From Bugula neritina (Eukaryota; Bryozoa; Gymnolaemata; Cheilostomatida; Bugulidae): 64,000 bases of DNA. The stretch spans positions 10,955,081 to 11,019,080 of the forward strand of contig OZ037767.1 of assembly GCA_964035545.1 (NCBI GenBank), written 5' to 3'. The position numbers were made by a program, and so were the translations under genes. Shown here in pieces: positions 1 to 64,000 of this stretch. The notes under the pieces were generated by a model. That model saw nothing but the letters and a program-made list of their open reading frames with translations, was not told the DNA's origin and did no database searches. How positions within the stretch are numbered: the stretch's first letter is position 1; each line of letters opens with the position of its first letter.

Positions 1-108
1 TTTACAGATATAGTAACTTAAGTCAGAGAGTGAGGGATACTCTATATAAACACAGTGACTTAGAGTGACTCAGATCGAGATAGCCTTAGAACCAATAGCT
101 ATTCTCAC

Positions 109-3100
109 CAGTTCTCCAGAGACATCCCCAGCCCGCACCTAGCTAGTGAGTATAAAGATTCCTCCACCTGTTTACCGGTTATAGTTACACAGCGCCAGAC
201 GTCAAGGGCGTGCCAGAGAGAAGGGGCAAGGTCATGCACACTTCGACTTACCGCACTTACATTAGACCTACAAATATAGTCACGTACGCATGTGTAAGCA
301 ATACAACAAATAATATATATCATAATAACAACATGTTAAATTATGTTCATTACTTTATCTACTAGTAAGTAATATATATAGCTAAGAAAAGTAGTTCAAC
401 AGTTGCATCACTTTAGCTAAGCATTTTACAACACTGCATATAATATACTGTGCCTATTATACTGTGCTGAATATACTGTATACTATACTAAACTGTACAT
501 ATTACAGTGTATATATACTGTACATGTTTTATACCATATATTCTACACACCTGGGCTGACTAGTGGCCGATTTAGTAAAGTGAGATCTCGTCTGCATATT
601 CTCTGTCTCCTTCACCTCTCCAGGATCCAAATCATCGTCTAGAAACATGACTTTGCCAACTTCGATGATGTAACGTAAACATAGATGAGCATTTGGGTAA
701 GGACTGTACGCCTCTTGGTATTCATTTAGACCTGCATACAACCATGTTATCGTCTTACTAACCACTGTTATATCATGTAAATATATTATCAGCTGAAACT
801 CCAGTCAATCTGTAAAGTCATTGTGACAAAAACGCTACTGAAATAAGCCGGTATACTAGATATTTGTAAAAGAAAAGTTTGCACATTTTTTTAGCTTTTC
901 AAAAAGCACTATTTGCGTAGCATTAAATTTCGTGCATCTCCGGCCAACGAGCTAAAATATTTTCATCTAATAGCTTCATTTCTACATTTGATTCATTTGC
1001 TTATTATTTTCATATTGGTATTTCAGCTCAAAAACCTTTGTACTTCTAGTTTTAAATGTCGGCATATTTTATTTTCTACATTATAATCCAACATCCTGCT
1101 CATCTACAAGGAACTACCAGTCAAACAGCCAGCAATACACAACACTTTCTGATGGTAGAAACTATGAACTGACCATCTAAATACATGTAGAGACGACTCT
1201 TGAACAACTTATGCCCTCTCAGGTCACCGACCATGTGATGATAGAAGAGTCGCAGGAACACCATGTACCCCATCTACAGTGAGATGTAAGCACATCTAAC
1301 TAAATATACAAACATGTACCACGTCTACAGTGAGATGTAAGTACATCTTACTAATTATACATACAAATAGTATCACAGTATATAATAAATGAGATATCAA
1401 CTGTCAGAATCGATATTGAAATATTTTGTGATGAGTTGAGATGTGAGAGAAGTTGGTGCTTTAAGGGATGTTTTAACTTAAAAAAACTCACGCATGTTCA
1501 TAGTTGCTATCCCTGTGAGGAACCCCTGATAGAAAGGGTTTTTGTAAGAACGGGCTAAGGATTTGTTCAATTGAGGCGCAGGAGCAATTATGACTGGATG
1601 CTCTCCCTAACATCACCAATGACCTTTGTCAGGGTTTGAACCTACGACTTCGTTTTCACGCTTTGACCCCTAGACCACCGCTGCTCCCTTGAATGCTCTA
1701 ATTTAAGTTACACATCAAATCCTTACTTTCTGTATACTAAATTTATAAGATAGAGAGTATGTAGAGTTATGTTATGTTATAGCGCTGCAAACCGACATGT
1801 ACTGGTAACCAGTACAAGGTAGTTATTTACCAACACCACACCCATGATGTGGTGTTGGTATAGAAAACAACGTCATCTAGCTGATGAAAAAGACCTTGGG
1901 GTAGTATGCACGATGCATGAGGACATCATCACTAAACTTACAAAAAGTAAAACATTAGAAATAAATTTAACAGTATTCCAATAGTACTGGTGCTAATAGT
2001 GGTGTTAATGAGTGACAGTTTAGGAGTAATACTGAGTAGTACTAATAACACTGACAGAATAGTACTGAGAGTACCAGTGACAGATTAGTACCAAAACTAG
2101 TAACTGAAAAACTACCTTGAGTAATTTGATCTCGGAGATTCTGAGGTAGGGACTATTAATAGCATCAGTTCTTAGCCAATAGAGAGCAGTCTCGGCTAAG
2201 AAGAAGAGCCCCTGTATGTGCCCCGAATCAAAGGATGCCTGGTCTAATGAAGCTATTAGCACATCAAGGCTATCTGCAAGACATACAGACAGACACAACG
2301 CTTACTTTCACAATTCAACCAAACACAAAGAGTATTACAACTGTGCAGCTGCAATAACAAAAGTACTGGTGACACGATTTTCTTTATGACAATAGAGAAA
2401 GCTTTGAGACAAAAAAACCAACTGGTTGTAACACACTGGTATGTCACATTAAAACTGTAAGGGAGTCACATTAAAATATATCCTCATACATTGTAATTAT
2501 CAACACAAGGTATAGCAACTCCAAATATACTGCAAGTATAATTTATGGTAAACACTTTACATACAGAGTATATATATAATAATAATATAAATTGCATGTA
2601 TTGTATATACTAAGCAACATTGTACAATGTATTACTCCATTGTATTACTATAATTGTATTATAGTAATTCGTTACTGTGTTGTATTACGGTATTGTATTA
2701 TTGTATTGTATTATTGCATTGCATTATTCACCTTCCTGTATCTTTCCTTTACACTGAGAGAGTATTGTGAGATCCACCCAAGCTTCATCCAACTCTTTAT
2801 CTGAGACTCGACTTTTCCCTCCAAGTCCACACTTCCTCTGTAATACACACACAGCATATAGTATAACCTGGACTAATGGGACGTGACAGGAAGACAACTC
2901 TAGACATACTCAAATATTCAGAAAGGTGTCTGGTTAAATCGTTAAAATTTTATTATATAAATTCAATTTCAAGTACTGTAATAAAATGGCAAAAAACTTG
3001 TTATTGCTTTTAATTAGTGAATAATCAGAAATTATTAACTCCAGAGTGGTTTGAAAGCGACGAAATTATAATGAAAATATTAGTTCGATTAATAATAAAA

Positions 3101-3815
3101 ATGCCTAAATTTGAATAAACCACATGGAGGATTGAATGTTACATTTTATGGTCAAGAGAATTAAAGGAGCAATACTGCTTGAAATGTTTAAAGTTATGTT
3201 TTCATGTTATCAATATTGATGTATACCTGACTAAATATTATATAGTTGAACTTACAGAAATTACAAATTTAGAAGTATACGCTTATTGATCTATTATAAA
3301 ATTCACCTTTAACCTTTCTATATGCTTTCGAGCTTGCTCTTCATACTTCTCTTTATCAGCAATAGTTGTGGCTCCATTAAAACGATGAACAAACGATTCT
3401 TGAATTTCATTGGGATTTCTAAAAGACAATAAACTAACTGGATTGAGGGCCACAGGATAGGTAAAGTGAGGTATGTTAGCAGATAAATGCATTGAAAGTA
3501 TTTGTATTTATTTGAAAAAGTAAATAAAATATTAAACAGTAAATGATCTCAACTCAAAGTGCGCATGATTGATGCATCCTCCAGCTGCAGTGTGAAATGA
3601 AAATTTCATCAATCTGTATCCATATTTGAATTATGAAATGTATGCAAAAGTAGACGCACCTGACTTTATCATAAGGCCTTGCAGTAGCTTGCTCCACAGC
3701 TTTCTCAAACAGCCTCTCCTGCAAATTCACACGCTGGTTGTGAGAAATGATTCCAAACCTGTGCACTATAGGAACTCGCTCTAAAGGCATTCTTGCAATT
3801 TTAAACAGCTGTTTC
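109..3815 (-). CDS. TMEM232-like gene, 3' part (seven exons visible, runs off the window)
   Basis: Seven exons chain in frame on the minus strand: 3660-3815, 3307-3418, 2732-2837, 2116-2273, 1174-1273, 551-731 and 109-267. Each is bounded by AG/GT, and phases agree at every junction I could check. Recognisable stretches are AWVDLTILSQCKGKIQE, SLDQASFDSGHIQGLFFLAE, YLRISEIKLLK and MGYMVFLRLFYHHMVGDL. The spacing and wording of these blocks resemble the TMEM232 family (a membrane-associated protein linked to sperm flagella), but this is from memory and no search was possible. The first visible exon begins mid-codon, so the 5' end was not found, although candidate sequence upstream of 3815 is limited. 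The last exon ends in a good donor (GTGAGA at 108), so the gene continues beyond base 1. Exon calls are strong; the family name is tentative. Confidence 0.6.
1500..1690 (-). repeat. tRNA-derived SINE, copy 1
   Basis: Read on the minus strand, it starts with a tRNA-like head carrying an A box (TGGTCTAGGGGT) and a B box (GGTTCAAACCC). A conserved body follows, with GGTGATGTTAGGGAGAGCATCC and TCATAATTGCTCC (shown here in two parts). A second copy lies at 9135-9319. The GTTAGGnAGnGCATCC core resembles the central/tail motif of SINEs known from fish and cephalopods. It sits in an intron of the TMEM232-like gene. The 3' end is approximate. Confidence 0.65.
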
Positions 3816-5600
3816 CTGCAATGAGCAGATCTTTCTAGTAATGAATTTTACTATATATTAAAAATACATTATCATTGTAACTACCACAACTAATAAATGT
3901 AATTCAAATACTACAAGTACTGTAGTACTACTACAGCTACATTCAACAATACTGACCACTAGATACTAGAGTTTGTAGACTGTCTGTAGATGTAAATAAA
4001 AAACACCCAAGTTTATATAGCAGAAAAGAGCTAATTCATCAGAATATCATGTAGTAATCTAACATAATACACTTTCTCTATTTGCCTCTACTGAATAACA
4101 GGAATACTAAAAGTATTCTGGTATGAACATGACTACCAATGTGACAGCATTACTAGTAAAGTTAAATTCAATTAGTATGCGCTGGTAACTTTAGGTAATC
4201 ATAAACATACCAGTACACTAAAATAGAACTAAGACCAAGCTCAGTACCATTACCAGGGCTTATAAGCATAACTATCAGTACCTGGTTCTTAAAAGTGCAC
4301 ACTTACTCTTATTTTAGTAACAACAGTAACAGTTCTAATATGCAATGAACAATAGTAATGCTGCTGCTACTACTACTACTACTACTGCTACCACTACCAG
4401 TACCACTGCCAGTACCACTACCCCAGTACCACTACCAGTATTACTGAGAGTGATAATAATAATAATTAATAATGCCGATGATGATGATAATCAGCAACTA
4501 ACATATATTACTACTATTATTAATAAAAGTATCAATCAGTAGCCAATCACGATCAAAATGGCCAAAGCCACTGGACCTTGATCATTCCCCATCCCATGGT
4601 CATGATCCATGCCTGGGACCCGGATTGGGTTTTCGAATTTAAAAATCAAAAATGCAATACAAATTTGTGACTGACAGTTATTGTAAACCAAGTTTAACAA
4701 TTGTTTTTGATAGAAAGTCATTTCCAATTTTTAAACTTAATTTAAATTGAATGAAGATTATAAACAAATGATATTTCAATCTGTTTTACTATAATAAATT
4801 GCAATAGTTAAAATTATCCGCCATCTTTTGTTGTTATAGAAATATGTCACATGTGTATCATGTGATTACAGCGGTTGCTCGTATAAGTGGGCGTACCTTA
4901 CATCCTGCAATTCAGTGTGATCTTTAACCCTTTTGCTGCAATCAAACCAGCGTGCAGTGATTAGACTTAGTACATCCGTCCCTTTTCCTGAGTAGGGAAG
5001 AAATTCACTGATACTGTAACTGTATTGTTTTTCAATGAAAAGAATGTTAAATTACATTAATTTTAAACCGTCACCGTATTCATGTTGAATTAATATTTGT
5101 ATTCTATGTAACCGGAACAACTATTGCAAGGTAAGCTCTCTTTACAGCTGTACAGACTGTACGCGTACCCTCGCAGTCTTACTACTTTCAGTTTCTTGTA
5201 GTTGTAGGAGTAGTACTACTAGTAGTAGTAGTATTAGTAGTATTGGGAGTAGGAGTAGATCTATTACATAACTATTACTCTATTAGTATTCGTATTTCAG
5301 TACTACTACTAGTATTCTTTATGTGCAGGGAGCTATTCTGATTCTCAGTTGATCATACTGATACTCGGAATCATAATGATCATGATGGTGATGTAATGAT
5401 CTTGTTCGATATAAGGCTTAGCTTTAGGATTAGCCTTATTGATGCTAGGCATCAACAACGATTTTTGCTCAACTACTACTAGTAGTAGTACTTCAGCAAA
5501 TTTTGAATTTAAATTGAAAAAACCAAAGCATAAAAATTATTTAATTTTTTTTCATTTTATCCTATTGTGAGTGTGAGTATTTTTGTCAATGTCTAGTCTC
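3816..5600. other. Upstream/intergenic DNA with triplet microsatellites
   Basis: No convincing exon was found. It contains an interrupted CTA/CCA-type triplet run (about 4355-4510, grading into GATGAT repeats) and a TAG/TACTAC run (about 5205-5310, again near 5470-5490). The ORFs here are translations of these runs. Confidence 0.5.
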
Positions 5601-5610
5601 GAATTTATAA

Positions 5611-6106
5611 AATAATTGCCTCCACCGGGATTTGAACCACAGACTTCCAGCTTGCAAGCAGGCGGCTAACCAATTACACTACAAGGGCTTCGGTATTCCA
5701 AGCAACATCCCATTCAGTTCTCTCCAGAACTGCACTGACCCCATGTATTCTGTCAGCTTATGGGCTTTATTTGCCACTCAACTCCCTGAAACTACTTCCA
5801 CAAGACAAAGCTGAAATAAGTTGTAGATAATTGCCCCCACCGGGATTCGAACAGCTTGCAAGAAAGTGTGTTAACCATTACACAACGGAGACCACTGGGT
5901 AAACTCAACACTACATCCCACTCAGTTCTCTAAACTCCGCTGGCTTATTTACTACTCCTTCAGTCTTCAGGCTCCCCTGGCCACTCAATTTCCTCAGAGT
6001 GCTACTACAACACTTCACTAAAAGATGAAATAGCTTGTAAAATAATTGCTCTGCTGGGATTCGAACCACAGACCTCCAGTTTGCAAGCAGGCGCCCTAAC
6101 CAATTA
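5611..6106 (-). repeat. Tandem tRNA-derived repeat units (period about 215 bp)
   Basis: Three units each hold a minus-strand tRNA-like box B (GGTTCAAATCC or GTTCGAATCCC) beginning near 5627, 5842 and 6056, i.e. spacings of 215 and 214 bp. Unit 1 also has a box A (TAGTGTAATTGG) and a TTGCAA loop suggesting a tRNA-Ala or tRNA-Cys ancestor. Between the heads lies shared body sequence containing CCACTCAGTTCTCT-like text. Unit 3 is cut at 6106 by the pogo-like transposon and resumes at 8174 (CGCTACAGGGGCGGCTGGGTT). Confidence 0.65.
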
Positions 6107-8173
6107 GGGGAAGGTGGGGTAAGTTGGGTCAAGGGGCAAGTTGGGTCAGGCCATTTTCTCAAAAACTGTAATGCTAGGAAACTGAATAGTTAGGTCAAGA
6201 AGTAAAGGCCAAACTAAAATAACTTCCTGCTACTACAACAACACTATCGAAAAAGAGGTGAGTGAAATATTAGCTAATATCAATATTTTTGCTTCATTTG
6301 ACATTCTGTTCACCAAAACAGTAGACCAAAACTTTGTCATTAAGCATGAGGATAGAGTGCTGTTGTTTTGTGTCATGAATGCTTAAGTAGTTAGCTTATA
6401 TTTGGTAGATTGAAAAAATTTCTAAATTAAATTTTTCATGCAAAAATTACATACATTGCTGCCAATGGGGCAAGTTGGGTCAAAATTTTGGGGCAAGTTG
6501 GGTCAGTGGCCCAATTTGCCCCAATTCACTAAACATAGTGTTAATGTAAATTTATTGTTGCAGATCATGATACTGGATAATCACTGCATGCTCACATATA
6601 TCCTTAGAGTCTGTAACTCTTGCTAAAAAATCAGGAGTTGTTCTACTCACCTTGCCACCACATACTTTACACCGATTACAGTCTCTGGATAGAACTGTTT
6701 TCGGTCCAATGAAAACATACTTCAAAAAGGCAATGGATAACTTAATGATAACCTATCTGAACAGGAGCATAAAAGTGCAAGACATTGGCGCCCTAACAGA
6801 GCGAGCATTTGGGCAAAACATGACTGTTGTTAATATAACATCGGGCTTTCGCTCATCTGGCATATTCCCATCAAAAGCAGGCATATTTACCGACGCCGAC
6901 TATGTTTCAACCGATGCTACGGACAAACCTCAAAGAGTGATCAATGAGCCAGACGATCTAATTCAACTTAGCCAAGTTCATCTCAGCCATCTTTATTCCA
7001 GATTTTAATCTACAATCCAAGCACGCCTAGTACTTCTGGTTAATTGGCAGGGGCTACCTCTCAGGATACTTCTACTTCACTGGTGGTGGCTAGCTCTAAG
7101 CAGCCTATTACCAATCAAGATATTCTTCTCTTACCCAAAGCTGCTCTACGCAAAGATGGAGCACCCAGAAAGAAGCGGGTAAAGACCGCTATACTGATAG
7201 ACACGCCAGAGAAAGAAAGAATCGAACACGAATGAGCAGACAAGTTGAATAAAGGAAAGGAACGACCTAAGCGTAGGCCTATACAGAAAGAGCCAGAATC
7301 CTGCAGTGAAGAAGATGAGCAAAACCATATAGTTCCACTAGAGACAGACAGTGATTCACCATCCAAGATGGAAGCAAAAGAACAGGATGTGGCAGATGTA
7401 GAAGAAGGGGCGTTTGTGGTGACAAAATACAAAGGAAAATGTTCAACCATAGGTTTTGTTGGAATGGTAGTTGGCAAGGATGAAGGAGATTGGACTTTTA
7501 CAAAAAGACTCCACAGGGCACATTTTCTAAGCCATCATAGCCAGACATATATGCAGTAGAGGCTGAGCATATGGTTAGAGTGCTGGGGGCACCTGTCTCA
7601 ACTGGAACAACTGTTCGAACTTTAGGCTGTGTTAGTTTTGGCAACAAACTAGATGGCATGGGCTTTGAGTCGAGTTAGTTTTCTTGATGCCTTTATTAAA
7701 TAAAAATAATAACCCCAAGCAGATTTGGTTTACTTCTTCGTCCGTTCCCAGAGTCTAAACTCAAATAATCTCACTAACTTAAATGATGACTGGGGGCCTA
7801 CGTTACAAACTTTGTATGTTTTTCTCAAACTAATATGCTGTTAATCATTACTTAGACCTAATGAACATTAATGAACTGAATTTATTTCAGTGATATGTTA
7901 GATGCCATAGTAATGAAATAGCGACCCAACTTGCCCCATTTGTTTTTGGTGGTGACCCAACTTACCCCTCATGCGGGGTAAGTTGGGTCAGAAGAAAGGT
8001 TTTACGGTATTATCTGTAGCTGACTAAATGTTGGTGTTGCCTCAAAATAAAATTGGGCTATTGCAGATAACATGTTAATCTATCTTTCCGACAAACAGTT
8101 TGATATTTACATGCTTAGATCGGCCACAATATTAAAAAAACCAATTTTTGACCCAACTTGCCCCGCCTTCCCC
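6107..8173 (+). mobile_element. Pogo/Tigger-type DNA transposon (2,067 bp, inactivated)
   Basis: Terminal inverted repeats at 6107-6132 and 8148-8173 match at 24 of 26 positions and begin GGGGAAGG. The insertion is flanked by a TA duplication (6105-6106 and 8174-8175), the target of Tc1/mariner/pogo elements. Further copies of GGGGCAAGTTGGGTCA lie inside the ends (about 6134, 6468 and 6490 in one orientation; 7922, 7955 and 7976 in either orientation). These are likely subterminal transposase-binding repeats. The body holds a broken DDE transposase C-terminal half. It is inserted into a tRNA-derived repeat unit, so it is younger than that array. Confidence 0.85.
6565..7559 (+). pseudogene. 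Transposase C-terminal remnant of the pogo/Tigger-type element
   Basis: It encodes part of the DDE domain: LDNH (the second catalytic aspartate) near 6574 in one frame, then AKKSGVVLLTLPPHTLHRLQSLD and VFGPMKTYFKKA from about 6622 in another. The conserved middle part (VNITSGFRSSGIFP, about 6840) and a basic C-terminal part follow. The frame changes near 6615 and 7010, and there is a stop at 7233-7235. The N-terminal DNA-binding (CENP-B-like HTH) region and the first catalytic aspartate are missing. This matches the end of Tigger/Jerky-type proteins; the copy cannot encode an active enzyme. Confidence 0.75.
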
Positions 8174-8458
8174 TACGCTACAGGGGCGGCTGGGTTAACT
8201 CAACACTACAGAATTAAGTAATTTAATGGTCCTGAAACTCTACATTCTATAATATAATCATTATCAGCTTGATTATATATATTTTTCAGTTTTACTAACT
8301 ATGACCATCAAACTGAACTTTTTCTGACCTTCTGAGTTGAGTTGAATGATTTTAATTGCTTTGTTTACATTTCATAGTTTATAGCTTGGAGTAGCAATTT
8401 CCAAATGCTAATTAAAGAACTACAGTGATAAAAAGCTTGATCAATTTCTTGTAGAGTT

Positions 8459-11400
8459 ATGCCAAGTCAAAAGCATCAAATAGTTGTGGTTGGTGCTGGT
8501 ATATCTGGTATGAGTTGTGCTTATCGTCTTCAAACAGAACTTCCTAATGTCCAGGTACTCATCTAGTTATTTCTCATTTTAGAAGTTATCAATGCTTTGT
8601 TGGTCTTGTATATTTGGGAGACAACTTCAAATTAAGAATGTTTCATAGTTTTGTTTTTAATTCAAAGGTCACAGTGATGTCTGATGATTTCACACCAAAT
8701 TTAACTTCTGATGGTTCTGGTGGCTTCTGGGCTCCGTACGCTCCTTTTGGTACAGATCCAGCCAAGATAAGGTTAACTCAATATTCTGTGTTCCACATTT
8801 CATTCCTATTGCACTTTACTTTGGAAATCTTTTGCCAAAATATTGATCTTGGCATATACTGAGGTCATTGGTTGTTGAGGGTTCAAGGTAGGTCATTTTG
8901 CTATGTTAATTTATTGTGAAGTATTCCATGTGGTATTATATGATGTATTTTAGAAAATGGGGCAACTCCACATATCAATATCTAAAATGCCTAGCTTTGT
9001 CACCCGAATCTCTGAAAGCTGGAGTATCCTGTGTCAGGGCATACTTCCTGAGGACAGTTCCACTGCAGGAGGTATTTTCTGTATCTTTTATATATCTGAG
9101 TGCAAAACCCACACAAGTTTATAGGCACCCTCCATGTGAGAAATCTTTGTGAAAAGGGCTTTTTAAAGTAGCCTAAAGACTAATTCATATGTAGCAAAGT
9201 AGCAATTATGATTGGATGCTCTTCCTAACATCACCAATGACTGTTAATGGAGATTGAACTTATGAACTCGGTCCTACTAAACCATCGCACTCTAACCTCT
9301 AAACCATAGCTGCTTCCTTTTTATATATCTGACTGTTGAGTTGTAGTACAGCTTCAAGTCATGCCAAGATTAGTGTTTAAGGATTTAATTAAAACTGCAT
9401 ACCTTTGCACTATAAGTAGAATTACAAATCAATTCACTCTCCACCTCTTGACTCTTGACCTTTCTCAACGCACAAGTTTTTGTCTACCTCTTTGTTCAAA
9501 ACAAAGACACTAAATAGTAAAGGCTACAAAACATACTAATAATTTTTCAAATTAGCCAATACTTTATAGAGTTGCTTTATTTGATTTTTAATTCTTTTGC
9601 TGAAATTTTTCTAATGTATTGTTAAATTTTCAACATTGACAGGTGCAGCATCTGCTAAATCTATTTGCTAATTTTTATATTATAGGAGAGAAAATGTTTA
9701 ATGTAAATCAAGGTTAACTAATGCTTTTGAAACAGCTCCTTTTTTACCCATGCTTAATGGAAGTCTCATTCTTCTCAAGACTGGGCTACAGCTACTCCCA
9801 TCTTTACATCATAGAATAATATAAATTTACTGTCCGTAAAATATTATGTGTTTTAAAATTAGCAGATCTCCAGCTTACTTATGATAATACACTAACTGCC
9901 AACTATCATTTAGTTGGTTCATTGTAAGCGTTATAGACCTGCATGTAGAAGCATCACCTGTATAATATATAACACTGTTTTAACATTGTTTTCATACAGA
10001 TTCCTTCTTACACAAGAAACGTAGAACACTTTCGAAGAATGACTAAAGAGGAAGCTAGGAATATGCATTCTTCTGCAGTCGATGGATACAGCTATTCCAC
10101 TTTTACCTGTGAACCTAAGATTTATCTTCCCTGGATTACTGGAAAGTATGTTGGTAACCCATAGAAAGATTCTGTAATATTTATATTAAACTTTTACAAA
10201 GCTTCACTTTGCCTCAAGTAGCAACTAATGTAATCACACAAATAAACTTAGGATTTGCTTGAATGAATTTTGAAAGTTTTCTGATTTTTTGCATAAACAT
10301 ACTTTGGGGACAGATTTATCTAGACAACTTTTTTACTTATGAATCAAAACTGTTGTGTGAAAAGTCTCTTATAAATGTAGTAAAGGGTTTAAAGCTTGTT
10401 TAACAATTTTCAGTGACCATCAATGTTGAAACAAAATATGAAAACAACTTTAAGGCTTATGCAGACATCTCTGTAAAAAGCGCCACTGTAAAACCCAGCC
10501 ATTACATAGCAGAGTTGGTATGAAAGACTTATTGATGTAGTGAGGTTATGAGCTTTGTGTTAACAAAGTTTGCAAATTTCATAGAAATAAATGAATATTT
10601 TTGCGGCACCTGTCGAATATTGTTTACTGTTGTAAATATGCAATTTCTAAGCTAATCAAGTTAATCAGGTACTTGGGTTTTGAAATCATCCAATTTCAAC
10701 CAACTTTGATGAGCATGTTTTATTATTTTGAATGCATAATCTATGATCTAGGTTCACAAGAGCTGGTGGAAAAGTTATAAAAAGGAAGATTTCAGATCTG
10801 AATGAGGTATCATTGTTCAGCCTATCTATTTTGCAAACTTTTCAGTTGTCTTCCCACCTTTCTTTTTATTTTATCTAATGCATAAAGCATGACATATTAA
10901 ACAATAACTCTGAATATAAATTTTTGTTGGAAAATGCTTGCCATAATATTGAAGTTACTGTTCACATTTCTATGAAGCAGAAAAGTAAATACTTCCAATA
11001 AAAGTATTAAAAATCCTTATCATTCACTAACTGATGATACATTTTCCAATCCGTGAATCTGGGCATAATTTGTTTTTTGTCGGAATTGGTACAAGTTGTC
11101 ATTAAAGTTGAATCAATTTTTCGACATTGAACATTTTTTCACGATTTTGATTAAAAGTCATCCATTACTATTTAACAGGGTTAAGTTTGCACCTCATGTG
11201 TAATGTGGTCATTTTTTAAAATTAACCGATTTTTAAAACTTTATGAATGTTAAGAAATTGATCATCAGAATTTGTCAAACATTCTCATTTCAAATTCTAA
11301 AACTATAATTGCTCAGTGGACTAAATAGATCATCACTACTATAATCGAATGTTTTAAATTTTCATATTGTGGAACGTTTTATAATTTCGCAAAAGTTGTG

Positions 11401-13009
11401 CATCTTTTAGATCTTATAATTGAGGCTTGTTTCAGGAATTTTGGAAACGAAACAAAATATCAAATGTATTTATGACAATATTTCAAGGCTATCAGCCAAC
11501 AAGAAAGTCATTTTCACCAACCGCTATTAATTATAGCAGCTGTTGAAACTTTGTTGCAGCTGTGTCAGCAATTTGATTTGGTAATCAACTGCAGTGGACT
11601 GGGTGCTGGGGAACTGGTAGATGATCATGATGTTTTACCTGTCAAAGGTCAGGTCATCAAGGTATACACTATACATTTGCTTTTCTTGGACCAAATTCTC
11701 TAAACTTTTAGCTATGGGGTTACTGGTGTCAAGACTTTTCCAGCAAATACGTAAGGGTTCAAGCAAAATCAGTAAAAGTTATATAAGAGGAGTTATGCTT
11801 CTTGGCCAAATCATGCAAATCTAAACTATTTTTCTGCAAAACACAGTTGATTCAACTTCTTGAACAGCGTTTTCAAAGCCGGCACTGATGAGGAAACCAG
11901 AAAAATATCTCCTTTTTAGTTGATTTATCTTTTCAAATAAGTTTGAACTACTGGATTCTTCATTTGTATATATGTTTTAATATTTGTAACTGAACTGAAT
12001 CTCCCATAGCTATTTCAAAGTTTTAGAAGATTTTTAAATCTACTTGTAAAAATAATGGCATTAAAATACTTGGTAAAAGGGAATGTCTAAAAATTTAGGC
12101 TATTGAAGTCAACATTATAGGGTGGGACTCAAGTATTAATTTTTAGAGATCTTTGCAAGCGCACAATGACTCGTGACTTGAAGTAAACACCTTTATCGTC
12201 ATTTTTTTTACTAATTTTACTTTCAGGTAAAAGATGTTAATGCAGTGAGATTTAAGCACTGCTTGTTTAATGAGGATAGAAGTGAGACTTATGTAATCCC
12301 AGGGTAGGTATGTTACCCGATTTCCTACTGTCTTTTGCAGTCTTATTGCCTCTCTTGATAATAACTTTAAAATATATATAACAGTTTCAGGAACACATTC
12401 AAGGTGTTTTCTCTATGTTGCGTTCATTAAATTTTAAACCCCCATTTCCACTATTTTGATTTCAGGATAAACACGACTACCTTGGGTGGAACGTATGAGT
12501 ATGGAGTTGGTGACAATAAAGTAGATGAAGGAGAACGAAAACGTATCATGGATATGTGTTGTTGGCTGGAGCCTGCACTCAAGGTTTCTATTATCCTGCA
12601 AATCTTGATGGTAAAACTTATCTTTTCCATGTTTATAGATTATGGGTAGAAATTACATTTTTTCCAATTGTGTGTTTTTAGAATTGTACAGTAGAGAAAG
12701 ACTGGGTGGGTCTAAGACCTGCAAGAAAAAGTGGAATCCGTCTGGAAGTGGATTCTACATATCACTCAACTGTTAAGGTATTACTATGGTGATATATACT
12801 ACACTACTCAACGGTTAAAGTACTATACTATGTGATATATATACTACGCTACCCAACCGTCAATGTATTATCATTGTCTTTTGAAGGTGATACACAACTA
12901 TGGCCATGGAGGTATAGGGGTGACATTGCACTGGGGGTGTGCGGCAGAAGTTGTTACCAAGGCTATAGAGTCGCTTCACATAACGTATAAACTTACATCT
13001 AAACTGTAA
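8459..13009 (+). CDS. D-aspartate/D-amino-acid oxidase, upstream paralogue (10 exons, 344 aa)
   Basis: Peroxisomal FAD enzyme that oxidatively deaminates D-amino acids to 2-oxo acids, ammonia and H2O2. Exons: 8459-8554, 8668-8771, 8954-9071, 10000-10145, 10752-10806, 11560-11661, 12227-12303, 12466-12583, 12682-12777, 12887-13009. All introns are GT-AG, phases are consistent, and the total of 345 codons matches the family (about 340). The N-terminus has the dinucleotide-binding motif VVVGAGISG. Exon 6 has [12 protein letters not shown]. Exon 7 has YVIPG with the active-site Tyr. Exon 9 has VGLRPAR with the carboxylate-binding Arg. Exon 10 has [14 protein letters not shown]. The protein ends in SKL, a perfect PTS1. 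FTPNLTSD and VGLRPAR lean towards D-aspartate oxidase, but the His seen in mammalian DDO after the IP motif is Tyr here, so substrate is open. TTTCTTGTAG just upstream of the ATG could be the acceptor of a 5'UTR intron. Confidence 0.92.
9135..9319 (-). repeat. tRNA-derived SINE, copy 2 (in oxidase intron 3)
   Basis: Minus-strand relative of the copy at 1500-1690. It shares GCAGC, the weaker B box GTTCAATCTCC, the ATTGGTGATGTTAGGAAGAGC core and the following TCCAATCATAATTGCT. It lies in intron 3 of the upstream oxidase gene and is absent from the shorter intron 3 of the downstream paralogue. Confidence 0.6.
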
Positions 13010-15650
13010 ATTTTCTAAATAATTGTTTATATTTTGTTCTGTTACAAGCCAAGCTCTACAAATTGATATGAGCGTGTCTAGACAGCTATGTTATTCGCTT
13101 GTTTTGGTATCCTTTAAACACATCATTTTCATATTTTTATTAGTACTTTATGCTATTGTAATCGAAAATTTGTCTTACAATTTTAAATTTTTATTTACAT
13201 TTTTTTATCTTACACAGTATTATATTATAAAACTTTTTTCTAGTTCAAGGCTCATTGTGTCCTGTATAATATGTTTATGCTTCAGCAAGTTATACTCTTG
13301 ACCCAATGGTAGGTGGCAGAAGGACAGTTTGTTTGTCAACTTTGGGTTGTTCTCAAGATGTAAATAACCAAATTATAATTTTAATCTAATCCAATTGAAA
13401 TAAACAGCTTTTGCTATAACATTTATTTAAACAGCTGAATTTATAGTTGATGTTTCATACTGGCCAAAACAATATTTATGGTAGTGTCAACATTTCTCTG
13501 TTTTGCAACCATTATTAAGCATCTAGTTATGGAAGGCATATTAGGTATATATTATATAGCTGGGTTATGTTCATAATGTCATTTATGTTTACTAGAAACA
13601 TAAATTATTGGAATGGCTACTATTTCTGACAGAGACTGGTTAAAAATCTAATGCACTGTTGTAAGGAAAATGCAAACTAATGTGTACTTCATTGTTTTTC
13701 ACTGCTTACATTTGCACTGTCTAAAACTGACCTTCATATACAGGAAAATACAGAAAAGCATAATTAATACAATAAATATCAAAAGAATTTGGTAAGTACC
13801 TATATAGCAGAGATAAACCAAAATGGCAGCCGGAAATTTTGGTTCCTAGTTGCAGCTGTTCATATGTTCAAGAATTAATAATCATAATGTACTGAGTTGA
13901 GAGCATTACTAATGCCTCTCTTATTATATAATCAAAAGTTCAACTGAAAATATTGTGTCAAAAATGTAGGAATTGGTCCATGAAACATTCAAAAAGTCAG
14001 AAAACCACTCGGCATGTTGGAAGCATAAAACAGCATTTAGGAGTGTGTAATCACCTACAAGCTAGCAACTCAGTTAGCTAAAACATTACTTAGAGAGTTC
14101 ACAATAACTCTACATGCGGATTTCTATCGTAACAACTTGTCAGCAAAAAGCATGCAGTTGATATTAAAATATATCAGATTTCCTTAGATGTAATATATTA
14201 TTATGATACCATGCGCTACTCCTATAGCCTGAGTGTTGCGATAAAATACAAGTGAGAGTTATCTTCCGGATCCATGGCTACACAGGTGAAGTATCACAGC
14301 TATGCCATTGGTTTGTAACCCAGTTCTATTGCTTTATCTTCTGTCATGGTAATGGCAAGCGAAGGCACTATCAGTCTGTGTATAGCATATTATATTGAAA
14401 GAGTAATTAGAATTATGAATCTATATTAATAGTGTAGTGAATTTTAGGCACCACTGTGTTTTTCCTCAGTTTTCAGGACACTACTTGACATTCCTCATCA
14501 ATCATCCCTACCTACAGTCAGTATAACGTAATCCTCAGACTACATACCTGACTCCTGATTGGCCACTCAGCCTGATGCCTTGAGGCCTTGACTGTAATAA
14601 CACGATAGCATTTAATAGTGATAAAAGAACTGTAATGCAAGGGGCCAATCAGGGAACGCTATGCAACAATATAATATGAGGACATCAACCAAAGTACACA
14701 ATTGTCTACTTTCTTTCAACTGTGAAGGCATTTTCTTTAGCCTACAGGATGCTCTACAGTTGAATTTGTGGTTTCGGTTTGCATGAACTTATGGTTGTGG
14801 TTTCGTTGAGGCAAATGGTGTCTAAAAACTGAACTGAAAATTGGAAAAAAATTACATCTCAAAGTAAACTAAAGCAGGCAAAATAATATTCAAAATAAGC
14901 TGGTTTTTAAATACTAAACACCATAACAAGTAGCCTAAAGACAACATTCAGCAAAATATTGATGGCATAAGGTATTTTAACGTAAACTGTGTTCTGTAGA
15001 TATTATTAGTGCATTTTGAGTTTCAGATTATAGTTAGGGAATCAGACATACTAATAAAACTATGTCTTTCTCTAGACTTTGATGTGCCACAGCAAATAAG
15101 TTGAAATAACTACATTTATTTTATGTGTACATTCAGCTTACTCATAAGGTATCTTTCAAGTATGAATCTTTATGAAATAAATTGGGCTTCATTTTTAGTT
15201 ATACAATTTATTGATTCCATCTACTGGAACTATTAGTTTACCAGCAACATTTCTAAACACACTGGCAGTCATGGTTCTCACACTTCTAAAGCTAGAAATA
15301 TCTCCCACTGTATGAATGCTTATATGTAAGAATTAAAGCTGAAAATTTGAATGACACTATAAAATGTCTTCGAACTTGCAGATGCTATGTGTATCACCTT
15401 TTTAAAAAGAATTTACTACATAATACCTTTGACTTTACATAATACATTTCAACTATATAACATATTTTAACTTTACACCATACATTTTAACTTTTTGCAT
15501 AAAATCTTTTGAACAATAAAACACCGAGCATTACAATATTACCATAATAGAATTTGGAATTCTTAAAACATTACATTATCAAAATAATAAAGTCTGAAAC
15601 TTTAAAACCTTGTCAAACTTTGACAACCCCCTCCCCCCGCCCCCTCCCCT
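13010..15650. other. Intergenic AT-rich DNA
   Basis: I see no gene here. There is a purine/pyrimidine tract at about 15628-15651 (C-rich on plus, G-rich on minus) followed on the minus strand by TGTCAAAGTTTGACA. This could be a decayed PPT/LTR boundary downstream of gene A, or a small inverted-repeat element. Confidence 0.4.
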
Positions 15651-15715
15651 TTGTATACATTGTCACAGTTAAAGAATACTGAGGACGCCCCTGTTAGGAG
15701 CATGCAGGAACTAAC

Positions 15716-17659
15716 TCAGGTGCGAGCAGCACGTCTCTTCCGCAGTAAGCGATGTAGACGGAGTAGTTCAAAATTGGTGCGAAGTATGTCTTGAGAAAGC
15801 CGGCAGAGCCTCTTCTCTAGTTTTGACACTTTTACTTCGATGTCATAATCCAGGGTATCTGTAGGTTCGTGATTTGTAGCCTTACTACACATTCGTTCTT
15901 TCTGCATAGAGAGTGATGCAGAGGGTGACAAAGACATGCTATGCTGGGATTGTGGAACCGGCTCTTTGATTGTACAGGGTTCTATCACTCTCGGTCTAGG
16001 TACAGAAGACGATGTGGAAAGGGAAGGAAGACTAGGTGAGCTGGGTGAGAGAACGGCTTGATCATGGCCACTTTCTATTACAGGCCGTGTTTTGGGAAAC
16101 CCTTGCAGAAGTAGCTTTTTCTGATTCTGATCAGTTACATGAGGGAGAATAAGCTCACGAAATTCCAAGAAACACTCCCTGTCTACCTCGAATGCTCTGC
16201 CAGCATAGCACTTTTTCGTCCGCTGATGCCGTAATATGTAATCCCGCTGAAAGCTGAAGACACCACACGGGCAGAAAGTGTTAGTGAAGTGCTGACGCAC
16301 ATGCAATCTGAGCTTTTTATGGGTAGTGAATGTCCCTTCACACTCGGCACACGATTTGTTGGTGTTTGGCCCACAAATGGCTTGGATCAGGGTACGTGTT
16401 TGCCGAGACGTCCAGTATAGCCGCGCAACTAGGACATGGGGAAGTTTCAATGAGTCTTTACAGTGGACGCCTGAATTCACAACAATAGTTAGCAGCTGGC
16501 ATCAGTATATAAATGATATATAAAGCCACTAGCCATCACAATTGTCACATGGCACATGTTCAAATTTGACTTTGTTAATAAAACCTGCATATTGTAAGTC
16601 AAAAAGTTGCAGTATAATCTTTTAAAAAAGTCAATAAGGATTTAAATTTAGCAAACAAAATAATAAAAACACATCTTTTATTGAAAAAAAAAAAAATTTC
16701 AATTGGTATCTATTCGAGCTGTAACAGAACATTTGATTTATGAATATAAGACAGCATAAATTCAGATATTTAATCTTCAATAATGATACTGAGCTGTACA
16801 GTTATTAGGTGCTGAATATATAAGTGAGACTATCAGATTTAGTACAACTATAAGTCGCCTCAAAAATTACCTTTCTCAACAACTTCCTCCTGACCATCAA
16901 ACGATGTAACTGAATTGGAGTTGTCTGCTTCTTCCTCTCTACGCTCAAAATACTCCACTTTAACGTCTAAAGAAAGTCATCTTAAAACAACAAAAATGTT
17001 GGAAACTTCCTTACACGCATTGCATTTCTCAAGCACAAATAATTTTTTTTCTTTCGATCAATGCGATGTAAACATCAACATTTATATTTTATCATAAAAA
17101 GGGAAAATAAGAAAACCTTCACTATATCTGCGCCACTAGACACTACGCACAAACAGCACAAGATACCACATGATTACTAACCATTTGGTAGTTCAACTTC
17201 TTCATTATACACATTAATAGATTCAAGTGTAGTGTTTACTCTTTCTACAGAAATATAGACATACTATACAATGTATACTATTAAAGTACCTACTAGGTGT
17301 GAATCTCAGCCTAGGAGAAAACTTAACCGGGCTTTGAAACAGCAAGTTGCTGCTAAAATTTGAGAAGCACAGACCACATTAAACTAAGACTCGGTTTTAC
17401 TCAAAAGCACCTTAAAATTGGAAAAACTCTGTAACTAAAATTTATATTGCCAGGAAAATATATGGACAGTGATTCAATAATTATATTCAAGTCGCAACTT
17501 TCAGGTCAAAACCTATCTTTAAAAGATATAAAATATTTTCAACTAGCGAGCCATATATTTACTCATAATAGCTAATACATCATTATATAAATTCATGATA
17601 CAAAACTACTGACCATCACAAATGTCATAAGGTACAGGTTCAGTCTTGACTTTGTTCAT
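15716..17659 (-). CDS. Gene A: zinc-finger/coiled-coil protein, host exons joined to a gypsy ORF3-type exon (319 aa)
   Basis: Four exons on the minus strand join in frame: 17614-17659 (ATG), 17182-17244, 16871-16966 and 15716-16470, total 960 nt. Exons 1-3 encode an acidic N-terminus starting MNKVKTEPVPYDICD and including VKVEYFE; VKTE and VKVE fit the SUMO-acceptor consensus. Exon 4 encodes a C2H2 finger (C-x2-C-x12-H-x3-H), a second finger (CPC-x12-H-x5-C), the motif LLLQGFPKTRP and a C-terminal leucine-rich coiled coil with basic tail RKRRAART. Exon 4 is clearly homologous to ORF3 of the gypsy elements E2 and E3 and to exon 4 of gene B. A nuclear DNA-binding role is inferred. The intact reading frame and matching phases argue it is a working gene rather than debris. 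Function unknown. Confidence 0.75.
16534..16579 (-). pseudogene. Relic copy of gene A/B exon 1 inside gene A intron 3
   Basis: The 46-nt block encodes INKVKFEHVPCDNCD, matching exon 1 (MNKVKTEPVPYDICD) in length and wording. Its start is ATT instead of ATG and the donor is GC (ATG|GCTAGT). It implies the exon 1 unit was duplicated at least three times locally. Confidence 0.65.
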
Positions 17660-18189
17660 AGTTGTATCAAGTCACTGGGAGTAACAACGCAAAGTCTGAT
17701 TTCGGTTTCGTATCTTTACTGCTATAATTACAAATGCACCCAGTTTTGATGATATACTGATTTTGTATTGTTGCACTACCATATTTCATATCTGTACTTA
17801 GTGCATCTGTTAGCATTTTGTTGTAGATGTTCATAAATGTCTTGAGTGAACCTTATAATATACATCATTAAAGATCATATCTCACAACTAGACAATTTTT
17901 ATAATTACTCACCCATAAACAATACAATAACCATTTTCAATATAACAAGATATAAACACTCAGAAAGATACAATTATAATATCATTACAATTAAAACAAG
18001 ACCAAATAAATCCTAACCATAAAAACAGTACTCTTAATATTCCTGAGTGCATGCAAATGTGGAAATGTTGAATTATGACTTTACTTACTATAAAACCAGC
18101 ATTGCTATGACCGTAATTATATTACTAAAGTTGCTGTTATGATTCAATATTAGTATGAAAATATTATTGATATACTTAAAAAAACTCAA

Positions 18190-21100
18190 ACAAACTGATA
18201 AATTGGGGGCATTCCTGGGACTGGTAGGGTACTACGGACAGTACATTGTAAGATTCGCAGGGATGGCACAGCCTTTGAATTGGCCAACTGCCAAGGGGTC
18301 CAGCGAGTAAAACATAAACACGGACACAAATGACCACAGAGTGAGGACTGTGTAGTCCCAAGTACAGCGTGGAACAGAGGTGGTAGCGGTTTATTACAAA
18401 AAAGGCGCTCTCGACATCCGAGAAAAACTGCTGCATCACCAGGAAGAAACTCCTAGCAGTAGGAAAGGCTATCAAGCTCTTCTGGCCGAATCTGTAAAAA
18501 AAATATTCAGGTTACCAACTGACCATAGATCGCTGATATGGCTGTGTAAATGTGCTGAACCCTCTAGTCTGGTGGCCCGTGGGCTAGCGATCCTTGCTGA
18601 GTTCTCCTACCGGATTGAACACCGTGCTGATAAGAAGGAGAACTGTAAGCAGTGCCCGCACATGAAATATAGGGATGGGGGCCGAGTTGCTTGATATCAA
18701 GGGTCAACTGAGGAAGGCTGGACCCTTTAGCAAGGATCAGGGCTTTTAAGGTTCAAAGGTCACCCTGACGCTGTCAACGCTTTCTTTGCCAGTTCCACTC
18801 TGTCTCTAAATGTCAAGAAGCTGTGCCGACTTCAGCAGACGCTGTCCGGCATTGTGGCTGACATCTGATTCAATTAGAATATGTCACCAAAAGAGGGAAT
18901 GAGTACTCTTTTGCTCACCCTCTGAGAGCTGATCTGGGAAACCCATAAACAGTCCAATGCAGGGGTCAGTCAGGTGATCAGATGTCTCTAGCTGCGGTGG
19001 TATTGACCCAGAATGACTCAGGACATGCAAGTGAGATCTGTAAGGCCAGCAAGCATACCTGTTCCCACAAGGTGACACCAGTTCTACACTGGCCGCCCGT
19101 GGTAGATAGTGACTGTGAACCTGGTAGGACCCATGCCGTTATCCGTCAGAGGTAGCACCTGGATGCTGGTGCTCATGGAAAATTTACCTGGTAGGAGAGA
19201 CGCCTTAGCTATTTTAAGTGCGTCAGCTCCCACACTCAGAGGAGTTCTCGCTATACCAAGTTGGGGGTTGTGTCTGGATGGTCAGCAATCCTAGCATGGC
19301 AGATAGTAAGCTAAATTTAAGCCCAAATTCATTCGACTACTGCGTCTTGGCGGCTCTGCCTAACTACACTTATCGTGTGGAACGCTCCGGGCAAATTTCT
19401 GTCTAGAGTAGGAAGCGGCTAAATCTGTATTGAGCCAGCCTCCATGTTGCTGGACAGGTCTCCCTATTGCTTGAGCCGGTCCGTCGACCAATCTTACAAT
19501 GGAGTGCAGCCTTGCCAGAAGAATGAGAGAATACTGTCAACAGGCCAGACAACACCTCTGATGAATGGACACCGCCTCCTCCACCCAGACTCCTGAATTA
19601 TAGGCCACCACAACCAGTCTCGACAGCACTGAGAGTAAAGGATATACCTACCCTAAAGGTGGGCAAAGGCAAAGTCACCCATGCTGTGCAAACCATAGAG
19701 CACCCCACCAAACGCCTCCTTTGGCCCTGTGGGTAGCTAGTGCGTCTAAATGCCCCCAGATACCTCACCGAATACCACGGCAGCTACCTGGAGTGGGAGC
19801 TCCAGAAGGTTATACGGAGAGGAGCACCTTATATTGCAGGGAACGACCCCTAAGCAATCAGGAAGTGGGCAGATGTCACAGGAACGAGAGGCTCCTTTGG
19901 ACGCAGAGAGATTGCCTCTGAAAATGGGAGACAACTTCAAAAAATTGGACGAGTGGACATAGGGGGTACATGGTTGGAAAAACCTAGAAAATTTCCCGCT
20001 ATCACCTTTCAACACGAGGTTCGGCCATTTTCAATCCAACCGTGGACTTGAGCAGGTGTCTTATTAATAAGCTAATGAATTAAAACATAGGAGAAGCAAA
20101 CAACATGGAGACTAATAAATACTAGGCCGCACTACAAGGTGCGTTACTAGAATTAGAACCTCCAGTATCGAAGTACAACCCGACAACTCCTACTAGTATT
20201 AAGGCAAATTCTCTGAAGAGAATGGAGACGAAGGGCCTGTTGAGACACATGTCTGCCTGTGTGAAACTGGTAGTGGAACCTCTGAACAACTACCTGCTAA
20301 ATCAGAAAATCGGGATGACACCCCCTAGCCCAAGAAGCCTTTCCATTTCCCGATAGACCCCGTACAAAAAAATTTCGAATTTTGGAATGCAAAATAGCCC
20401 AGTTACCAAAGAAAATGGTCAGCATAGGCCTGTTCTGCATATTGTAGAAGACAGCGACACTAAAGTCTTTACCAGGCCCGAAGTCGAGACTCTACATGAC
20501 TACGATCCTACACCAAATGCTTATAGGCCTGCTACCGAACACGTCGACATTGAATTGTTCTGGGGAAGCAGCGAACATTCGGAGCCCTGTGGAGGCCAGT
20601 TTTGTTGGAGATGAAGACACTGACGGGCTAGAGCTGCCACGGGTCTTAGATTCGAGGGAGCAATGAACCAGTAATGAGACAAGTCAACACATTGAAGAGG
20701 CCTGTGGTGGGCAGAGCAACACCCAGTGCTGTGTCAGTGTGAGCATACATTCTCCTCACTTTCAAGTGCATGTCCTTCAACACTACACCAATGTCTTATG
20801 CCCGTGTGGAGAGTTCAGCTATTAGTGGGACTATGTGCTGAAGTATCAGCGCATAGCCCGCTTCCAAACGACAGAAACATTTGTTGTTGATTTCGCCAGC
20901 TGCCGCCAGTTTGGCAACCACATTTTGCAACAGGTAGAAGACAATTTTATATAAAAATGGCACCGGTAAAATGGCACAGGTAAAAATTTGACAGTAAAAA
21001 ATGACACTGGTAATAAGGGCACAAATGGAAAAGTGGGAAAAAATGGCACACTGATGTAAAATTTGCCCAACCCTCAAACTCAAATCCCGATTCCCAAACC

Positions 21101-21330
21101 TAAACCCCCGTTCTAAACATCCAACCCAACCCCAAACTCTAATATTGAAAATGTGCCATTTTTTTCTCCTTTTCCATTTGCGTCCTTATTAACAGTGCCA
21201 TTATCACCTGTAACATTTTTACATATGCCACTTTTACTGGTGCCATTTTTACCAGACACCTTAAAGGACGCCCAGAAACGGGAATTGCTCTCTCTTGAGT
21301 TCCTCTATGTCGGCCAACCCGAGACAGGGA
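18190..21330 (+). mobile_element. E1: decayed Ty3/gypsy remnant (RT end to ORF3)
   Basis: Broken pieces follow the order of E3. First is the RT end (FLGLVGYYGQYI, about 18215), then RNase H (VVAVYYKK; LIWLCKCAEPSS; LAEFSYRIEH, 18380-18640). Integrase pieces follow (NLVGPMPLSVRG, about 19115; AILSASAPT), then the integrase C-terminus (LPNYTYRVERSGQ, about 19360-19400). The ORF3 second finger (LCPCGEFSY) and FVVDFASCRQFGNHIL lie at about 20755-20935, with the probable continuation LKDAQKRELL after 21262. Many stops and frameshifts occur, no LTRs were identified, and ORF3 is split by a foldback element. It is the same lineage as E2 and E3 but the oldest copy. Confidence 0.7.
20952..21253. repeat. 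Foldback (long inverted repeat) element inserted in E1 ORF3
   Basis: Left arm 20952-21050 and right arm 21147-21253 are imperfect inverted repeats. Both contain variants of AAAATGGCACCGGTAAAA and GGCACAAATGGAAAA. The loop is about 96 nt of C- and A-rich, CCCAAACC-like text. It interrupts the ORF3 remnant of E1 between ILQQV and the KDAQKREL stretch. Confidence 0.65.
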
Positions 21331-21843
21331 GGATGACGCCGAGTGCCAGAGAGTACTTGTATATACTAGTAAGATATTTCCAATATCTAGGCAGTACAAG
21401 ACTGGGAGCGTTCATCAACTACTACTGCTATTTATCACTTTTACGGACCAACTGGGCAAAACCGCGCCTGGGTTCTTTTTATAGGAGGCGCTCTAATAAA
21501 GTACTAGTTAACTGGCAATCTGTTTTAACTCTCATAACAAACGGGTTTATGTTCTCATCAGCTCAGTTTCATTGACAACCCACAAAATTATCCCAGTATA
21601 ACTATGAATATTCATTTAATCAGAGTAGTAATTATTGATAATGTTTAGAAACCGATAAGATCAACGGTCACATAACATTACAATAAAATTAAGTACCTAT
21701 TTATAGAGTTATATTAATATTGCTAGTGCAGCTCTAGCACTAGACCTAGTATGAAAAAACATTGCACAAATGATCAATTGAATAATAAAGTTTAAAATGA
21801 CAGACCATTGCCATAACTCACTTAATAACTGTAACTAGCGTGT
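21331..21843. other. Spacer between E1 and E2
   Basis: No gene was recognised. The ORF spanning 21153-21575 is a readthrough of the foldback arm and E1 debris. Confidence 0.4.
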
Positions 21844-22049
21844 TGTAGTGAGTCATGCAATGTACTAATATGAGAATCATCCTCTCTCCGTTCTGGGAAT
21901 ACTAAGGCCCCTATGTAGTAACCAATCAGCAGCACCGGAAGATATGCTTCCGACTCATGTGACAATTCCCGGGCAATTGACAATGATCACGTTGTTGTAA
22001 GAGAGGGCTTGAAGTAGAAACATGTGTTAGTAGTGACTGAATTACTACA
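21844..22049 (+). repeat. E2 5' LTR (206 bp, internally deleted)
   Basis: Matches the 3' LTR (26739-27083) but lacks about 139 bp between GTGACTGA and ATTACTACA. The missing part includes the AATAAA-type signal. The deletion edges share the dinucleotide GA. Confidence 0.85.
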
Positions 22050-22050
22050 G

Positions 22051-22067
22051 TGGTGGCAGCAGTGGGA
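22051..22067 (+). promoter_or_regulatory. E2 primer-binding site (tRNA-Leu type)
   Basis: TGGTGGCAGCAGTGGGA lies 1 nt after the 5' LTR. It complements the 3' end of metazoan tRNA-Leu (TCCCACCGCTGCCA plus CCA) with one mismatch. Confidence 0.75.
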
Positions 22068-22069
22068 TC

Positions 22070-22765
22070 TTGCGTATAACAGTCGTGGCAGAAGACGGTA
22101 CGGAGCTACCCATTCCACTGAATAAAGGTGAGGAAGATAATGTTGATATACCTGTGGAACCAGTAGTGTTAGAAAAAGTAAGAATCCCTAGAGAGCCCGG
22201 TGAGGATAGATACCGGCTGAAGGCGCCCACCTTCACAGGCGAGGAAGCCGTAGAGCAATTTATCCAGGATTTCCAAGATGTGATGGAAGTTGCACGGTGG
22301 CCACCAAGGGTGGCGTTGCTCAAACTCAGGATGGCGCTGACGGACAAGGCTAAGCCATATGGAGCGGGATCTGACATAGACGGGATCTTTGCTTCTCTGC
22401 GAGCCCGTTTTGGTATCTCCGCCATAGATGCGCGGGCCCGCCTACAAAGGCTGCGGCGTGATCCTCACACGCCGCTGCAGAAGCATGCTACCACGGTGAT
22501 GACACTAGCGCAGATCGCGTTCCGCGATCTGCCTCAAGCGAACCGTGAGAGGTATACTTATGATGCCTTCGTGCAGTCCATCAACGACTTGGGGCTCCAC
22601 CATCAGTTCCAAGCAAGGGGAGTCGCCACGGTCGAGGATGCACTCGCGGTGGGAGAAGCCTACCTTTTGGCGACTCACAAGCACCACAACTGCGTGGCCT
22701 CCCGCCAGGTGGCCACGGAGCACACTACTGCTCATACTGAACCAATGCGGAACCCTCCGCGGTAG
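22070..22765 (+). pseudogene. E2 gag (start codon lost, frame broken at 3' end)
   Basis: The retrotransposon Gag core aligns with E3 gag: LKAPTFTGEEAVEQFIQDF, KAKPYGAGSDIDGI, RARFGI, ERYTYDAFVQSINDLGL. The open frame starts at TTG with no ATG, and ends early at 22763-22765. Gag-like text continues in another frame to about 23027, including a zinc-knuckle relic (CWGRGRPGHF with an in-frame stop before KNC) that E3 has lost. Confidence 0.75.
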
Positions 22766-22978
22766 CTAATGTGACCCAGATGTCGGTAGCATCGAAAGTT
22801 GCACAGATGACTGACATGCTAGCCAATCTGGTCGCCACATTAGCTCCCCAAGCCAGGTAGATACCGCCCGTGAGCCTTGCGGGCCGCAGGTACAATCACC
22901 AGGCACGGGGCATAACTTCTGCTGGGGACGCGGAAGGCCAGGACATTTCTAGAAGAACTGCCCCCAACTCCAACAAGG

Positions 22979-23023
22979 GTTAAACTACCACGGCCCGCAG
23001 ATGTTCCCACTTCCTGCGGGCCG
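22979..23023 (+). promoter_or_regulatory. E2 -1 ribosomal frameshift signal
   Basis: Heptamer GTTAAAC (22979-22985), 5-nt spacer TACCA, and a perfect 10-bp hairpin (22991-23000 with 23014-23023, arms CGGCCCGCAG/CTGCGGGCCG) lie just before the gag-frame TAA (23028-23030). The same arrangement occurs in E3. Confidence 0.7.
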
Positions 23024-23175
23024 CCGGTAAATCACCCAAGGAGGACAACGCGTCTGCCGCCCCGCTGGGCGCCACGCGGAGATGCTGTGAAGTGGCGACC
23101 CCCACGGCAAGTAGGCTGCTCAAGCCACTCGCCACCTGGGTCCTCTAAGCCACTCCAACAGGATCCGACAGACAG

Positions 23176-25399
23176 TTGATCTCAGAGCCTGCGAGGGAAA
23201 CGGTACAGGCGCCGCAAGGCGTACCGCCCCAACCTCGGCAGCTGGTCAATAGTCGTCGCCAACTGTGGACCCCTCGACCCACAGCGAGAGAGGTGCAACC
23301 ACGACACACACAGATGCAGCCACACGGAAGTAGCTACTTCCTGCCAGGAAAGCTAGCTGGCAAGCCTGCCATTTTCCTTCTGGACTCAGGCTGCACCACC
23401 AACCTCCTTAGCCGTCAGTTCTTTGACACCCTCAGCGCTAAGGTCAGGGACGGTCTGGCACCGTATGAAGGGGACCATGGCACCCTGGCAGACGGGTCGT
23501 GCATTCCCTTCTACGGCAATATTGAGCTGACTGGTTACATCCGTAACCAGGCCATCCGGGAGACGTTTATCGTCGGACAGCTCAACGAGGATGCTATCCT
23601 CGAGATGCCATTTTTACAACGACACGGATGTCGCATCGATTTCAGTAAATCTGCGATGATCATGGGCGACAGGGAGCTCGCCTGTGTCAATAAGTTTGGT
23701 CGTCCTCTAGCGGGAGGAGTGCAGGTAGTACGGAGCTGTACGATACCAGGCCACTCCCGGGCTACCGTCCGCTGCAAAGTAGACGGTAGCCAGACCTCTA
23801 GGTTGGGAGTTGTCGAAAGTACGCACTCAAGAATCCAACTTGCCCATAGCTTTAGCTGGCTTACGGGACAAGGAGAGATCTCAGTGCAGTGCGTCAACCC
23901 TTCCTCAGAGACGGGAGACCTACCACCCAGGTCCATGCTGGGCCGCTTCCATCCTGTCCAGGAGGAAGCCATTGGGCCGTCGTCGGGAGCTACGACGGAA
24001 GGTCCTCAGCAGAGCCCGTCTTAAGGGCGGAGGACCGCCCCAACCCACGCCTCCCATCCTCCAGGGACGCGTGGCTAAACAGGCAACGGAAAGCGCCATG
24101 CTATGGCTATGTTGCCACACAGGTACAGTGAGGCGCCCCGCCACACAGACCATGGCGCCCGCCTAAATAGAGTGGGCCGTCGTGAGGTACCACGGGTGGC
24201 GAAGACCGCCCCTACTCGGCAGCCCACGAGGAGGTTGGGCCGAAGAAGAAGAGCAGAGTTCCCCCGCGGTCCTCGTTGTCAACACGGAACCCGGGCCAAC
24301 TCCAACAGAGGGCTGACACGCCCCCGGAGGCCGTCCAGAGCCTCCGCGCCAAACCTGTATGGACTGGTAACGTTAGGGAGCTACCGAAACTCCAGGAAAG
24401 CCTTCCTGGGGTGGTAGCCGACGTGTACCGAGCGAAACAGGAAGGGCGACGACCCAGCGGTAGACAATGGCGACAGGGATGCGCCGAGTTACGGCTGTAC
24501 TGTCAACGTTGGAACTTCCTGCGGGTCGGGCCAGATGGTCTGCTGACCATGACTTTGGCCGCCAACAGCAGACAACCAGCTAGGAAGAGGATCATCTGCC
24601 CAGCTGCCATCCGCCGGGAGTTGATACGGGACACCCACGAGCAGACTCACGGAGGAGTCCAGGGGGTGATCACCAAGCTACAACTCCTGTGGTACTGGCC
24701 CAACATGGAGCGGGACATCCGGCGCAGAGTGAGACGGTGCGAAGTCTGCCAGATCAACAAGCATAGCCGTCTCCCTGGTGAAGCGGGGCGGCAGACGCAT
24801 TGTGCGAGAAGGTCTTGGCAAGCGGAGACTGTCGTCCTGGCCGGAAACACCCCCATGACTCCTCAGGAAGACTTGGCGAGGCAGGAAGGCCACTTCCGTT
24901 CTTGGAAGTGCGCCCACCGCTCCCAACGTCAAGCCTGCCACCACCACCACTTCTGGAACCGGAATCGGGTCCAGAAGTGCAAACCCCCCCTCCCGTGGGA
25001 GGGGCTCCATACGGAGATACCAACGTAGGAACAACCGTCACAAACAGGCTGGAAAAACCACCCGTGAGACATAACAATCCACGGGTGAGCACACCGCCTC
25101 TCACAGTGACGACGCCTCCAGGACCACACACTAGGCAACCCCCAGCGTGCCTCGGAGACTTCGTACGTGACCGCGTTACAAGCGGCAGTTATGAAAGTCT
25201 AGCGAGGTCTTGTATGGGAAAACAGGCAAAGAGACGTGGGAGTTGTGAACACCACGGAAATCTCAACTTTTGCCTCGGCGGAATCTCACACGAGATTCAT
25301 CCGCTGGAAGTAAAAAGCCCTAGTCACGCTTCACAACCACGCTGCCCGGTCTTTTCCTACGCTGATGTAGTCAAGAGTAGACGTGCCACTAAAAATTAA
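23176..25399 (+). pseudogene. E2 pol: protease, partial integrase and C-terminal tail
   Basis: The protease region (FLLDSGCTTNLLSRQ, about 23380) is open to 24024. After PVRQPTRRLG-like text (about 24210) the sequence jumps past RT and RNase H to the integrase zinc-binding region, with DTHEQTHGG and CEVCQ in the 24276-25028 frame. It jumps again past the integrase core to the tail (PEVQTPPPVGGAP; FSYADVVKSRR), ending at 25399. Relative to E3 about 1.3 kb and 0.9 kb are missing and several frame changes separate the parts. No enzyme except perhaps the protease could be made. Confidence 0.8.
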
Positions 25400-25422
25400 T
25401 CATTTACCGCTCTCATTCCAAA

Positions 25423-26480
25423 ATGTCCTACTATTCTGGATCGAAGGGTGAGTTAATTATGTTTTTGGTACGGGAATTAGACTACATCAGTCAGCTCTAA
25501 CTACACCAGTTAGCGAGCTGGAGATTCGATAATGAAACACAGTGGTGGGAACACACGTCGACTTTGATTTTAAATAATCTGCCATAGCGAGTGTGTTCTC
25601 GATCAACTATTCATTAGCCTGAATCTCACGAGTGTAACTGAACAGAGTACCTGTCAGGCTGTACACGCCGGCGGTACCTCAGTGTATAATCGTTAACACT
25701 GCTACTCTTTCAGATCACATTCGAGTGACCACCTCCCGGTCACGGGATCAGCCAACCCCTCTACCTATGGAGGAAGAACCTGTGATGGAGAATGGCTTAC
25801 CGGTGGTGCTTCGTCGACGACACCACTGGGTGTCACCCACGACGGAAAGGAGGATTGAAAAAGCCTGGGGACCAAGTGGACCCCACCGGACCTGCCAGGT
25901 CTGCTTCAAGGAGTGCCCGTCACACCGCTCCTTGCATCTGCATGTAGACGCACACTTTCTACTACATTTCTGCCCATGCGGATTCCACGATGTATACCCG
26001 TGCCCTGTGATCGTCCATAAATTGAGCTGCTTCGCCGGAGAGGGCCATATCGTTGATGAGGACTGTTTCCCCCAGTACCTAGACACCATCAAGCCGGTCA
26101 TCAAGAAGGCTATCACACCGGCCGCACTAGTGTCAGGGTTCCAAGTACTACTGTTATCCGCCCGCCATAAGTCTCCTATGGTTCAGGCCCCGTCCACTAC
26201 CCCCGTCAACCCTAGCAACACCCCCGAATCAGAAGGAATGACGATACCCCCAATATCAGAGACTGCTACAATCCCACCAGGACCTAGCCGATTGGCTAGT
26301 GTAGAAGAGCGGCTTGTAAAACTACAAGCCGAGTTTACGCAACTTGCCCCTGACCTGCTGGATACGACGACAGGCCTATACCAGCTGAAGGACTCAGTGG
26401 GGCGACTGAAGCGGAGGCTACGTGCCCGACAGGCTCGACACAGATCACGCTCACTACAAGAGTCAGAGCCCACCCAATGA
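25423..26480 (+). CDS. E2 ORF3: zinc-finger/coiled-coil protein, spliced leader exon predicted
   Basis: Leader exon 25423-25447 (ATG, 25 nt) ends in a phase-1 donor (AAGG|GTGAGT). The acceptor at 25713 (CTACTCTTTCAG) continues in frame to 26480. Without splicing the long ORF has no ATG before about 25768. The protein has a C2H2 finger (CQVC-x12-H-x3-H), a second finger (CPC-x12-H-x3-C) and an acidic stretch (GHIVDEDCFPQYLDTIKPVI). It ends with a coiled coil (VEERLVKLQAEFTQLAPDLL) followed by a strongly basic tail. No signal peptide or membrane segment is seen, so it is not an envelope. The frame is intact although pol is destroyed. Role unknown; nucleic-acid binding is likely. Confidence 0.75.
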
Positions 26481-26701
26481 GTATGCCTGGGGTAGGCACC
26501 CTTCGGTAAAATGTATCCTCGTCTGTGAAGTGACCCTCTTTCTCTATAGCTGACTAGCTGTGTGTGTTCGACCACCCTGTTTACTTCTATAAATGCTTGT
26601 GTACTCAACTATTTCTCTTCTTCCTTTTTGTGGGTTCAATTATGTATTCTTTTTTGGATTTTTGTATTGTTTTTCTTTGTATGTGTTTTTTTTTGTGTTA
26701 T

Positions 26702-26738
26702 CAGAAAATAGGGCTTTCTGCTGGGAGGGGGGGGTCGG
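26702..26738 (+). promoter_or_regulatory. E2 pre-PPT hairpin and polypurine tract
   Basis: CAGAAA (26702-26707) pairs with TTTCTG (26715-26720). The G-rich tract GGGAGGGGGGGG follows, then the 3' LTR. The same hairpin-PPT order is seen in E3 and beside gene B. Confidence 0.65.
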
Positions 26739-27083
26739 TGTAGTGAGTCATGCAATGTACCAATATGAGAATCGTCCTCTCTCCATTCTGGGAATAATAA
26801 GGCTCCTATGTAGTAACCAATCAGGAGCACCGGAAGATATGCTTCCGACTCATGTGACAATTCCCGGGCAATTGACAATGATCACGTTGTTGTAAGCGAG
26901 GGCTTGAAGTAGAAACATGTGTTAGTAGTGACTGATGTTATAGTGTAATCTGATGTAATGTTTGTTTTGTATTGTGGATAATAAACGTCATTACTCGACA
27001 GCTACCCTAGTAATTGCTAGTAGAATAGCCAACTAAATACGCAAGTAGAAAACTCACGCACAGTAATTGCACGAATTACTACA
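26739..27083 (+). repeat. E2 3' LTR (345 bp, full length)
   Basis: TGTAGTGAG...ATTACTACA. It contains ATAATAAACG near 26980, a likely poly(A) signal. Confidence 0.85.
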
Positions 27084-27457
27084 GTGCGATACCAAACCCA
27101 AAATTTAGTAATAAAATTAGAGAGCTTAGACTATTTCAATTTCTCCACTACTGATCCTAAATGAGCTTAAGAGCAATGCTGAGTATTACTATTAGTATTA
27201 CCATGTGATTAGAGTTACTAATTTTTATAGTTTCAGTTCATAAACATAATAATTAAATTTTCCATAATTACTATCCTTATGATTATCATGAAGTAAATTT
27301 GTGTCTGACACCAGGTGTCACTATTGACGGTAAGTAATCTCACTTAACAATGAGGGTCGGAATAGAATTCCCTTGTGCGGAAAACTAATTAAACTATCTA
27401 ATACTGTTTGTTGCCAAATTATTTGCTAATGTGATTTTAATATTTTCCAGTGACTAT

Positions 27458-27800
27458 TGATTTCTGGTGTTCGGTAACAGTGCTGAAGTGTGATAGGGAC
27501 ACGGCTATGGTTCGCCGATTTATATCACAGCAACTGTAGTCAGAGACAGTGACAGAAATCTGATTCCTGATGTTCGAATCGCAGAGACTCGACAGGAATT
27601 CCGCAACGCAAGAGAGTCACTACAGTGGAAAAATGATTTCTGGTGTTCGGTAACAGTGCTGGAGCGTGACAGGGACACGGCTATGGTTCGCCGATTTATA
27701 TCACAGCAGCTGTAGTCAGAGACAGTGACAGAAATCAGATTCCTGGGATTTGAATCACCGAGATTCAACAGGAATTGCAGCGCAAGTAATCACCATTGAC
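27458..27800. repeat. Tandem duplication, 176-bp period, about 1.9 copies
   Basis: Both units start TGATTTCTGGTGTTCGGTAA (27458 and 27634) and share TATGGTTCGCCGATTTATAT and GTCAGAGACAGTGACAGAAA, with about 5-10% divergence. No coding sense was recognised. Confidence 0.75.
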
Positions 27801-29460
27801 AAACCTATAGAAACTAACCACCACTATTGCCAACTCAATAGCAACCTAATCAAAGAGCAGAGTATTTCGCAAAGAATAAAATTTATTATATTTATAAGAG
27901 TCAATTATAAACATTACAACAGGCAACAGTCGACTGACTGCTACTAAAAATTACAACTCTATTTATATCCATATTACGGACGTCTTGGAGCACAAAACGG
28001 ACGTCTTGGGGTACAACCAATTATTTACATACAAAAATTTTATAAAACTCAACAAATTTAATATAAAATTAGCATTACAACTTGTATCAACCAATCACAA
28101 TATATCAAAATTAGTTGACCTAGCTTTGAGTTAGTTAAATTATTGCCAGAATGATTTAACTTGCAAGTCCGATAAAAATCACCTTGACCTAGTCTCTATA
28201 TTCACAATATTGTTATTGGGGGCCGTCAACTTGACGCAACGTGTACTGCTCGATGGCTCTAATAATATTTTTTACTACAATCATAATGATAATCATAATG
28301 CGCAACCTTTTTCTGGGTCTACGACTACTGGTTCTAGTCTCAGTCATTATCACTCAGCCTCACATTGTGACTGTCAGTGTCACTGACAGTCCGAGTGTGA
28401 GTCTTACCTAACAGTCACTGTGACTGCTACTCAACATATCGAACACCAACGGCAACAGTAGCTTAGTGTCAGTGTGAGTGTTACATTTGTCAATTGTTAG
28501 AAACATAAACAGTCACCATCAGTGTTACTGCTACTGTTAGAAATAGGAACTATACGTAGTGAATATCTATAAGACTTACAGATACAGAAGGAGGAGTCGG
28601 TGTGGTATTTGACTATAGTAATAGTTTGCTGTTAAATGTTATACTGTGGTGAATTTTAGCTATCTATATTGTTATTCCCCTAATGAGTTAGTAATCACAA
28701 ATTAGTTATAGCTAGTAGATAACGGCAATGCAATTCGTGCGCATGTAACCAATTATGACTAGCAATTCTTTGAATAGTATGCCGATTAGTTGACGCTGCA
28801 TACTGAGCCATACTTCTAATCGGCATTAGGAGAGCTGACGGCAACTACGACGCTGCATAGTAGCCGCATGGACTGCGACACAATGGACCGCCCGTACTGA
28901 ATGCACTCGATGCGTATGCCTAATCGCATTACCATAATAGGCTGTCGTGCTGGCTATCACTATGCCTACCCAGCCTCACGGTATTACTATTAGTGAGTGC
29001 GTATGGTGTCCTCTATTATGCTGCATTCAGACTACCGTTAAACGTGACCCATGAATACCTTTGATGAGCTTAGAAATGTAACCAACCCATAACATTGTCA
29101 CCATGGCTACTTTAGAATGCCAAAGTATACTTTTAGTTTTGACTATATTCTGGACAAAATCGACCACGGGCAAGTAATTTATATCAAATATTATTCAATA
29201 ACGATGAACTATTTTTGTTAGGTATGTCGATTGTTTACCCATGGCTGCTTTGACTCAACTTCAGTACTTGATTGTGGAAAACATAATAATTTATATTAAG
29301 CCAGTTTTAAATAAATGCAAAATACACTCTGGCAAACAGTAACATTATCAGTAGTACTTGACACACAGCAGACTAGAAAATAACGAAGTTTGCCTATGCT
29401 TTGTTGAGTTTTTTTTCTAAGCAATAGACCCTTTTCACAAGTCTATTTAGGGGCATTTGT
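27801..29460. other. Intergenic, simple and palindromic repeats
   Basis: Nothing coding was recognised. Notable are a short direct repeat ACGGACGTCTTGG (about 27976 and 27998) and a degenerate CAGT/GTGAC-rich stretch (28340-28560). The latter includes a palindrome at 28369-28391 with 11-bp arms, GACTGTCAGTG/CACTGACAGTC. Confidence 0.5.
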
Positions 29461-29465
29461 ATTTT

Positions 29466-29507
29466 AAAATTGTCTCCTCCCACCGGTCCAAGGGAGGAGA
29501 CAATTTT
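29466..29507. repeat. Perfect 16-bp hairpin followed by a T run
   Basis: AAAATTGTCTCCTCCC (29466-29481) pairs perfectly with 29492-29507 across a 10-nt loop. The second arm runs into seven or more T. It may be a tiny foldback element or a structured transcript end. Confidence 0.6.
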
Positions 29508-30089
29508 TTTTCTATAAGGTATCATTGTCATTCTATTGGTATCATTGGTACCACTGTTGGGAATTGTTTATAATAACTGCCATACTATCTGGGATGAAAT
29601 GTTTCCAATCCACCTCAAACCTTCTAGTACTCCTGTGAAGTATGCCTGATCCAAATTAGCAAGAGTTTTGCAGATAAATATAATTTTTTACACTGCTTAG
29701 GTAATGGCTACATGCTAATAAGCATCATTACAATATAAGTTTGTTAAATTCAATTCAACCCCTGGTTAACATAACTTTTTTGTAATTAATTAGTCTTTTA
29801 AGCTTAACAATTATGCCAGCTAAATATAAACATCATTATCACAATATTTGACTCAAGTCATGAAAAATACATTTTGTTGAAGGTAGACTTGCATTCATAT
29901 TTTTAGTATTGCACTTGTTTGATAATGTTATAGCATGTATTATGCTTGCAGGTGCTTTGGATGGAAAGCATACTTAAATATAGCCTTGGAGCCGCCTGAA
30001 TTTTTACATGTAAAAAATCAAGCGGCCCTCCATTCAAGGCTCTGAGTTTTTCAACTATAAACAATTACACTCAGTCAATCTTAATATTA

Positions 30090-30660
30090 ACATGGCTATG
30101 TGTGATACCGAGCAAAAATTCACATTTATTGATGTTGATCAACCTGGGTGTTGAAGTGATTCAGGAGTATTTGAAGTTTTGGAAATGCTTTGCTTTATGG
30201 TAAATTATTGCATTTTCTCTCATATTTAAAAGAAACAAGGGCTTTGATTGTGAAAAAATTGTTGATTAAATTTATGTTTCATATGTTTATGTTTATGTTT
30301 CATATGTTTCTACACGTAATTTATCATGTATGTAGGTATATTTACAGGCCATATCTCACTGTCCCATGAAGAATCACTTTAAGATTTTCCAACCCCCCCC
30401 CCTCACACTGCTTTGTGGCTGATAAAACCTTACCATTAAGAACCTGGATTACGACGTGGAGATATCTAGATAAAAAAGACTTTACAACTAAACTATAGAC
30501 TGTCTAGAGTTAGAAGAGCAATTGAAAACGCCTTTGGTGTCTCATCATCTAGATGGAGGCTTCTTCTCACATTAGGGGATCCTGCTAACATAGTTTGTAT
30601 GGTAAAACAATGTGCTTGCTACACAATTTTGTGAAAACTCCGGAGCCTGTACTTTATAGA
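30090..30660 (+). pseudogene. PIF/Harbinger transposase remnant
   Basis: Fragments of the DDE_Tnp_4 domain: FTFIDVDQPG then SDSGVFE after a stop (30115-30175), and YRLSRVRRAIENAFG followed by SSSRWRLLLTL (30495-30565). These match the conserved DVGxPGxxSDxGVF and NYRLSRARRxIENAFG blocks of the family. The N-terminal half is absent and frames change. A MADF-type partner remnant lies downstream on the opposite strand, as is usual for Harbinger elements. Confidence 0.7.
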
Positions 30661-31379
30661 CTGTTGTAGTTCTGTGCACCACTAATTGGGGGTTTATTGT
30701 ATACACGGAATGCTACTGCTTATTTAACTATCAGGTTATGTAAAGAACCGAGATACCTAGTTGACATTTCATCAAAAACTGTATTAGATGTCTAATTACA
30801 TACAATTGGAATCATGCAAAATATTAAAGTACTATAATATCAAAAGCAGTTGTATAAGGTTATCCTTGTTTATCTACAGTTTATATCCAAGAGGTTGGTC
30901 TTGATTAGCCAGTGTAGGGAGTGATGCACGAAGTTGCGGCATTGCTAACAGTGTTGTAGTCTCTTGGAACTTTAGGCCTCATAATACAATACAAGTACTT
31001 AGGTAGTGGGTACTGGGGGGTATACTTTCCACAGCCACTACATAGACCACCCGGATTTGTGGATTCTAAAGATTTGGTTAATGGTAACTGGAGAAATGAA
31101 GATTTTAATTTTAATGTCACTGCAAGATTCTAGGAATTCTACTAGAAGTGCTAACAATAAGAGAGAGAATTTCTGCAGATAATTCAATTCCAATCTGGGC
31201 AGTGTAAAATGGCGGAAAAACTATTAATTAAACCACTTGGAATAGTTGCAAAAATCATTTATTTCAAATAACAGATGTATGTGTTGATAAAATGTCTAAT
31301 TTTATTTAATTATGTAAATAAAAAATACTTTTCTATAGTTTCAACAAATACTAGTATGTAACATGATAATCATGGTCAT

Positions 31380-32480
31380 TAAAAAACGTTGAAGTAACCT
31401 TTTCACTCAAAGCCTCACCAACTGTTTGTAGCAATTTTGCTCGAGTTAAAACTCTTTTAGCTGGTGGCAAATGTCGCAGCTGGGAAGATAGATTTATTGC
31501 AAAATGATAACCATCATCTTGTTTAATCATTTTATCGATGTTTTCTTTTATATAGTGTCAAACTGCTTTAAAAAGCTTGGTTCTGTTTGCTTTCTCTTCA
31601 TTGCCTTAGGTGTTTTTTTATGAAACAGAGCCACTCACAGTTGAGCTGCAGTTGCTGATTGCTGAAACATCAGAATTTAGAGTTCAGGACAATTCCTATT
31701 CTGCATTAACATTTACTGAGATTGATGGTGGTGAGCTAGAGGTAGTGGGCAGTTCTTGTGGTGACGCAGCTTGGATTGCAGACTCTTCTGCCTGTGAGTC
31801 TGAGAACTCTATGGGTATACATAGTTACTGTTTGTACTGAAAGAACAAGACTTGCAATTTCAGTCACAAAACAAAAATGTTTTATATCAAATCACTTTAC
31901 CAGTTTTAGTTTGAAACCGTGCAAAACACATTAAAACAAGATTGCTGAGTTTATATACTTTGATTGTTGTTACTGCCCTTGGCAAAAATATGCTCAATAA
32001 ACAAATTTTTCCCAAAAAAATTGCCAAGAAGATTCCCAAAACTTGGTAACAAGTCTTCCGCATAACCTGGGTATAAACATAACCTAGCAAAGGTAGGGCA
32101 CACACAACGGTCACCCAAACCACAATGACATAACCATGCACAGATCTAGTAGCCAGCAAAAAGCATGTGTTTCAAGACATAAATAGGAACTTTAACAAGC
32201 TGGTGACGTCATGGTTATTTCAACAACATGGTGATAAATGCTGTGGGTATTACACAGTCATCTACAATTGTGTAGACTTTGATGATGTATGCTAAAACTT
32301 GACACATAATTTTTTTTCTTATAAAAGTTCCAAAACCATTGCATGTTGTCCCAAAGCTGCCACAACAGCTTTTTTAGCATTGCTGCTTCTTCAGTAAGTT
32401 TTTTGACATTTGCTGCATATGAGTCACGAATATCCTTCCACATCTTCATTCTAGACTCAACTAAATCTCTATCGCACACA
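31380..32480 (-). pseudogene. Harbinger-type MADF/Myb-like partner ORF remnant
   Basis: On the minus strand, CDRDLVESRMKMWKDIRDSY and KKLTEE (about 32370-32480) resemble a MADF DNA-binding domain. The C-terminal part YHFAINLSSQLRHLPPAKR followed by VLTRAKLL (about 31410-31540) matches the usual end of such proteins. The middle is not continuously open. Together with the transposase fragment it marks one old element; its termini were not found. Confidence 0.55.
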
Positions 32481-32739
32481 CCTGCCCACACACAAACACA
32501 ATATTTTCTAAATTTATGCTTGATTTCTAGTAATAAAAAATGATTGAATCTGTACAATTTCACAAATTCCAAGGGTGTTGAGTGTCAATATGGCACAACT
32601 TTTGAGTACTATTGAAGCCAGTTGTGGTTAATAACTATATTGTTGTAATTTTATGCTGCATGGTTATTGCCAGAGTAAAATAACTAGGGGCACTTAAGAG
32701 GCTAATGCTACACCCAGAAAAATGCACTCAATTTGTCAG

Positions 32740-33304
32740 GAAATGAGAGAGAAAATGAGAATTGCCAGTCAGTGATAGTGTATTTGAGACCTGCTAACTA
32801 GAGAGTCCAGGTCTGACTCTTTACAGTAGACTAATAGTCAGAATATAATGCAATTATATAAGAGCAGAACGTTACACAAAAACTGCTTCAACCCAACTCA
32901 CTGGCTGAGGCAGTCCACCTCACTTATATGAGTTGGACAATTCATCCTGATTGGATGACTGTTCAGACATCTAAATCAGCAGATTTGGAACACCTAAAAC
33001 CCCACCCAAAGTCCCAATCAGCAGTCGGGCTCCCCAAATGCCAGTTTATGGAATTTGACTAAGCTGACGGACTATATCAATCTTACACCAGTATTTAAAA
33101 TTAGCCAATCAACACACAGGGAGTACAAACATGATAGAAATATAAGAATACACATGTTGAGTATAAAAGTAAAAATATTGATTGCTGGAACTGTAAGGCT
33201 GAGGGCACACAGTTGCTTAATACTGGGGCAAGGTTATAACACATAGCGCCACAGGCTATGTAAGGGGGATAATAATATAATGCCCGGCCAAATCTATTAC
33301 ATCA
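32740..33304 (-). repeat. Putative 3' LTR of the gypsy copy that gave gene B exon 4
   Basis: Reading the minus strand after the gene B stop, the hairpin CGGAAAG/CTTTCTG (33335-33329 and 33323-33317) is followed by GAGAGGGC and then TGATGTAATAG at 33304. This is the same hairpin-PPT-TG order as E2 and E3. The G- and C-containing text after it (TTTGGCCGGGC) and a TATATAA (about 32860) fit an LTR. The far end is not defined, so 32740 is a guess. Confidence 0.4.
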
Positions 33305-33596
33305 GCCCTCTCACATCAGAAAGCACGCCTTTCCGATAGAGAAGAGAAGACGACGACAACAAGAAATAAATAAAAGTTGAGATACAAGATGAAAAACGGA
33401 ATTTTAAAATGAATTGATAGTACAAGAATAAAACAAAAAACTGACTGGTTTTATCGGATAAGAATAGGTACAAAAAATGTTATAAAGAACAGTGTGAAAA
33501 GCATTACTATTGGAATGTTCACTTGTAGATGCAATAATGATACTATTATATATAATGAGTAGCACCGGGTCTATGGTAGGACAGCAGTCGCCAGTG

Positions 33597-35537
33597 TTAG
33601 GAGTGGGATTCCTGATTGCAGAGATAATGTCTTAGTCGGGTAACCTCTGCCATGCACTGCTCCAGACTCCCAGAGAGAGAAGCGAGTCGCCCTTCAAGGA
33701 TTATCAGACGGTGGCTTACTCCAGTGTCTGGGACAGAGGGGGGGTCACAAGATCCCGTGCTTCTTCTTCGCCGTCGTCGGTATACTGGTCCTGAAGCTTC
33801 CAAAGAGGGGGGTGCCGGTGGTATGAAGGCGTTGAGGCTAGGTGCAGTTCCCATATTAGGCAACACCACTGGCAAGGGCTGTGTACGAGGAGGGTCACTT
33901 CTTGGGTGACAGATATTCTCCTCGTCTTCTGAAGTGGGTCTGGTAGCGGGGAACCCCTGTAGCAGCCGGTCTCGCTTGTGCATGTCTTTTACATATGGAA
34001 GAATCAGGTCCCGAAACTCAGCAAAGCTAGTACTATCCACCTCGAAGATCTTGCCCATGTGGCAACGGGCTAATCTTTGGTGCTTGAGTAAATAATCCCT
34101 ATTGTAACTGTACTCGCCACACAGGCAGAACGTGTTGGTGAAATGCTGAGGCACGTGCACCCGTAACCTCCTATGAGAAGTGAAGGTCCTCCGACATTTA
34201 CGGCATTTAATGTTACTGGGGTCGCCACAGATGGCATTGATAGCTGCACGGGTTTGAATGGAGGTCCAGTGCGACTGCATATCCAAGGCGCGTGGCAACC
34301 GGATTTCTGCTGGTGTGGGTGTCGCCTCAGGGGGGATTTGCACAGTAGTCGGTGGGGTAATTGGAGGAGTAGGTAGAGTGTAGTACACTGTGAGTGGCAA
34401 CAGGGAGCCGGCAACCTTGCTAGGGTGTAAGAACCCATCAGGTTGGGCTGAATTGCATCCCTCATTACTGGAATGAGTCTCACCTACAATAAGAGCAGCA
34501 CCATGAGTAGGGCGACATGAGCAAACCAAACAGCTCCACTGGCTCCGTGAAAGGGTTAATGCACTGCACCAGGAACTCCCCTCAACCATTCAGCCGATTC
34601 AGGCTGTTGGCGAGCTGTACCTTCCTGTGCACCCCTTCTACGACTCCAACTCGGAGATTTCCCTACAGTTCACAGTGCAGTGTAGCCTGGGAAACAGGGT
34701 TAGGTCTTTGACGCAAGCAATTTAGTATAATTAAATGTCAGCTCTAAAAAATTGTGCATGCATTACCTGTCTCAGCAACTTCCTCATGACCATCAAATGA
34801 TTTGACTGAATTAAAGTTGTTAACTTCTTCCTCTTCAAGCTCAAAATACTCAACTTTAACATCTAAAGAAAGTTATATGGAAGTAACAAATAAAAACATT
34901 GGCAAATTTTTACTTTCATTGCATCTCTCAGGTTAAAATGAACTTATTTTCTTTTGATCAACATGATGTTAGCTTCAATTTTTATATTCTATCATACAAA
35001 AGGAAAGTGAGAAAACCTTCACTATATCTGTGCCACTAACACTATACACAGACAACACAAGATGCCATATGACTACTAACCATTTGGTAGTTCAACTTCT
35101 TGATGACACACATCAATAGATTCAGGTGTTTTTACTCTTTCTACAGACACATAGACATACTATACAATGTATACCAGAAAAGCACATACTAGGTGTGAAT
35201 CTCAGTCTAGAAGAGAATGTAATCAGAAAGTAGATGGTAACGCAGGCTCTGAAACTCTGAGTTGCTGCTATAATTTGAGAAGCACAGACAACACTACACT
35301 AAAACTCAGTCTCACTCAACAGTACTTTAAAATTAGAGAAAATATATTTATAACAAAAATTTACATTGCCAGTAAAATACATGGACAGTAATTTACAGGC
35401 AGTCAATGATTTCATATCTGGTTTAAACACTAAACATTTTGAATAGTTGGTACCTAGGCATCATTATATAAATAATACAAAGCTACTAACCATCACAGAT
35501 GTCATGAGGTACAGGTTCAGTTTTGACTTTGTTCATA
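33597..35537 (-). CDS. Gene B: paralogue of gene A, host exons joined to a gypsy ORF3-type exon (362 aa)
   Basis: Exons 35492-35537, 35081-35140, 34767-34862 and 33597-34483 total 1,089 nt and stay in frame. Exons 1-3 (MNKVKTEPVPHDICD; VKVEYFELEEEEV) parallel gene A in length and phase (46, 60, 96 nt), and introns 1-2 also align with those of gene A. Exon 4 encodes a proline/threonine-rich linker and CRKC-x12-H-x3-H. The second finger CLC-x12-H-x5-C, FEVDSTSFAEFRDLILPYV, LLQGFPATRP and a C-terminal coiled coil follow. The exon 4 acceptor is CTTATTGTAG at 34484. Directly upstream in intron 3 lies a gypsy protease-region fragment, and downstream a hairpin/PPT/LTR-like end, so exon 4 sits inside a truncated retroelement. 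It is a host-retroelement chimaera with an intact frame; function unknown. Confidence 0.75.
34515..34720 (-). pseudogene. Gypsy protease-region fragment in gene B intron 3
   Basis: Minus-strand translation gives GVVEGVHRKVQLANSLNRL and, after a stop, EFLVQCINPFTEPVEL. It aligns with E3 pol GVVESAHEKIQLASSLNRL and VLVQCVNPFTEPIEL (40868-40990). It contains stops. In E3 this region is about 3.7 kb from ORF3; here it nearly touches the ORF3-type exon, so the RT-integrase part was deleted. Confidence 0.8.
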
Positions 35538-35872
35538 GTTGTATCAAGTTACTGGTAATAACAAAGCAAGGTTTCACGTTTATTTCGTATCTTCACATCT
35601 GCTATAACTAAAAAACATTCCGAAAATAAAATTATAATATAAACTTACTAAAAGCAACACTCACACTGCTACTACTAGTACTGGTGTTACTGTTGGAAAC
35701 ATCAACAGTCGCACTCACACTGCTTCATTGTCAGTGTTACTGTTAAGTGTTTACGGTTAATGTTACTTATAGTTATACTTATACTTATAGTATTATTTAT
35801 ACTATTAGTAAAGTATTACTATTAGTATTAGACTTAGTGTAAGTCTAAGAGTAAGTGTTACATTTACAGTTA

Positions 35873-37198
35873 GGGGGCCATCCATAAATTATGTCACACT
35901 TTATTCAGCACTTTTTGACCCCCCCTCCCCCCCTTGTCACAAAGTGTCACGCTTATATGACCCCCTCCCCCCATGTGATGTCACACAGATTATGTAAACG
36001 CCCTTTTAAGATTAAATACTCCATACAAAAAGTACTGATTGAATGGTTTATGTTTAGTAATCATTACAGGCACAAAGTTCAATATTTATGAATGCAACTT
36101 TTTAAGAACCTAAATTTATTCAGTGTATCATTATTATCCAATGACAAGAAAATCATAAACATTATTGAAACCATGCTTGATTTAATAAGGCAGGTCATAA
36201 GTTCTGGCCTATAACTGCTATTTTTACTGCCTCAGTGGTATTAAAGTTCCACTAGAGCATGAAGTCTGTTTTTCAACATCATAATAGTTAGTTTTCTTCG
36301 ATCCATGGTACTGTGGCCCATTCCTGGACTGAATGAATGATGGGTAGGGAATCTACAGGGATTGCAAGATCTTTTTGAACACTTGAGGTAATAGTATCCA
36401 AATCCTCCTCATCGATCCTCTTTGAAACCTCAACAAATTTTGCACCTGTATGGAGGTTGGTGTGGCTAGATTTTGCTTTCTGACTGGGAAAATACATCCC
36501 ACAAACCGGGCAAATACGGGGTTGTAATTTCCCAATCAGTGATGGACAGTACAGGTCAAATGGAAATATTTTGAATGTCTTTGCACATTGTGGGAGGATT
36601 GCTGATAAAGCGATTCGGGAAAACAGGGATCCGTAGTGTGAATCTATTAAGGTTTCGTCTGGCTCAGGAGCCACCAAACCATGCCTTGTTTGTTTGACTG
36701 GTACAGGAGGTGGTATGAACCTTCCAGGCAGTATGGCACGAATACTGCTTCGGTATGGCCTACAACAGGACTGATCATCACATTTTGTGATCTGCAAGAA
36801 ATACTGGCTTTGGAGAAGATGTTTTCTTTCCAAGTTTCAGAGAGTTCATCCCACATATCTTCTGTGTCTTCTGGAGGGACATAGACAGCGATGACAGGAT
36901 TACTGTCAATTACTGTTTTTGACCAGGTGCAGGTGCAGAGGTCAAGGAGTGGGATTTTTGCTAATTGGTCTGGGGAGGGGGGTCTGTTTTTATTGTGCTT
37001 TATATTGACAAAAAATACATGTATTTGATGTTTTATGTTCAGTATTAATACATATCTGAAATATTTTGTTTTGGTAAAATATTTGAAAATGTGACATCAC
37101 ACATATCTACCCTCCCCCCCTCCCCCTTGTCACAAACTGTCACACATGAGGGTACCCCCTCCCCCCCCTTGAGCGTGACATAATTTATGGATGGCCCC
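35873..37198. mobile_element. DNA transposon with GGGGCCATCCATAAATTATG termini
   Basis: The ends are inverted repeats (GGGGCCATCCATAAATTATG at the left from about 35874; its complement at 37179-37198), flanked by TA (35871-35872 and 37199-37200). Both ends continue into CCCCCTCCCCC/TTGTCACAAA tracts. It holds one transposase-like ORF on the minus strand. The superfamily was not assigned. Confidence 0.75.
36288..36833 (-). pseudogene. Transposon-encoded C-terminal protein fragment
   Basis: 181 codons on the minus strand. It has SQYFLQITKCDDQSCCRPYR then SSIRAILPGRFIPPPVPVKQT, and a zinc finger CPVCGMYFPSQKAKSSHTNLH. I have seen similar text in transposon-derived proteins of invertebrates, but cannot name the superfamily. 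No catalytic core is visible, so it is probably the 3' part of a broken transposase or accessory ORF. Confidence 0.55.
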
Positions 37199-37581
37199 TA
37201 GTGTTACTCTCAATCTAAGTTTTAGAGAGTCAGAACTCAGTATTGTAATAGTATGGTTGAACTTGATAACATCAACTATAGTCATAAGTTGCAGTCACTG
37301 TCAGTGCGGATTGTGATTGCCCAAACTCATAGTGATAGTCACTGATAGATCATAGTCATACTCATAGCCAATTCCAATGTGAAGGTTATACTCATACTGA
37401 GCTATGGTTACACTTACCCGACTAACTTACCGTTGTGTGTAATGAAAGTATCAGCATGCATAGGAGTTTAAATAAAAAACAAAAGCATTGTGTCAAACAT
37501 AATCAACTTTAAATATATATTATAATTATTTTGTCCACCTGATAAATTAAAACTAGGGAATCACACTGGTTTACTTGGAAC

Positions 37582-38087
37582 GGTTCTATAAGCAGCGCCA
37601 GTGCGGTCCATCAACTTTAACCCTTTGGCCTTTGCTATAACTATAAGTAGCTCCAAGTTGGGGGTGAATGAGTGCGATAGTTTGGATTCTCAAGTTTGGA
37701 GTTATAGTTTCAAGTTGGCATTTAATAGAGCTTTGTATTCCGTAGTATTAAGAATTCTACTGACGAACTGTATAATTATTATTGAGAAATCTTTTATCTG
37801 AATGGAAGTAGGCTATACAGTATCCAGTATAGTGCACTGAACTGGAAAATATATTATTTTGAGTTCATTAGTATAGTATATACTGACCCTACTGTTGCGT
37901 TTCCAACTAGTTAGCAGTGGGTCAAGGTCTCTCAGTGGGGAAGAAGCAAAAGCCTCAACAGCTCTGAATGATTCTATAAGGCATAAGCAGTTTCGGGTTC
38001 TTGAGTGTGGAGTTGAGTATTTTAATAACTTGAGAACCGCAAACTACTGCATTCAGTCACCCCCAACCTGGTGCTGCTTATAGGACC
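37582..38087. repeat. Inverted-repeat (MITE-like) element
   Basis: The ends GGTTCTATAAGCAGCGCCAG (37582-37601) and the complement of 38068-38087 match at 18 of 20 positions. Inner blocks around GTTGGGGGTGA (37657 and its inverse near 38058) extend the symmetry to about 60 bp. A related end occurs downstream of the second oxidase gene (about 50628-50665). Confidence 0.6.
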
Positions 38088-38089
38088 AT

Positions 38090-38866
38090 TCAATAGTTAA
38101 TGACTACCACACTCCACCACCAAGCTGTAGTGGTCATGATTAATTTCACCACTATGACTATGTCTATTGAATTTCAATTTATTTTCAATATTAAATTTAA
38201 TATTATTAATAACAAGTCTAATACTAATAGTAATACTAATAGTGTTCATCTATTATTTCCCAATCATTATGATTAACCTAGACTCTAGAGTCTAGAGTAA
38301 TAATCGTAATACTTGATAGAATATTATCATTATGGGAATACCAGTACCACTTTAAATGTTTTCCTAAGCTGATTCTATATAACAATATCATCATATGAAT
38401 ATTATAATCAATATGCTATTATCATCATGATTATAATTATCATTATTAATAGTTAATACTATGATTATGAATTTAATTTAATTCATATTAAACTAACTCT
38501 AAGTAATTATATTTATTAGAATTAATGAATCATCATTATGATTATGATTATTAGTATTACTATGAGTATGACCATGACATTTATCATAATCATTTATGGC
38601 AATCATAGTGATAATGATGAGGCTACAATGAAGCAGCACATTGTGGTATACCAGCATGAGCACTGTATTCACTTTTACTGAGTTGCTGTATTTTTTTTTA
38701 ATCTGAAAACTAAATCTTACACCATCACCCATGCAGTCATAGTATTAGTTATTAGAATAACTATAAAAATTTATATTGTATTTATACTAATAACCATGAT
38801 ACAGCTTCACCATAAGCCATGGCAAGGCTAATTTTTTTTAATAAGAAATAGTCTTTCATATGATAT
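38090..38866. other. AT-rich spacer with ATT/CAT repeats
   Basis: Nothing coding was recognised. There is dense (ATT)/(CATAAT)-type low complexity between 38170 and 38600. Confidence 0.5.
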
Positions 38867-39171
38867 TGTGGTGGCTCGTGGAGCTACCAGCAACACAATA
38901 CGCAAGGTTGCGTATTGACCCGGAACAATGTATTAGCCAATTAGCTAAGCTGTTTGATAAGTAATAGTAGCCGCTTCGCGCTACTAGCTCAGTTGAGGAT
39001 AGTGCTGTAAACTAAATAGACATGCGTATCATTACTGTTGTACATTGGATTTTTATTATGTATTCTTGTATTAAATATAACGATATCTACTCGACTTAAC
39101 TGGTGAAGTTTCTCTAGTGTTAAATAGACTCTCTTGGTGGCACATCAACCCTAAATCTGAAAACTATAACA
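38867..39171 (+). repeat. E3 5' LTR (305 bp)
   Basis: TGTGGTGGC...CTATAACA. It differs from the 3' LTR at two sites (T/A in AATGTATTAGCC, A/G in ATAGACATGCG). Confidence 0.95.
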
Positions 39172-39172
39172 G

Positions 39173-39189
39173 TGGTGGCAGCGGTGGGA
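39173..39189 (+). promoter_or_regulatory. E3 primer-binding site (tRNA-Leu)
   Basis: TGGTGGCAGCGGTGGGA begins 2 nt after the LTR. All 17 bases complement the 3' end of a typical metazoan tRNA-Leu, including CCA. Confidence 0.85.
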
Positions 39190-39204
39190 TAGTGTATATC
39201 AAAG

Positions 39205-40071
39205 ATGGAGACTGAAAATGCTAGAATGCAACCACCCCCAGTAGAAGGTGAGCGTATAAATGCTGTTAATCCTGTGAATCGTGAAGGAGAAGAAGCTTAT
39301 AGACATTGCTTGAAAGCTCCCACCTTTACTGGGTCGGAAGATGTCGAACAATTTATACAAGAATTTAGAGAGGTAATGGAAGTTGCTCAATGGCCGCATA
39401 GAGTGGCCCTTATCAAATTGCGGAGGGCGGTGACGGAGCAAGCCAAGCCGTACGGAGTGGGAACGGACGTAGACGGCATACTGGCTGCGCTGCGGGCCCG
39501 TTTTGGCACCTCCGTCATAGACGCTAGGACCAAGCTGGAGAGATTGTGCCGCACCCCGCGGACCTCGCTGCAAGAACATGCCGCGACGGTGAAGAAGCTG
39601 GCGCAGATTGCATATAGCGATCTGCCAGCACAACACCAAGAGCGTTACACCTATGACGCCTTTGTCCAGTCCCTAAACGACCTGGGCCTAGACCATCACC
39701 TACGAGCTAAAGGGATAACCAGAATAGAGGATGCCCTGAAGGCTGGAGAAGCTTACCTGTTGGCTACCCAAATGCATCGAGCACAAAGGAACCCCCCAGT
39801 AGTTGGAGTCAGCGCTGCCAGGGCTACGACAGGCTCCGAAGCCCTCCCGCTGGAAGCCGAAGTGGACCGCATGATAGAGATGCTGGGACAATTGGTAACC
39901 ATTCTGGCCGGTGCTGGCCCCGGTCGGGCCTTGCGGATGCCCCCAACATCTGTGGGGCAGGGCTGGAGTAGCGCTGATCAGGACCAGGGACAGAAAGGAC
40001 GACCCCAATACCAGGGGGCGTTAAACTGTCACGGCCCGCGGACACACTCCCTCCCCGCGGGCCGCAACTAA
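39205..40071 (+). CDS. gag: E3 Gag (288 aa)
   Basis: Structural protein of the virus-like particle. The ATG at 39205 is the first after the PBS. The retrotransposon Gag core spans about residues 33-190 (LKAPTFTGSEDVEQFIQEF; KPYGVGTDVDGI; RARFGT; ERYTYDAFVQSLNDLGL; GEAYLLAT). The C-terminus is proline/glycine-rich and reads GRPQYQGALNCHGP. Compared with E2, a block of about ten codons holding the CCHC zinc knuckle (GHF..NC) seems deleted between GRP and QYQGALN. The last codons overlap the frameshift hairpin, and the ORF ends at TAA 40069-40071. Pol follows in the -1 frame. Confidence 0.92.
   Translation: METENARMQPPPVEGERINAVNPVNREGEEAYRHCLKAPTFTGSEDVEQFIQEFREVMEVAQWPHRVALIKLRRAVTEQAKPYGVGTDVDGILAALRARFGTSVIDARTKLERLCRTPRTSLQEHAATVKKLAQIAYSDLPAQHQERYTYDAFVQSLNDLGLDHHLRAKGITRIEDALKAGEAYLLATQMHRAQRNPPVVGVSAARATTGSEALPLEAEVDRMIEMLGQLVTILAGAGPGRALRMPPTSVGQGWSSADQDQGQKGRPQYQGALNCHGPRTHSLPAGRN
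40020..40064 (+). promoter_or_regulatory. E3 -1 ribosomal frameshift signal (gag-pol)
   Basis: GTTAAAC at 40020-40026 sits in the gag frame as G_TTA_AAC, followed by a 5-nt spacer (40027-40031). A perfect 10-bp hairpin follows (40032-40041 with 40055-40064, loop 13 nt), ending 4 nt before the gag stop. The -1 frame is open across the stop and leads towards protease. GTTAAAC is a known slippery heptamer in nidoviruses (equine arteritis virus). Confidence 0.75.
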
Positions 40072-40359
40072 AGGAGTATGGTGGAACGCGACGTCGTCTG
40101 TCCGTACGGACACGGCGGAACATTCCACCCGAGTGGCAGGTACCACGCAGGACTAGTAGGCCCGCACAACGGCCCAGTACCTTCTCCCTGCCACTCGCTA
40201 ACCGGTTTCACCGGTTACCTCGGGAAGAGGAGCCCGCCACTGAAATGGAGCCAGAAGGCCCAGTGGAGAGGCCCAAACCCCGCCGGCACCAACCTCGCCG
40301 CCGGAAGCCCCGTAAACCACGGGTGAAACCCCCGCCGTCCTGTCAAACCAGGACAGCAC

Positions 40360-43300
40360 ATGCGGGGGGGGGTGAAAGTACAACCACATGGAGAGAGCTA
40401 TTTCCTACCCGGAAAGGTGGCCGGCAACGCCGTCACTTTCCTGCTCGACTCCGGTTGTACTACCAACCTTCTCAGTCGCAGAGTCTTTGAGGCACTGCCC
40501 CGCCGGGACAGGGATAGAGTACGACCGTATACTGGAGAGCATGGCACCCTGGCAGACGGGTCATGTATCCCCTTTTATGGTATTATCGAGCTCCCTGGGC
40601 GTGTCCGAGATCAGGCTGTACAGGAGACCTTTATCATAGGTCAACTGGAGGAAGATGCTATCCTCGGAATGCCCTTCTTGAAGCAACACCAGTGCCGAAT
40701 AGATTTCAGTAAATCGGTGGTGCTGATGGGCGGGCGAGAACTCGCCTGTGTGGATAAGTTTGGGCGTCCTCTGGTGGGCGGTGTTCAGGTAGTTCGAAAC
40801 TGCACCGTACCCGGACGCTCCAGAGCTACTATCCACTGCCGAGTGAACAGCAACCGGATAGCCAGGCTCGGGGTCGTTGAAAGCGCGCACGAAAAGATCC
40901 AACTCGCCAGTAGTTTAAACCGACTAACTGAGCGAGGGGAGGTCTTAGTGCAGTGCGTCAACCCCTTTACCGAGCCCATTGAGCTCCCAGCTGGGTCAAT
41001 GCTGGGCCGGTTCCATTCCGTCCAGGAAGAGGACGTGGGCCCGTCGCTGGGTGACGCGACGGAGGCACCCCCTCGACACCCTATTCAGGGACGAGGGGCA
41101 GTCCCAACACATCTCCGGGAGTTATACGAAACAGCCAGTGGCGGCTGCGCGAGTAACAGAGAACGCCAAGCTATGGCCAAGTTACTACGCGACTACGGTG
41201 ATGTGTTCAGCAGCGGAGAGCATGACGTGGGACTGACTGGAATTGTCAGACACGAAATACCGCTGACTGCAGGGACAACCCCTGTCCGGCAGCCCACGCG
41301 CAGGCTGGGGCCGGAGAAAGAGAAGGAGGTTAGCCGACAAGTACGGGATCTTCTGGACCGGGGACTGATAGAGCCCGCCCACAGTGCGTGGAGCTCGCCA
41401 GTCGTACTGGTCCGGAAGAAAGACGGCAGTTGGCGGTTCTGTGTGGACTACCGCAAACTCAATAGCGTAACCATACAGGACGCCTACCCTCTACCTCGTA
41501 TTGACGAGTCATTGGACGCCCTAGCCGGCAGCAAGTACTTCAATACGTTAGACTTGCTAAGCGGCTATTGGCAGGTTCCTCTGAGTCCCGACGCCCAAGA
41601 GAAAGCGGCGTTTATCACACGGGACGGTTTGTGGAAGTGGAAGGTGCTGCCCTTCGGGTTAACCTCCGCCCCAGCCACCTTCCAGAGGCTGATGGAACAA
41701 GTCCTTAGCGGACTCCACTGGAAGACACTGCTGGTCTACCTCGATGATGTCATCGTAATCTCTCCAGACTTCGAGACACATGTCAGTCGTCTGCAGGAGG
41801 TTTTCGAGAGACTCCGAGGTGCCGGTCTTAAGCTCAAACCTTCCAAGTGCGCTCTATTGCAGCCGGAGGTCAAGTACCTGGGGCACGTTGTCGGTCGAAA
41901 CGGCGTGGCAGCGGATCCCGAAAAGGTACGGGCAGTAGAAGACTGGGTCACCCCCCAAGACTTGACCGGACTCCGGGCTTTCTTGGGGCTGGTAGGGTAT
42001 TACAGGCAATACATACCAGACTTTGCGGGCATAGCCCAGCCGTTAAACCGGCTCACCGCAAAGGGAGTGACGTGGCAGTGGACCCCAGTCGAACAAGAAG
42101 CGTTCGACCGCCTCAAGGGCTGCCTATTAACGGCGCCCATCTTGGCCTACCCAGACCCCACTCTGGAGTACATCCTTGACACAGACGCCAGTGACCAGAA
42201 TGTTGGCGCTGTGCTGTCACAAGTGCAGGAAGGCCGAGAGGTAGTAGTAGCCTACTACAGCAAGTCTCTCTCACCCGCTGAACGAAATTACTGCACTACC
42301 CGCAAGGAGCTGCTGGCAGTAATCAAGTCAGTGAAGCACTTCAGACCATACCTATATGGCAGGAAGTTCCGGCTGCGTACGGATCATGCCTCGCTGATCT
42401 GGTTGTGCAGGAGAGCAGAGCCCTCTAGTCAGGTCGCCCGGTGGCTCGAAATCCTAGCTGAATTCTCGTACCGGATCGAACACCGACCGGGCAAGAGACA
42501 CAGCAATGCGGATGGGTTGAGTCGCCGACCTGACGGAGGTTGCAAACAGTGTCTCAACATCGAGAGGAGGGATGGAGGTCCCCCACGATGCGAGTTGGAG
42601 ACGCTGGCTCATCACGGAGCATCATTTGACTGGGATCAAGGTCAACTCAGGCAAAGAGTTGATGAATCCCCGGAGGATGTACAAAACCTCCGCGCCAACC
42701 CTGTACTGGCCGGTAATGTTCGAGAGCTGAAGAAGCTCCAAGAAGAGCTGCCTGGAGTCGTGGCAGACATATACCGGGCCAAAAGGGAAGGGCGACGACC
42801 CAGCGAGGAACGCATACGACAGGGATGCGCCGAGTTCCGGCTATACTGTCAGCGTTGGGACTCGCTGCGGATCGGGCAGGATGGGTTGCTAACCATCTCT
42901 CTAGCTGCCAGCGGCAGACACCCGGAAAGGAAGAGGGTAGTCTGCCCCACAGCCATCCGCCGTGAGTTGATTTGGGATACTCACAAGCAGGCCCACGCAG
43001 GGGTCAAGCGAGTGATATCCAAATTACGACTCCGGTGGTATTGGCCGCAGATGGAGCGTGACGTCCGGCTCAGAGTCAAACAGTGTGAGATCTGCCAGGC
43101 CAGTAAGCATAGCCGCCCCCCTGGTGAAGCAGGACGGCGGAGGCTATATGCTGGTAGGCCCTGGCAAGTAGTCGCTGTAGACCTGGTCGGACCCATGCCC
43201 CTGACCCCCAGAGGCAATAATTGGATCCTAGTACTAACCGACCACTTTACTAGGTGGGCGGATGCTCTGGCTATATCAGATGCATCAGCCCCGACAGTGG

Positions 43301-44646
43301 CCAGGGCGCTAGACCAACATGTATTCTGTTATTTTGGGCTCCCCGAACAGATACACTCTGATCAAGGCGCTCAATTCCAGTCTCAACTGATGAGCGACCT
43401 TTGCCGCCTCTGGGGAGTAAATCAGAGCAGGACCACCCCCTACCACCCTCAAGGTAACGGGGTGGTGGAGCGCAGCAACCGGATGCTAGGTGATGCACTC
43501 CGGAGTCTCCTCCTTGGACGAGGCCAAGAGGAATGGGATACGGTGTTGCCGCAAGTCATGCGTGCATACCGTAGCACCCCACACACCAGTACTGGTGAGA
43601 CCCCAAACCTCTTGATGCTCGGGAGAGAGACTCGTGTCCCTGACCATCTCACCTATCACGTTCCAGAGCAAGATAACTCAGTCCACGAGTATGCCAGTGA
43701 ACTAGTGGAACGGATGAAGGCCGCACACGATATACTGCGCCAACAGCAGTGGAAGGTGCGGCACGAAGATTCCGATGAACCACCTCTCTATCAAAGGGGA
43801 GATAAGGTGTGGATGGTCAATTACCGTAGGCGCCGCGGACAGGCTGATAAGCTGAAGCCTAAGTTCGTAGGCCCCTACGTGGTCGTCGAGGCTATGCCCA
43901 ATCATACGTACAAGATTGAGCGCTCAGGACAGGTGTCTATCCAGAATGAGTCTCGCTTGAAACCGTATTGGGCTAGCCCTGACGGAGTGGGAGAAGCCCC
44001 CCCGTTGTTAGAGCCCAGGAGGCAGACAACGACGCGCGGGCGACGGCGGCATGGACCTGAATACGAAGTGGTCATACCGCGGGAGGAAAACTTGGTGAGA
44101 GAGGAGCGGCAGCTTTTGTCAACAGAAGCGTGTCCGCCACCGCCAAGTCTAATTCCATCACTTCCAGAAACCGAGCCGGTTCCGGAAGTGCAAACCCCCA
44201 CGGAGGGAGGGGCTCCATCCGGAGAACAAGAAGAGGTGACCACTAACGGTGAAGTAGAGACGCCATTAGAGGCCCCTACTAACGAACCGGCAAGCGTGTC
44301 ACCCCCCCTAGAAAGGGGACAGCGTACGAGGAAACCCCCACCGTATTTGAAAGACTTCATATGTGACTGCATTAGAAGCGGCGCACATGAAAGTCTAGGG
44401 GAAAACCGTACGATAAAATGTTGGAGTTGTGAACCCCACGCAAATATCAACTTTTGCGAGGGCGGAATAGTGGGAGGAATTAATGCGCGTAAAGCAAATA
44501 GTTCCGACCTCGTGCCTCAGAAACGATGCTCAGCCTTTTCTTATGCTGACATCGCCAAAGGCAGACGTATCTCACAACCAGCTCCAACCTTACCAAGAAC
44601 GTTGAGTATGGACATTAATACCGAGTTCCCAGGTAAGCCAGTATAA
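40360..44646 (+). CDS. pol: E3 Pol: protease, reverse transcriptase, RNase H, integrase (1,428 codons from first Met)
   Basis: Domains in order: aspartic protease (LLDSGCTTN, residues 28-36); RT with YLDDV at 460-464; RNase H (DTDASD 607-612, TDHASL about 674). The integrase HHCC finger has H875, H879, C909 and C912. The integrase core has D941, D1001 and E1037 (D-x35-E), then a GPY/F module (FVGPYVVVE). A C-terminal tail of about 200 residues has KPPPYLKDF, CEPHANINFC and FSYADIAKGRR, shared with E2. The true start is probably a -1 frameshift near 40026. That frame is open until the G9 run at 40364-40372, where one base puts the protease one frame off, by mutation or assembly error. Near the 3' end a strong donor (CCCAG|GTAAGC, 44632) precedes the stop, so splicing could join Pol or its internal ATG (44608) to ORF3. 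Confidence 0.93.
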   Translation: MRGGVKVQPHGESYFLPGKVAGNAVTFLLDSGCTTNLLSRRVFEALPRRDRDRVRPYTGEHGTLADGSCIPFYGIIELPGRVRDQAVQETFIIGQLEEDAILGMPFLKQHQCRIDFSKSVVLMGGRELACVDKFGRPLVGGVQVVRNCTVPGRSRATIHCRVNSNRIARLGVVESAHEKIQLASSLNRLTERGEVLVQCVNPFTEPIELPAGSMLGRFHSVQEEDVGPSLGDATEAPPRHPIQGRGAVPTHLRELYETASGGCASNRERQAMAKLLRDYGDVFSSGEHDVGLTGIVRHEIPLTAGTTPVRQPTRRLGPEKEKEVSRQVRDLLDRGLIEPAHSAWSSPVVLVRKKDGSWRFCVDYRKLNSVTIQDAYPLPRIDESLDALAGSKYFNTLDLLSGYWQVPLSPDAQEKAAFITRDGLWKWKVLPFGLTSAPATFQRLMEQVLSGLHWKTLLVYLDDVIVISPDFETHVSRLQEVFERLRGAGLKLKPSKCALLQPEVKYLGHVVGRNGVAADPEKVRAVEDWVTPQDLTGLRAFLGLVGYYRQYIPDFAGIAQPLNRLTAKGVTWQWTPVEQEAFDRLKGCLLTAPILAYPDPTLEYILDTDASDQNVGAVLSQVQEGREVVVAYYSKSLSPAERNYCTTRKELLAVIKSVKHFRPYLYGRKFRLRTDHASLIWLCRRAEPSSQVARWLEILAEFSYRIEHRPGKRHSNADGLSRRPDGGCKQCLNIERRDGGPPRCELETLAHHGASFDWDQGQLRQRVDESPEDVQNLRANPVLAGNVRELKKLQEELPGVVADIYRAKREGRRPSEERIRQGCAEFRLYCQRWDSLRIGQDGLLTISLAASGRHPERKRVVCPTAIRRELIWDTHKQAHAGVKRVISKLRLRWYWPQMERDVRLRVKQCEICQASKHSRPPGEAGRRRLYAGRPWQVVAVDLVGPMPLTPRGNNWILVLTDHFTRWADALAISDASAPTVARALDQHVFCYFGLPEQIHSDQGAQFQSQLMSDLCRLWGVNQSRTTPYHPQGNGVVERSNRMLGDALRSLLLGRGQEEWDTVLPQVMRAYRSTPHTSTGETPNLLMLGRETRVPDHLTYHVPEQDNSVHEYASELVERMKAAHDILRQQQWKVRHEDSDEPPLYQRGDKVWMVNYRRRRGQADKLKPKFVGPYVVVEAMPNHTYKIERSGQVSIQNESRLKPYWASPDGVGEAPPLLEPRRQTTTRGRRRHGPEYEVVIPREENLVREERQLLSTEACPPPPSLIPSLPETEPVPEVQTPTEGGAPSGEQEEVTTNGEVETPLEAPTNEPASVSPPLERGQRTRKPPPYLKDFICDCIRSGAHESLGENRTIKCWSCEPHANINFCEGGIVGGINARKANSSDLVPQKRCSAFSYADIAKGRRISQPAPTLPRTLSMDINTEFPGKPV

Positions 44647-44663
44647 GTCTTGTATTCCTATTC

Positions 44664-45737
44664 ATGGAAACGGGCTCGATGCCAGTAAATTCTGAACTAA
44701 TTCAGCAGATTGAATCAGAATTACTGGGAACCACGTTTCATGTGAATGACGATGAAGACACTGTAATGGCCGATGGTCTGTTAGACCTGGAGCTAGACAC
44801 TGTTCTTGGTCAGTCCACACATGATTCATCAGTTCCTCGAGTGCATTCCAAAAGCTGTGACTCTCAGGCTAGCAACGGTCGACAGTCACTAGAATTAGGT
44901 TGTAAAGATCCACCGCGATCTAACACTAATTCTACTTTTGTAGACACACTCGCGCCCGTCTCTCCGGGCATGCCTTCTCTAGAGATGGCGTGGGACTCAG
45001 AGCCGGCCCCAACAACTTCTACAACCAGGCAACTGCCACCCCAGTTGGAAGCAACCTCCAACTGGATTACAACTGCCACAGAGAGAGAGATCAGGACCCA
45101 TCAAGGAGGTGAGGGTAATCGTGAATGCAACCTCTGCCAGCAGCGATTCACGACCCACCGCAGACTAAAAGTACACTTGCCGCAACACTACATCACCACT
45201 TTCTGCCCTTGCGGAGAATATAGCTACAATCGTGATTACCTGTTGCGGCACCAACGTACTATGCAGTGTTATCAAGGGCATGTCTATGAAGTAGACGAAT
45301 CATCCTATCCTGCCTTTCTCAACGCCATCAAACCACTCATCACTGACTCAGCTCGGCTATCTCGCCTGGAGCAAGGCTTCCCTTCCCCGCGACCCATCAT
45401 CTCTGGAGCCGCAGATAAACCTACACAGTCTACTAACTCTCCACCTCACAGTCCTATACGCATGCCGCATACCTTTCCTCGTGTCGTACTACAGAGAGTA
45501 GACACGAATGCGTATACACTCCCTCCTCCCCTTCCATCCTCAGAGCGGAAAAGACACAGGCAGCCAACTTCCTCTCGCTCGTCCCCCTGGGCCCGTAACC
45601 TACGTGAGGTAGAAGCTAGGGCGCATGACTTGGAGCAAGAAGTGTACAGGCTGGCCCCACGGGTACAGGCAGCATCCAGTGAACTCAAATATTTACAGGA
45701 GTCTATTAAACGCATGAAGCGTGCGGCCCGCAGTTAA
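44664..45737 (+). CDS. E3 ORF3: zinc-finger/coiled-coil protein (357 aa unspliced)
   Basis: ATG 17 nt after the pol stop. Acidic N-terminus (HVNDDEDTVMADGL), then a C2H2 finger (CNLCQQRFTTHRRLKVHLPQH, about residues 153-173) followed after five residues by a second finger CPC-x12-H-x5-C. A conserved region (YEVDESSYPAFLNAIKPLI) and LEQGFPSPRP follow, then a coiled coil (LREVEARAHDLEQEVYRL) and the basic tail IKRMKRAARS. Alternative start: leader 44608-44632 (25 nt with ATG) spliced to 44944 (acceptor CTACTTTTGTAG), phase 1, giving a shorter N-terminus. A nearer in-frame acceptor lies at about 44709. There is no signal peptide or membrane segment. Homologues: E2 ORF3, E1 relic, exon 4 of genes A and B. 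Function unknown. Confidence 0.85.
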   Translation: METGSMPVNSELIQQIESELLGTTFHVNDDEDTVMADGLLDLELDTVLGQSTHDSSVPRVHSKSCDSQASNGRQSLELGCKDPPRSNTNSTFVDTLAPVSPGMPSLEMAWDSEPAPTTSTTRQLPPQLEATSNWITTATEREIRTHQGGEGNRECNLCQQRFTTHRRLKVHLPQHYITTFCPCGEYSYNRDYLLRHQRTMQCYQGHVYEVDESSYPAFLNAIKPLITDSARLSRLEQGFPSPRPIISGAADKPTQSTNSPPHSPIRMPHTFPRVVLQRVDTNAYTLPPPLPSSERKRHRQPTSSRSSPWARNLREVEARAHDLEQEVYRLAPRVQAASSELKYLQESIKRMKRAARS

Positions 45738-45974
45738 CTCGAGTCTACCTACAACTCCCTACTACTCATTCCCCTACCTCTCTGTGGCATTCCCTACCGT
45801 AATGGTGGCACGTACTCTATATGTAGATAGGATCTTCTCTTGCTTATTACTTAGTGCACGTTATATATACCTGTATATTTTTTACCAGTTGTTTTATTTT
45901 GTATATACTTTTATACTGTTCTCTTACCCCCCCACAACGAAGTATACGTTTTTTTTATGTGAATCTTATTTTAT

Positions 45975-46005
45975 CAGAAAGTGGGCTTTCTGCTGGAGGG
46001 GGCAG
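45975..46005 (+). promoter_or_regulatory. E3 pre-PPT hairpin and polypurine tract
   Basis: CAGAAAG (45975-45981) pairs with CTTTCTG (45986-45992). The tract GGAGGGGGCAG follows and abuts the 3' LTR. The hairpin is conserved in E2 and in the remnant beside gene B. Confidence 0.65.
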
Positions 46006-46310
46006 TGTGGTGGCTCGTGGAGCTACCAGCAACACAATACGCAAGGTTGCGTATTGACCCGGAACAATGTATAAGCCAATTAGCTAAGCTGTTTGATAAG
46101 TAATAGTAGCCGCTTCGCGCTACTAGCTCAGTTGAGGATAGTGCTGTAAACTAAATAGACGTGCGTATCATTACTGTTGTACATTGGATTTTTATTATGT
46201 ATTCTTGTATTAAATATAACGATATCTACTCGACTTAACTGGTGAAGTTTCTCTAGTGTTAAATAGACTCTCTTGGTGGCACATCAACCCTAAATCTGAA
46301 AACTATAACA
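46006..46310 (+). repeat. E3 3' LTR (305 bp)
   Basis: Same length and ends as the 5' LTR; followed by ATAT, matching the 4 bp before the 5' LTR. Confidence 0.95.
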
Positions 46311-46955
46311 ATATTATGGTGCTTCTTATGCAGTAACTGTGTGACTAAGAGTGTTTGAAGGTATTGCATTATAATTTATATTTTGCAATCACCGCTGAAT
46401 CCCAAAAGGGCTATTGAAGTTAAAATTGATTATATGCATAGAGTTTGGTAAGCTTTTATTACCCCTGCACTAATCAATAACACAAATAAGCTAAGTATCA
46501 AAACAATAACCAAATTTAATTTCTACTTATAATAAAGAAAACAGTAAACCGACAACTGATAGTAACTCTAGCAAGTTTTAAAAGACCTTTGTAAACTGTT
46601 GAAACCAAACTAAATGCTTCATAGCACACTAAAGCGGTATCATATAGCATTATGCAGAAAAAAGATATCAGTTTTGTCTGAAAAAGCAGCTGAAAGCTTG
46701 TTTTAACACATCAATGCTATGTTGGAACAAACATCAGTTAATTTTAGCAAGTCTTGTGAGATCACACTACATAATGCTACTGCCACATGCAAGCTTTTGA
46801 AAAATTACCATGAGTATTTTTTTAAGTTTTGTGCTAACTATTTCACGAAATCTTCAACTATATTATATTTATGTTGACGTGCAATTTCAAAAGTTTAGAG
46901 TTTAGACCATCTTGGAACCGTGCATGTTGTTTTTATATCAATTTCTTGTAGAGTT

Positions 46956-49900
46956 ATGCCAAGTACAAAGCATCAAATAGTTGTGGTTGGTGCTGGTATA
47001 TCTGGTATGAGTTGTGCTTATCGTCTTCAAACAGAACTTCCTAATGTCCAGGTACTCATCTAGTTATTTCTCATTTTAGAAGTTATCTTCTTTGTTAGTT
47101 TTGTATATTTGGGAGACAACTTCAAATTAAAAATGTTTCATAGTTTTGTTTTTAATTCAAAGGTCACAGTAATGTCTGATGATTTCACACCAAATTTAAC
47201 TTCTGGTGGTTCTGGTGGCTTATGGGAACCGTACGCTGCTTCTGGCACGAATCCAGACAAAATAAAGTAATTTTCACCTAATTTAGTAGCAAGTAAGAAG
47301 TTGGTATTTTCAGAGTTCGAGTTCCGTAATATCGGTTTGTTAGACAATAAGTTATTTTTGCTAACTTCAAGAAAATGGAGTGACATTACTTATGAATATC
47401 TGGAGAAGCTAGCTCTATCATCTGATTCCCTCAAAGCAGGGGTGTCTTGTGTTGGCGCCCACTATCTAAGCAAGGATCCTTTGCTAGAGGCAAGTCCACT
47501 ATCATTGCTCTGGTTTTATATAGATAGGTTACCATATGGTTTGCAATGTTTATATGCTGTCAACTGTGTAAATGTCTTTAACTTCGATTACTCTTAATAG
47601 TGTTTTCCACATCCATTGAAAAATAATTCTAAATTTAACCATAAATTAGTTTTTGCAATATTTTGCTGTAATAAAATTATTGGTCAACAAATTTGAGTTT
47701 TTGATATTTTTGCTTCCGTGAGCTAGTTATATTGGAAGCATTTTAATTTTTTCAAAATGTTTGAACTTGAGCTCCGAACTTGGTTTATACTTTCTGAATA
47801 TTTTCTCGGCCAATCATATTCTTGGTTACAAGATATACTAATATTGTAATCTGCCTGTCCATAGATTCCCTGTATAATGAGACATACGAAACATGTTCGG
47901 AGAATGACTAAGGAACAAGCCAGGCGAATGCATCCAGCTGCTATAGACGGATACAGCTACTCCACATTTACCTGTGAACCTAAGACTTATCTCCCCTGGA
48001 TTACTGAAAAGTATGTGCCATAGCTTCACATATACATATTATGCATTTTTTTAGCCAATCACATTCATGGTTTCGTACCTCAAAGGTCTCTAGGCCAATC
48101 ATCTTCCTGGTTGCAAAATTTTCAGAGTTGGTATACTGTTGCTTTACCTTTATACACATGGCAAGTTGTTTGTATTATATATAATACAGGAATCTTAGTG
48201 AATTACACACCCTCTGCCGCATTTCTTTTGAATATACATTATTAAATAACTTCAACTGCAGGTGTATTGATGCAAATGTAGATAGGGAAACTTTCAACCT
48301 TATGTCAGTCACATAATTTACATTTATAATGTAGCAAGGTGAATATGGCGAGTTTTCTTAGTGTATAAAGTTTGCAGAAAGAATGCCAGCAGAATTTGTA
48401 GTTTGTTTGCTGTCAGAACTAGTAAAGCAGATTGGTTATTCCCAGAATGAGTGGTGTGTTGACGTATATTCAGCCTTCTGTTCTGCCGGTTCCACAGTAT
48501 CTGGGTTGATGAATTGTAAATACTCGGTTTATTTAGGTTGAAGAAAGCCGGAGGTTCTGTGGTGAAGAGAAGAGTGAGAGACTTAGCTAAGGTGGGATTG
48601 CTCATTCAGCTGGTTTTACATGGACACGTGTTAAATTGGTGAACTATTCCATCTATCAAAATATTTCAGATATTTCATTTGTTGGATTCATCTTTGCAGT
48701 TGTTTTAGTACAACTCATGGTTGCAGATGGCTTGGTAGTTTAAAGTATACAGAGCTATTAGTTGTATGGCACTAAGTAATACTGAATTTGTTTTTTAATA
48801 CTTACTTCTCGCTTAATACGCGTTTTTAGCTTAGTAAACGTATTGAAATTTTCTGTTCTGCAAAGAGAAACTTTAAAATAAAATACATTGATTGAGCATA
48901 TAATAATATATTTTACTTATTTATGCATATATGAACTCATTTGTTTATGAGTATATGCATATATTATGTATATGGGTGTAATCATATTATTATATATTAT
49001 ATGTATGCTTATTTTACATATTGTACTCGTTTGTGCATACATATCTACATGTTTTAATTTGAGGCATATATTTAATTACAGAACACTTAATGTGAAATAT
49101 TAACTTTCTTACAACTTTAAACTTAGTTCCATTTAAAAGAGCTTTTGTAAAATATTTACAGAGCTTTATTTAAGGAAACATAAATCAACTTAATGTATGC
49201 TGAGTTGTCCTCTCTTATAGCCTAACTTGAACTGGGCACATTAAGTATTTGTGAAATGAAGGGAAATTTACAAGCTTATTTGAGCAAGCCGCCTATAGTT
49301 TTAGTATCACTGAATGAAGCAAGACTTTTAGTTGAAGTCATAACTTTAAACAACTACACTCTGCAGCTACTAAATATTACTGCCTGCACCAATGTTTCAG
49401 TTGTGTGAAGAATTCGACCTGGTTGTGAACTGTACCGGACTGGGAGCTGAAGAATTAGCTGGGGATGCTAGTCTGGTACCGGTCCGGGGTCAAGTCATCA
49501 AGGTGAGGACAAACTGATGTTATTGAAGCGCCTTTCATGATAGCATAACTCTCAACAAGCACTAATGCTCTTCCTTGGGTATTCCAGGTAAAAGGGGTAA
49601 ACGTTGTGAGCTATAAAAGTTGGCTACTGAATGGTGACTCTTTTTGGGTGTACATAATTCCAGGGTGAGTTTTATTAGCATTTTACTCTTTCTCCCCGCC
49701 CCTCTTTCTCTAGCTCTCTCTGTGTTATGTCCGTTAAATTTTAAACCTCCACTTCCACTATTTTAATTTCAGGATAAACACGACTACTTTGGGTGGAACG
49801 TATGAGTATGGAGTTGGTGACAATAAAGTAGATGAAGGAGAACGGAAACGCATCATGGATATGTGTTGTTGGCTGGAGCCTGCACTCAAGGTTTCTGTTA

Positions 49901-50388
49901 TCCTGCAAACTATCAATTCTTACCCTGTTCATAAATTATGGATAGAACTTGCTGTTTTTGTAGCTTTGTATTTTTAGAATTGTACAGTAGAGAGGGACTG
50001 GGTGGGTCTAAGACCTGCAAGAAAAGGTGGAATTCGTCTGGAAGTTGACTCTACATATCACTCAACTGTTAAGGTACTACTATGGTATATAATATAGGGG
50101 TAACCGGGGCACAAGTCATAGGGGTTCAAAAAGCCAAAGTCAAATTGTGAAAGACTTTATTGACTTGGAGTTGTGAGTTTTTTTTCTTTAATAAAAAGGC
50201 AATGACCTAATTATTCAGCCACCACCACCAGTAGTAGTGTTACATATTATTATCTATTGAAGGTGATACATAATTATGGTCATGATGGATCAGGAGTGTC
50301 CCTGCACTGGGGGTGTGCGGCAGAAGTGGTTACTAAGGCTACCGAGTCACTTCATATACCACCATACATTCTCACATCTAAATTGTGA
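46956..50388 (+). CDS. D-aspartate/D-amino-acid oxidase, downstream paralogue (10 exons, 345 aa)
   Basis: Exons: 46956-47051, 47163-47266, 47372-47489, 47865-48010, 48537-48591, 49401-49502, 49588-49664, 49773-49890, 49978-50073, 50263-50388. Exons 1-9 are identical in length to those of the upstream gene. [26 protein letters not shown] and VGLRPAR are present, and the protein ends TSKL with a PTS1. Intron 3 starts with GC (GAG|GCAAGT), a rare but functional donor class. In the C-terminal FAD/substrate loop the paralogue's NYGHGGIG is NYGHDGSG here, a change at a normally invariant glycine. Exons 1-2 and 8-9 are almost identical in DNA to the upstream gene while exons 3-7 have diverged. The peroxisomal D-amino-acid oxidation role is inferred; specificity may differ. 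Confidence 0.9.
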
Positions 50389-51588
50389 TATTAATCAGAC
50401 TATGGCTGCTTCAGATTAAATCTTCAACATGTGTTACTATATAATTCTTTCTCAACTAAACTGAATGATGTAGACCTACATTGCTGGTTGTGGCCAATGA
50501 CTACAGGTGTTTACAAACACAATTATGTTTATTAGAGCACAGTTTGCATCATGGGCTGCTGCTCGTGACTTTTTACTAGTGTTACAGTTGGCGATTTGGA
50601 TTTCAGAAAGCAATGTGTATACAAATACTGCACTCGGTCACCCCCAACCCAGTGCTGCTTCTAATTATATTCCTTTTCAGCGCTACAACTCTACTATTTC
50701 CAAGTTGCTAGAGTCTCTGAAATCTAAATTCACTTTTACAATTCCATTCTGTGCTATTACTTGTATATTATTGTAAATTAATCAAATTAAAAATTTTAAA
50801 CTGCAGCAACTTTTTACATCTAAAGCTCAACATTCAGTATGCTGTTTGAAAAGCAGATATTGGATTATTTTTTTATATTCACTGTGGACCAGTTTTAGTT
50901 TTTGATCAAACTTGCTGACAGTCTTGGTATTGTACATTAAAAATTTGAGAAATATGGCTGACTAGAAAACTAGAAATGATTTGTAAGGTTTTATTGTATC
51001 AATAAACTACAAGTAAAAAGATCTCAACTTTTTAAAAATACACTAAAACTAATTCCGAAACTACATCGACTAAATACATCATTGTTTCACTTTCAGTAAA
51101 GCATAAAATAGACACATATTTCCCTAATCAATTTTCAGACAAAGTTTCACTTCACACAATCTCACCAGCGCAGTTAATTTTTGGACACAGCAGGCCTTCT
51201 CACACATGAAATGCAGCCCACATAAAATGTTTCATCTACTGATATCACACGTGGACAGCTAAAAGTGGTTAATACTAGAGGCCAACTCATTATAAAAATA
51301 CATATATTTGAGCTTAAGCATTTGCACAAATATTCTTCACATTTTGAAATAATTAAATTAGCAAAAATAATGATATATTGAAAAAATAGACAAATTTTGA
51401 TACTAAATAATTTATATTGTTAGTGAACTTCACTGTAGAGGGAATGTGTTAGCCCACAACAAGTTGATGTACTATAGCCTACACACTACATACCAATGCA
51501 ATATTTACTAGAATAGTTAATGATAAATTTAAGGTGATTTGATGTTTCTCCCAGGTATAACTATGGTGGCAGCAAACCTAACACGGTG
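50389..51588. other. Intergenic spacer between convergent genes
   Basis: No gene was recognised. It includes a MITE-end relative (about 50628-50665, TCACCCCCAACCCAGTGCTG). The ORF at 50507-50776 spans that repeat and shows no family features. Confidence 0.5.
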
Positions 51589-54500
51589 TTACTTTAATGG
51601 ACTGTATTTTGGGTGTGTTGGCGCCTCTATAAATGATCTTAGCTCATAGGATGCAACTTTTGGGTCAAACTCAAAGCGGTCTCGAGCGTATATCAATCGA
51701 ATATCCGTGTGAAGGAAAATCTAAAAACATGAATGTAAATTACAAGATCGTAGTACATGGTAAGTAACACTTGTCCGCTGAATAATTCGTTGATTCATTT
51801 TACAAGCACTACAAAATTTGTCGAAAAAATAAAACTAAATGCAATACTAACTACCGCCAACAGTTGCTCAAGTTAAAGTATTTATTATAATAAAAATATG
51901 TGTATATCTGTGGAAAAACTATTTAATTATAAATATAATAGTTTCTACCTTAACCAGCATTAGTAAACAACAGAGTTTATACCATGCATGCACACACACA
52001 ATAAGTGGTAGAGTTTATACCAAACACACAGACATACCTTGTTGGTCTTTGTGCTGAGGATCCGAAGATGAATAAGATATCTGAGATAAGTAGGAAGCTT
52101 ATCCTTTGATTTAGCAAATGAACTTGCTTGTCCTTGACCTTGCTGTTCACACGGCGCATACACTGTCTTCTGCCTGATGAAGGTTTGACTCTTGGGTGGC
52201 ATGTCGCTGAGATCATACGTCACCACAAACATCTTGTTTACTTTATGATTGGGATAGAACAGCGTCTGTGGGGAACCAACGTAGTAGAATGTCAATAGTA
52301 CATACTCAGGGTAGTTATCAGAGCTGACAGGGCAACAAATCTCAATAAAAAGCACAGTAAGCAGAAGCACCATTGTATCAATCAATTAATCAAAATGTTA
52401 CATTCATACAGCTTCAGACAACAAAGGTGATCTAATAACATGACGAAAGTACTCACAATCTGTAGGGTGCCCTTTGGAGGAATCTGGTAGCCCCGCCTAC
52501 TAACTTTCGACAAGTCGACATAACCCTAACAAATAGAAAGAGACCATGAAGATAGTTCTGCTGACGCATCAATGGATTTTTCAAGGTTTCTGCTGAGCGT
52601 AAAGTATTTAGTGTATAAATCCTTACACTTGTATAATTGTCTAGTATTCACCAACACGTGCTTTTATACTCAATAAAACTTAAACTTTAAAGGATGTAGA
52701 AGTCTAACAAACAATAACTCACCAGATACGGCGAGGAGGCATCATCATCAGATAAACTGTTGAAGAAATACGCTTCAACAGGAAGAACTCTGTGTTGCGG
52801 ACAGAAAGCGCCGGAGGCACCGATGTCTACCGTGAAACCATCTACAGAACCTGCCGGATCTATTCTACCATTGAGAAGTGACTCCTGTAACAAATGGCCA
52901 CAGTTCCCAGTACATCATGCTTCATGTTGACAATGAAACCAGTTGTCAATAGCGACGAGTTGAAATAAAATAAGATTTGTCATCAATGTAAGAAAATACA
53001 AAGTGCGATTTTTGGTATATCATCTACTAATGACCTCGTAAGCATGAGAAAACTCTCTTAACACAACGGGAAATATTTGGACTCAGCGTAGTAGATGATA
53101 ACCTAAAACACTAACCAGTATATCCTAAAATAGTTTCTACTCTCTAGTCATTGTATTTATTTGTTGTCAATGACTTTGTATAAATTGACTCCTGCATTGT
53201 AAACATTGCCATGAAGTGAACGTTTGCATGAATACTACTAACTGGTATTAACAAACCCTTTTACAAGTTTTACCACCTTTCATTAGTTTAAACATAAAAT
53301 AACTCCACTAAACATAAAACTTTAAACATTATATGTATAACCATCTAAAAACCAAGAAACAACATTACTTTGACACTTCCTTTACCATCACCATAGAATA
53401 ATCAGTACATTGCGCTAACCTCAAAGTTCCCAAGAAGACTGTTGCGAGACTGAGCTTGGGTCCTGTTAGGAGTGGTGAACGCGGGGGCACTAGAACTAAG
53501 AGGAAGTGAGGTTTTATCTCGTTCTGGCGTTTGATCATGTTCCGATAGCGATGTACAGGAAATCGCGCTACAATCATAACCATATTTCATGATGAAATTA
53601 AAACTGGTAAATGACAATCACTCACTTTCAAACTCGTGTTGTGAGTAGATAATAGACTGTGTGAATGCAGCTTAGTTTAGCATCGACTACATACAGCACT
53701 GATGAGCAAATAGAGTTGTCTGCCCTACCTATATATTAGTTCAGCTCACATAAACTGTTATAAAACAGCCTATAGCAAATTTTATTTGACTATTTGTGAA
53801 GAGTTACAAGTCAACAAAACTGCAAAAAATACATTAAAAAATTCAACATGTAAATACCTCTAAGAAATTGAAAAGGTAAATTAAATAAGTGAGATTAAAG
53901 GCTAGCAGGCATGTGTTGCATTTCAAACAAAACCACACTTACTTCTTAATGGATTGAACACTGTTTATGGAGTCGTCATATCCAAAGCTTTTACCAGCTC
54001 TTTTAACTGGAGCCTAGAATGTATGCCAGAAGAAAATTGTTAAAAAGAGTGAATACTGTAATAGATAGTCCCAATTACTAGTGCATGCATTACACCGCAG
54101 AAATTATAGTGTGCTGTAATTTATGTGCAAGTGACTTTACCGGACTAGACTGAAGAGGTCTCTGTCTGAACAACCTTGAACGACTGGGAGGAGGACACGA
54201 CGCCGTCTGTTTGATATTCTGCAACTTCAAAAGAAACTACACTTAGTATAATAATAGACAGGTGGAAGCTAACTAACAAAATGTTATCAACTGGTGAAAG
54301 TAAAAGTTATTGCTGGGTACAACTATGTTGTATCCGTTAGAGGCAGGCAAATATTAATCATAAACAGTTATGAAGGAAGACAGTCAGGAGCTGCAAATAC
54401 AATTTGCTGAACAAGGAAGGAGCCAATCACAACGTAATATATCTGTTGAGAGTATTGAGACAATTGAGGCTTTAATGGCTTGAAAACATTCTTGATAAAA

Positions 54501-57500
54501 CTTGAAAGGCAGTAGTTTGCAAGGATATGTTATGACATGCTTAGAAGAGTGACTTGGAAAGCAGAGTAGGCAATAGGAAGAGTTTGTTGATATTCTTAAT
54601 GCTAATAACAGAAAAAACCTGCCCAACTCTGGTATAGTCAACAACCACAGGGTGGAAAATGAATCAGATGTATAATAACAAATCATTATTTCTGCTCATG
54701 AAAATGATCTAAGAATGTGGTAATCTCAGGCATGTGAAAATACCTTTTTATTAACTGGTGTGCCTGATAAATTTTCTTTATCCTCACGTCCCTGAGTTGA
54801 GTGGCGCCTTGATCTACGTGTATATGATTTGTCATCTTTATCATTATGTAGGGAGGATGACTCTCCACTATCCAATGATTTACTCTGATTGGTCAATAGA
54901 TTGCTAGGTAACCTGCTATTGGACGAGTCATGTTCTACATGCACTTCATTACCTATACTGTTCAAAGTTCTGTCTACTGCAATTGGGCAGTTATCACTTT
55001 TAGCTGCTATATTACCAGAAAGTGATTGGGAGTTGTCTGTACACTCAACAATAGTTTGTTTTGATTGACAACTTGATGACCTATTAGAATCGTCTGAGTT
55101 GGCTATAGAGTCTTTGGATGAACTACATGAGGATTTGAGAGAATCTTCTTCACTAGAGTTAGCGTCAGAATGGCGTGCGAAATTGCGTGCAAGACTGTTT
55201 ACATTTTCCTGTCCCGTTCCTGGGCCATCTTCCTCCTTGGGGTCGAGAGGTGGTAACATCTCAATCTTTGGCGAGATGTCAAATGACGGAACAGTAAAAA
55301 ATTTGTTATCTGCAGCAGTTCGGGTAAACAAAACCTTTGGACTTTTAAGCGAAGAACATTTCTGGGATGAGATTGGTAGCCTAAATAAAGAGAAGCAAAT
55401 TAAAAACCAGTAGTGTTTAAAGAATTTCCGCTATTAATAAGTCCGATGTCTTAGAAATCTGTAACAAATTTTAAAACGCTTATAATTACTAGATTGTCTG
55501 TGGTTAACTAGAAGAAGTCCTACATCTCCTAGACTAAACTTGAGCTGGTGAATTGCATTTATTTTTGTGATTTCATAATTGCTTTGGACTTCTAGTTTTT
55601 GAAACCATTCTTGAGAAGTGAAAAACATAATATTTCTACATGATTTATATATAAAAAGCTACATTTCAATAAAGTTTTAAAAGTATTACTTGTTGACATC
55701 AATATAAATAAACTATAGACTCTACTCTGTATTAGATTTAAAAGCAGCCGCTCAAGGCATACAGGAGTTGCCCTACCTGGTAGGATGCACGACTTTTCTG
55801 GGAGATTTTCCAGTGGCACATGAAATTGGTTCTAGTTTATTTATAGAATTGGCTGGTACAGCAGTGAAAGATGCGAGCTTTTCAGCAGCAGTTAGTGAAG
55901 GACTAAAAGGGACGTCAGAATCATCAGAGTATTTGAGACAGCGTTGAGCTGCATAGGTATGTTGACTGGTCAGTTCAGTGGCTGACTTTCGCCCTGTGAT
56001 ACACAAAATACCATATGATTATTACTGTGATAAATAAAGGAAACCTGCATTAGTGTACTAGTGCCAAATATTTGTGAGATTATGTCATAATTTGAAACCT
56101 GTAAGGGGACATAAACTAGCATCACAAGTACCTGTAAGATCTTGTAACCCTCGGACGCTTTTAGACCTGTTGTGGGTTCTTTCATTAGGTGTGACAGCTC
56201 GTGCTATTTCATCATCCAGGTCTTCTTCACTAGTACTGCCAGTATTTGTCCACAACCTGTAGGATAAGGCAAACCATGTACAAGATTTACAACCAACTAA
56301 ACAGTCTAAATGATTTCGTACTCAAATGTATTATAAAAGTCTAGTAGGTAACTTGACTTGTTAGTGTTTCATTATTAGTGTGATGTACAATAATTTTAAA
56401 GATTTCAGTTTCTAACGAATCTTGTTCTTTGAAAGATGTATTACTAGAGCAAGTGTATGCTAAAGTTACATAAAAAAAACAACCAATTTTATCAAAATAG
56501 AATATGAATGTAAGATGGAGAAAGTAAATTTACCCCCAAACCTACATACCTACCAACTGTAAACCTGCTACCCTTATTAAACTAAAGCTAAAAGCAAAGC
56601 CTGCATGTCATTAAAAATAAAGATACAGTTGAATGTATGTGCTAAAACAGCTGTCCGAAAGCTGTCAAATAGCATTTCTTTTTGTATCAAATGTAAACAC
56701 CAACTCTCTTATTTGTACTGAAGAGTACCAATTTATTATATCTGTGCATCTAGAAAACTTTCCTTCAGAGTGCTGCAAGTTTTAAAATGCAAATTTGTTT
56801 TAAAAGCAAGGAAATAGCATCTACAGAGTAGATAAGCCAACTCAATGCTTCTGTGTTGTCTATCACAATGTTGCACCTCGATATTGAGCTAATTTGTGCT
56901 ATGGAATTCAAAACTAGCATTTATTTTTTGAGCTACAAACAGAAAGTTTTTAAAAAACATTGAACAGAATGCTTCTAGCTTCAAACTTTAAAAATTTACT
57001 TTCTTTATTTTATATATACTACACTACACTACACTACTATACAGCAATACATTCTGCACACTGCTACATTATATTGCATCACATTACACAGACCTCCGAG
57101 ATTTCCCAAGCAAAGGTGAAGCATCTTTCACACCAAAAAGCTTGTCTCTGCTGGCAATGCTGATCTCGTACGGGGTTAGCGTAGTTCTAGGCAGACTTGA
57201 CAGGGTGACCCTGACAGCCAACCGAGGACGTCCCAAACTGGCGTCAGGGAACTTGTGGCTTTGAGGAGACATGACGAACTTGTGCACAAACCATTCTCCT
57301 GGTGCGGTAAGTCTACAACATGGAGAAGGCAACTGCTAATAGGCACACTGTAAATACTAAATAATCCTAAGAAAAATTCAGTATCTAGTGGTGTGAACAG
57401 GAAGCAGTAATTATGCAGGAACACACAACTCTAGTCACTACTTTTAATTCACTTCAACCTTAAAGCCTCTAAATGTAAGCAAATCAAAACTAACTCAACA

Positions 57501-59908
57501 TGTAGTAAAAATAATTTTGTAGTATATGGAAATAGTAAAATATTATCTACCATATAATGATATGATACATGTCTAAAATGTAATATTTCCACTATTACCT
57601 ATAAAAAAGTGTTTTACTGTGACACCTTTGTGATTACCTGTAGAATATATGTCTCGGTGTGACACCCTGAGAAGCTGCTAGCCAAGCTGAGAGCTGGGAA
57701 AAGCACAAATGAGATCTAACTGCGTTACACAGATTCTGTAGAGGTTGTAGTTTGCTATCGGGTCTAGAAAATAAATTAAATTCAACAGATCAGTATCACT
57801 GAGAAAGTAAAGTCTTAATAGCAGAAATGCCATAAAAAGGAGATGGGAAGAGAGAGTTATTACATTAGGAGATGAGAGGGATGAGTGATTTTTATACTTG
57901 AAAAGGAAACAACTTGAGAAAATGTGGCAGAATTGGTGCTAAGCATTACAGTAACTGTCAACGTATACATACAAAATCCATCATGTATTATTCAAGAGGA
58001 GCTTAAGAAATACAAAAAACTACTTTTTGACGCGTTTCAACATAAGTAGGCATGGCATGGCAAGCTCAGTCTTAGCTTAGGTGAGAATTACAATAACATG
58101 CCCCATCTGTTGGGCAAGCTATCATGACAGAAATAGGTTGATATTTTCCTATTCAAATTTTGTTACAAACAATTAGAAAATTATCGATTCCACTCAGAAC
58201 TGCTGGACAAATCCAAGAATAATGTAAGCTGAGCTCATAAAATATAGTCTCAGAACAAAGTATAGTCTGAGGAATGATCACTGACGTAACCAAGGTTACA
58301 TACAGTTGGAATCACTGAACCAAACCACATTTTGTAGCATTCATCAGAAAATTAAAAATACTTGGAGCCAAAAGTAGTAAGTGCAGCATCCCACTGTTAG
58401 TAGGAAAGTAATTGATACAGCCAAATACTATACAGGAACCAACTGCCGGATTTTATCTCTCCATTTTAAATTTGGAATACTCCAGGAAGGTTCAACTTCA
58501 AAGTAACAATTTGAGACATTTAAGGATTAGGAGATATAATAATGTTTTACTTGACCTAATGCTTAAGGACTATTTTGGCAAGTAATAAATAACTCAATGG
58601 TAATTAAATGTCAATGTCTCACCCAGGGGACAGTTGCACATCATATAACATAGAATAGGTAGTATAACACAAGAATGGCTGCCGTTGCTGCCTCACCTGG
58701 AGCACACTTGCTGAATGGTCCACTGCTCCAGGAGGACGTAGCAGTTGGAGTGGGCGGAGCCAACCTCGTGAGTGTTGTGCTGAATAGGGGGCGCCGCCTT
58801 CCCACTATCGGCGTTTTCTATCTCACAACGTGGACAGAGCAGCACCTCTACACACAGTGGTATCTTGTTCCTGCACAGTCCCCCCATAACCTCTCTGTAC
58901 CGCCTCACTTTCTGACACTGTAGGAGATACAGGAAGTACTTTACCATTTCATAATACTAACTGTGTTGATAACATGACTATTACTTCACGTAAGACACAA
59001 TGACACAACTCTTCGTGACTCAAAACTCTCTCTCTTTCTCGTATATATAACTTAGATGTAGTCTTGAAGTTAGTACTGGAAAAACAACTCCTAACACAGT
59101 AGCAATATTCCAATATGTGATTACTGTACTATAACGTAATCCAATATAATACACTATATATATATATATACATGAATACAATATTCCATATATCAATACT
59201 ATAGTACAATATCACTTCATTATAAATCAATACAATATTGCTTTTCACGATTTAAAATATAAGTAATGAGCAGTCACATGGCCAAGTCATATTTGGGAGA
59301 GGTTCTTGAACTTGAAGCAACCTGATTGACCTCTAAAACACTAGACTGAGTCATAACTAAACAACAACGTGAAATTATATGATTAGCTAATCTCAAAGGA
59401 CTGCTATTCATTGACTTGGCCTAATAGTTTTTTATCAAATTGATCAGTCACTGAAAATACTCATCAATTTGATAAATAAATCTTTGCTTTCAAACTCAGC
59501 TTATTATTTGTGAAATTATCAAATTAAACAAGACAGTAACATTATATTTAATTCCTCAGATTATATTATTATATCAATATATTTGGGTCTGTTAGTAGGT
59601 AATATAATAATTAACATGAGAACACAACTTCAGTTACACTCAAATTTCTCTTTCAAAATAAGGACCTATAAATCTTCTTTGACACTGCATCTGCCTTGTG
59701 ACAGCCACAGGAATACTCTGAACATTCTCACCTCTTCATTAGTCTCAGAGCAGGACTTGTGGACAGGTGCATTCTGAATAGCATGGGACCCGTCACGCCG
59801 TCCCTTACTCGACGACTCAGGAATTCGAGACTCGGTGATAAGCAGGCCGACTGTCTCATAGGCTTTATCCAATGAAATGTCATCATATTCATCATGCCCG
59901 GCAGCCAT
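51589..59908 (-). CDS. Atossa homologue (FAM214/ATOS family), 14 exons, 869 aa
   Basis: Exons in order: 59732-59908, 58697-58917, 57638-57763, 57094-57312, 56132-56256, 55777-55993, 54744-55380, 54141-54218, 53943-54013, 53420-53567, 52723-52884, 52457-52525, 52038-52265, 51589-51720. The sum is 2,610 nt and every phase matches. Recognisable family blocks are HLCFSQLSAWLAASQG (exon 3), NFE|ESLLNGR then GFTVDIGASGAFCP (exons 10-11), and RRGYQIPPKGTLQI (exon 12). Exon 13 has KMFVVTYDLSDMPPKSQTFI and LPTYLRYLIHLR; exon 14 has IFLHTDIRLIYAR and PKYSPLK. The middle (exon 7) is a long Ser/Asp-rich linker typical of disordered regions. Atossa proteins are nuclear transcriptional regulators, in flies promoting tissue-invasive macrophage metabolism. 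The start Met begins MAAGHDEYDDISLD. The exon 4 donor (GGAG|GTCTGT) is the weakest junction. Confidence 0.92.
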
Positions 59909-62900
59909 GCTCTCACCTATCGGTCGACCTACAACACAGCATTCGTATAAGTATGGGGGAGCAGTGGCAGAAAGCCCACAATCACAAGGATGCCTGCAGA
60001 TGAGCCAGGGCTACTAAGTAGACAGCAAACTCAGCTCCAACTAAAATCATGTGGTTGCTAAGGCAACCATTTTCAATCAAGTATGCAAATTTTCAGAAAA
60101 TACAAAATAAATTGCACATCATGACATTACATTGCATTAAAATAAGTATTGGCAGAAGGTAGTCCATAGCTTATACTAGGAGACTGTCATGTCATTAGTG
60201 GGTCACAAGAGAGAGAGATAGGGTGATGAGTCATTATAATCTATCTATGGGTCACATGACTAATGAGCAGCCAATTATCAATATACATGCAAATAGTATA
60301 TTCTCTCTTATCTGGCAAGCTGTGCTACTTATGATGCCTGACTAAGTCATGTAAAAGAAACTATTCATTATCAGCCAATCTGCTCCAGTATATCATGTTA
60401 CAATAATAAGCTGAGTAGCTATTTGTGTCTTGTTAAACATTTTTAGAATTTTCCATTCAATAGAGCTGACAATTGAGTGTGAAGCACCAACTGGGTGGGG
60501 GAGATCTACGTGTAATAATTTTTTCAAAGTAACCTTGAGCAATAATTTAAAATACAACGAAATTTATTTTAAAAACTATTGTGACTGATTGTAATTAAAA
60601 AGGGTGAATATAAAATTGTTTTAGTTTGACTAGTGATTAGATCAGCACACGCTCGCTCACTCACTCAGTCACTAACTCAAACACTTAATAAGTCACTAAT
60701 ACAGGTATTGACTCAGTCACTAACTAATTCTTTCAGTCACTGATATAAAACTCACTAGCTCATTCAATTAACAAGCCAGTTATTCACTGATAAATGACTC
60801 AAAACTCACCAACTGAGTTACTCATGGAGTAATCGCTAAGTATATGACTACACACTCACCCAGTTACTCCAGTCAATTTATTTGATGAGCAACAGTCAAT
60901 AAAAACAAGTCTAATCTAACCATGCTCAACTGTCATACTATTATTGTGCAGATAACTCCCAGCTAATAGCTACAAACATGTCCAGAAACATGTAATATGA
61001 GGTTGTATTGGTAATAATATAGACAGGGCATACTGTATAATGTATATCAAGCTGCTAACTGGAGCAATATTGATAATGCTATCAAAATGCATCTCAAACT
61101 GGTATAATTATTGATATAAGTGTACCAATAAATTTAGAACACAATCACATTTTATATTCTGTTTCCTGGTAAGACAGATATGCTAAACTAGAGGCTATGA
61201 TTCAGGCCCATTTACTGGTAGCTGCATGTTGACCAACATTGCCAGGTTATACTATGTGAGTAACTGTGAGTACTGGACTTACTCTATAGATTTTTGTTAG
61301 CTAAGCAAATCTATAATAGATATAAACAATTGTAAGAGCCTAGTTTTTTGTTGAACTCTATAATGTATGCCAGTGTGCTTATTGTTAAAGCAAGCTGTTG
61401 TGAGCATGCATAACAAGCATAACTGGCATTACATCATCTTATACAAACTGTTATCCCCAAGATACCAGCTGCTCAACTGTTCTACTGCATAATATACCCA
61501 TGTGCCAGCATCAACGCAACACCTCGGCGTGTATCACTATTATTGCAACAAACAGGGCAATTAATATCTAATACATTGTTTACCACTTGTCACCAATTGA
61601 CTACAGCTAATCCTGAGTATTGGCAATCACTAATTCCACAGAGAGGTGCAGCCTGCCACAGATTCCAGGGCCTGACTGAATGGCCCACCAACTGTTGTAC
61701 ATGTCAGCAGCTGTTACTACACTACCTATAGTCCTATACAGTTACAGTGTAGTAGGTGAAGTACATTGTAGCAGTGCAGGGTATAGCAGAGTGGAATGTA
61801 GTGAAATGGGTCACACCTGAGAGAACACTTGCCCTATGTAGTAGGGTATTTACATTAGTGGCCACAACTAACCTATTAATCAATACTTACTCTATATGCA
61901 TATACTAGTAACTTGCTAAGTCACTACGTACTGTGATTGTGTAATAGTGTTGATCTGCAATAACATTATATGTTTTAGATTCAACACACCTGTCACATGT
62001 CTAACCTGATTTAGCCAAATAGTGTAATATATTTATTTAACCTGTGTAATTGAACTAATGCGAGTTAGAGTTGTCTTCTCAAAACATAACTGGCAGGTAG
62101 GCCTGCTGGAAGCCTGCAATCAAGTTTATGATCTTGAAATAAACACCAAACATGCACAGCAAGTCCGGAGATATCGTCACAAGCATTTATTTTTAGACGA
62201 TAATTATATAAAAGTATTTGAGCAATCTAAGTACCGTTTGATAGTAAAAGTACAGGAGGGAAAGTGTCCAGTAGGCCTGTTTCTACTACATCTAGTCCTA
62301 GTACTGAAAGCATTGGGAGGTTAGCCAAAAGAGTAGTGCACTTACAAGGGCTAATTCCGCTTTATGGCAAGAATAATCTTGTTCCATGCTATTGGCCAAT
62401 GCTGGGCATAGTATAAGTAACATGATGCATAGATGATGTGCTAAATTAGGCCTACCATGGTAATGCATTGTATCATAAGCTATTAGCCTAATACTAGCTT
62501 ATCTAACGTTAACCTACTGAATGTGTATATTATATAATTACATACACGCCAGCAGTATAGCTGTAAACCGTGCGTGGCATAACTGAAACCCTTGGAATAT
62601 TCGGTGATTGTGGTTATTTTTAGCGTTAATCTACTACAGGAGAGAAGTATGGCATTACTATTACACGATACCAGGAGACGCTGCAAAATCTCAAATCTCA
62701 ACCGAGCAGCCTCTTACTACCAAGTCACTAGTGATTAGAGAGTTTGTCATTAGAGTTGATTAGTTACAGTCAGTCAGTGTACAATGAGTCAGTATTCAGT
62801 CAGTCAATACAAAGTCAATCAGTAGTTACTAGTCAGTAGTTAGTACGCAGTCACTTAGTGTACAGTGAGTCAGTACGAAGTCACTTAGTGAACAGTGAAT

Positions 62901-64000
62901 ACACATTGCACAGTTATAGAGCCAAAAACTACTCAGTGACACTCAAAAGAGGCGTTTCTTTGCCAGTATTTCAGAAAATATTGTTGAAACATTTAGCTTG
63001 CAAAGTCAAAGGTGAAACACATCAGAAGGAGAGAGAAAATAGGAACAACCTGATCCACATCAACTTGAATAAACTAAGTTTATCTAGTCTATGGAATAAG
63101 TCACCAAGTAGCTGACAATATCAATACATAGCAAACCCTCTAGGTTATGCCACACCAGTGTCCATAATAGATAATGTCAGTACTACAAACCAGGATTCAT
63201 AAAATCATTTAAACAACAATATCCTCTATTGCTGCATGTAAAAGGCTAACCATGTATACCTTATCCGTAGCAGTAGTATGCTATATAACCTGCAACAGTA
63301 ACCAAGTAAAAAGCCAGTTGAGAAGAATTCAGTCATACTGGTAACAGCTAGACCAAGACTGGATATACAGAAATGAGATCATTTCCTTTCACTACACCGG
63401 ACGTCAAAGCTCAGTTTTACCATGACTACTGATTACCAAGCAATGTAGAGAGAATACTTCCCAAAATGACTAGCCAGCCCTCCTGTATTCGGATAAGAGA
63501 ATAATGTATGGATATTGCTTACAGAATACTGTACCTAGGTTCTAGCTACTTGAGAAATTTTCCACACATTTTCCCATATTCATAATATTTGCACAAAGAT
63601 GTCTTAAAAACCAATATTAGTCATTGTTAGCATGCAAAAATAGAGTAAACAATTTCTAGTTTGCTGGGACAAAAAAATAAAAGTGTTAGTGAAAAAAATA
63701 TATTAAGTAACGCTTGGCAACTTTTAACTCATCATTTTCTGATTTAATTATTAAGAAAAAAGTAGTTTTGGTAATTCCAACATAATATTATGTACCGATT
63801 AAAACTTGCCTTTTTGAGGTGGGGGTTTGTGTGAAACCTAGCCAAGCTATTTCCTTATAGAAGGAGTATTATACATATTATTATTTGTTGTGGAAAAGGA
63901 GCAGTGCACTGCAGCATTGAACTTGATGAATATGTGTGTAATATTACGATTCAAACAATTGGGTAACGATAAGTCAGTGAAACATGTGTTGCTATTGTTT
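59909..64000. other. Upstream region of the Atossa gene, no gene recognised
   Basis: AT-rich, with degenerate CACTCAGTCACTAACT-type repeats at 60645-60880 and TCAGTCAGT/TAGTGTACAGTGAGTCAG repeats at 62755-62900. An 88-codon ORF at 62058-62324 lacks family features and splice context. The promoter and any 5'UTR exon of the Atossa gene should lie here but no clear motif was found. Confidence 0.5.

Follow-up and report, generated by a model that had tools for sequence, protein, structure and literature searches.

Background

Vertebrates provide known cases of regulator genes that have captured retroelement sequence, among them the SCAN genes and the transposase fusions. KRABINER and SETMAR are described as fusions of a host gene with a transposase (Cosby et al. 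2021 as cited in PMC12062965). The SCAN domain is reported to be homologous to the Gag of Gmr1-like gypsy elements (PMC4592553). Accessory genes of LTR elements have also been described: Cer1 carries the additional ORF CERV, a cysteine-rich zinc-binding candidate (PMC10309623), and bdelloid LTR elements carry additional ORF3s, some with coiled coils (PMC5408684).

Here we analyze two genes, A and B, in a 64,000-nucleotide stretch of the Bugula neritina genome (the window). Like KRABINER and SETMAR as described, A and B combine a host regulatory domain with an element-derived DNA-binding domain, which is predicted in A and B. They differ in that the element part comes from an LTR-retrotransposon accessory ORF and not from a DNA transposase, that there were probably two captures in copies of one host module, and that the acceptor of B resembles that of the element itself. 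SCAN-zinc-finger genes also join a gypsy/Ty3 coding piece to a C2H2 finger gene family, but in the published description they keep the fingers and the source is Gag, whereas A and B are without the finger array and the source is ORF3 (PMC4592553). Fusions of the ZBTB11 type (BTB/POZ-integrase-ZF) likewise place a zinc-binding retroelement piece in a finger regulator, although there the integrase piece is described as N-terminal and the C-terminal finger arrays are kept (PMC12062965). Cer1 CERV and the bdelloid ORF3s, reported as expressed from spliced messages, are extra LTR-element ORFs like the ORF3 studied here; they are still element genes while exon 4 of A and B would be a host exon, and the likeness is one of description (PMC10309623, PMC5408684). 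Among the titles and abstract openings of the openly licensed literature we found no ORF3 last-exon capture of the A/B kind. New here are the phase-1 intron within the ORF3 of one element family and, in B, an acceptor resembling that of this intron.

Results and discussion

Two genes share three exons and end in an ORF3-like exon

The initial annotation described two loci in which three homologous short exons are each followed by an exon resembling gypsy ORF3. We re-derived the coordinates, splice sites and phases and arrive at the same structure (Table 1). All six introns of A and B are GT-AG, with phase 1 after each of exons 1-3, and the recomputed four-exon coding totals are again 960 nt for A and 1,089 nt for B with matching phases. 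In the DNA, an element-derived coding exon is thus in frame with host coding exons, and exon 3 would be spliced to exon 4 in both genes. The encoded N-terminus is acidic (19 D/E compared to 7 or 6 K/R) and contains two psi-K-x-E motifs of the SUMO type in both genes, VKTE and VKVE; an acidic N-terminus with a SUMO motif had been noted.

Table 1. Positions in the window of the exons of genes A and B and of the gypsy elements. The slash marks the splice junction.
Feature	Position	Strand	Remarks
Gene A exon 1	17614..17659	-	46 nt; ATG, VKTE motif, GT donor; 93.5% identity to B exon 1
Gene A exon 2	17182..17244	-	63 nt; phase 1-1, AG/GT sites; 90% identity to B
Gene A exon 3	16871..16966	-	96 nt; phase 1-1, VKVE motif
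Relic or cryptic exon 1-like exon in A intron 3	16530..16580	-	51 nt; open, phase 1-1, GC not GT donor
Gene A exon 4	15716..16470	-	ORF3-derived, 755 nt including stop; ORF3 homology, relative P0001, AlphaFold model
Gene B exon 1	35491..35536	-	46 nt
Gene B exon 2	35081..35140	-	60 nt
Gene B exon 3	34767..34862	-	96 nt
Gene B intron 3	34484..34766	-	starts with about 47 nt of host sequence (by eye), followed by debris of the gypsy pol protease region and the ORF3 acceptor
Gene B exon 4	33597..34483	-	ORF3-derived, 887 nt including stop; begins at TATTGTAG/GTGAGACT
Gypsy element, source-type relative	38867..46310	+	LTRs 99.3% alike, pol ORF; Pfam RVT_1, RNaseH, rve
ORF3 of first gypsy element	44637-45737		within the 38867..46310 element
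Second gypsy element	21844..26935	+	LTRs 96.4% alike; no full-length pol frame
ORF3 of second gypsy element	25638-26480		within the 21844..26935 element

Exon 4 of both genes is homologous to the ORF3 of pol-bearing elements, in agreement with the initial annotation. For A, with 150 of 912 candidates scored, the best non-self genome match has E 6e-52; for B, with 133 of 919 scored, it has E 4e-68. The set of LTRs, gag and pol that would surround the ORF3 of a still-mobile gypsy/Ty3 element is not found at A or B. A Pfam scan of the two exons gave zinc-finger matches below threshold only and no SCAN domain.

Each exon 4 could instead be a separately domesticated ORF3 gene driven by a promoter of its own, next to an upstream module that is a separate or dead gene. 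Such genes may exist, since a locus on C4 (Y, 9.884 Mb) looks like a stand-alone ORF3: it possesses its own ATG, and an open relative is 90% identical. In B, an ATG occurs about 36 codons ahead of exon 4, but this ATG sits in the protease debris of intron 3. Frame inspection of A found no in-frame ATG before the fingers; exon 4 of A therefore needs an upstream exon, and for A we rejected the stand-alone gene on this ground. With module donors that are also intact and in phase, we regard this explanation as quite improbable. The acceptor of A exon 4 has a poor pyrimidine tract and lies just a few residues ahead of the conserved core, adjoining a breakpoint.

The first three exons belong to a host poly-finger family

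For exon 3 of the module we found 13 copies genome-wide, all within six genes and none (0/13) inside a multi-copy element. Exons 2 and 3 are present in all six; exon 1 is clear in five of them (A, B, C1:6.08, C4:2.63 and C8) and weak in the gene at C1:20.13 Mb (E 0.074). Homologues of A exon 2 are found in host genes on C1, C4 and C8. The module intron phases were computed for A and B. The last exon of each of the remaining four genes is a tandem C2H2 array with TGEKP linkers, ORF3 is found only in A and B, and a search of the window for a remnant of such an array at A and B found none. Because the array is absent from A and B though kept in the other four genes, A and B are evidently derived chimaeras and not ordinary members of the poly-finger family. 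The module (exons 1-3, acidic, with two SUMO-type motifs and phase-1 introns) normally runs on into a last exon with a C2H2 array. This array has gone from A and B, where the phase-1 donor of the module can instead be joined to a gypsy ORF3 exon.

The same distribution of last exons indicates that the host gene captured the element exon and not vice versa, the direction favoured by the initial annotation. Conversely, a gypsy element might have transduced the host module and carried it, and the module does adjoin ORF3 twice. We consider this extremely unlikely, and rejected it, as the 13 module copies found are confined to six genes and absent from multi-copy elements and the module introns are still present. 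Transduction through RNA tends to lose introns. A DNA search of the whole genome with A exon 4 and its 3' flank also gave no other copy.

Two captures are more likely than one

Blastn aligns A and B at 75% (E 3e-172) across the upstream region, exons 1-3 and introns 1-2, and the alignment does not extend beyond exon 3. Identity is 79-80% in introns 1-2, and 79-94% over exons 1-3 together with these introns. Exon 4 gives no DNA match between A and B by blastn at E 1e-5, and its protein is 38-39% identical. The point at which intron 3 departs from host sequence differs between the two genes. In its intron 3, A also has a relic that had gone unmentioned, 78% identical to the start of exon 1/intron 1 of A and B (blastn E 6e-10 and 3e-14). 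The C1:20.13 Mb gene shows a possible similar relic before its C2H2 exon, weak (tblastn E 1.5) and otherwise seen by eye.

The gypsy debris that had been reported around gene B is real, is present at B only and consists of a protease-region fragment of pol in intron 3, the only element remnant found there. It matches pol at 62.5% of amino acids and occurs in at least 39 other genomic places, 78-83% alike (40 of 229 candidates scored); its boundary with the host part was taken from an alignment of host introns. Part of the 3' flank of gene B matches other repeats.

In trees of ORF3, exon 4 of A groups with the family of intron-bearing elements (92/90 and 95/88), that of B with other element families (80/84 and 87/92). 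A single A+B clade is not rejected by the AU test on tree 1 (p 0.106) and is rejected on tree 2 (p 0.032). Since introns 1-2 are alike while exon 4 is without a DNA match, and since both the breakpoints and the ORF3 families differ, two separate captures after duplication of the module are most likely.

This phylogeny, which the initial annotation had suggested as a check, speaks against its proposal of one capture followed by tandem duplication. A single capture agrees with the shared strand and intron phase and with the non-rejecting first AU test, and would require either a fast-diverging exon 4 or gene conversion homogenizing exons 1-3. Such conversion must end at exon 3, in a pair already 20% diverged in introns, and together with the lack of an exon 4 match beside similar introns, the differing breakpoints and the second AU test, this makes a single capture rather unlikely. 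We conclude, with a probability of about 0.65, that A and B are host chimaeras, in which a poly-finger family module acquired a gypsy ORF3 last exon in two separate captures. The module would have duplicated first, and each last exon would then have been captured separately.

The element may bring its own acceptor

ORF3 exon 1 was seen in 25 of the 28 element loci scanned. In 23 of these 25, a GTAAGT donor and a GCAG/GTGAGACT acceptor are found 265-285 nt past the ATG; one locus (L017) is missing the acceptor motif and another (L018) is missing precisely the ORF3 intron. The ORF3 of one element family has its own phase-1 intron, and the existence of an intronless copy shows that this intron is spliced. 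The acceptor of gene B, TTGTAG/GTGAGACT, resembles that of the intron-bearing elements, so that the element probably supplied the last-exon acceptor of B in the right phase. A p66-like gene on C4 harbours a third ORF3, also with the B-type acceptor, in one of its phase-1 introns at C4:24603064/24605007.

We tentatively suggest a more general, and doubtful, possibility: that ORF3, with a phase-1 3' splice site of its own, acts as a plug-in last exon, so that sense insertion into a phase-1 host intron can give the host gene an in-frame finger/coiled-coil tail. Nuclear regulators would have gained such a tail more than once, on two occasions in the poly-finger module and possibly on one in a NuRD-type p66 gene. 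The resulting host factors may recognize nucleic acid of the element or its ORF3 protein and hold the element in check.

Possible constraint on exon 4

A different explanation is that ORF3 pieces are decaying beside module copies without a last exon of their own, the frames and phases being coincidental and the exons not spliced to ORF3. The partly gypsy-derived intron 3 of B fits this, as does the commonness of phase-1 introns. It is countered by the need of A exon 4 for an upstream ATG and by the A/B substitutions, which are fewer in exons 1-3 (25/202) than in introns 1-2 (111/540; p 0.010). The dN/dS between A and B over exons 1-3 is uninformative, at 0.49 by NG86 and 0.96 by YN00 on 67 codons.

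Also against decay, exon 4 of both genes has open close relatives in other assemblies. For the four ORF3s without nearby element genes, which we pooled, identity to the relative is 81% (A), 92.5% (B), 85% (X) and 90% (Y); the relatives come from a predicted-protein database, which favours intact frames. A signal of constraint is seen in the pool, where differences are fewer in core and helix (61/676) than in linker and N-terminus (83/450; p 7e-6), and this holds without X (50/505 compared to 48/320, p 0.035); taken singly, core and linker differ significantly in X but not in A (p 0.051), B (p 0.12) or Y (p 0.33).

In the pool, replacements look conservative (P 0.0005-0.0045 at kappa values of 1, 2 and 4, stops excluded), as they do in A alone (P 0.0013). 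B alone gives no signal (P 0.26; 0.71 by count of positive-scoring changes), while the control, a 35-residue intronic part of the B frame, does (4 of 6 differences conservative, P 0.018), a pattern that favours decay. Because the intronic control also scores conservative, this test is unspecific, and it slightly reduces our confidence in the chimaera explanation. Exonic and intronic frame parts do not differ in identity, whether B and X are taken together (68/595 compared to 9/66, p 0.55) or B alone (p 0.10), and the differences are not significantly clustered along A, B or Y. Taken together, we find decay unlikely.

Predicted proteins and significance

The AlphaFold model of the A exon 4 product has two finger-like motifs, a disordered linker and a long C-terminal helix, with a core pLDDT of 86-96. 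Residues 30-87 align weakly in structure with many DNA-bound C2H2 pairs (Z mostly 2.4-3.9); the fold search gave weak matches, none with E <1. As chimaeras, the predicted proteins would join the host acidic N-terminus to the element's two-finger core, disordered linker and coiled-coil-like C-terminal helix. Most likely they would be nuclear, probably dimeric, nucleic-acid-binding regulators, and their putative target is possibly the nucleic acid of the element itself or its ORF3 protein.

A and B illustrate that a mobile element can supply its host with a ready-made last exon, here from an accessory ORF with its own phase-1 acceptor in one element family. Together with the p66-like intron and the stand-alone copy, they provide paired loci for dating and comparing capture. 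Related ORF3s recur in a single genome as last exons or in fitting introns, and this recurrence combined with an acceptor of its own would account, in a concrete and testable way, for the repeated capture of some elements.

Genes A and B and their host family

Genes A and B lie about 16 kb apart on the minus strand, and in each, three short exons are followed by a long predicted fourth exon resembling gypsy ORF3. We re-derived both structures as initially annotated: the joined exons comprise 960 nt in A and 1,089 nt in B with a single terminal stop in each, and all introns are GT-AG and in phase 1 after exons 1, 2 and 3. The acidic N-terminus with a SUMO motif is likewise present, the N-terminal 68 (A) or 67 (B) residues containing 19 acidic residues and two psi-K-x-E motifs. 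With gaps set aside, A and B are 80% identical in the upstream region, 93.5% in exon 1, 79% in intron 1, 90% in exon 2, 80% in intron 2 and 83% in exon 3. Substitutions are rarer in the exons (25/202) than in introns 1 and 2 (111/540; Fisher p 0.010), and DNA similarity stops at the end of exon 3.

A whole-genome search for exons 1-3 (the module), as DNA and as exon-3 protein, found 13 exon-3 copies in six genes: A, B and those at C1:6.08 Mb, C4:2.63 Mb, C1:20.13 Mb and C8:12.03-12.05 Mb. Five of these genes have a clear exon 1, and the C1:20.13 Mb gene has a weak candidate only (E 0.074). In all but A and B the module leads into an open reading frame encoding tandem C2H2 fingers of canonical type, backed by Pfam in three of the four; the ORF3 ending is confined to A and B. 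ORF3 stands as the predicted last exon of a host gene, as first proposed. The reverse reading, in which the element took a host exon, loses ground since no module copy from this search was found inside a multi-copy element. Taken together, these results are most simply explained by an ancestral module followed by a C2H2 array, with the element exon arriving later; a remnant of such an array was looked for within the window and not found. With its exon array, the C8 gene could encode as many as eight repeats of the SUMO-type motif.

Features of the window and of its genome (G000; C numbers are its sequences, L numbers excised loci)
Feature	Position	Observation
Gene A exon 4	window 16470-15716 (-)	
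Gene B exon 4	window 34483-33597 (-)	
A intron 3, host part	window 16852-16631	~220 nt matching host intron 3 of other module genes
A intron 3, relic	window 16530-16580	51 nt, open, phase 1-1, GC donor; possibly in use as an exon
Gene B 3' flank	window 32631-32963	similar repeats at other loci (C4:12928020, 73%, among them); may be old LTR or unrelated repeat
Open frame upstream of gene B, same strand	window 36288-36836 (-)	182 aa, one weak C2H2-like finger
ORF3 fragment	window 20622-20942 (+)	degenerate, with stops; ~38% identical to A exon 4
X (ORF3)	G000:C4:24605007-24605911 (L082, L064, L083)	between host exons ending C4:24603064 and starting 24607008
Y (ORF3)	G000:C4:9884067-9884891 (L065, L084, L085)	own ATG
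L018 (element)	G000:C5:10511950-10515669	ORF3 intron missing
C8 module gene	G000:C8:12032271-12049312 (L009-L011)	single exon 1, eight exon 2-exon 3 pairs in tandem, one C2H2 frame
ORF3 cluster	G000:C1:33079152-33091399	three copies in ~12 kb, one with a stop; possible small tandem family
ORF3 match	C2:22724076	open-frame length listed as 63,007 aa, presumably from masking

One capture or two

The initial annotation proposed one capture followed by tandem duplication. Besides the end of the A/B match at exon 3, the differing breakpoints in intron 3 argue against this. In A, intron 3 retains host sequence and closes with the relic of an exon resembling exon 1; the C1:20.13 Mb gene has a possible, weak counterpart of this relic (E 1.5). 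In B, host sequence extends for about 47 nt (by eye) and gives way to pol protease debris that matches 39 other genome places at 78-83%, bearing out the gypsy debris annotated by this gene. A genome search with A exon 4 and its 3' flank found no other DNA match.

The ORF3 phylogeny suggested as a check placed A and B with different families, which favours two captures. In tree 1 (53 rows) the intron-bearing family is joined by A (92/90), and B falls together with X, Y and the L066 family (80/84); a single A+B clade was not rejected (p 0.106). In tree 2 (40 rows, after adding 8 and dropping 21: the long winE1 row plus 20 further ones, most of them near-copies) support was 95/88 for the A grouping and 87/92 for the B grouping; a single A+B clade was rejected (p 0.032) and a single B+X clade was not (p 0.286). 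We therefore favour, short of proof, two separate captures of exon 4.

ORF3 elements and their splice acceptor

Exon 4 of A scores at no fewer than 150 genome places (912 candidates) and that of B at 133 or more (919 candidates). Two gypsy elements in the window, with LTR pairs 96.4% and 99.3% identical, each have their own ORF3, and the pol of the second was confirmed by Pfam. Many ORF3 matches sit in open frames of ~1,980-2,000 aa, and at locus L043 ORF3 continues the reading frame of the pol end; other ORF3s have a separate ATG or an intron, making at least three ways of expressing ORF3.

We scanned 28 ORF3 element loci for the acceptor (those excised for the A exon 4 search, A and B excluded). 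A short ORF3 exon 1 (MSNAATVLG...) is present in 25, and 23 of them have a GTAAGT donor and, downstream of it, GCAG with GTGAGACT across the junction, 265-285 nt past the ATG; locus L017 has the donor and lacks the acceptor motif. In L018 exon 1 is fused directly to GTGAGACT, the intron being precisely missing: L020 has 240 extra bases where L018 is contiguous, with ~99% identity on both sides. From this comparison, L018 is best read as a copy reverse-transcribed from spliced RNA. As such it is a natural trace of splicing that preceded reverse transcription, and hence of in vivo removal of the ORF3 intron, in phase 1, in this element family.

Exon 4 of B begins at the junction of TATTGTAG and GTGAGACT. 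B and X have 39 nt around the acceptor in common (90% identity), and this signature, at up to 3 mismatches, occurs genome-wide in B and X only (reversed control 0). The B acceptor is likely homologous to that of the intron-bearing family; this falls short of proof because the trees put B outside that family. The A acceptor (GAATTCAG followed by G) is close to the conserved core, so A is without the N-terminal part of ORF3.

The gene hosting X in one of its introns, in sense orientation, has a P66_CC match (E 9.3e-7). That intron is phase 1 and leaves the flanking host exons in frame with each other; the first of them is also in frame with the ORF3 exon. The 7 kb examined contain no significant pol or gag match. 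The downstream exon, for which Pfam gave nothing significant and PDB nothing, presumably resembles the second conserved region of GATAD2. It is possible that X is an alternative last exon of a p66/GATAD2-like chromatin-repressor subunit. Y, with no significant gag or pol match nearby, is a candidate stand-alone domestication.

Fold and conservation of exon 4

Fourteen columns, including four cysteines and two histidines, are invariant across 30 aligned sequences. AlphaFold predicts for A exon 4 a core of high confidence (pLDDT 86-96 in blocks 11-130), together with a disordered linker and a C-terminal helix of 46 residues. Weak alignments to many C2H2 finger pairs were obtained for residues 30-87, and Foldseek against PDB gave no match with E under 1. 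These features suggest two atypical fingers plus a coiled coil.

A, B, X and Y, four ORF3s without nearby element genes, each have a near relative with an open frame among the predicted proteins of other assemblies (source lgn), possibly of more than one species: P0001 for A (81% over 243 aligned residues; 78% in BLASTP), P0002 for B (92.5% over 294), P0013 for X (85% over 301) and P0003 for Y (90% over 288). The similarity of P0002 and P0013 continues into the intronic sequence just before the acceptor, for 35 and 31 aligned residues, which probably makes them the same loci as B and X. Random mutation would give less conservative changes than the pooled replacements show (summed BLOSUM62 -29 versus -79 to -88 expected; P 0.0005-0.0045 at kappa 1, 2 and 4, stops excluded). 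Taken singly, with stops scored, P was 0.0013 for A, 0.014 for X, 0.095 for Y and 0.26 for B, and counts of positive-scoring changes gave 0.011 for A, 0.71 for B and 0.20 for Y. Differences are rarer in core and helix (61/676) than in linker and N-terminus (83/450; p 7e-6), also with X excluded (50/505 versus 48/320; p 0.035). However, the intronic part of the B frame, intended as a control, is likewise conservative (4/6, P 0.018), identity is no different between the exonic and intronic parts (p 0.55), clustering tests on the differences were not significant, and the protein database favours intact frames. Selection on exon 4 is therefore suggested rather than shown, most of all for B.

Mechanism and known systems

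We hypothesize that the module donors splice to the ORF3 exon and that B took an acceptor that the element brought along. The A and B proteins would be nuclear, dimeric nucleic-acid binders and may act on the element itself. Cer1 CERV is described as a spliced accessory protein required for nuclear export of the element RNA, whose cysteine-rich region may be zinc-binding (PMC10309623), and LTR-element ORF3s as typically expressed via spliced messages (PMC5408684). By this analogy an RNA-binding role would be as likely as a DNA-binding one. Among known systems, host-transposase fusions, SCAN-ZNF genes and BTB-integrase-ZF genes come closest (PMC12062965, PMC4592553); A and B differ from these three in that an LTR-element accessory ORF replaces the finger array, probably twice, through a kind of exon able to bring its own acceptor.
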